DNA from: a virus
Strand: one strand, 5' to 3'
Virus record (IMG/VR): IMGVR_UViG_3300031456_000016
Location: 1 to 30,876 of that record
DNA: 30,876 bases
The notes under the pieces are model-generated. The model saw nothing but the letters and a program-made list of their open reading frames with translations. It did not search any database and was not told the origin of the DNA. How positions within the stretch are numbered: position 1 is the first letter of the stretch; each line of letters opens with the position of its first letter. This document shows, one piece after another, positions 1 through 30,876 of this stretch. The position numbers and the translations under genes were made by a program.

Positions 1-436
1 CGATGAACGCCGCTGCGTTGGCGAACCCCGCAGTGCTGGAGGCCGTCTCAAACTCGGTCTTAAGGAGCACCTCCAGGCCGAGCGCGGAGACAGTCAGCGG
101 CCCCGTGTGAATGTCGCCGCTGACTCCCGAGATGACGAACGTGCCGAGCGGAACGACCTCGGGGGTTCCGTCGAGGTAGCGGATGCCGCCCTCGACGTAT
201 ATGCGCTGCCCGTTGACCCCGTACGTGTCCGTCTCGCTGGTCGGGAAGTCGGCCGGATCGGCGATGGTCAGGGTCAGCGTCCGCCGTACGTCACTGCCCC
301 TGTCGACCCCTATCGAGCCGTCGACAAAGGGAACGTCCTCCGCAACGATGCTGCCTGCGTACAGGACGTTCACCTTGACGACGCGCCCATGATCCGTAGT
401 GAGGGCGGGAGCCCATTTGGCGCTCGTGGCTTGCAT
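1..436 (-). CDS. Minor tail protein, DUF5047-like (3' end outside window)
   Basis: The frame is open from an ATG at 434-436 to the left edge of the window, so only the first 145 residues are seen. The protein starts MQATSAKWAPALTTDHG and continues with a segment rich in beta-strand residues, including SDVRRTLTLTIADP and GTFVISGVSGDIHTGPL. This layout (short N-terminus, then a strand-rich domain setting out directions and values) resembles the DUF5047 tail proteins that lie downstream of the tape measure in Streptomyces phages; this is recognition by pattern, not a search. The start lies 3 bases after the stop of the upstream tail gene, and GGAGGG from the end of that gene serves as Shine-Dalgarno, so the two are probably translationally coupled. 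It is expected to be a structural component of the tail tip. Confidence 0.7.
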   Translation of the reverse strand, partial: MQATSAKWAPALTTDHGRVVKVNVLYAGSIVAEDVPFVDGSIGVDRGSDVRRTLTLTIADPADFPTSETDTYGVNGQRIYVEGGIRYLDGTPEVVPLGTFVISGVSGDIHTGPLTVSALGLEVLLKTEFETASSTAGFANAAAFI

Positions 437-439
437 GGG

Positions 440-2713
440 CTATCCCTCCGTGAGGATGTTTTGCCAGGATCCGCGCCCCTGGACGCCCTCCCACTGGTCG
501 TAGTCGGTCAGGATGTCGGCCCATGTGTGCAGCGCGGAGCCCTGGAGGCCGCCGACCGGCCGGTCAATCTCCGTAATGTTCAGCGTCCAGCGCCACCCTT
601 CCTGGTTCGCTGCGCCGGATACCGGGTCGCTGTCCACATCCTTGGTGGCGATGTAGAGATTGCCCTTGAGGCCGTATCCCGGCATGGCCTGAATCAGCGC
701 CGGTAGACCGGAGTCCAGGAGGGCGTCAAAGGTCTCGTTCGCTGACTCGTCCCATATGAGTACCGAGATGGTCGAGGTTCGCCCCGCACGCTTGCCAGTG
801 ACGTGCACCGGATTGCGGCGGCCTACGATCTCGTAGGTGCTCGACCTCGCCGCGCGAGACCATTTGATAGGCGCCTCCATCATCACTCGCGTGTTCACAG
901 CGGGAATGCCGGGGGACTTGAGCCACACGTAATCCGGATCGCTGAGCACGGGCGCGTTCGTGTCTCGGGTGAACAGTCGAGTGCCTCGTGAGCCGTCCGA
1001 CTGGTACCAAGTGATGGCGTACCAAACGCTTGTGGCGAGGGGCGCCTCATAGTCCTCGATGTGCATCGGAGCGCTGGAGTTGGGCGCCCGGTTGTACTCC
1101 AGGCCGTAGCCCCGGACGTACGACGCTGAGCCGTCCGCATCCATCCGCTGAACTGACACCGTGGGCTCCGTGTGCCCGTTCTCGACATCCAGCGTCACGC
1201 AACCCGTGGCGTCATCTGTCGACAGCGAGTATTGCGGCGTTGCGGGCGTGAGGATGATGTTGTCTGCAACGTAGTAGTCCGAGGTGCCCGACTGGTGGGA
1301 CCACTCCAGGCCGACCTTTGCGAATGCCGCGCCGACGGGAGCCGTCCGAGTCTGGTTGTTGACCTGCGCTGCGTACTCGCCCGAGTTCGAGTGGGTGTAG
1401 AACTGATCCGGGTTGTCGGCCTGGAAGAGACTGCCATCCGCCTTGAACCAGTCAACCCGCACGCGGAACGTGCTGTCGACGGTGTTCGCCGGTATGGGGT
1501 TGTGTCGCCACGAGGTCGCCTGTACGAGGTACGTGACCCCGGGCGTGACCGCAAGCAAGCGGTTCAGCTGCATGCCGACGATTCCGGAGCCAGCGGGAGT
1601 CACCTTGAGTGCGAAGTACCCGTCCGTGATGTTCGACTCCATCCCCGAGCGGGAGTGCGAGGCGACATTGGTCGGGGTCCACGCAGGCAGTGCGGACTCC
1701 GTGGAGAACTCGTCGTAGTCCAGGAGGTTGCCCGAGGGGTTCGCGGCGGCCTTGAGTTGGAACTCCTCCGCTGTGTAGACCTGCCCACCTGCGGAGGTGG
1801 TGATGTAGTGGCCGAGTTGTGCGTAGACAGCGCCCGCAGGAGCTCGGCCAGCGGCAGCGACGCGGATGATTGCGGGGTTCGAGCCTGCGCTGTAGACGCT
1901 CGGGGGAGTGGTGCCCAGCATCGCCCACGCGCCGTTGAACCAGCGGATCTCGGAGGTGACCGAGTATGCAACGCCGTTTGCCGCGTAGATCAGGCCGTAT
2001 CCGACGTACTCGATGCCGGGGGAGACTGGGAATCCCGCGCTCGTGTGCAGGTCGATGACTCCCGCTGCCACGGAGGTCGCGCGGAGGGCGTAGTAACCGG
2101 ACCCCGTGAGTAGGCTGACTGCCTGCCGGTCAAGGTTGGCGTTCGCCGCCGTCCAGCCGGAGGTGTCGCCCTCGATAGACTGCACGTCGTACGGCAGCAT
2201 GTTGCCGAAGATGGTCTGCGCAGCGCCGAAGTAGAGATCATCGATCACCACGGCTTGACCAGCGGCAAGCCCGTTGATCGTGAACGTCAGCGCCATGTGG
2301 GTCGCGCCAACCGGGGCACGGTCCGCTACAGCGGCATATCCAGCGTTGTTGAAGCCGGTCGCGTTCACTACGGAGGCCGTAGGGCCGCTCTTGAATCCGA
2401 CCTGCGTACCGCCCGTGACCGCTGACCACCACTCGATGTTGACCCGAACGGTCAAGCCAGCGAGAGCAGCGGCGAGGCCTACCGGGACGCGAGCGACGTA
2501 CTCAGTGCCCGCAGAGGCGGCGACCCGAGTGGTCATCCAAATGGTCGCCTCGCCGGTCGCTGTCGCCGTGACGCGGAGGCCGTAGGTGCCGCTGAGCTTG
2601 GTGGTCGTCTGGACCGTAGTAGTTGCGTTCGCGCCGCTTGCAGCCCACTGGCTAGTGCCACCCTCGAAAGTGGAGGCCGCAATGGGCAGGAGGTTTGGGT
2701 TGCCGTATGCCAT
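440..2713 (-). CDS. Tail protein with three carbohydrate-binding-like repeats
   Basis: 757 residues, ATG start. Three tandem domains of about 160 residues begin near residues 6, 171 and 332. Each opens with N-(L/M)-L-P/D followed by a W about 15 residues later, then a 'Y-LRVT' strand, a 'G-EYV' strand, 'R-P-GA--A' and a closing V-DD/AD-I/LYF element. This is the layout of CBM4/9 (CenC-like) jelly-roll carbohydrate-binding domains. The C-terminal 230 residues (from about 525) are different and carry strands such as ATGCVTLDVENGHTEPTV, probably the part that attaches to the tail. Position after the tape measure and the presence of sugar-binding-like domains suggest a distal tail or receptor-binding role at the cell wall; this is inference. 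The C-terminus reads NILTEG and its codons contain a half-copy of the dispersed palindrome. Confidence 0.75.
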   Translation of the reverse strand: MAYGNPNLLPIAASTFEGGTSQWAASGANATTTVQTTTKLSGTYGLRVTATATGEATIWMTTRVAASAGTEYVARVPVGLAAALAGLTVRVNIEWWSAVTGGTQVGFKSGPTASVVNATGFNNAGYAAVADRAPVGATHMALTFTINGLAAGQAVVIDDLYFGAAQTIFGNMLPYDVQSIEGDTSGWTAANANLDRQAVSLLTGSGYYALRATSVAAGVIDLHTSAGFPVSPGIEYVGYGLIYAANGVAYSVTSEIRWFNGAWAMLGTTPPSVYSAGSNPAIIRVAAAGRAPAGAVYAQLGHYITTSAGGQVYTAEEFQLKAAANPSGNLLDYDEFSTESALPAWTPTNVASHSRSGMESNITDGYFALKVTPAGSGIVGMQLNRLLAVTPGVTYLVQATSWRHNPIPANTVDSTFRVRVDWFKADGSLFQADNPDQFYTHSNSGEYAAQVNNQTRTAPVGAAFAKVGLEWSHQSGTSDYYVADNIILTPATPQYSLSTDDATGCVTLDVENGHTEPTVSVQRMDADGSASYVRGYGLEYNRAPNSSAPMHIEDYEAPLATSVWYAITWYQSDGSRGTRLFTRDTNAPVLSDPDYVWLKSPGIPAVNTRVMMEAPIKWSRAARSSTYEIVGRRNPVHVTGKRAGRTSTISVLIWDESANETFDALLDSGLPALIQAMPGYGLKGNLYIATKDVDSDPVSGAANQEGWRWTLNITEIDRPVGGLQGSALHTWADILTDYDQWEGVQGRGSWQNILTEG

Positions 2714-2731
2714 CGAGGCTCCAGGGGACAG

Positions 2732-2763
2732 GGCGGAGCGTCCTCACGTGAGTACGCTCCGCC
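2732..2763. promoter_or_regulatory. Dispersed palindrome, site 1
   Basis: Two 16-base arms meet at CAC|GTG (2747/2748) with one mismatch. The core is AGCGTCCTCAC / GTGAGTACGCT and the stem is extended by GGCGG/CCGCC. It fills most of the 62-base gap between the small gene at 2776-2973 and the start of the 757-residue tail gene. It could be an operator, or a hairpin in the late transcript. Confidence 0.8.
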
Positions 2764-2775
2764 GTGCGGTCGTCG

Positions 2776-2973
2776 TTACTCGAAGATCGGGAGACCTAGG
2801 CCCTCGTCCTCGCTTACCGTCGTTCCGTCGTCGACGACGATGATGTTTCCCGTGCTCGGGTAGCCCACGACCACCGTGTTTCCGTTGGCGTCCGTGGACG
2901 TCTCGGTGTGCGGAATGGTGTAGTCACCCGGTTGGGTCTCGTCCATCGGCCCCTGTATCTCGGACTCCGGCAC
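2776..2973 (-). CDS. Small acidic hypothetical protein
   Basis: 65 residues, GTG start directly after the TAA of the tape measure gene (TTC-TAA-GTG). The protein is acidic and rich in T, D, E and G (for example PMDETQPGDYTIPHTETS and GTTVSEDEGLGLPIFE), with a central strand NTVVVGYPSTGNIIVVDD. No catalytic motif or membrane segment is visible. I do not recognise a family. Its tight coupling to the tape measure and its place before the tail protein suggest a small tail or assembly component. Confidence 0.6.
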   Translation of the reverse strand: MPESEIQGPMDETQPGDYTIPHTETSTDANGNTVVVGYPSTGNIIVVDDGTTVSEDEGLGLPIFE

Positions 2974-5900
2974 TTAGAAGTTCCTCCCTAGGTCAGCGGG
3001 ACCAACGAGCCCCGATTCGATGCGTGCGTCTGCGCGCCTGTCTACGTAGGCCTCCAGCTCGGTGCCTCCCGCCACGAGGACGAGACGGTCTCCAGGCTGC
3101 AAGCCTCCGCCCCCGCTGCTTGCGAGGGTCGTGACACTGCGCCACTGTGCAGCGGTGAGGATGGCCTCGGGGCTACCGGTCTTGTTCACGGACATGGTGG
3201 CTCCAGGCTGAAGCCATCCCCCGCTGTCGTACTTGCGCGAGGGGGCGAACCCATACCAGTCCGTAAACATCGAGTCGTTGTACCCACGGGCGCGGGAGCC
3301 GATTACAACTCCGTCGCCGCCGCGCGATTCGACATTCACACCGTTGAGGGTTCCGGCCGTATGTCCGACACCGGAGTTTGTGATGCCGATCCGGTACGGG
3401 GCAGCGAGGCCGCGCACCCAACCGGGAGGAGCGGTCGAGCCACTGAACGAGCCGGTTGCCCAGCGTCGGTGTGGCTTCTGGCCGCGAATCACAGACTCGA
3501 TGGCGGACGTCAGACCCGAACAGTCCCACGAGGGGTTTCCATTTCCGCCCCACTGATATCGCTTGCCGTTCTGCGTGCGAGCCCAGCGGAGTGCGGCCTG
3601 CGTGCCCTTGCCACCAATTCCGGCGGCCTCCATCTTCTTGTCGGACTCCTTGGAGTATCCGAAGATGGAATCCACGATCTTGGTGGGGATGCCGCGCGCC
3701 ATCTGGCCGAAGCCCGAGTCTGCCCCGGGGATCTGCGAGAGCAGCGGGTTGACGACGTGCTTGACACCAGCGCGCGCCGAGGACTCGATGGTGTCTCCGA
3801 GCCAGGATGCGCCCTTCTTGATGCCCTCCCATGCGTCGGAGCCAACCCCCTTGATGTCCGAGCCAACACCCTTGATCCATCCGAAGATGCCGCCATCCGC
3901 AAACCGCTGCGATCCGTCGCCACCGAGCGCGTTACGCACGGCACCGACACCGCCTGACTTGGCAGTGGCATTCATCTTGTGGACCCAGCCAGCGCCGACA
4001 GCACGCGTGAACTCCGGGCGGAAGATGGACTCTCCACCGCTGAGCTCCAGGCCCCCGCCAGTGGGGGAGTAGAACTTGTGCGGATCACGCCCGGGGGTGT
4101 ATCCCGGCATGACGCCACCACTGGCGAACTTCAGGGTCTTCAACGTGGGCGCGCCGAACGCCTTGGCGACCTTGTTCCACATGGGGACAATTCCGCCGTT
4201 ATAAACGACGTCCACGATGAACTTGATGGGCGCCTTGGCGAGACCCTCGACCTTTTTCCACTGCTTGCCGATGTAGTCCTTGGCCGTGTTGAACGAGTCG
4301 CCAACGGCCTTGACGCCCCGCTTCATGAGGTCGAACGAGGGCTTCACGCCCTTTTCCCAAAGCCACTTGGCGATGTCGGCCACAGAGCGCAGCGCGGGAC
4401 GGACGCCCTTTTCGTAGAGCCACCCGAATACGGCACCGAGAGCGCGGATGCCCTCCTTGAAGTACCCCCACACTGGCTTCACGCCGTTGTTCCAGAGCCA
4501 CACAGCAAGGCGGGCGATGTTGTCCACCGCTGGCTTCACTGCGTTCTTCCAGAGCCATACGAACGCGTCGCCGAGGACCTGGAGGCCGAGGACGAGCGAG
4601 TCAACTACGGGCTTGACGCCGTTCTCCCACAACCAGACAGCAGCAGCGGCGATGAAATCGAATGCTGGCTTTACAGCGTTCGTCCACAGCCACGAGAACA
4701 CCGCACCGAGCGCGAGCACGGCCAGATAGATCGGACCGAACACCACGACGGTTATGAGGGTCAGTAGGATTCGCGCTGCCGTGTCGATGAACGCAAAGGC
4801 GGGCTTGATGGCGTTGTTCCAGAGCCACATAGCCGCGTCGCCTACCGAGCGCATGACGCTCATGAATCCGTCGAACACTGGCTTCAGGACGTTGTTCCAG
4901 GCATAGAGCGCTGCGTCCTGGATTCCCTGCCAAGCTGACTGAACGATCTGCCGGAAAGTCTCCGACTTCTGGTACGCGAGGACGATGACGCCGACGAATG
5001 CCAGAATGGCCAGCACGATCAGCGTGAACGGGTTGAGCGACATCACGGCGTTCAGCAGCGTGTGCGCGGCGGCCATGCCGTTCGTGACCGCGATACCGAT
5101 CAGCATCACGCCCCGGTAAACCGTCATGATCCCGGTTACGATTCCGGTGGCGATGGCCTGCGCGTTGAGTGCCACGGTGACGCCGAGGATTGCCAGCGCG
5201 AACGGAGCTATCCACGCGATGTTGTCGCGCACCCAAGCGAACGCGTCCTTACCCCAGCGGGCGACGTCCTTGACGGTATCGATCAGGCCCATAAGGGCAG
5301 GGATGCCGTACTTGACGAGTGCGCCGACGAGGTCTTGCTGAACGGTTCGGATCATCGTCTGAAACTCGTACTGCGGTCCGCTGCGCAGGGTGTCGCCCAT
5401 GCGCTTCGCGGCTCCACCTACCTTGCCGAGTGTCCCAACGGCCTTGGAGGGGTCGAGGCTGAAGAGCGCGGTACCGAGGTCCTCGGCCTGCGTGCCGAAC
5501 AGACCCACAGCGGCGGCCTCGCGGGCAACCGGGTCCTTCATGGCGCGGAGCCGGTCTAGGACCGTGTCCAGACCCCCAGTGGCCGACTTCCCGCCCTTGC
5601 CGATCTTCGCTGACATGGTGTCCATGTCCAGGCCGAGCGACTTATACGCAGCGGCCGTTCCCTTGGACCCATCGATTGCGCGGATGGAGAATTCCTTGAA
5701 CGCGTCCGCGATGATGTCGGTATCCCGCGCGCCACCCTTGAGGCCCTGCGAGAACAGGCCAAGCGAGGTCTCGCTGTCCAATCCGAGCTTCTTGAGCTGG
5801 ACGCTGTACTCCTGGAAAGTCTCCAAGAGGTCGTCAGCGTTGGGGCCGAGCTTCTGGAACCCTGTAGCGATGACGTCCAGCGCTGCGTCAGCATCCGGCG

Positions 5901-6402
5901 CGAGACCGTTCTTCAGCATCGCTGACACGGCCTGCGTTTGCATGCCCATGTCGGTGCCGAACGTGCGCGCAACGTCGCTCATCTTGGTCGCGATTGACTC
6001 AAGCTGCTTGTTCGTCGCGTCAGGCTTGACGAGCCCACCGTTGACGACAGCGCGGATGGACTCTGCGCCCTCCTCGAAGTTGTCGACGACGCCCTTGGCG
6101 AGGAGCTGTCCGGCGACCTTGCCGTAGCGCCCAGCGTCCTTGCTGGTGGCGCCGAGCTGTGCCTGTAGCTTGCTCGTCACGTTGGCCTGTTCGAGCGCCT
6201 GCCCCATGAGCTTCGCAAAGCCTGCGCCGATGGCCAGCGCTCCGGCGAACGCTGCGCCCTTGAAGCCTCCGGAGAACCCCTCTCCCGCGTCCTGTCCGGC
6301 ATTCGCAGCGGGACTGACCATCTGTCGGCGTAGGTCGCCCTGGAAGCCCTGCAACGAAGGGACGATGGACACATACGCCACCGCGATCTCAGGTGCTGGC
6401 AT
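2974..6402 (-). CDS. Tape measure protein with C-terminal NlpC/P60-like domain
   Basis: 1142 residues, ATG, Shine-Dalgarno AAGGGATG. It is the longest gene of the window, sits just after the tail assembly chaperones, and has the usual tape measure composition: A/G-rich N-terminus (MPAPEIAVAYVSIVPSLQGF), a hydrophobic segment around residues 395-480, and a repetitive Trp-rich middle. At least eight copies of W-L-W-x-N-x-V-K-P occur in the segment encoded at about 4340-4915. The C-terminal part holds a DCSG motif (Cys961) and GHTAGT (His1014), matching the Cys/His pair of NlpC/P60 (C40) peptidases, preceded by RYQWGGNGNPSWDCSG. Such domains locally cut peptidoglycan during DNA entry. The protein sets tail length; at about 0.15 nm per residue one would expect a tail of roughly 170 nm. 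Confidence 0.93.
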   Translation of the reverse strand: MPAPEIAVAYVSIVPSLQGFQGDLRRQMVSPAANAGQDAGEGFSGGFKGAAFAGALAIGAGFAKLMGQALEQANVTSKLQAQLGATSKDAGRYGKVAGQLLAKGVVDNFEEGAESIRAVVNGGLVKPDATNKQLESIATKMSDVARTFGTDMGMQTQAVSAMLKNGLAPDADAALDVIATGFQKLGPNADDLLETFQEYSVQLKKLGLDSETSLGLFSQGLKGGARDTDIIADAFKEFSIRAIDGSKGTAAAYKSLGLDMDTMSAKIGKGGKSATGGLDTVLDRLRAMKDPVAREAAAVGLFGTQAEDLGTALFSLDPSKAVGTLGKVGGAAKRMGDTLRSGPQYEFQTMIRTVQQDLVGALVKYGIPALMGLIDTVKDVARWGKDAFAWVRDNIAWIAPFALAILGVTVALNAQAIATGIVTGIMTVYRGVMLIGIAVTNGMAAAHTLLNAVMSLNPFTLIVLAILAFVGVIVLAYQKSETFRQIVQSAWQGIQDAALYAWNNVLKPVFDGFMSVMRSVGDAAMWLWNNAIKPAFAFIDTAARILLTLITVVVFGPIYLAVLALGAVFSWLWTNAVKPAFDFIAAAAVWLWENGVKPVVDSLVLGLQVLGDAFVWLWKNAVKPAVDNIARLAVWLWNNGVKPVWGYFKEGIRALGAVFGWLYEKGVRPALRSVADIAKWLWEKGVKPSFDLMKRGVKAVGDSFNTAKDYIGKQWKKVEGLAKAPIKFIVDVVYNGGIVPMWNKVAKAFGAPTLKTLKFASGGVMPGYTPGRDPHKFYSPTGGGLELSGGESIFRPEFTRAVGAGWVHKMNATAKSGGVGAVRNALGGDGSQRFADGGIFGWIKGVGSDIKGVGSDAWEGIKKGASWLGDTIESSARAGVKHVVNPLLSQIPGADSGFGQMARGIPTKIVDSIFGYSKESDKKMEAAGIGGKGTQAALRWARTQNGKRYQWGGNGNPSWDCSGLTSAIESVIRGQKPHRRWATGSFSGSTAPPGWVRGLAAPYRIGITNSGVGHTAGTLNGVNVESRGGDGVVIGSRARGYNDSMFTDWYGFAPSRKYDSGGWLQPGATMSVNKTGSPEAILTAAQWRSVTTLASSGGGGLQPGDRLVLVAGGTELEAYVDRRADARIESGLVGPADLGRNF

Positions 6403-6408
6403 GCGGCA

Positions 6409-7052
6409 TCATCCCTTCGAAGTGCGCTTCCGGAACGCTTCCAGTGCAGCGCCAGTAATGACCTTGGGCTTCTTGGCCTCAAGGCCTGGACGCGGATACG
6501 GCTCCGGGAACGGTGGCCGGTTGCGCTGCGGAACGTCCTTGACCATGACTTGCCATGCCGTGACGTTAGTTGCGTCGATGGCGTCGGCCAGTAGGAAGTC
6601 AGTGCGGGTCCACAGCGGCTCGCCCTTGTTCATCGCCATGCGCGTCGCGCTGTCCGGCGGAAGCCCCCGAATGAGGACGTCCACCTTGCGGGGGCTCAAC
6701 GTTCCTCGCCACATGTCGAGTAGGTCGAACCCCCGGAATGCGAGGTCTGCCTCTATCGCGTCCCCGTGCTCTTGAATGAGCGCGAGGAGGCTTAGGAGTT
6801 TCCCGCATTCACCTTCTCGCCCGCGACGTTCATGAACTCGCCGAGGGCCTTTACCTTCTTGTTGCCAGCGCGGAACTTGGCGTACTGCTCGTCGCCGAGG
6901 AGCGCCCGCAGCGCGTGCGTGAGCCGCTGCTCGTCGATGGCCTCAAGGACGTCAATGTCCCACTCGTCGGCGGTGGGGATGATGTAGGTCTCTCCGTTGA
7001 ATTCGACCTCGTGGGCCGTGCCGGTCGCGTCGTTCTTCTTGGTGGTCGCCAT
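6409..7052 (-). CDS. Tail assembly chaperone, frameshift product (gpGT-like)
   Basis: Read from the ATG at 7050-7052 through a -1 frameshift at GGGAAAC (6798-6804) to the TGA at 6409-6411. In the -1 frame the sequence continues LLSLLALIQEHGDAIEADL, then AFRGFDLLDMWRGTLSPRK, a segment typical of the C-terminal half of lambda gpGT-like chaperones in actinophages. The downstream frame has no good start of its own before MWRGTL, and its coding character begins exactly at the slippery site. The fusion is about 213 residues. These chaperones coat the tape measure during tail assembly and are absent from the virion. Confidence 0.88.
6792..7052 (-). CDS. Tail assembly chaperone, unshifted product (gpG-like)
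   Basis: 86 residues, starting at MATTKKNDATG. I chose the ATG at 7050-7052 because AGGAG lies 6 bases before it; the frame is open upstream to 7103 but that stretch is low in coding character. The protein reads VEFNGETYIIPTADEWDID and ALRALLGDEQYAKFRAG, typical of the acidic helical gpG proteins. It ends VNAGNS at a TAA 3 bases past the slippery site. Unshifted product is normally made in excess over the fusion form. Confidence 0.9.
   Translation of the reverse strand: MATTKKNDATGTAHEVEFNGETYIIPTADEWDIDVLEAIDEQRLTHALRALLGDEQYAKFRAGNKKVKALGEFMNVAGEKVNAGNS
6798..6804 (-). promoter_or_regulatory. -1 ribosomal frameshift slippery heptamer GGGAAAC
   Basis: The zero frame reads GCG GGA AAC TCC TAA, so G-GGA-AAC fits X-XXY-YYZ exactly. 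The zero-frame stop lies one codon downstream, and the -1 frame enters the open chaperone reading frame. This is the standard arrangement between the two tail chaperone frames before a tape measure gene. Confidence 0.92.
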
Positions 7053-7085
7053 GATGTCTCCTGAGTGGATATTGGGTGGATGAGG

Positions 7086-7157
7086 AGGGGCGGGAGCGTC
7101 CACCCGTTAGCCAGCGTCCTCGCGTGAGGATGCTGACTCCTCGGCACTCCCGCCCCT
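7086..7157. repeat. Nested inverted repeat enclosing dispersed palindrome, site 2
   Basis: The outer arms AGGGGCGGGAG (7086-7096) and CTCCCGCCCCT (7147-7157) are perfect 11-base complements. Between them lies the palindrome AGCGTCCTCGC / GTGAGGATGCT at 7113-7134 (two mismatches). The block lies between the major tail protein and the chaperone genes. In RNA it could form a large stem; there is no U-tract, so an attenuator or processing site is more likely than a simple terminator. Confidence 0.75.
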
Positions 7158-7176
7158 GGTATGCGTGCCGCTGGCC

Positions 7177-7740
7177 TTAGGCCGCAGCGCCCTGGGGGTC
7201 GTTGTCGTAGTCCAGGTACAGGACGTCGTTCGAGTCCGGGTAGACCGTGATGGTCAGCTCGAACGCCTGGAGGTCGCTGTCCGACAGCGTGACCTCACCG
7301 ACCTCGACAACCTCGCCGATCGGAACGTGACGCCGACGCTTGATGTCGCCGTCTTCCAGCTCCAGCACGAACGAAACCTTCTCGCTCTTGGGAACCTTGA
7401 CCGTCCGGGTGTTGATGTTCGAGGTCTCGTCCGTGGTGACCGTGGAGTTCGGGTTGGTCAGGCCGAACACGACGAGGTTGTCCTCAAGACATGTGACCTT
7501 GAGCTGTCGCTTGTGCTTGCTCCGGCGCGTACGGACGAGTCGCCCGCCCCAGGAGTAGAACTCGTTCACGTCCTCGTCGCGCGACTCGGAGGCGCCATCC
7601 TCGGACAGGAGGCCGACGGCCTTCCATGCCGGGACCGTGGTCATCGCCGCTGTGAGATCCGTCGGCAGCGCGGTCGCCCGAGGGGCCGTCCAGAGGTCCG
7701 CCCCTTCCCAGAGGCGGGGGTTTGCGGTATCACCAGCCAT
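7177..7740 (-). CDS. Major tail protein
   Basis: 187 residues, ATG with AAGGAG upstream (GTAAGGAGTCTCACC). The N-terminus MAGDTANPRLWEGADLW and the strand-rich middle (SKHKRQLKVTCLEDNLVVFGL, TRTVKVPKSEKVSFVLEL) are those of siphovirus tail tube subunits. Position also fits: tail terminator upstream, chaperones and tape measure downstream. Many copies stack as hexameric rings to form the tail tube. The acidic C-terminal tail YLDYDNDPQGAAA is common in this family. Confidence 0.9.
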   Translation of the reverse strand: MAGDTANPRLWEGADLWTAPRATALPTDLTAAMTTVPAWKAVGLLSEDGASESRDEDVNEFYSWGGRLVRTRRSKHKRQLKVTCLEDNLVVFGLTNPNSTVTTDETSNINTRTVKVPKSEKVSFVLELEDGDIKRRRHVPIGEVVEVGEVTLSDSDLQAFELTITVYPDSNDVLYLDYDNDPQGAAA

Positions 7741-7751
7741 GGTGAGACTCC

Positions 7752-8111
7752 TTACTCACCCCGGAGGGTGAACTCAAATGCGAATGCGTAGCGGGGGGTG
7801 CCGGAATCGGGGTCCGGCAGATCCTGAGGCCCCCCAACCTCAGCGGCACGCCGTAGCGTCATCGCATGCGAGCGGGCAGACTCCATCAGGTCCCATGCGT
7901 CCTCCTCCGTCGCCGCCCATGCGTGCACGTCGATTCGGGGGCGATCAGTGACCACGGTGTTGCGGAGGCCGCCAACGCGCTTGACGCGAATGAACGTCTC
8001 GGGGCGGTCCTCGGGAACCTCGGAGTAGACCAGTGTTCCGGGCAGTGCGGCGCGGAGAAACTCGATCACGTAGAGGACTGCATCGGGGAACCGAACGAAC
8101 GGCTTAGCCAT
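7752..8111 (-). CDS. Tail terminator protein
   Basis: 119 residues, ATG, overlapping the upstream gene by 8 bases. It opens with a helix (VRFPDAVLYVIEFLRAAL) and carries strands ETFIRVKRVGGL and RPRIDVHAWAATEEDAWDL, then a helix that ends near RAAEVGG. This helix-strand-strand-helix layout and the place directly before the major tail protein match the lambda gpU / SPP1 gp17-like tail completion proteins, which cap the tail and join it to the head. Confidence 0.78.
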   Translation of the reverse strand: MAKPFVRFPDAVLYVIEFLRAALPGTLVYSEVPEDRPETFIRVKRVGGLRNTVVTDRPRIDVHAWAATEEDAWDLMESARSHAMTLRRAAEVGGPQDLPDPDSGTPRYAFAFEFTLRGE

Positions 8112-8349
8112 CGAGCGACCTCAGTAGCTGAGACCGTGTGCTCTCTGCTGTCGCGCCGTCCTCGTACCCAGCGATCACGGCACCTCGCGCGCGCTCGCCC
8201 TCAATGGCGAAGTCGACGCGCGATTGACCGCCCTGCGAGGACACGTTCTCGTCCACGCGGCGAGTCTCGGCCTTGACGATCTCGGCGACCTCGGGACTCT
8301 TCAGCATCGCGTTAAGCGCGTTCCAGTTGATTCGGATACGTGCACTCAC
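8104..8349 (-). CDS. Small head-tail joining/tail-completion protein
   Basis: 81 residues, GTG start sharing its G with the stop of the preceding gene (TAGTG). It reads RINWNALNAMLKSPEVAEIV and then a helix AETRRVDENV; the C-terminus is GAVIAGYEDGATAESTRSQLL. The 'A-V---Y' motif near the C-terminus and the length suggest the HK97 gp10-like tail-component family often found between the head stopper and the tail terminator. Function is inferred mainly from position. Confidence 0.7.
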   Translation of the reverse strand: MSARIRINWNALNAMLKSPEVAEIVKAETRRVDENVSSQGGQSRVDFAIEGERARGAVIAGYEDGATAESTRSQLLRSLDG

Positions 8350-8693
8350 TAGCCAGTCACCTCCTGGAGCCGAGCCTCGATGTGGTGGACGCGCCCGCGC
8401 ATGCGCAGTCGGCCAACTTTCCCGTCGACCTCCAGCGTCATGCCGTCGAACTCGATGCGGTCCGTACGCAGGAGGTCTACATCCCGCCCTCGTTCAGAGA
8501 TCAGGCGCCAACCCGTGATGACTGAGGTCCGGTCTCCCGTGGCCTCGGTGCTGCCGTCCGGCTGGACGCTCACGCCGTAGACCACAGTCCGCGCCGCGAG
8601 AGCCCAGTCACGGACCGTCGAGGGGTTGCCGTACTTGTCGACCTTGTAGGGCGCCCGGACCCGAACGACGGAGTCAGCGGTGAGGATGCTCAT
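8349..8693 (-). CDS. Head-to-tail stopper protein
   Basis: 114 residues. I chose the ATG at 8691-8693, which overlaps the stop of the upstream gene as ATGA, because the frame upstream is a shadow of that gene. The protein reads DSVVRVRAPYKVDKYGNPS, then strands TVVYGVSVQPDGSTEA and DVDLLRTDRIEFDGMTLEV. The strand-rich small barrel and gene order fit the SPP1 gp16-like head completion family. Its start codons spell AGCATCCTCACC, which is the dispersed half-site. Confidence 0.78.
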   Translation of the reverse strand: MSILTADSVVRVRAPYKVDKYGNPSTVRDWALAARTVVYGVSVQPDGSTEATGDRTSVITGWRLISERGRDVDLLRTDRIEFDGMTLEVDGKVGRLRMRGRVHHIEARLQEVTG

Positions 8694-9226
8694 TCGCTCC
8701 TCACCATCGCTGCGCCCCGCCGGTACCGGCCGAGGAGATCCTTGTCCTTGTCGGACAGCGAGGCGCCGATGGTCTCCGCCGCATAGGTGACGCTGAGGCT
8801 TCCCGCTGTCTCCTGTCGGAGATCCTCGGGGTTGTTCAGCACTCGCGCGCACGCAGTGAGGAGGACCCCGAGCACGTCGTCTGGAGTCTCCACGTAGCCG
8901 TGGGTGTACGTGACTCGAACCTCGTCGGCGAACCTGTTGACTCCGAGCTTGTCGCGCCGGAGCTTCCAGCCTGTTTCGTCGACCGGGGCGCCATCGACCA
9001 CGACAGCGGACACGGCGACGACCGGGCGCTGAGGTAGCGACACCCAACCCTCGTCGGCGTACAGCGTGGCCGTAGTGGTGGCGCGAGTCAGGCGCTGTCT
9101 AGCGTACTTGCGGACGATATCCGACCCGACGCGGAGCACGAGCTCAGCGCCAACGGGTAGTGACTCCTCGTCGCGCTGCATCCATGCCGCGAGTTGGGCA
9201 GTAGTGGCGAGCGGGGGAAGTGCCAT
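8690..9226 (-). CDS. Head-to-tail adaptor protein
   Basis: 178 residues, ATG start. The N-terminal helices (ATTAQLAAWMQRDEESLP, AELVLRVGSDIVRKYARQRL) and the middle strands (TLYADEGWVSLPQRPVVAVS, EVRVTYTHGYVETPDDV) match HK97 gp6 / SPP1 gp15-like connector proteins, in which 'Y-HGY---P-D/-' recurs before a helix. They form a ring below the portal. It overlaps the following stopper gene by 4 bases (ATGA). Confidence 0.83.
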   Translation of the reverse strand: MALPPLATTAQLAAWMQRDEESLPVGAELVLRVGSDIVRKYARQRLTRATTTATLYADEGWVSLPQRPVVAVSAVVVDGAPVDETGWKLRRDKLGVNRFADEVRVTYTHGYVETPDDVLGVLLTACARVLNNPEDLRQETAGSLSVTYAAETIGASLSDKDKDLLGRYRRGAAMVRSE

Positions 9227-9238
9227 GACGTCCCCCTT

Positions 9239-9397
9239 CTAGGAAACGATCTGTTCGCCGCACTCCATACAGCGCGTCACGGTGACCTCGTCGCCCTCCG
9301 AATTGGTGACCTTGAAGGCCTCAATCCGGGGGGCGTCACACGAGGCACCGGGATGCGCGGGGGAGGCGGCATTTGCAGCGCGCTTACGCGGCGGCAT
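9239..9397 (-). CDS. Small Cys-containing protein after the capsid gene
   Basis: 52 residues, ATG at 9395-9397 with GGAGCTC upstream. The protein reads MPPRKRAANAASPAH and ends TRCMECGEQIVS. It has a basic N-terminus, one CxxC (Cys44, Cys47) and an earlier Cys19, so it could bind zinc. Small proteins of this kind are common between capsid and connector genes in actinophages. Stop to next start leaves 12 bases. The function is unknown to me. Confidence 0.65.
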   Translation of the reverse strand: MPPRKRAANAASPAHPGASCDAPRIEAFKVTNSEGDEVTVTRCMECGEQIVS

Positions 9398-9407
9398 GCC
9401 GAGCTCC

Positions 9408-10352
9408 TTACGCGGCGAGAACGCCAGTCAGGCGCGCGGCGGCGCGACCACCGAACGTGGCGAGCCCGGTGTAGAACTCCAGGCGAGTGCGGTACACGGG
9501 CTTGGAGTCGATTTCACCCAGGTCGTAGACCTGAACGCCACCGTTGGTCAGACCGGTCACGGCCTGGTCGCCCTCGCTGGAGCCGAACTTCACGGCGTAG
9601 ATGGAACCCGCGACGTTGGACGAACCCATGACCTCGGTCATCGGGAGCACGTCCGTGCCGATGGCCGTCTGCCCCAGGTCCAACAGCGGAATGCCGTTGT
9701 AGGTCGCGACCATCTTCTGAGTCAGCGCCTCGCGGATCATCTCAACGCCACCGAGGCGCCGAGCGGAGCTCTTGATCTTGGCGATGACAGCGCGCGGGGC
9801 GTAGAGGGCGCCGTTCGAGCCGCTGAGGCCCGGAACCGTGGCGATCAGCTCGTCGAGCTTGTCGAAAAAGTCGTGCGCACCCGCCACCGGACCCATGCCG
9901 TTCGTCGCGGTGTTGATCACCTGCGCTCCGGTGAGGCGCTTCTTGAGGCCATCGAAGCCGAGCGGCTCGGTCGCCACGTCGCCGTTGATGAACTTGTCCT
10001 GGAAGAAGTACGCGGCCGACTTGACCTTGAGCCGAGTCTGGAGCGCGCGCTGGTCGTTCAGGTTGCCGCGCGTCTTGACGATGAACCGGTCCACGTCCGC
10101 GTCGCCACCGAGGATGACGAGGGACTCGGACTTCTGGACAACCGTTCCGGTCGACTCGGTGTAGCCGTTGTTCACGTCACGGAAAGCGACGCCCGGGAGC
10201 GTGGCCTCCTGGTTGTACGCGTACGCGTTGCCCTCGATGGTCATGAACGGGATGCGGTCGAGGACGCTCGACTCCTGGACGAACACCTCCAGCACGCCCC
10301 GCTGAAGATCGACGTTGGAGAGCTTGGCGGACTCAGCGAGAGTCAGAGCCAT
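9408..10352 (-). CDS. Major capsid protein
   Basis: 314 residues, ATG, strong Shine-Dalgarno AGGGGG. The protein reads LAESAKLSNVDLQRGVLEVF, SVLDRIPFMTIEGNAYAYN and the E-loop-like TGTVVQKSESLVILGGDADV, followed by NTATNGMGPVAGAHDFFDKL and FFGGRA-like end strands (YTGLATFGGRAAARLTGVLA). This is the HK97-fold layout found in capsid proteins that come after a separate scaffold gene. No protease gene lies beside it, so maturation by scaffold release is likely. Conserved place: scaffold upstream, connectors downstream. Confidence 0.9.
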   Translation of the reverse strand: MALTLAESAKLSNVDLQRGVLEVFVQESSVLDRIPFMTIEGNAYAYNQEATLPGVAFRDVNNGYTESTGTVVQKSESLVILGGDADVDRFIVKTRGNLNDQRALQTRLKVKSAAYFFQDKFINGDVATEPLGFDGLKKRLTGAQVINTATNGMGPVAGAHDFFDKLDELIATVPGLSGSNGALYAPRAVIAKIKSSARRLGGVEMIREALTQKMVATYNGIPLLDLGQTAIGTDVLPMTEVMGSSNVAGSIYAVKFGSSEGDQAVTGLTNGGVQVYDLGEIDSKPVYRTRLEFYTGLATFGGRAAARLTGVLAA

Positions 10353-10384
10353 GTGGTACCCCCTGGGGTAGGTTTCGGGTTTCG

Positions 10385-10403
10385 CCTACTCACAGGGAGT
10401 AGG
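10385..10403. repeat. Hairpin between scaffold and capsid genes
   Basis: CCTACTC and GAGTAGG pair across a 5-base loop (ACAGG). It lies in the 59-base gap before the capsid gene, which also holds a TACCCC/GGGGTA dyad overlapping the capsid Shine-Dalgarno. It could be a processing or attenuation element that raises capsid output; no U-tract follows it. Confidence 0.5.
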
Positions 10404-10411
10404 GAGTCTGG

Positions 10412-11050
10412 TTACTTGCTGCCGTTTTCGTAGCCACGGCGCAGGCGGTCGAATGCCGAAGTGGGCTCCGGCTCACTGGTCTCGCGGTTGCCGCCCCCGA
10501 CGTCGCCCCACTTGCCCGAGGAGTCCGCAGCGGCGAGGTACGGGCGCTCCTTGAGGAGGTCGTCCACGGCCTTGGCTACCGCCGCGTCGTCCTTGCCCTT
10601 GAGGTCCTCGGCCTTGACGTACAGGAGGACGTCAGCGGGGTTGACGAGTCGGCCCTTGGCCTCGGCCTTGAGGTTGGTCTCAGCGAGAGTCACGGCGAAC
10701 TCGCCCTGAATCTCCGCCTTGAGCGCCTCCAGGTCGGTGCCCTTGCTCGCAGCGTTGGAGCGACGCAGGCGGTTGGCCTCGGCCTCCAGCTCAGCCACTC
10801 GGGCATCCGCTGCCTTGCGCGCGTCGCGCTCAGCCTGTAGCGCCTTGATGCCACCCTCCCCGAGCTTGTCGTCTGCCGGAGGGGCGACGACCGGAGGAAC
10901 GACCGGGGGGACCGGAGGAACGACCGGCGGGACGGGCGGCTCACCCTCGCCGGATCCGCCCTTGATGGGCCAGATCGGACGGCCGTCCTTGCGGAAGCCG
11001 AGCGCGAACTCACCGGTCTGCGAGTGGCGGGGGAGGGTGGACGTGCGCAT
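10412..11050 (-). CDS. Scaffolding protein
   Basis: 212 residues, ATG. The N-terminus is followed by a proline-rich stretch (PPVVPPVPPVVPPVV, around residues 43-57), then a long charged helix (IKALQAERDARKAADARVAE) of coiled-coil character, and a short basic C-terminal helix SAFDRLRRGYENGSK. A charged helical core with a C-terminal capsid-binding helix, located just before the major capsid gene, is the usual scaffold layout. The proline-rich N-terminus may act as a flexible spacer. Confidence 0.83.
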   Translation of the reverse strand: MRTSTLPRHSQTGEFALGFRKDGRPIWPIKGGSGEGEPPVPPVVPPVPPVVPPVVAPPADDKLGEGGIKALQAERDARKAADARVAELEAEANRLRRSNAASKGTDLEALKAEIQGEFAVTLAETNLKAEAKGRLVNPADVLLYVKAEDLKGKDDAAVAKAVDDLLKERPYLAAADSSGKWGDVGGGNRETSEPEPTSAFDRLRRGYENGSK

Positions 11051-11061
11051 AGGAATCGCTC

Positions 11062-12009
11062 CTAGGTGATGTAGCCGTGTTTGCGGAGTAGAGCGACCTG
11101 TAGCTCACGGTCGCCGTGGGCGTTATTCAGGATCTGCTCGGGCATGAGTCGCGCCTCTCGGGCGCGCATGTAGCGCTTTCCGGGAACCTTCTCGAATCCC
11201 GTGTTGAGCGCTCGGCCACCGATGCCACGCTTTGTGGCGCCCTCGGTGGTCACGGTCTTGCCAGTTGCTGTGGTGGTCATTCCGCGTCGCGCGTTCACGA
11301 CCTGCCCCATGTCGGACCCGTTTGCCATGGCGTCAACACCAGCGGCACCGAACCGCTTGATGCGGTCCTCGGGAGACATGGACTCGTACAGCTTCCGGGG
11401 GTTCGACTCGGAGTCACGCCACTCGCGATCCGACATGGGTTCCATGCCGCAATCACACTTGGGGTGGCGCCGGAATCCCTCGCTGTAGCTGTATTGACGA
11501 CCAGCCAGGATGATGCAGCGGGCACATGCCGGAAGCTTCACGACACGCACGTACGAGATGCATCGAGGCTCAGCGGCCATCGCGACCGAAGTAGCCACCC
11601 TGGCAGCGTCGTTGATCTGCGTCGAGACCATACGTGCCATCTGCTCAAGTCCCATGGCCATCGCCGACGAGGGCGCCATACCACCAGCGAGAGCGCGAGC
11701 GGTATTGATGGCGGGAAGCATGAGGAGAGTTGCGAGGGGCCGACCGTCCGACGCGAACCCCGCGAACGAGGCAGGTGTCAGGCGGCCGAGGGTTTCGAGC
11801 CCTGCGCCTTGTGCCAGCATCGCGCCGGTTACGTAGGCTTGGGCTCCCTGTGCTGCCGACACTTGGCCGAGCAGTACAGCGTTCATGATCTGCTTGCCAA
11901 CCCCGCCAGACATGGCCGCAAGGATTCGATCGGGCGTCGCGCCGGACCAAAAGCTCTGTACGGCCGTCACAGCTCCTGCCGTGACTGTCTGGACCTGAGG
12001 CGTCCACGT
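11062..12009 (-). CDS. MuF-like minor head protein (start uncertain)
   Basis: About 300-315 residues. The middle reads CISYVRVVKLPACARCIILA and then EGFRRHPKCDCGMEPMSDRE, a Cys/His-bearing motif common in actinophage MuF-like proteins; the earlier part is helical. The frame carries no ATG, GTG or TTG at the usual place after the portal stop. A strong Shine-Dalgarno (GAGGAGG) points to an ACG at 12007-12009; the first in-frame GTG is at 11968-11970. The frame is open upstream into the portal gene but there looks like a shadow. It is in the -1 frame relative to the portal, so a frameshift fusion is another option. Likely role: internal or portal-associated protein of the head. Confidence 0.75.
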   Translation of the reverse strand, partial: TWTPQVQTVTAGAVTAVQSFWSGATPDRILAAMSGGVGKQIMNAVLLGQVSAAQGAQAYVTGAMLAQGAGLETLGRLTPASFAGFASDGRPLATLLMLPAINTARALAGGMAPSSAMAMGLEQMARMVSTQINDAARVATSVAMAAEPRCISYVRVVKLPACARCIILAGRQYSYSEGFRRHPKCDCGMEPMSDREWRDSESNPRKLYESMSPEDRIKRFGAAGVDAMANGSDMGQVVNARRGMTTTATGKTVTTEGATKRGIGGRALNTGFEKVPGKRYMRAREARLMPEQILNNAHGDRELQVALLRKHGYIT

Positions 12010-12026
12010 GGCGCCTCCTCGGGGCT

Positions 12027-13430
12027 CTACTCGGTGGGCTGCGCGTCCTGGGGAGGCTTGGGACCGAACAGGCCCGCGATGTCGCCACCGACGATGGCCG
12101 CTGCCTGGTCGTCCCGCATGGACTTCCAGCGCTTGATTTCGTCCGGGCCGACTCCTGGGATTCGCTCCCACAGCGCCTCGTCCGGCACGCCAACCGCCTT
12201 GTACTTGGTGAGCGCGTCGGCGTATTGCGCGTCCGAGCGGAACTGAGCATCCCGCCACATGACCGAGCCCAGCGAGAGGGACTCAGCGCGCTTGGCGTCA
12301 CCACTGGCGAGAGCCTCAAGGCGCATGATCTCCCGGAGGCTCGCACCGAGGATGCGCTGTCGCTCAGTCACCTTGGCCACTAGGCCTGACTCAGCGGCTG
12401 TGAGGGCGTCGGCCGAGACGTTGACCATCTGGCCGAGGAGGTAATGCGGGGGAGTACGGGTCTGCGCGGCGATGTGCTGGACGGCAATCTCGATGACCTT
12501 GATGTAGTTGCCGAGGTCCGCAGCGGAGAACTCCGCGATGCGAGCCTCTTTACCCTCCAGCCAAAGGAGCCGGTCCTTGCGGAACCGTTCGAGGGGTAGA
12601 TCCTCCTCGCCGACAACCTCGTCAGTCTCGGGGTCCAGGATCTCGCGGACTGGCCGGTCCATGCCGAGCACAGCGCGCGCGGGAAGGGCGAGGCCGTCGG
12701 ACGCTGTCAGGAGGTGCGCCCACAGCGTGTTGACCGCATTCTGAAGCGGAGCAACGTTCTCGATCTCGCTACGCGGGCGCCCGTTCAGCCGACCCCGGTT
12801 GGGAAGCTCGACCAGCGGGACGACGTTGCCCATGGGGTTCGAGTCGTGCGCGCTCTTGCTACGCGGAATGCCGATGGTGCGGGTCTCCCACTCGGCGTTG
12901 TCCTTGCGCTGATACCGGTAGTACCACCCGTCCGCAGCGCTGAAGAGCGTGGCGAAATCGTGCGAGCCGTCCGACCACACGTTCAGGCCGTAGCGTCGCT
13001 GTCGACGGGAGCCAGGAACGTACTCGATGATGGATTGCCCCGGACCCTGGAACGTGATTTCAACCTCGCCGTCCGGGCGCCATACCTGTGCGAACGAGCG
13101 CGCAGTGATGAGCGACTCCAGCGAGGCGAGGCTGAACTCAACGTCGCACTCGCTGCGTCGCCAAGCTTTCCACGCTGTCTGGTCGATGGTGCCATCCTCG
13201 CCACGGAATCCGATCGGCATGAGCCGCTCGTTCGTGGAGTCGGCGACTACCTCACACCAGTTATCGGCGAAATCGTCGAACAGGCCGCCCGACTGTGCAC
13301 TGAACTCCGGCGACGCGAACAGCAGTGTGTGCTTTCCGTCGTAGTAGTCGCTCCAGCGCTGCGCCTTGCTCTTGCGTATCGCACGCTTGGCATCGAGGCG
13401 CCTCACGACGTCGAGCGGATTCTCCGCCAT
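12027..13430 (-). CDS. Portal protein
   Basis: 467 residues, ATG with a near-perfect Shine-Dalgarno GGAGGTGACCAC. It reads RRLDAKRAIRKSKAQRWSDY at the N-terminus, then FADNWCEVVADSTNERLMPI, ENVAPLQNAVNTLWAHLLTA and TRTPPHYLLGQMVNVSADAL, all typical of the SPP1 gp6-like portal family (the 'TPPHYL-G---N-SA-AL' stretch lies in the stem/wing part). The C-terminus is proline-rich. The portal forms the dodecameric ring at one capsid vertex through which DNA is packaged. Genes around it (terminase before, MuF after) agree. Confidence 0.93.
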   Translation of the reverse strand: MAENPLDVVRRLDAKRAIRKSKAQRWSDYYDGKHTLLFASPEFSAQSGGLFDDFADNWCEVVADSTNERLMPIGFRGEDGTIDQTAWKAWRRSECDVEFSLASLESLITARSFAQVWRPDGEVEITFQGPGQSIIEYVPGSRRQRRYGLNVWSDGSHDFATLFSAADGWYYRYQRKDNAEWETRTIGIPRSKSAHDSNPMGNVVPLVELPNRGRLNGRPRSEIENVAPLQNAVNTLWAHLLTASDGLALPARAVLGMDRPVREILDPETDEVVGEEDLPLERFRKDRLLWLEGKEARIAEFSAADLGNYIKVIEIAVQHIAAQTRTPPHYLLGQMVNVSADALTAAESGLVAKVTERQRILGASLREIMRLEALASGDAKRAESLSLGSVMWRDAQFRSDAQYADALTKYKAVGVPDEALWERIPGVGPDEIKRWKSMRDDQAAAIVGGDIAGLFGPKPPQDAQPTE

Positions 13431-13442
13431 GTGGTCACCTCC

Positions 13443-13464
13443 AGCATCCTCACGTGAGGACGTG
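13443..13464. promoter_or_regulatory. Dispersed palindrome, site 3
   Basis: AGCATCCTCAC followed by GTGAGGACGTG; the centre lies at 13453/13454 and the inner seven positions on each side match. It fills the 35-base gap between the terminase stop and the portal start. On the minus strand its right arm ends in GATGCT directly before the portal Shine-Dalgarno GGAGGTGA. Confidence 0.75.
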
Positions 13465-13465
13465 A

Positions 13466-15181
13466 CTAGGAACTCGCAGCGCGAGGCTTACGAATGGGGC
13501 GCCGGACGTATCCGTCCAGGGCCATGACTGTTGCGGCGATGCCGTCGATTCGGGATGAGGACTTGTTCCGGTCAGGCTTGACCGGGCGCATGTTGTCGTT
13601 TCCGTCCACGTAGACCTCACAACACAGCGCCATCCATCGGAGGATGGGGTTAGCGCCGTGCTTGATGCGTCCCTCCCGGAGGAGGCGCTCCAGCTCCTTG
13701 GAGCCGGGCGACATGCCGAGGTAGGTCTGAGCGACCGGAATCACGTCAACGCCGCGTGTCTTCTTTTCGAGGCGCTGCACCATCTGACCCGCAAACATGC
13801 GGTCGTATGAGATGCGCTGGACGTCGAGCCGTCGGCAATCGTCGATGATCTGCCGCTCGATGGTGTCGTAGTCGACTGCATCGCCCTCTGTGAGGGTGAG
13901 GTGGCCGTCCCGAGCCCACTGGCGCAGCGGCATGTTCAACTGTGCTTCGAGCTCGTCCACGCGCTCTTCCGGGAGCCAGAAGCGGGAAACGATCTCCAGC
14001 TCTACGCCCGGTTGTCGCGACTCCACCACGAGTTGCCAAGCCGAAAAGTCGGAGACGGCCGAGAGGTCGACTCCGCCCCACGCGCGCCGGTACCGGAACT
14101 TCTTGTCGTCCACGGTGCCAGCGTTGGCGTCCCACATCGGCTGGTCGAGCCAGCGGGTTGCGGCTCGCATGCGCCGGTTGAGGCTCAGCCGGAGGAACGT
14201 GGGGAGGTAGCTCGGGGTCGCCTTGGCCTTGTTGGCCTCGCGACGCAGGTAGGACAGCGAGGGGGAGATTCCGAGACCAGGGTTGGCGCGTCGCCATGTC
14301 TCCTCGGCGAACGGATCGGCGTCCGCAGGCGCGGCCCATATGACGCCGTAGTGACCAGGGTCGGTAACGACTCGCTCGGCACAGCGCAGCGTGTACGTGT
14401 GCTTCTCGTCGTAGATCGATCCCTCGGTGCCCTCGTCCGCTGTGGTGATGTAGACGATCAGGGGCTGGTCACGCGCGCCGGTACCGGTCTCGATGGCGTC
14501 AATGAGGTCGCGCGACTTGTGCACGTGGACCTCGTCGACGATGGCGCCCGACACGTTGAGGCCGTGGGCCGTCTCGGCAACCTTGCTGAGGGGCCGGAAG
14601 ACTCCGCCGGTACGCGGGACACGGATGACGCTCCGCAGGACCTCCACGCGGCCTCGTACGGCCTTGGACGTCTGCGCCATGCGCTTGCAGTCCTCGGCCA
14701 CACGTCCGGCTTGCTCCAGCGAGCCAGCGGCAGCGTAGACCTCTGCGCCCATTTCGCGGTCAGCGAGGAGGAGCGTGAGCGCGATGCCGGAACTCAGCGT
14801 GGACTTGCCCGCCTTGCGAGGCACCTCGACCCACACGGAGCGAATGACGCGGATGGTCCGGTCAACCTCGGTGTCGTGATACACCCACCCGAAGATGGGG
14901 AAGATGACCCACACCTTTTGCCATGTCTGGAGGCGCAGCGGAGTCCCGCCCCATCGGCCCTTGGTGTGCTTGAAGGACTCGACAGCGCGGATGGCTCGGG
15001 CAGCGTGCTCGACGCTGAACCACGAGCCCTCTTGCTGCTCAGTGTGCGAGGTCCAGTGGAGCGGGCGACGCTCCCATGAGTCTTGGATCTCGTCCTCGGT
15101 CATGCCAAGCTCGATCAGCGAGGCGTACGGGACCGGGAGGGCTTGCTTCCAGAGACCCAGGGAATCAGTCGAACACGTCAT
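13466..15181 (-). CDS. Terminase large subunit
   Basis: 571 residues from the ATG at 15179-15181, which overlaps the small subunit gene by 17 bases; the open frame upstream of it is a shadow. ATPase motifs: variant Walker A PRKAGKST (residues 121-128) and Walker B AIVDEVH (213-219). The nuclease part carries WGGVDLSAVSDFSAWQL with the first Asp, later ISYDRMFAGQMV, and a C-terminal SRIDGIAATVMALDGYV with the last Asp. The protein cuts concatemers and powers DNA packaging through the portal. Length and motifs are standard for cos-type actinophage terminases. Confidence 0.95.
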   Translation of the reverse strand: MTCSTDSLGLWKQALPVPYASLIELGMTEDEIQDSWERRPLHWTSHTEQQEGSWFSVEHAARAIRAVESFKHTKGRWGGTPLRLQTWQKVWVIFPIFGWVYHDTEVDRTIRVIRSVWVEVPRKAGKSTLSSGIALTLLLADREMGAEVYAAAGSLEQAGRVAEDCKRMAQTSKAVRGRVEVLRSVIRVPRTGGVFRPLSKVAETAHGLNVSGAIVDEVHVHKSRDLIDAIETGTGARDQPLIVYITTADEGTEGSIYDEKHTYTLRCAERVVTDPGHYGVIWAAPADADPFAEETWRRANPGLGISPSLSYLRREANKAKATPSYLPTFLRLSLNRRMRAATRWLDQPMWDANAGTVDDKKFRYRRAWGGVDLSAVSDFSAWQLVVESRQPGVELEIVSRFWLPEERVDELEAQLNMPLRQWARDGHLTLTEGDAVDYDTIERQIIDDCRRLDVQRISYDRMFAGQMVQRLEKKTRGVDVIPVAQTYLGMSPGSKELERLLREGRIKHGANPILRWMALCCEVYVDGNDNMRPVKPDRNKSSSRIDGIAATVMALDGYVRRPIRKPRAASS

Positions 15182-15665
15182 CTTCAGCGTCTCCGTTCTC
15201 GGGCGGCGAGATCCTCGCTGCCGCAGAGGGGGAGAGGCCGAGTTCACCTGTCAGTGATCGGAAGTGCGCCCGGTAGGCGTTAAGGATGGTGGTCATGGGG
15301 TGTTTGACGATGCCGCGCTCAGTGGCGACAGTCATGCCCTCGCGCGTCAACGTGCGCTCGCCGTGCCACATGCGCGCGGCCGTGATGCAGTAGTCCGTGA
15401 TGGTCTCGCGCTGTGCGTCGACCAGGCCAGCGGAAACGACCAGCGAGGGAACGACGCGAGCCCACACCTCGTGTGCCTTGGTGCGGAGCTCGGTTGCGTC
15501 CTTGGCCATCTTGCCTCGGGCGGGGGAGGGGAAGATCTCCAGCCAGTCAGGCTCGACCGGCTCGACCGGGGCGAAGCGTGCGCCCGGGGCGTTGCGGTCC
15601 TCGCGGAACGTGCCCTCACGGACAGCGGCGAGGTGGGGCTTGGGCTTGGCGCCGGAGACGGCCAT
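15165..15665 (-). CDS. Terminase small subunit, P27-like
   Basis: 166 residues. The ATG at 15663-15665 has AAGGAGG placed 7 bases upstream and starts MAVSGAKPKPHLAAVREG. The sequence includes DWLEIFPSPARGKMAKDA, then ARVVPSLVVSAGLVDAQR and ITDYCITAARMWHGERTL, and HPMTTILNAYRAHFRSLTGE: the helix order and the 'L---D-----YC---A----' pattern of P27-family small terminases. It recognises the packaging site and recruits the large subunit. The acidic end reads GDAEDDVFD. Confidence 0.88.
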   Translation of the reverse strand: MAVSGAKPKPHLAAVREGTFREDRNAPGARFAPVEPVEPDWLEIFPSPARGKMAKDATELRTKAHEVWARVVPSLVVSAGLVDAQRETITDYCITAARMWHGERTLTREGMTVATERGIVKHPMTTILNAYRAHFRSLTGELGLSPSAAARISPPENGDAEDDVFD

Positions 15666-15850
15666 GGGGTCGCCTCCTTGGGCGCGGGACATACCGGGGC
15701 AAGGTGGGTTAGCGTCCTCGCAGGTCAGAGCGGTGCGCACACGCGTGACCTGGAGCGATGCTCAGAATGCGGGAGTCTCCACAGGAACGCTCAGATCAGC
15801 CATATTGCGCGTCGACCTCCCTGCCGACCGTTTTCGCAGGTGGGAGGGGG
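15666..15850. other. Spacer between HNH gene and small terminase, with a TGACCTG dyad
   Basis: I see no gene here. CAGGTCA (15721-15727) and TGACCTG (15746-15752) form a perfect 7-base inverted repeat with 18 bases between. A half-copy of the dispersed palindrome, AGCGTCCTCGC, lies just before it at 15711-15721. TGACCTG also recurs around the integrase gene. Packaging signals are often found next to the small terminase gene, so a role in cos or terminase binding is possible. Confidence 0.45.
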
Positions 15851-16258
15851 TCACCCACCAGGGGCGTCCGTCGGCCAGAGCTTGATCACTGGCTTGGCGT
15901 TCGACGCTACGAACCCTCCAGGCTGGAGCCTCGCTGTCTCCTTGTTGTGACACGAGGAGCACAGCGGACGCAGACGAGACGACTCATCAGGGTTGCTGAC
16001 ACCCTCGGCGAGGAGCTCACGTCGGCTCTTGGGGAAGTGGTCGGCGACTGTCGCAGCGCGAGTGCACAGCAAGCACCATGGATGATCGTAGAGGTACGCT
16101 CGTCGCACTCGCTGCCATCGCGTCGTGCGGTATGCGTCGTTGCCATCTTCCTTACGTCGCGCCTCTCGCTGCCTGCGATGCACGTCACAAGGCCCGCCAT
16201 TGGCTGTGGTCTTGGAGCATCCTGGTTGCGAACATGGCTTACGTGGACGTGAGGGCAT
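15851..16258 (-). CDS. HNH endonuclease next to terminase
   Basis: 135 residues, ATG. Two Cys pairs lie at the N-terminus (PCSQPGCSKTTANGGPCDVH), a further pair in WCLLCTRA, and the HNH-type core reads ATVADHFPKSRRELL, then SRLRPLCSSCHNKETARL. This is the cysteine-framed HNH fold with Asp-His and a final Cys-His. HNH proteins encoded beside the terminase are known in HK97-like cos phages to be needed for packaging and cos cleavage, which is the most likely role here. Confidence 0.88.
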   Translation of the reverse strand: MPSRPRKPCSQPGCSKTTANGGPCDVHRRQREARRKEDGNDAYRTTRWQRVRRAYLYDHPWCLLCTRAATVADHFPKSRRELLAEGVSNPDESSRLRPLCSSCHNKETARLQPGGFVASNAKPVIKLWPTDAPGG

Positions 16259-16261
16259 ACG

Positions 16262-16387
16262 TGCTCACCCCCTCTCGGGGAGTACCCATCATCGCGCACG
16301 GGGCGCGAACCGTAGGCATAGGGGGATCCGCGAGAGGGGGAGGTGTGTGAGCGCACAGGGGGTAGTCACTGCGCGCGTGGGGGAGGG
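16262..16387. other. G-run spacer between the two HNH genes (candidate cos region)
   Basis: Runs of four to five G on the plus strand begin at 16277, 16300, 16321, 16336, 16358 and 16379, with one more at 16398 inside the next gene. Most intervals are 19-23 bases, close to two helical turns. No gene fits here. Phased repeats next to HNH and terminase genes suggest a packaging-protein binding region; this is inference. Confidence 0.45.
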
Positions 16388-16681
16388 CTAGAAGAGAGGG
16401 GTGGAGTATCCACAGTCAGCATGGGTCTTTACCCTGTGACAGGGCTTGCACAGCACCTGCACGTTGCCCTCGACGTCCTCGCCGCCCTTGTGTATGGGCT
16501 CGATGTGGTCTATCTCGACCAGCGAGGGGAGAGGCTGTGCAGGGCACGCAGCGCACTGAGGGCGGATGCCGTCGGCGACGTAGGCCGCGCGCATGAGCTT
16601 GCGCAGGTCTGCCGCAGCGTGTGAGCCCCGGGCGATGGTTACGCGTCGAGTGCGCTGTGAGCGCGTGTTCCGCGTGGCCAT
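16388..16681 (-). CDS. HNH endonuclease
   Basis: 97 residues, ATG with GGAGG 4 bases upstream. Basic N-terminus (TRNTRSQRTRRVTIARGSH), then the core CAACPAQPLPSLVEIDHIEP, GGEDVEGNVQVLCKPCHRVK: CxxC, D-H, N and C-x-x-C-H in the order of a complete HNH motif. It is a second HNH gene only 129 bases from the first. One may act with the terminase and the other may be a free-standing homing-type nuclease, but nothing shows which. The dispersed palindrome site 4 touches its Shine-Dalgarno. Confidence 0.88.
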   Translation of the reverse strand: MATRNTRSQRTRRVTIARGSHAAADLRKLMRAAYVADGIRPQCAACPAQPLPSLVEIDHIEPIHKGGEDVEGNVQVLCKPCHRVKTHADCGYSTPLF

Positions 16682-16690
16682 GTCGCCTCC

Positions 16691-16712
16691 AGCGTGCTCA
16701 CGTGAGGATGTG
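16691..16712. promoter_or_regulatory. Dispersed palindrome, site 4
   Basis: AGCGTGCTCAC followed by GTGAGGATGTG, centre 16701/16702, with a conserved CTCACGTGAG core. On the minus strand it runs ...CTCACGTGAGCACGCT and then GGAGGCGAC-ATG, so its arm abuts the Shine-Dalgarno of the HNH gene exactly as site 3 does for the portal. Confidence 0.75.
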
Positions 16713-16760
16713 CGCTACGCAAAGAACCTTCTACGGGTCTTTCCCCTGCGTAGCGCTGCG

Positions 16761-16834
16761 TGCCGGATCGAGGATTCGAACCAAGGACCTCCCCCTTGAA
16801 TGGCGGGGGTGCTCTTCCACTGAGCTAATCCGGC
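16761..16834 (-). tRNA. tRNA-like gene with nine-base anticodon loop
   Basis: 74 nt. Acceptor GCCGGAT/ATCCGGC pairs fully, D stem GCTC/GAGC with loop AGTGGAA, variable region AGGTC, T loop TTCGAAT, discriminator A, no encoded CCA. The anticodon stem CCCCC/GGGGG encloses nine bases (GCCATTCAA) instead of seven, and no U sits at the usual position 33, so the anticodon cannot be fixed (AUU, UUC or UCA are possible readings). The T stem CTTGG/CCTCG has two mismatches. It may be an unusual functional tRNA or a decaying one. Confidence 0.7.
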
Positions 16835-16970
16835 GAACGGGGCGACGGACTCTTACCGTCCCGCCTCCGTGTTCGCACCGCTGACTAGGCGGGCTACTAG
16901 GGAGGGGCTCAACTGTGAGCTTGCCCCTTGAGCTATCGTCGGTCCCGGTCAGGGCCCTATTGTCGCTCCG
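16835..16970. other. Spacer between tRNA genes with several hairpins
   Basis: No gene is visible. There is a perfect dyad CCCGCCT...AGGCGGG with 20 bases between, a 5-bp stem GACGG/CCGTC with a 7-base loop, and AGGGGC...GCCCCT on the minus strand. The minus-strand stretch GACCGACGATAGCTCAAGGG looks like a tRNA 5' end, but I cannot find a matching acceptor strand or T arm, so I do not call a tRNA. Confidence 0.4.
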
Positions 16971-17044
16971 TGTGTCTGGAAGGATTCGAACCTCCGGCTG
17001 ACGCCCCCACCAAGGAGGCCGCTCTACCGCTGAGCTACAGACAC
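16971..17044 (-). tRNA. tRNA, probably Pro (TGG), irregular anticodon arm
   Basis: 74 nt. Acceptor GTGTCTG/CAGACAC pairs fully; D stem GCTC/GAGC with loop AGCGGTA; T stem GGAGG/CCTTC with loop TTCGAAT; discriminator A; no encoded CCA. The simplest anticodon arm is GCCTC-CTTGGTG-GGGGC, giving anticodon TGG, but base 37 is then U rather than a purine and the variable region has seven bases. A nine-base loop with a five-base variable region is the alternative, at the cost of one stem mismatch. Confidence 0.8.
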
Positions 17045-17458
17045 AACGCGCGCTCAACCCCGGGAGAGATCGGGGGAGCGACGCGGAACCCTCCTCGGAC
17101 CGCCGCACCGGAGTGTCTGTGCGCGGGAGGGGCTCTACTGTAGTTATCGTGTGGTAGCGGCCTGGACAGCGCGGAGGGGCGAGGGCTCGGCCCCTGACGC
17201 TCTGACCTGCGGAATGACGAAACGCGAGCCTCTGACCTGGGGGTTGACGGTTTGATGGACGATCTCGGTATGCATATGTTTTTCCTTATGTGAATCCTGG
17301 AAAACCATCAAACCGTCATACCGTCATTCGCGCTGGTCAGGAGGGGTGCGGAAGCGGCGCCTCCGCTCGCTGTCGTCACTCGCCCCCGTGACCTGACCGT
17401 GACATGTCACGCACGGTATCCACTAGTCACAGTGCGTGTTCGTATGGTGTGACGCGCG
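17045..17458. other. Non-coding block after the integrase gene; candidate attP
   Basis: 414 bases without a gene. TGACGGTTTGATGG (17244-17257) and its perfect complement CCATCAAACCGTCA (17308-17321) flank an AT-rich centre. Inside is a second dyad, ATGTTTTTCC and GGAAAACCAT with one mismatch. Two direct copies of CTCTGACCTG-GG--TGACG lie to the left (about 17202 and 17232) and an inverted, weaker copy lies to the right (near 17333). Further right are the palindromes CGTGACATGTCACG (17398-17411) and GTGACGCGCGTCAC (17449-17462, over the integrase stop). Serine-integrase attP sites lie beside the integrase gene and have such dyads, so I propose attP at about 17244-17321. Confidence 0.5.
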
Positions 17459-19060
17459 TCACTCGTCGAGGTCGCCGCCCCCCGGCTCGGCCCACGTGAT
17501 CACGCAGCGCGCGGGGCCGTTGAACGGATGACCCTGCCCAGGTGCCTTGCATACTGTGACGTACTCCACAGCGATGCCAACGAGGTCGCGCCTGGTGAGG
17601 CCGTCCGACTTGGCCCATGTCTCCTCGGCGAGTCCATGGCGCAGGAATCCGAGATCGATCGAATCCCCACCGGTGAGCTCCTTGACCCGGTCCTCGGCCA
17701 CCTTGAGGCGCTCCTCGCGCTCCCGCTTGTGCGGCATCCGGTACTTGGCGCTGCGCCCCTCGTAGAACCCCGCTGCGTCGTCCTGGTGGAACTTGTCGAG
17801 GCCCGCCTCAGCGCTCCGCATCGCCGCAGTGGCCTCTCGGATCTCCTGCGTCTCCTCGGGCCTCTGGAGGGTTGTCCAGCGCTCCGCAGCGGCAAGCATG
17901 ACCGGGTCGTCGTCCTCGCTGTGCTCCATCCGCGCGAGCCAGCGAGAGGCAACGTAGCTCTCGACGGCCGGGCGGGAGACCAGGGCAGGGGCTGCGCAGT
18001 GGCCGCCTATCTGGTAGCGGTAGCAGTTGTACGAACTTCCCGTGGCGACCATGGCGCCCGAGCAACCGGCGCACCGGATACGCCCAGCAAGGATGTGCGT
18101 CGGCAGACCCGTGTTCGGCTCTGTCGGCATGATGCGCTGGCCGGACAAGGCCGCTCTCGCCCGAGTGGCGACGTCGGCCGAGATCATCCGGGGAAGTACG
18201 GCCTCGTCCACGCAGCGGACCCGTTCGCCCTTGGGGTTGAGGTAGGCCACGTTCGTACGTCGGAGGAGCACCGTGAGCCATCCCTCGTACGCAGGGTGCA
18301 CCACGAGGTTGCGCACGGAGGCGCCGGACCATGGCACTCCGTGTGCAGTCACGTGTCCCTCAGCGTGCAGCACACGGGCCAGCGCACGGCCGGAGGTCTC
18401 GCCCTTGGCCAGCGTCTCGAAGATGCGCACCACGACATCCCAGGGCGCGACCTCTGTGCGGCTGGAGGCGAGGCAGTAGCGGGGCGTCGTGTCTGGCTTC
18501 AGTCGCCGTGTCACGGGGTCGACGGCGAGACCGTACGGAGCTCGGCTCAGCCAGCGCCCCTCGTTCCGCTGTCGATTCTTGGTGGTCTTCACGTTGTAGC
18601 TGAGGCGGTGGCTGTACTCGCGCGCCATCTCAGCGCGGTCGATGATCCATCGGCGGTCGCGCTCGTTCATCGAGTCGAGGCGCTCATAGTCGAAGATCAC
18701 GCGTGCCTTGCCGAGCACGGGAACGACGGCCTCGGCGCCCTTGCGGCTGAAACGGTCCATGGCGTAGCACCAAAGCGCGGACACGTCACCATGCAGGACG
18801 GCGCTCAACGCTGCGTCCATCTTGGGTCGGTCGACGTCGCTCCACGCGCTGAGGTTCTCGGCCCATACCTTGCGGACCCGGTAGCCGTTCTCGTCGGCCC
18901 ATCGTCGGCCAAGCTCCTCCTGTGAGCGGATGGACAGTGCGCGCTCGCCCTCGCGCACGATGCGTGACTTGCGGAGGAGGAGATCTACAAAAGGCTGGTG
19001 TTCTGAGTCGCTCATGTCGTCGTCGTCGTGCGGAAACGGCCCGTTTTTAGACCTTGTCAC
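17459..19060 (-). CDS. Large serine integrase
   Basis: 533 residues from the GTG at 19060; an ATG at 19013-19015 would give 518. The catalytic domain has LLRKSRIVREGERALSIRSQ with the Ser of RKSR (residue 32) as likely nucleophile, and the conserved Arg motif MDRFSRKG (101-108). A recombinase domain follows (WLSRAPYGLAVDPVTRRL, VRNLVVHPAYEGWLTVLLR), then a zinc ribbon IRCAGCSGAMV...CYRYQIGGHC and a helical stretch of coiled-coil type (about residues 405-475). The enzyme joins attP and attB to insert the phage into the host chromosome. It is the only clear lysogeny gene here. Neither start has a strong Shine-Dalgarno. TGACCTGCGG motifs lie on both sides of the gene. Confidence 0.94.
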   Translation of the reverse strand: MTRSKNGPFPHDDDDMSDSEHQPFVDLLLRKSRIVREGERALSIRSQEELGRRWADENGYRVRKVWAENLSAWSDVDRPKMDAALSAVLHGDVSALWCYAMDRFSRKGAEAVVPVLGKARVIFDYERLDSMNERDRRWIIDRAEMAREYSHRLSYNVKTTKNRQRNEGRWLSRAPYGLAVDPVTRRLKPDTTPRYCLASSRTEVAPWDVVVRIFETLAKGETSGRALARVLHAEGHVTAHGVPWSGASVRNLVVHPAYEGWLTVLLRRTNVAYLNPKGERVRCVDEAVLPRMISADVATRARAALSGQRIMPTEPNTGLPTHILAGRIRCAGCSGAMVATGSSYNCYRYQIGGHCAAPALVSRPAVESYVASRWLARMEHSEDDDPVMLAAAERWTTLQRPEETQEIREATAAMRSAEAGLDKFHQDDAAGFYEGRSAKYRMPHKREREERLKVAEDRVKELTGGDSIDLGFLRHGLAEETWAKSDGLTRRDLVGIAVEYVTVCKAPGQGHPFNGPARCVITWAEPGGGDLDE

Positions 19061-19064
19061 TCGG

Positions 19065-19125
19065 CAAACACCCCTTGACCTGCGGAAACGTCAGTTGCAA
19101 GGGTGTTTGTTTCCCCTGGGGGAAC
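19065..19125. promoter_or_regulatory. Dyads before the integrase gene
   Basis: CAAACACCCCTTG (19065-19077) faces CAAGGGTGTTTG (19098-19109), equal but for one extra C, and a near-perfect 17-base palindrome GTTTCCCCTGGGGGAAC lies at 19109-19125. A TGACCTGCGG copy lies between the arms and an inverted copy near 19150. This is an operator for the integrase promoter or an alternative place for attP. Confidence 0.5.
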
Positions 19126-19170
19126 CGCACACCCTTACAAGAAGAGTAGCCGCAGGTCAGGGCATGCGAA

Positions 19171-19199
19171 AGCCCCGCCCGGATAGTCCGAACGGGGCT
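19171..19199 (-). terminator. Intrinsic terminator before the integrase
   Basis: AGCCCCG pairs with CGGGGCT, with an inner CGGA/TCCG stem. On the minus strand the hairpin is followed by TTTCGC, the same tail as two other terminators in this window. It would end transcription from the small-gene region before the integrase gene. Confidence 0.75.
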
Positions 19200-19209
19200 C
19201 CCGGGGCAC

Positions 19210-19587
19210 TCAGTTGCCTTGTGAGTTGGCTTTCTTCCTGGCTCGTGACCGCCGCGCGTACTCCGCCTGCTTGGCACGCTGCGCGTCTCCTCCCCGCGCG
19301 CGTAGCTCCCGCTGCTTGGCCGCCTGCTCGGCTCGGTACCCCTCCGGATCCGCCTCACGCTCCGCTCGCTGCCGCTCCCGCTGAGCCTCGTTGTGGCGAG
19401 CTCGGTAGCCCTCCGGATCGGCGTCCATCTGCCGCTGCCTGCGTGCATTGCTCCGCTCGTTGCTGCAAGGCGCGCAGACACGCTCATACGGGCGCATGCC
19501 CTTGGTCTTGGTCATTCTCATGCGCCAGTGCTCCTCCGTCACTGGCTTGGTCTTGCCGCAGTCGTCGCAGCGCCTCAGCTCATCCAT
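19210..19587 (-). CDS. Zinc-finger protein with charged repeats
   Basis: 125 residues from the ATG at 19585-19587; a GTG at 19599 would add 4. The N-terminus has LRRCDDCGKTKPVTEEHW and then RVCAPCSNE, the paired CxxC of an endonuclease VII/HNH-type zinc cap. The usual catalytic part is missing. Instead the protein continues with a highly charged helix containing two repeats, DPEGYRARHNEAQRERQRAE and DPEGYRAEQAAKQRELRA. It overlaps the upstream gene by 8 bases and is the last gene before a terminator and the integrase. A small DNA-binding or regulatory protein is likely; a directionality factor is possible but unsupported. Confidence 0.7.
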   Translation of the reverse strand: MDELRRCDDCGKTKPVTEEHWRMRMTKTKGMRPYERVCAPCSNERSNARRQRQMDADPEGYRARHNEAQRERQRAEREADPEGYRAEQAAKQRELRARGGDAQRAKQAEYARRSRARKKANSQGN

Positions 19588-19894
19588 TGGGGTATCCACG
19601 CTCGTTGGGGTTGATAGGGGCCGTCCAGGTCTCCCACGGCGACCGCCGTACGTTCTCTGTGAAGGTGCTCGACGGCGCGCGCCACTGGGTCTTGTGGGGC
19701 GGCTCCTCGCCTATCGCTGGGCTCGTGCCCCACATGCGGTAGCACCTGGATAGCCAGCGTTCCGCGCCCTCGCGCGTAGGCCACGTGAGCACCTTGCGCC
19801 CTCGCAGCGAGCAGAACCCCCGCATCTGAACGTCACGGATAACGAACACCTCGCCCAGGGGACGGACCTCGTACCGGTCCTGCGGGGCGATCAC
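19580..19894 (-). CDS. Hypothetical protein, paralogue of its neighbour
   Basis: 104 residues from a GTG that overlaps the upstream stop as GTGA (19891-19894). It shares with the upstream protein the pattern RY...D-QM-G-FC-L...A--WLS-C: here RYEVRPLGEVFVIRDVQMRG, FCSLRG and AERWLSRC. The remaining C-terminal half (PSSTFTENVRRSPWETW) is not shared. I do not recognise the family. Confidence 0.65.
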   Translation of the reverse strand: MIAPQDRYEVRPLGEVFVIRDVQMRGFCSLRGRKVLTWPTREGAERWLSRCYRMWGTSPAIGEEPPHKTQWRAPSSTFTENVRRSPWETWTAPINPNERGYPNG

Positions 19895-20091
19895 TGGGCG
19901 CTGCACTTGGACAGCCAATCGCGCGCAGCGGAGCCGGTGCGGAAACGGAGCTGCATGAGGTTCCCGTCTCTGTCGGGCAGCGCACAGAACTCGCCCCCCA
20001 TCTGCTCATCTACGATCTTGTACGCCTGCGCCAACGGGACCCATGTGATGCGGTACCGCGCGTGCCGATTCGTGCTGAGTACTGAGGTCAT
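19891..20091 (-). CDS. Small hypothetical protein, paralogue of its neighbour
   Basis: 66 residues, ATG. It reads RYRITWVPLAQAYKIVDEQM, GGEFCALPDRDGN and AARDWLSKCSAQ, clearly matching the next gene's first half, so the pair arose by tandem duplication. The pattern suggests a compact strand-rich domain with a C-terminal helix. No known motif. Confidence 0.65.
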   Translation of the reverse strand: MTSVLSTNRHARYRITWVPLAQAYKIVDEQMGGEFCALPDRDGNLMQLRFRTGSAARDWLSKCSAQ

Positions 20092-20113
20092 GTGGCGAGC
20101 CTAGCGCGCGCAG

Positions 20114-20377
20114 CTACTCACGCGATAGGGATACCGCGATGCCGCCAAGATGGGCCGACCAGGGCTCTCCACGTTCGACGGCCGAACGTCCATCCGTCAC
20201 CATCGCCGCACGCAACGGGCCCACCACGTCGACCAGGGCGCGCGCTTGGACGTCCGGCCCATGCGGCTCCATTGCGTCCCGTACAGCGCCGCTGAGGGCC
20301 TTTGCTGCCGCCTCCGTGTCGGCAACGGTGGCACTGCCCACGCCCGAGCCCTCTATCGTCCACGTGATCTTGACCAT
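20114..20377 (-). CDS. Small hypothetical protein
   Basis: 87 residues from the ATG at 20375-20377, 5 bases after the upstream stop. It begins MVKITWTIEGSGVGSATVAD, then a helix TEAAAKALSGAVRDAMEPHG. Coding upstream of this ATG overlaps the previous gene and looks like a shadow. No family recognised. Confidence 0.6.
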   Translation of the reverse strand: MVKITWTIEGSGVGSATVADTEAAAKALSGAVRDAMEPHGPDVQARALVDVVGPLRAAMVTDGRSAVERGEPWSAHLGGIAVSLSRE

Positions 20378-20382
20378 GGGCG

Positions 20383-20784
20383 TTAGCTTACGGCCGCCAA
20401 CCGGGGGAGTCCGCTGTGAAGAATGGCCCCACGTCTCACAGCCTCCGGTAGGTCGGCGTACTTCGGCCAGAGCACGGTGGGGGGCTCGCGCGGCATGAAC
20501 GAGCCGAGGGCGGGCGACCACATCAGGTGGTACTCCCCGAGGAATCTCCCCGTGAACAGGCCCTCAGCGGTGAGCCGAAAGGCTTTCTTGAACAGTGGGC
20601 CGCGCAGTACCAGGCCGACCACCGCGCCGTATGCGCCAAGCACTGTCCGGAGTTCGTCACCGGTATAGACGTACTCGCGACTCTCCATGGTCTCCACACG
20701 TTGCCAGCGCCAAGCGTCCACAGAGATGTGCTCGGGCACGCTGACCTGTATCTCTACCGTCGGAACTTCAACCGTAACGCGCAT
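20383..20784 (-). CDS. Hypothetical protein
   Basis: 133 residues, ATG with AAAGG upstream. The N-terminal strand MRVTVEVPTVEIQVSVPEHI is followed by a Trp-rich helix and a hydrophobic stretch LGAYGAVVGLVLRGPLF. The C-terminus carries a Pro/Trp-rich segment. A promoter with a long leader (about 155 bases) seems to drive this and the next genes to the left. No function can be assigned. Confidence 0.6.
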   Translation of the reverse strand: MRVTVEVPTVEIQVSVPEHISVDAWRWQRVETMESREYVYTGDELRTVLGAYGAVVGLVLRGPLFKKAFRLTAEGLFTGRFLGEYHLMWSPALGSFMPREPPTVLWPKYADLPEAVRRGAILHSGLPRLAAVS

Positions 20785-20947
20785 GACCTTTGCCTACCCT
20801 TTGCACACAGCAACAATCACGCCACAGTGGCCGAAATGCTGCACACGTGTTCGATCGAGTACCTAGTGTCACTCGAACACCCGTACGGAAGCAAGGAATA
20901 TGCCAAGCGTGTCTCTACGCTGCGTCATGACATGGTCACGCAAAGCA

Positions 20948-20976
20948 AATATAGATGTAGCGCCCACGCATGGGAA
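20948..20976 (-). promoter_or_regulatory. Candidate sigma-70-type promoter
   Basis: On the minus strand TTCCCA (20971-20976) is followed after 17 bases by TATATT (20948-20953). It sits just past the terminator-like palindrome site 5 and in an AT-rich patch, and would serve the gene at 20383-20784. Confidence 0.5.
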
Positions 20977-20994
20977 ATGCGGGCAAAGGAAAGG

Positions 20995-21026
20995 CCCCCA
21001 GCATCCTCACGTGAGGATGCTGGGGG
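20995..21026 (-). terminator. Dispersed palindrome, site 5, as terminator hairpin
   Basis: A perfect 32-base palindrome: the 22-base core AGCATCCTCAC/GTGAGGATGCT extended by CCCCC/GGGGG. It begins 17 bases after the stop of the gene at 21044-21373 and is followed on the minus strand by CCTTTCCTTTGC, so it can act as an intrinsic terminator as well as an operator. Confidence 0.75.
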
Positions 21027-21043
21027 AGTCGCGCTCGGGCCTG

Positions 21044-21373
21044 TCAGGCGGGCTTGTGCGCCCTGATGGTTCCGGTGCTCCGGTTGACCGTTCCGCCCTT
21101 GCCGCAGTCGATGCAGTTCGAGTACATCCGGCGCACGTTGACCACTCCCGAGTTGGCGCACAGCGCAGGCTCCGGGGTCTTGGCGGGCGCAGCCTCGGTC
21201 TTGGCGATGACCTCCGCGTCGGTGCAGTGCGCGCACGGCTCCCACTTGGCGGCCTGGTCAGCGGGGATGCGGATCGGGTCGCCCGAGGAGATCCGGCGGC
21301 GAGAGTTGGCGCAGGAGTAAGAGGCGTGACGCTTGGCGCCCTTAGCGGTGCGGTAGTAAGTGATGGTGACCAT
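21044..21373 (-). CDS. Cys-rich, probably zinc-binding small protein
   Basis: 109 residues from the ATG at 21371-21373 with GAGGAG upstream. Cys residues come as YSCANSRRR, EPCAHCTD, LCANS and SNCIDCGKGG, enough for one or two zinc sites. The C-terminal part (NSGVVNVRRMYSNCIDCGKG) resembles a zinc ribbon. It is flanked by promoter copy 3 upstream and the site 5 hairpin downstream and so looks monocistronic. No known family. Confidence 0.72.
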   Translation of the reverse strand: MVTITYYRTAKGAKRHASYSCANSRRRISSGDPIRIPADQAAKWEPCAHCTDAEVIAKTEAAPAKTPEPALCANSGVVNVRRMYSNCIDCGKGGTVNRSTGTIRAHKPA

Positions 21374-21401
21374 TTCGGGCTCCTCGTGTCGGCGTGCGCC
21401 A

Positions 21402-21431
21402 AGTAAAGCACAGGTACTCACGCTGCCGCAA
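21402..21431 (-). promoter_or_regulatory. Repeated promoter, copy 3
   Basis: -35 TTGCGG (21426-21431), 18-base spacer containing GCGTGAGTACCTG, extended -10 TGC-TTTACT (hexamer 21402-21407). The start codon lies 29 bases beyond the -10 box. It follows the terminator at 21439-21464. Confidence 0.7.
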
Positions 21432-21438
21432 CGCGAAA

Positions 21439-21464
21439 GGGCCCCCGGATCTCTCCAGGGGCCC
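21439..21464 (-). terminator. Intrinsic terminator
   Basis: GGGCCCC/GGGGCCC stem with inner GGA/TCC, followed on the minus strand by TTTCGCG. It lies 7 bases after the stop of the gene at 21471. Confidence 0.85.
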
Positions 21465-21470
21465 CGTGTG

Positions 21471-21938
21471 CTACTTCGCTGCGATCAGTCGAGCAAGGAA
21501 CCGGTCGAGGACGCTGTTCGCCTCCTCGGAGAGGTCTCGTGCCCAGCCGCTACCGTCGCTGGTTTCGTCCCCCACGCCGACCCCTGCCCGCTCGGCAAGT
21601 GCCACCACGATTACCATGGCCTCACGAGGGGAGAGGCCTACGGTGCCGTCTGCTCCGCTGTTGAGGATCTCGCGGGCCTCGTCAACGCGTGCGTCGGTGC
21701 CCGTACTACTCTCCTCGGCCGACACTGGCGCCTCCTCCAGGTCACCCACCAGGATTACGCGACGCTCGCCCGTGGCAGACTCCACGCAGACCTCAGGAAT
21801 GCCGCTGTACCCCGGTCCGCTGGTCTCGACGACCGTACCGACGAACGCGCCTACGGTCTCGTGGTCCTTGCGTACCGAGTGACCACGGCCACCGTTCGCC
21901 ACCGTGACCGTGGTGCCGATCGGGTATCGCTCGCTCAT
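21471..21938 (-). CDS. Hypothetical protein with KOW/SH3-like N-terminus
   Basis: 155 residues from the ATG at 21936-21938 with GAGGAG upstream. It begins MSERYPIGTTVTVANGGRGH, then VGAFVGTVVETSGPGYSGIP, a small-barrel-like pattern. The second half is an acidic linker and a helical end (DLSEEANSVLDRFLARLIA). It is preceded by promoter copy 2 and followed by a terminator. The barrel hint is weak; I do not assign a function. Confidence 0.7.
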   Translation of the reverse strand: MSERYPIGTTVTVANGGRGHSVRKDHETVGAFVGTVVETSGPGYSGIPEVCVESATGERRVILVGDLEEAPVSAEESSTGTDARVDEAREILNSGADGTVGLSPREAMVIVVALAERAGVGVGDETSDGSGWARDLSEEANSVLDRFLARLIAAK

Positions 21939-21966
21939 GATGCTCTCCTCGTTTGGGCGGAGGGCC

Positions 21967-21996
21967 AGTAAAGCACAGGTACTCACGCACGCACAA
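21967..21996 (-). promoter_or_regulatory. Repeated promoter, copy 2
   Basis: -35 TTGTGC (21991-21996), 18-base spacer with GCGTGAGTACCTG, extended -10 TGC-TTTACT (hexamer 21967-21972), start codon 29 bases beyond. The -35 box touches palindrome site 6. Confidence 0.72.
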
Positions 21997-22020
21997 CAGC
22001 ATCCTCACGTGAGGATGCTG
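21997..22020. promoter_or_regulatory. Dispersed palindrome, site 6
   Basis: A perfect 24-base palindrome with core AGCATCCTCAC/GTGAGGATGCT. It starts 1 base after the stop of the gene at 22022 and ends directly against the -35 box of promoter copy 2, a fitting place for an operator. No U-tract follows. Confidence 0.85.
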
Positions 22021-22021
22021 C

Positions 22022-22390
22022 CTACAGCGCCTTGCGGTGCACGAGCATGGCGAACTGGCGGGCGCCAAGCTCCTTGCTCGCTGCGCACTCCAAGATCATT
22101 GCTGATCTGTCCGCACCCTCGATGGTCACGAACAGGGGCGTTGAGTTCTTCTTGAGCAGCAATGCGAATATGCCCGTGAGCGCCACTCTCGTCGCCGTAA
22201 CGCGCTTCGCCGCCTCGCCCCTGTCCACGGTCACGGTGGCGCCGTAGACCGGCACGTCCTCCTGTCCGGGTGCGGAGAGCCTCAGCGGGTCCTTGCGCAC
22301 CATCATGCCCCCGACCCTGCTCGCCGCTACGCGCAACTCCATCAATTCCTTGGCCGCCGCTTTCTCGGCCTCGCTCTTCTTGCCAAACAT
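22022..22390 (-). CDS. Hypothetical protein
   Basis: 122 residues from the ATG at 22388-22390, Shine-Dalgarno GGGGAGGGG. It begins MFGKKSEAEKAAAKELMELR, a charged helix, then strands DVPVYGATVTVDRGEAAKRV and KNSTPLFVTIEG. Short MFGK-type starts of this kind often mark small proteins with a C-terminal PH-like fold, but that is only a resemblance. A terminator and a candidate extended -10 promoter lie upstream. Confidence 0.68.
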   Translation of the reverse strand: MFGKKSEAEKAAAKELMELRVAASRVGGMMVRKDPLRLSAPGQEDVPVYGATVTVDRGEAAKRVTATRVALTGIFALLLKKNSTPLFVTIEGADRSAMILECAASKELGARQFAMLVHRKAL

Positions 22391-22419
22391 GCTGACCCCT
22401 CCCCAAGATGACTGACCAG

Positions 22420-22440
22420 GCATCATATCAGATACAACGC
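22420..22440 (-). promoter_or_regulatory. Candidate extended -10 promoter
   Basis: On the minus strand GTTGTATCTGATATGATGCC contains TGA-TATGAT, an extended -10 element, directly after the terminator hairpin at 22445-22466 and about 30 bases before the start codon at 22390. No convincing -35 box is seen. It differs from the repeated promoter. Confidence 0.45.
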
Positions 22441-22444
22441 GAAA

Positions 22445-22466
22445 GGCCCCCGCCGGAGCGGGGGCC
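22445..22466 (-). terminator. Intrinsic terminator
   Basis: GGCCCCCGC/GCGGGGGCC, nine base pairs with a four-base loop, followed on the minus strand by TTTCGCG. It lies 5 bases after the stop at 22471. Confidence 0.9.
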
Positions 22467-22470
22467 GTTT

Positions 22471-22749
22471 CTAGGTGACGATCAGGTAACTACCATGCCG
22501 AGCTACCGTGTACCCTCTCGCCTCCAGGTCGGAGGCGTATTCCGAGAGCATCTCAGTTCGCTCCGCACCGACGTGGGCGAACTGCTCGTCTCCCGCTCGC
22601 CAGAAGATCGTCACGCGCCCTGGGTCTTCCATGAGCTTGTACCCGGCGGTCACGAACCCCGTGGCGTTGATCAGGGCCGAGGGTTTGTATCCGAGGCTCC
22701 GCAGAGTGCGGGCGATGCTGAGCTTGGTGGGCTTCTTGTCGGTGGGCAT
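22471..22749 (-). CDS. Small hypothetical protein
   Basis: 92 residues from the ATG at 22747-22749 with GAGAGGA upstream. It reads KLSIARTLRSLGYKPSALIN, then strands GRVTIFWRAGDEQFAHVGAE and a closing GYTVARHGSYLIVT, an alpha/beta layout. It lies between two terminators, so it has its own transcript. A TTGACA 26-31 bases before its start may be its -35 box. No known family. Confidence 0.68.
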   Translation of the reverse strand: MPTDKKPTKLSIARTLRSLGYKPSALINATGFVTAGYKLMEDPGRVTIFWRAGDEQFAHVGAERTEMLSEYASDLEARGYTVARHGSYLIVT

Positions 22750-22796
22750 GGGGGTATCCTCTCGCGCCGATGTCGGCATGTCAACGGACAGCAAAA

Positions 22797-22821
22797 GACC
22801 CCCGGGATTCCTCCGGGGGTC
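22797..22821 (-). terminator. Intrinsic terminator
   Basis: GACCCCCGG/CCGGGGGTC, nine base pairs with a seven-base loop, followed on the minus strand by TTTTGC. It lies about 19 bases after the stop at 22840. Confidence 0.9.
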
Positions 22822-22839
22822 ATCTTTGCCGAGTGCCGA

Positions 22840-23037
22840 TCAGTCGGCAGATGCCACGCGAACTCGACGCTGGAAGTGCCGTAGTGCGTCGCCGCGCTGC
22901 CGGGTGACCAGTAGGCCTCGCTCTGTTCCGTCGCTGACTCGGTACCATGTACCCGGGGTGCCCAGCGTGCCGAGGTCGTCGCTAAGGCTCTCCAGCGTTA
23001 TACCGGCGCTACTGGTCTCTGTGGTCCATCGTTCCAT
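22840..23037 (-). CDS. Small hypothetical protein
   Basis: 65 residues, ATG with a strong Shine-Dalgarno GGAGG. It reads MERWTTETSSAGITLESLSD and ends RQRGDALRHFQRRVRVASAD. It lies between a tRNA-like element and a terminator. A small soluble protein with a basic C-terminus; function unknown. Confidence 0.65.
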   Translation of the reverse strand: MERWTTETSSAGITLESLSDDLGTLGTPGTWYRVSDGTERGLLVTRQRGDALRHFQRRVRVASAD

Positions 23038-23074
23038 TTGTCCTCCAGGTGACTGGTACCTCGTCTGTGCTGAG

Positions 23075-23125
23075 TGCCCCGGGCGGGAATCGAACCCACC
23101 TACCCTTGCGGGTCACCATCGGGGC
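23075..23125 (-). ncRNA. tRNA-like acceptor/T-arm element
   Basis: 51 nt that fold as GCCCCG/CGGGGC acceptor, T arm GTGGG-TTCGATT-CCCGC in canonical geometry, discriminator A, and a small hairpin ACCC-GCAA-GGGT in place of D and anticodon arms. It starts 7 bases after the stop of the gene at 23133. It may be a tRNA that lost its middle, or a functional minihelix at the end of a transcript. Confidence 0.5.
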
Positions 23126-23132
23126 GGACGTG

Positions 23133-23297
23133 CTACGCGCTGCGCTTGCTGCGGGGGAGCGGGGCGAAGTAATCGCGGACGCTGGACCTGTTGTCTTCCC
23201 AGCGGAGCGTGACCCATCGGAAGCTGTGAGCGTGTCGCGGGTTCTCGTCGCACTCGCTACCGTGTGTCGCGCACTTGAGCTTGCGTACTTCGGCCAT
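23133..23297 (-). CDS. Small Cys/His protein
   Basis: 54 residues, ATG at 23295-23297 with GGGG/GAGG upstream. It reads MAEVRKLKCATHGSECDENP and RHAHSFRWVTLRWEDNRSS. The pattern C..H...C...H.H could bind a metal. It starts 30 bases beyond the -10 box of promoter copy 1. Family unknown. Confidence 0.6.
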   Translation of the reverse strand: MAEVRKLKCATHGSECDENPRHAHSFRWVTLRWEDNRSSVRDYFAPLPRSKRSA

Positions 23298-23326
23298 CTT
23301 GTCCCCTCGTCGTCCTGCGGAGCGTC

Positions 23327-23356
23327 AGTCAAGCACAGGTACTCACGCTGACGCAA
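23327..23356 (-). promoter_or_regulatory. Repeated promoter, copy 1
   Basis: -35 TTGCGT (23351-23356), 18-base spacer with GCGTGAGTACCTG, extended -10 TGC-TTGACT (hexamer 23327-23332), start codon 30 bases beyond. The -35 box touches palindrome site 7, and the stop codon of the lipoprotein gene lies inside the spacer. Confidence 0.7.
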
Positions 23357-23606
23357 CAGCATCCTCACGTGAGGATGCTGCCTCGGGGCTCGCTCGCTTG
23401 GCGTCCTCCTCGGCGCGCTCGGCGCAGTAGGTCACGGGGGCGGTTGTGAGCTTCGGCTTGCCGTTGACGTAGGTCGTCGTCGTCCGTATCTCCGTGTCCC
23501 AATCGAGACACTCGGGGACGTCCTCGCAACCGGTGAGCGCGAGCACGGCCAGCATCGCAGCGGCCATGGCGGAAGCCTTGACGGCCTGCGGGAAGTGGTT
23601 GGTCAT
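23343..23606 (-). CDS. Lipoprotein
   Basis: 87 residues, ATG overlapping the upstream stop as ATGA. A signal peptide KASAMAAAMLAVLALTGC ends in a lipobox LTGC (Cys27), so the mature protein should be lipid-anchored outside the membrane. Four Cys remain or fall close by (Cys27, Cys32, Cys60 visible). The C-terminal residues EAASSREDAVASA are encoded by the palindrome site 7 and the start of promoter copy 1. Phage lipoproteins expressed from early regions often block superinfection; here this is inference. Confidence 0.75.
   Translation of the reverse strand: MTNHFPQAVKASAMAAAMLAVLALTGCEDVPECLDWDTEIRTTTTYVNGKPKLTTAPVTYCAERAEEDAKRASPEAASSREDAVASA
23357..23380. promoter_or_regulatory. Dispersed palindrome, site 7
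   Basis: Perfect 24-base palindrome with the core AGCATCCTCAC/GTGAGGATGCT. It lies inside the last codons of the lipoprotein gene and directly against the -35 box of promoter copy 1. Confidence 0.85.
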
Positions 23607-23722
23607 CCGCGATGACGTCCCTTCTTGGAAAGCGGTCGCTTAGCGATCAGCATGGCGAGTGACCCGCAGATGAGCCAGAAGCCGAGGGCGTAGAGGGCGT
23701 ACGCGGCGAATGCGGAGGTCAC
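23603..23722 (-). CDS. One-helix membrane protein
   Basis: 39 residues, GTG start overlapping the upstream stop as GTGA, stop overlapping the lipoprotein ATG as ATGA. It is almost all one transmembrane helix, FAAYALYALGFWLICGSLAM, followed by a basic tail KRPLSKKGRHRG that should face the cytoplasm. Tight coupling suggests that it works with the lipoprotein at the membrane. Confidence 0.65.
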   Translation of the reverse strand: MTSAFAAYALYALGFWLICGSLAMLIAKRPLSKKGRHRG

Positions 23723-24084
23723 TGCTCACCCCTCATGGCGCGCTCGAAGTGGAGGGCGTCCGACACGCCTTGGCGCATCCTGTCGGCCTCCCTGCGCGTC
23801 CACGCCTCTCGCCGCGCGCTCATCGTCGCCGGGGGAGGGGTGACGCTCATGCGCCCCGTGACGCTCCCCATGCCCTTGATGACCGCCTCCACGTCCCTGC
23901 CGGTGGCGGCGCGCACGAGCCACTGTGCGAGGTCCAGCGCCTCGGAGGGGGACAGCTTGGCGCGGTCGCCGACTACGGCGAGGCTGATCACGTCGGGCTC
24001 CGTCTCGGTCTCCCATGCTCGGATGCGCCCGCCTCCGCTGGCCGAGCCCTCGATGATGTTTTCGCGACGCTGCTTGAACGGCAT
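23719..24084 (-). CDS. Hypothetical protein
   Basis: 121 residues from the ATG at 24082-24084 with GGAG upstream; the open frame before it is a shadow. It reads RRENIIEGSASGGGRIRAWE, then DVISLAVVGDRAKLSPSEAL and DLAQWLVRAATGRDVEAVIK, followed by a basic helix. The middle 'LSPSEALDLAQWLV-A' is a common C-terminal helix of small actinophage proteins. Function unknown. Confidence 0.65.
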   Translation of the reverse strand: MPFKQRRENIIEGSASGGGRIRAWETETEPDVISLAVVGDRAKLSPSEALDLAQWLVRAATGRDVEAVIKGMGSVTGRMSVTPPPATMSARREAWTRREADRMRQGVSDALHFERAMRGEQ

Positions 24085-24129
24085 GTGTCTCTCCTGCGTA
24101 TCGGTAGGCATGAACGGACTTGCTGAGTA

Positions 24130-24173
24130 CTCCAGGAGGCCTACGACGGCCGCACGGCTTAACCGTCCTGGAG
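24130..24173. repeat. Inverted repeat in a 97-base gap
   Basis: CTCCAGGA (24130-24137) and TCCTGGAG (24166-24173) pair perfectly across 28 bases. The gap separates the run of overlapping genes to the right from the gene at 23719-24084. GAGTAC follows on the minus strand. It may be a weak terminator or an operator. Confidence 0.45.
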
Positions 24174-24181
24174 CGATGGGA

Positions 24182-24343
24182 CTAGATGTCGCGCGCCCTG
24201 CGCAGCGACTCCAAGGCCTCGTATATGAGGGGCGTGAGGTACAGCGGCCCAACACGGAGAGGCCAGGACCGGAGCGTCAGCTTGCCGCCCTCTCGCGTCC
24301 AGACGTACTCCTTGCCGAACATGACCAGCTCTCGACGTCGCAT
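24182..24343 (-). CDS. Small hypothetical protein
   Basis: 53 residues, ATG at 24341-24343 with AAGGAG upstream, which lies in the end of the preceding gene. It reads MRRRELVMFGKEYVWTREGG and TLRSWPLRVGPLYLTPLIYE. A compact, basic strand-and-helix protein with no known motif. Confidence 0.6.
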   Translation of the reverse strand: MRRRELVMFGKEYVWTREGGKLTLRSWPLRVGPLYLTPLIYEALESLRRARDI

Positions 24344-24345
24344 GC

Positions 24346-24507
24346 TCAGATCTCCTTCAGGTCGGCCACCAGCGCGGCAGCGTCGTCCTCGTTCAGCTCC
24401 ACGGTGGCCACGGTGCGACCGGCAGCGTTGCGCACATGCAGATCGATACGGATCCCGCGCCACTGCGCCTCGATGGTCCAGCCCTCGACAGTCTCGAACG
24501 TCCTCAT
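24346..24507 (-). CDS. Small hypothetical protein
   Basis: 53 residues, ATG at 24505-24507 overlapping the upstream stop as ATGA. It reads MRTFETVEGWTIEAQWRGIR and ends ELNEDDAAALVADLKEI, a strand-strand-helix layout seen in many small actinophage proteins. Function unknown. Confidence 0.62.
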   Translation of the reverse strand: MRTFETVEGWTIEAQWRGIRIDLHVRNAAGRTVATVELNEDDAAALVADLKEI

Positions 24508-24743
24508 GCTCGTCCCTCCAGGGCTTCAGCGTGCTTGCGGGCGCACGCGATGCGGAATGCTGCGTTGTCCAGGCACTTGCGCTTGGCTCGGCTGATGGCC
24601 ACATGGCCGCTCGGGTGGTCTCCAGGCCATACGTAGACCGTCTCGACCTCCCGGGAGCCGAACCGCTTACGGGACTCTCGGAGCGTCACCTTGATGCCGC
24701 CAAAGGCCGCGTAGCCGATCCGGTAGAAGTACCGGCCCCTCAT
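24504..24743 (-). CDS. Small basic hypothetical protein
   Basis: 79 residues, ATG at 24741-24743 overlapping the sigma-like gene stop as ATGA. It reads GGIKVTLRESRKRFGSREVE, VYVWPGDHPSGHVAIS and a C-terminal basic helix KRKCLDNAAFRIACARKHAE. It may bind nucleic acid, but nothing decisive is visible. Confidence 0.62.
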   Translation of the reverse strand: MRGRYFYRIGYAAFGGIKVTLRESRKRFGSREVETVYVWPGDHPSGHVAISRAKRKCLDNAAFRIACARKHAEALEGRA

Positions 24744-25615
24744 GCGGTCACGCCCTCGGGCTTCCGGCGCGCGTAGGCCGTCTCGATCGGGAACCGCTCG
24801 GCGAACTGCTTGCATCCCTTGCGCCATGCGTCGTTGACGGCGACGCGGGAGGGGCGCTCCAGGATGCGGGCCTCGATCAGCCGCGAGACCTCCTCGGCCG
24901 CAAGCTCCAGGGTCTTACCCTCGCCGAACTCTGCGCGGGCCTTGAGGACCTCGCGACGCAGCGGGGAGAGGCTGTCGAGCACGTCGTGAACCAGCGCGAT
25001 GCGCGCCTTGCGGTCCGCCCGGTTGCGGTCGTCCGGAGTGATCAGGTCGTCCGGCACATCGAAGCACGCGAGGTCGCTCGCGATGGAGTCGCCGAAGGTT
25101 CCCGAGGGCTCGTCCGCGCTGCCTCCGTTGGCGGGAGCGTCCAGGCTCCGCGTGCCCTGGTACGCGAGCCGTGCGGCCTCCGCCCGGTCGGGGCTCAGTC
25201 GCCGCTCGACGTCCGGCAGGGAGCGTGCGAGGCGCTCGGCAAGGTATCCGTCGCCCTTGGCCGTCTTCAGGCACAGCATGTAGGTACGCATCGCGTCGTG
25301 GTCGGCCCCGGGGTTGCGCTCCGTGTACACGGCCTCTGCGATCGCGCCGCGTATCCGCTTGAACAGGAACGTCTCGGCCGAGGCTTTGGAAGCGTGCGAC
25401 TCGTCCCAACGGCTGATGGCCTCCCACATTGCGAGGCGCCCCGTGCTCTCGAACTCCTCGGCCATCGTCGCCGCGTGCTGGTGGCCGTTTGCGACCTTGT
25501 TCGCCGCCTCCCGGGCGACCGCCGCTATGAGGCCCTCCGTGGCCTTGACGATGGCTCGTACGTCCTCAGCGTTGTGCTCCTGTGCGCCCTTGACCGTTGC
25601 CGCTGTAATCGCCAT
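24740..25615 (-). CDS. RNA polymerase sigma-factor-like protein
   Basis: 291 residues, ATG with AGGAG upstream. Around residues 50-100 it reads EEFESTGRLAMWEAISRWDE, then AETFLFKRIRGAIAEAV, close to sigma region 2 (E-...G-LA-WEAI-R-D...A-TFL-KRIRGAI-EA). Around residues 205-280 it has LDSLSPLRREVLKARAEFGE and a helix-turn-helix-like end RPSRVAVNDAWRKGCKQFAE, like region 4. The linker between is long and acidic. It could be a phage sigma factor that turns on phage promoters. It follows the 465-base repeat-rich block and heads a run of overlapping genes. Confidence 0.7.
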   Translation of the reverse strand: MAITAATVKGAQEHNAEDVRAIVKATEGLIAAVAREAANKVANGHQHAATMAEEFESTGRLAMWEAISRWDESHASKASAETFLFKRIRGAIAEAVYTERNPGADHDAMRTYMLCLKTAKGDGYLAERLARSLPDVERRLSPDRAEAARLAYQGTRSLDAPANGGSADEPSGTFGDSIASDLACFDVPDDLITPDDRNRADRKARIALVHDVLDSLSPLRREVLKARAEFGEGKTLELAAEEVSRLIEARILERPSRVAVNDAWRKGCKQFAERFPIETAYARRKPEGVTA

Positions 25616-26080
25616 GTGCTTGCTCCTGATGTCCGGTTGCTGAGGTGCTCGTGGGGTAGCGGCCTCGCCCCGGACAGGGGCAGCACTGTGCGCTCGTCAG
25701 ATCTGAAGCGACCGAGTGAGGGCAAAGAGATGCCCGATGTCCGGTGAGACCTGATCCGACGTGCGCACGTCTGATCGTTGGTTGCGTGAGTACCTGACCA
25801 CGACTGCAAATCTGTGGTCAATGTGTGTGCGCTGTGTAGACACGTGTGGCTGGTGTGAAGTTGCAGCCATGATCGAAGGTGAGACCAGGCTCAAACCTTC
25901 GATGTAGTTGAATCGGATACGAGCGTCCCGCGTAACATTTGCGAAACCAAGGAAGCGCCTTTAACGGGGCGTCAGAAAGTTCGACTCAAAGAATCTTGGA
26001 ACTGTGACCTACTCCGCAGCATCCTCACGTGAGTACGCTGCGGAGTGTGACGAGGTCGCCCAAACGGTCACGCTGCGCTA
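25616..26080. other. Repeat-rich non-coding block; possible origin or control region
   Basis: 465 bases without a gene. It holds the perfect hairpin ATCGAAGGT/ACCTTCGAT (25872-25880, 25895-25903), a dyad TGACCAC/GTGGTCA (25795-25801, 25814-25820), the 14-base palindrome GACGTGCGCACGTC (25758-25771), two near-identical 16-mers GTGCGC(T/A)CGTC(A/T)GATC (25688-25703, 25761-25776), the decamer GATGTCCGGT twice, and a plus-strand copy of GCGTGAGTACCTG (25785-25797). An AT-richer patch lies at about 25930-26010. Palindrome site 8 lies at its right end. Confidence 0.5.
26011..26046. promoter_or_regulatory. Dispersed palindrome, site 8
   Basis: 36 bases, arms ACTCCGCAGCATCCTCAC and GTGAGTACGCTGCGGAGT with two mismatches. 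It lies 34 bases after the DNA polymerase stop. The hairpin is strong but no U-tract follows it. Confidence 0.8.
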
Positions 26081-27940
26081 CTAGAAGTCGGCTCCGTACA
26101 GCGACCCCCACGAGCGCTTGCCGATCTCCCCCTCAGCGGTAATCGGAACCCCGAAAAGGTCCATGGTCATGCACTTGCGGATCTCGCGCTCGACCTCCTC
26201 GACTTCCCCCGTGGGGGCGAACGCCAGTACCTCGTCATGGATCGGCAAGCGGAGGTAGGGCAGGAGCCCCGCAGCGTCCATATCGATCAGGCTTTGACCC
26301 AGGACGTCACGCGCTGCGGACTGGCACGCGTAGTTGACGACCGCGTACGTCCTCTTGCGGTCCAGCGGCAGACGGCGACCGGTGGCCGAGATGTGCACCA
26401 TGCCGTTCTGATACGCCTGTCGCGTCCACTTCTTAGAGCTCCGGGAGATCTCCGGATACAGCCGGTTGTACGTGTTGATCGCGTGCTGGACGTCGGCTTC
26501 AGGAGCGCCGGACTGGCGAGCCAGCGTGGTGACCCCTCCGCCGTATACCTTGCCGAGCCCAACCGTCTTGTACTTCTTGCGGTGGTACTCCGTGGCGTCC
26601 TCTCCCGCGACGAGCCGAGCGGTGAACCAGTGGATATCCTCGTCGTTGGCGAACGCCTCCTTCATTCGCCGCACGTCGGCCAGCGCTGCCAAGACGCGCA
26701 TCTCGATGGCGCTGAAGTCAACCGAGATCACAGCCTCCCCAGGGTCGGCGAGGAGGCAGCGGCGAATCATCATGTCCCGGGAGGGGAGTGTCTGCACGGC
26801 CGCTCGCGTGACGCTCATGCGCCCCGTGCGCGCCTGCAAGGTGTTGATATTGCAGTGGACGTATCCGTCCTCGTCCATCTCTTCAAGGAACGTGTCGACG
26901 TACGCCGTGCGCCACTTGCTCGCGCGCTTGGCGTGATACACGGCCTCAGCGAGCGGGTTGGGGGTCCGCCCTCCGATGCGCTCCCACTTGTCGTTGCGGT
27001 CGCAGAGGTGCAGGAGGACTGACTTGTCCACCTTGAGGTTCCCCGCGTCGGTGCGCTCCGTGAGCTCCTCGCCGGACTCAAGGAGCGCCTTGGCTATCTG
27101 ATCGGGGGAGCCGAGCTTGAGCACGCCGTAGCTCTGTACGATCTCGAAGTTCCGCTGATAGTCGGCATCGAGGGTGTCGTACAGCCCCTCTGTGTACTCC
27201 TTGTCGACCAGCATTCCCGCGCGGGACATGGTGGCGCAGATGCGCGAGATCTCGTGCTCGTAGTCGAGGAGCTCCTTGCGGACACCGAGGCGCTCCAGCT
27301 CGGCGAGGTGAACGGGCAGGAGGCGGGCGCCGAGGATGACGTCAAGGAGGGCGTACTCGACGTACAGCGGGTCGAAGATGTCGATTCCGGCCCAACCGGT
27401 CTCTTTGGTGAACCCCAGCGAGTTGAAGTGCTTGGTGAGGCCGTCCTGAGTGTCGGGCGCTGAGGGATCGATGTAAAACGCAGCCTGAGGCTTCAGCTTC
27501 GGGCCGAGCCCTCCCGCCTCCGGGGGTCGAGGGTCGAGGAGCTTAGAGGTAATCATCGTGTCCGTGGACTTGGAACAGATGACCTCCAGGGACACGCCAA
27601 GATGCTTGTCCGAGGCGAGCCCATCGAACGAGATCATGTTGTGCCCGGTCAGCGCCGGTAGTTCGATCAGGGCCGTGCGCGCTGCGTGGTAGAACGGCCG
27701 ACCGAGCTCAACGGGGATAGCCCAAGCCTCGGTGGCGTTGCCGAACTGCGAGAGGCGAACAAAGCTACGGCCCATTTTGCGGGCCTGGTGGTAGATGCCG
27801 AGACCGAGTGTCTCCGTGTCGAAACACGTCGTTCCGCGCTGTCGCCGGACCCACTCAAGGAACTTGGGTAGATCCTCGACCCGCTCGACGAGGTACCCAC
27901 GCCACGGGAGGCCGCCAAGCGACCCGCTGAACTCCTTCAT
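26081..27940 (-). CDS. DNA polymerase I family (family A)
   Basis: 619 residues from the ATG at 27938-27940 with GGGAGG upstream; the open frame before it is not coding. The proofreading domain is intact: Exo I FDTETLGL (Asp41, Glu43), Exo II GHNMISFD (Asn101, Asp106), Exo III YALLD (Tyr196, Asp200). The polymerase domain has motif A ISVDFSAIEMRVLA (Asp408), motif B RKKYKTVGLGKVYGGG (454-469) and motif C LPIHDEV (His568, Asp569, Glu570). The 5' nuclease domain of cellular Pol I is absent, as in other phage enzymes. It replicates the phage genome with the primase-helicase encoded upstream. Confidence 0.95.
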   Translation of the reverse strand: MKEFSGSLGGLPWRGYLVERVEDLPKFLEWVRRQRGTTCFDTETLGLGIYHQARKMGRSFVRLSQFGNATEAWAIPVELGRPFYHAARTALIELPALTGHNMISFDGLASDKHLGVSLEVICSKSTDTMITSKLLDPRPPEAGGLGPKLKPQAAFYIDPSAPDTQDGLTKHFNSLGFTKETGWAGIDIFDPLYVEYALLDVILGARLLPVHLAELERLGVRKELLDYEHEISRICATMSRAGMLVDKEYTEGLYDTLDADYQRNFEIVQSYGVLKLGSPDQIAKALLESGEELTERTDAGNLKVDKSVLLHLCDRNDKWERIGGRTPNPLAEAVYHAKRASKWRTAYVDTFLEEMDEDGYVHCNINTLQARTGRMSVTRAAVQTLPSRDMMIRRCLLADPGEAVISVDFSAIEMRVLAALADVRRMKEAFANDEDIHWFTARLVAGEDATEYHRKKYKTVGLGKVYGGGVTTLARQSGAPEADVQHAINTYNRLYPEISRSSKKWTRQAYQNGMVHISATGRRLPLDRKRTYAVVNYACQSAARDVLGQSLIDMDAAGLLPYLRLPIHDEVLAFAPTGEVEEVEREIRKCMTMDLFGVPITAEGEIGKRSWGSLYGADF

Positions 27941-27957
27941 GCTTTCCTCCCATGCGA

Positions 27958-27995
27958 ACGGCCACAGCATCCTCACGTGAGTACGCTGTGGCCGT
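27958..27995. promoter_or_regulatory. Dispersed palindrome, site 9
   Basis: 38 bases, arms AACGGCCACAGC-like outer stem around the core AGCATCCTCAC/GTGAGTACGCT with two mismatches. It lies 13 bases after the stop of the small membrane protein gene and directly before the Shine-Dalgarno of the DNA polymerase. Confidence 0.82.
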
Positions 27996-28008
27996 GTCGG
28001 TGCGTGCG

Positions 28009-28116
28009 CTACGCGTTGTTCATGATCAGTCGAGCCAGGAAGAACAGGAGGATGGTCGCCGACACCAGCCAGCACGCACCGATGACCACATAACCCGCCT
28101 TGACGCGCGTCTCCAT
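28009..28116 (-). CDS. One-helix membrane protein
   Basis: 35 residues, ATG sharing its A with the stop of the preceding gene (TGATG). It is METRVKAGYVVIGACW followed by LVSATILLFFLARLIMNNA: a short basic start and one transmembrane helix. Encoded between a hypothetical and DNA polymerase. Function unknown; small membrane proteins of early regions can act on the host envelope or host processes. Confidence 0.65.
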   Translation of the reverse strand: METRVKAGYVVIGACWLVSATILLFFLARLIMNNA

Positions 28117-28541
28117 CAGGCGCCACCCTCCATCCTCGCTAGGCGCAACTTGGCTTGGTGCTCCTGCACCGCCTTGGCGTGCGCCTCCGGCACTGCCGAC
28201 GCCTCGCCCGTGGTGCGGACCTCCCACGCCCCGTAGCGCATGCGCACGATGGTCTCTACCGACAGGTCGTCGTACTGATGGCTAGCGCGCTTGACTACGC
28301 CCGGTTGCTGCGGCAAGCGAACACCACTGATGATGCCGAGACGCGTACGCATGTTCAGCCACTGAGGGCGCCGGTAACTGGCCAAGCGGAGGGGCATTTC
28401 CTTGACCTCCAGGCATGATCCCTGCGGGCCTAGGTCGGCCATGTAGGCCGCAACGCCGTCCCGTGAGCCGAACACGTCGACGATTTCCGCGTCCTCGTCG
28501 TATCCGCCCCGGTCGTACACCACGAACACTGACAAACTCAC
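28116..28541 (-). CDS. Hypothetical protein
   Basis: 141 residues from a GTG that overlaps the primase stop as GTGA. It begins MSLSVFVVYDRGGYDEDAEI and VDVFGSRDGVAAYMADLG, a strand-helix pattern common in small actinophage proteins, and ends in a charged helix AEAHAKAVQEHQAKLRLARM-like stretch. The middle has VRLPQQPGVVKRASHQYDDL. Not recognised; the coupling to primase and polymerase suggests an early role. Confidence 0.65.
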   Translation of the reverse strand: MSLSVFVVYDRGGYDEDAEIVDVFGSRDGVAAYMADLGPQGSCLEVKEMPLRLASYRRPQWLNMRTRLGIISGVRLPQQPGVVKRASHQYDDLSVETIVRMRYGAWEVRTTGEASAVPEAHAKAVQEHQAKLRLARMEGGA

Positions 28542-30876
28542 TTCTGACCTCCGAATATGCCGGGCCCGGTGGCCGTGGCTATCTCGCGCTCGAATGCATC
28601 TGCGGGGCGCACCCCCACCAGGGCAATACCCTTGCTTGTCTTCTTGCGCGTGCAGCCCCGCTCTTCCATGGCTGAGTAGAACGCTCGACGCGTCCACCGT
28701 TCCCGCTGGGGGAGGTTCTCGGCCTCGCACCATTCGAGGTACGAGTTGAACGCCTCGTCGCCCGGCATGGTGCAATCGTCATTGCAGCGCTCCAGGACCC
28801 CCGGGAAGAACCCAGCGAGGGCGTCCGAGGTCTCCCGGTACTCCTTGGTTGCTCCCGTGATGACCTTGGGGTCCTGGAGGCCGTTGGCGTACCACTCGAC
28901 GGCTCCACGGACGGCCCATGCGGCGATGCCCTCGGCCTCCGCCAGTAGCTTGCGGTCGAGGTCGTGATCCCGCTCGTGCGGCGCGAACCAGCGGGCAAAC
29001 GGGATCATCTTGACCCTGCGCCAGAGGCCCTCGTCCTGACCCCGGAACTTGGGTCGGTGGTTGGTCGCGAGCATGAGGAGGAACGAGGGTCGAAACTCGA
29101 AGAACTCCTGACGCAGGAATCGCGCTGCGATCATGTCCTTTCCGGTGACCCGCTTCAGGACCGCCTCGCTCATGGGCTTCCCCGCCTCGCCCTCGCTGGC
29201 CATGACCAAGCGTGAGCCCCGCAGTGCGGCGACGTCGTTGGGGATGCCGCCCGAGGGCTTTTCCTCGAACGTGGCGAACGGCGTGGTCTTGCTGATCACG
29301 CGGAAGACGGCCGTCATCGTGTCCGTGAGTACGCTCTTGCCGTTGGCGCCCTTGCCCCACAGCACGGCAAAGCACTGCTCGTCGACATTCCCCGTGACCC
29401 CGTAGCCGCACAGCCGCTGCATGTACGGGACGAGTTCCGGGTGCCCCGGGAAGATCTCCGTGAGGAACCGTTCCCAGCGGGGGCACAGCGCAGCGGGCAC
29501 GTAGTCGAGGTCCAGGCAGTAGGTGAGTAGGTCCTCCTTGTCGTGCGCCCGCATGGTGCCGGTCCGCAGGTCCACCGTGCCGTTCCGGAAGCTGAGGACG
29601 TCGGGCTTGGCGTCAAAGTCCGCAGCCCCCACGTGGACGCTCGGCACGCTGCGAAGCTCGACCATGAGGTTGTCGATGTTGGTTCGCATCGTGAAGCCCT
29701 TGGAAGCCTTGCGCCCCTCCTCGCTGCCGCTGAGCATGAGGGCCGCGCCCATGCGGTGAATCTCCTGCCGAACCTTGGTCTGCGACCGCTCCCACACTCG
29801 ACCGCTCCACACGTAGAAGCCGAGGCCGTCGGCGTACTTGATACGCCCGTCGGTCCAGGCCACCAGCGCGTGAGCGTTCAGAGTGTCGGAAGATCCGTAT
29901 CGCTGCGTGAGTGCCTTCAGCAACTCGACAGCTTCGGCGCCCTGATCGGACGAGACGGTTACCGTGCCCGTGCGCTCGGCTGCGACTGAGTTCGCCACAG
30001 GTACGTGCGTATCTCCCGCTCCCACTGGGCGAGCCTCTTTGACTGCCTTGTGGAGCGCGAACGGAAAGCCCGTAGGGTCTGCCTCGCGCCACGCTGTGAG
30101 GTCGCTTGCGCCTCCCGGGAGTTCAAGCGCGCGTACCTCAACACCATGCCCCTTGAGGCCGTCGGCGAGGGTGGCATTGAACCTCCGTCCTGCGTCGTCC
30201 GCATCGCCCGCGAGAACGACGAGATTTCCCTGTAGCCCATCCGCTAGCTCCTTGATGAGATCGGGAGAGGCAGCGAGCGCGGCCCCTCGGATGCATACGG
30301 CGTCGTAGCCCACGGCGACCGCTGTGAGGCCGTCTCCGGGCCCCTCAGAGACGATGGTGACTCCGTAGCCACCCTGCCCCCGGAACACGCCGTAGGCCCC
30401 CCAGTGGCGCCCCCTGGGGTTCATCAGGCCGACCCACCGACCGGGGCACTGTCCGCTGAGGTCGCGACCCTGTAGGCCGTGGATCTCGCCCTCGAAGTTG
30501 CGCAGCGGGACCGTGAGGCGGGGGAAGTCGGTAAACGTCCGGGAGCGCCACTTGAACGCGCCCACTCGCCCACCCGCCTCGTCGGCCCCCGCATCGACAC
30601 CTACTCCGAGTTCTCCGGCCGTCTCGCTGTTCATGCCGAATCGTGTCGCGAGGTACGCCCGAGCCTTGTCGGCAATGGGGTACTCCTCGCGGTACGACTC
30701 GATCAGGCTGGAGGTGTCCTCGACGTACGTCGACAGCGCGGAGAGGTAGCGGTCCTCGACCAGCGTCGGGCGCTCCTTGCGGACCGTCTGACCCTCGCCG
30801 GTAGCCTCGAACATGTCGCGCCACTTCAGGCCAGCGGCCGTGATGACGTGCTCCGCCTCGCAGCCGACACGGCACG
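28538..30876 (-). CDS. DNA primase/helicase, Toprim plus D5-like (5' end outside window)
   Basis: The frame is open to the right edge, so the start lies outside; 779 residues are seen. Upstream of the first in-window Met (30814) it reads CRVGCEAEHVITAAGLKWRD, the end of a primase zinc-ribbon region. Counting from that Met: Toprim motifs VSEGPGD (156-161) and AGDADDAG (202-209), then a SF3/D5-type helicase with Walker A WGKGANGKS (486-494), Walker B RLVMASEGE (535-543) and sensor LATNHRP (582-588), and a C-terminal winged-helix-like end (YLEWCEAENLPQRERWTRRA). It both makes primers and unwinds DNA at the phage fork. It resembles the P4/phiC31-type primase-helicases. Confidence 0.94.
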   Translation of the reverse strand, partial: CRVGCEAEHVITAAGLKWRDMFEATGEGQTVRKERPTLVEDRYLSALSTYVEDTSSLIESYREEYPIADKARAYLATRFGMNSETAGELGVGVDAGADEAGGRVGAFKWRSRTFTDFPRLTVPLRNFEGEIHGLQGRDLSGQCPGRWVGLMNPRGRHWGAYGVFRGQGGYGVTIVSEGPGDGLTAVAVGYDAVCIRGAALAASPDLIKELADGLQGNLVVLAGDADDAGRRFNATLADGLKGHGVEVRALELPGGASDLTAWREADPTGFPFALHKAVKEARPVGAGDTHVPVANSVAAERTGTVTVSSDQGAEAVELLKALTQRYGSSDTLNAHALVAWTDGRIKYADGLGFYVWSGRVWERSQTKVRQEIHRMGAALMLSGSEEGRKASKGFTMRTNIDNLMVELRSVPSVHVGAADFDAKPDVLSFRNGTVDLRTGTMRAHDKEDLLTYCLDLDYVPAALCPRWERFLTEIFPGHPELVPYMQRLCGYGVTGNVDEQCFAVLWGKGANGKSVLTDTMTAVFRVISKTTPFATFEEKPSGGIPNDVAALRGSRLVMASEGEAGKPMSEAVLKRVTGKDMIAARFLRQEFFEFRPSFLLMLATNHRPKFRGQDEGLWRRVKMIPFARWFAPHERDHDLDRKLLAEAEGIAAWAVRGAVEWYANGLQDPKVITGATKEYRETSDALAGFFPGVLERCNDDCTMPGDEAFNSYLEWCEAENLPQRERWTRRAFYSAMEERGCTRKKTSKGIALVGVRPADAFEREIATATGPGIFGGQK

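Follow-up and report, generated by a model that had tools for sequence, protein, structure and literature searches.

Nine dispersed dyads as probable CIR-type operators, four of them also RNA hairpins, in a fragment of a phiC31-like phage

Nine palindromes sharing one core recur along a fragment of viral DNA, and their dispersal raises the question of what the sites do and what recognises them. The window, i.e. the whole stretch of DNA analysed, is the linear virus record IMGVR_UViG_3300031456_000016 of 30,876 bases, so the system is seen within this fragment. The phage is phiC31-like and of Streptomyces type, and the window covers a 30.9 kb fragment of it. Its terminase protein is 86–87% identical to those of the Streptomyces phages AbbeyMikolon (the nearest relative, 87%), Nesbitt and SF1, and 75% identical to that of Rowa; compared with these four genomes, the fibre–lysis–repressor–exonuclease stretch is missing from the fragment. 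No relatives were found with the window sigma factor as query, and the capsid relatives in IMG/VR (L043–L118) were without the dyads. All named genes are on the minus strand, and the main features are as follows:

28538-30814, minus strand: primase
about 26081-27940, minus strand: DNA polymerase
24740-25615, minus strand: sigma factor
17459-19060, minus strand: serine integrase
16970-17044: tRNA-Thr (GGT)
16760-16834: tRNA-Asn
16388-16681, minus strand: HNH endonuclease
running down to 440, minus strand: terminase, portal, capsid and tail genes

The predicted anticodon of the tRNA-Asn is ATT (A at position 34), which is unusual for a bacterial Asn tRNA. The SF1 genome (NC_028807) looks like two phages joined, from about 17.2 kb onwards: its left part is AbbeyMikolon-like, and terminase, portal, capsid and tail genes then occur again as a complete set. 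No gene for a c-type repressor turned up in it.

The palindromes had been listed in a sequence-only reading of the window, and all nine are present:

2732-2763, minus strand: dyad with paired arms GGCGG/CCGCC, 30/32 bases self-complementary, RNA fold z −4.05; between a small gene that follows the tape measure gene and the next tail gene (440-2713)
7113-7134, minus strand: dyad with core CTCGCGTGAG; between the major tail protein and tail assembly chaperone genes
13443-13464, minus strand: dyad within the 35 bases that separate the terminase large subunit gene from the portal gene, adjoining a GGAGG ribosome-binding site; fold z −1.26
16691-16712, minus strand: dyad between tRNA-Asn and the HNH endonuclease gene, adjoining GGAGG; fold z 0.04
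20995-21026, minus strand: perfect 32-bp dyad with CCCCC/GGGGG arms, a terminator-like hairpin with the tail CCTTTCCTTT; fold z −5.17
21997-22020, minus strand: perfect 24-bp dyad in a small-gene region, immediately 3' of a stop codon
23357-23380, minus strand: perfect 24-bp dyad overlapping the 3' end of a small ORF
26011-26046, minus strand: dyad with arms CTCCGC/GCGGAG, 32/36 bases self-complementary, fold z −3.92; between the DNA polymerase and sigma factor genes
27958-27995, minus strand: dyad with arms GGCCAC/GTGGCC, 34/38 bases self-complementary, fold z −4.06; between the primase and DNA polymerase genes

The exact core CTCACGTGAG is found in eight of these dyads and nowhere else in the window. 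The core of the 7113 dyad, CTCGCGTGAG, differs by one change, so the shared core claimed for all nine holds for eight. The three perfect palindromes of 24 to 32 bases are as reported, and the suggested scan with the 22-base consensus AGCATCCTCACGTGAGGATGCT at up to three mismatches returned eight matches, against none in 100 dinucleotide shuffles; the dyad at 16691 is a ninth match, at four mismatches. The imperfect sites had been described as variants of one kind, which is correct for 2732, 26011 and 27958, the only places with the GTGAGTACGCT half. One half ends in GACGTG or GATGTG instead at 13443 and 16691, and 7113 carries its own separate change. The operator contains TGA on both strands, and a gene can therefore end inside it. 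The stop codon of the small ORF at 23365-23529 can be a TGA inside the dyad, where the two overlap at 23365-23380.

The motif had been thought unlike any known sequence, which proved wrong, and the conserved inverted repeats (CIRs) of phiC31 had been named as a parallel, which proved apt. Between 10 and 18 palindromes with the core CTCACGTGAG and flanks other than those of the window occur in each of phiC31, phiBT1, TG1, AbbeyMikolon and their relatives, and phiC31 and phiBT1 (Lomovskayavirus) contain 15 and 16 perfect copies of the core, within CCTACTCACGTGAGTAGG. We take these phiC31 and phiBT1 palindromes to be the CIRs that are bound by the c repressor; given the common core, the window motif is a CIR with a different outer half-site, CATC/GATG rather than CCTA/TAGG. 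The likeness extends to the near-perfect palindrome, the shared gene junctions and the dispersal of the copies, 15–18 in those phages, mostly intergenic and some inside hairpins. The copy lying upstream of c in phiC31 is annotated as inverted repeat B/B' in the repressor record X12865. Multiple repressor binding sites are dispersed across the phiC31 genome (PMC4557955).

Each relative has its own spelling of the flanks. AbbeyMikolon uses CACCACCTCACGTGAGGTGGTG, and the array CACCAC-CTCACGTGAG-GTGGTG of AbbeyMikolon and Nesbitt, which belongs to the closest whole-phage relative, has the same core as the window but a different half-site. TG1 uses AGGCACTCACGTGAGTGCCT, of the form AGGCA-core-TGCCT, and the centre is TTAA in Heather, Sebastisaurus and RemusLoopin. 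An uncultivated contig (IMG/VR 3300046529_000277) carries 13 copies of CCTCCTCACGTGAGGAGG and one of CATCCTCACGTGAGGATG, the window's own spelling, together with a gene for a PF25746 repressor. Rowa (NC_047906) has a different dispersed operator-like dyad, CACCTCCGAAAATCCGTAGGTG, in 17 places and also a PF25746 repressor. Across 85,000 genomes, the operator had eight matches, all single and scattered over unrelated phyla. Two short contigs with AGCGTACTCACGTGAGCATGCT (L006 and L015) were considered as relatives and rejected, as only 25 operator-like bases match, which was taken as chance.

PF25746, the family of c-type repressors, was observed in 9/9 named relatives tested (phiC31, phiBT1, AbbeyMikolon, Nesbitt, Rowa, Dubu, Heather, TG1 and Euratis). 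No PF25746 gene was found in the window by hmmsearch (best E 0.85), the repressor-bearing region of the relatives being missing here, and we thus infer the binding protein from the relatives; by homology, such a repressor most likely binds the dyads. The alignment of c-type repressors was too diverged for use as a scanning query, and the AlphaFold model of the phiBT1 c repressor domain is all-helical with a pTM of 0.42, too uncertain for use. Operator type and repressor sequence did not correlate significantly beyond relatedness in 13 phages, with the Dubu sites mis-centred (partial correlation 0.12, p 0.29). In phiSASD1, dyads of the form TTGAC-CGACTCAATTGAGTCG lie at 30237, 32211 and 35084 and there is no significant match to a c-type repressor, as if the repressor had been lost while the operators stayed. 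The Arthrobacter phage DrSierra repeats CTTGCGCAAG, followed about 20 bases later by CTAGACTGTTTACAC, at 31772, 33369, 38990 and 39495; this repeat probably represents a promoter and the operator belonging to it, in a phage that has no PF25746.

The positions of the dyads are far from random with respect to gene borders, as had been claimed. Eight of nine site centres are intergenic in a window that is about 9% noncoding (P about 3e-8, with a hand-made, approximate gene set). The same holds for complete relatives, where about 10% of the sequence is intergenic and the intergenic sites amount to 15/16 in phiC31, 11/13 in AbbeyMikolon and 15/17 in Rowa. Six junctions were compared, namely, terminase/portal, tape measure/next, primase/polymerase, polymerase/sigma, last HNH gene and tail protein/chaperone; the six window sites there have counterparts at six junctions in Rowa and five each in AbbeyMikolon and phiC31, the phiC31-like matches being all but tail protein/chaperone. 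AbbeyMikolon and Rowa have a site at the 2732 junction, and in phiC31 one follows the tape measure gene; the 7113 junction bears a site in AbbeyMikolon and Rowa; the 16691 junction in AbbeyMikolon, Rowa and phiC31; and the 26011 junction in these three and TG1. The terminase/portal junction (13443) has a site in phiC31 and Rowa but not in AbbeyMikolon, which has a scaffold/capsid site instead. The spelling in Rowa is wholly different at the same junctions, which indicates that the sites stay in place even when every one of them is respelled.

The dyads also contain two layers, which were separated by exchanging arms among the sites of one genome. At positions 6–11 from the centre, 41 pairs formed within the window sites and 42.0 were expected. 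At positions 13–19, 34 of 63 pairs formed against 18.2 expected (7 of 20,000 permutations were as good), and across 12 phages the same positions gave 483 of 1113 pairs against 335 expected (0 of 20,000). The inner part is thus conserved in sequence, as a shared protein site would be, and in the outer part only the pairing is kept; the inner ~22 bp is a candidate protein site. The outer arms pair at four window sites (2732, 20995, 26011 and 27958) and differ between sites, in agreement with the earlier proposal that the fold itself is selected. The compensatory changes that had been sought in related phages were found at the primase/polymerase junction of 11 phages, where the dyad is conserved: all seven outer pairs have changes on both sides, and 94.8% of cells are paired, where shuffles give 59% and sliding gives no more than 69%, counts that overstate independence because the 11 sequences represent roughly six independent arm lineages. 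Such two-sided changes argue that an RNA hairpin is also selected, and G-U pairs among the outer arms suit RNA rather than DNA. Seven of nine window sites fold significantly as RNA (z −3.9 to −5.2). In 12 phages, T is more frequent downstream of arm-bearing sites than of armless ones (36% vs 22%, p 9e-10), and more frequent than mirrored A upstream (25%, p 2e-5). Features of an intrinsic terminator, i.e. a GC-rich hairpin and a U-rich tail, were found only at 20995 among the nine window sites. The two sites beside GGAGG, 13443 and 16691, keep the core and have lost the fold, so the protein site is the element common to all nine. A hairpin beside GGAGG might hinder translation.

Taken together, the nine dyads are very probably dispersed CIR-type operators of a phiC31-like temperate phage, for which a c-type repressor would be the binder, and four of the sites would also act as RNA hairpins. 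This would be an ordinary operator system, of a type already known but with an operator specificity that is new, and the dispersed control system proposed earlier is well supported. A c-type repressor (PF25746) would bind the ~22-bp dyad AGCATCCTCAC/GTGAGGATGCT as a symmetric complex, and its gene is expected in the missing part, between the lysis and exonuclease genes. In a lysogen, lytic transcription would be silenced by the repressor at many places, through promoter blocking in the early region and, at the junctions of co-directional genes, probably through arrest of elongating polymerase. Independently of the repressor, the site-specific pairing arms would turn the dyads at 2732, 20995, 26011 and 27958 into extended RNA hairpins, of which one has a U-rich tail; these would end or process transcripts and be active in RNA during lytic growth, and operator and hairpin would then share one spot. 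Both roadblocking and termination are what we infer from this arrangement. A sigma-70-like promoter was not seen at most window sites, so that promoter blocking at each of them is only a possibility. Among the relatives, a TATGATT-like box comes just downstream of some armless sites of Samora, Lilbooboo and Heather, and TTGAC and a TA-rich hexamer flank the dyad in Dubu and SASD1, an arrangement that would suit promoter operators in those phages. In the window, no such box was seen. We tentatively suggest, as a possibility that we would not rate as probable, that operator and terminator are fused: the repressor dyad would form the hairpin tip, DNA roadblock and RNA hairpin would act at one point, terminator strength would depend on lysogeny, the stem would be free to evolve through compensatory changes, and the spelling could be rewritten genome-wide while positions and hairpins stay.

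Alternatively, the sites could be purely RNA elements, either intrinsic terminators or processing hairpins, with the shared core being only a favoured hairpin tip; the significant folds, the covarying outer arms with their G-U pairs, the downstream T of arm-bearing sites and the terminator fit of 20995 would all suit such elements. However, the ten-base core is fixed far beyond the needs of a hairpin and is kept at 13443 and 16691 where no hairpin forms, a U-tract is absent at most window sites, and all sites of one phage change spelling together with positions kept, which points to a trans-acting binder. A purely RNA function is therefore very unlikely.

The trans-acting binder might instead be the phage sigma factor (24740-25615) or a host regulator, considering that the phage encodes its own sigma factor and that CACGTG-type palindromes are common regulator sites. 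The window half-site dyad, however, has only eight occurrences among 85,000 genomes, each of them single and the phyla unrelated, and phages of one host genus differ in spelling, as they should not if a host factor were the binder; moreover, arrays occur in PF25746-bearing relatives, whereas DrSierra, with a related polymerase and no PF25746, is without them. Another protein is even less credible than an RNA-only role, and least credible is that the sites are boundaries of recombination or mobile repeats that aid module exchange. Their location at gene borders and their gain or loss at some junctions, such as terminase/portal between the window and AbbeyMikolon, would be expected of such boundaries, but no transferred block was found in the flanks at the same junction, the spelling is specific to the genome and not to the module, and the outer arms are site-specific and covarying.

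Besides the c-type repressor operators, two other known systems had been named as parallels, and both fail at the sequence level. The stoperators of L5-like (cluster A) mycobacteriophages resemble the window sites as numerous dispersed repressor sites outside promoters whose spelling diverges between phages, but they are asymmetric, 13 bp long and bound by a monomer, whereas the window sites are symmetric. The L5-type consensus is GGTGGMTGTCAAG, which had one match with two mismatches in the window, compared with 1.5 expected. The start-associated and extended start-associated sequences of cluster K mycobacteriophages are likewise repeats close to gene starts; where translation starts, the 13-bp GGGATAGGAGCCC is accompanied by 17-bp spaced inverted repeats (PMC3203893). 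No match to GGGATAGGAGCCC was found in the window at up to two mismatches, and most window sites lie after stop codons and not on the ribosome-binding site, in contrast to cluster K.

The new operator specificity probably defines a new immunity group in the phiC31 family, and the window provides a comparative case in which many dispersed operators were respelled together with their positions kept. Vectors and integrases derived from phiC31 are standard tools in Streptomyces, which gives practical use to predicting the pairing of repressor and operator. The protein layer is separable from the RNA-hairpin layer within one element, and this separation is directly testable. Finally, a 22-bp element, GCGTGAGTACCTGTGCTTKACT, is present in three copies on the minus strand (23327-23348, 21967-21988 and 21402-21423), upstream of three small genes. 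Two copies come directly after operators and the third after a hairpin with a T-run; the element, which includes the operator-like half GTGAGTAC, is a possible phage promoter.
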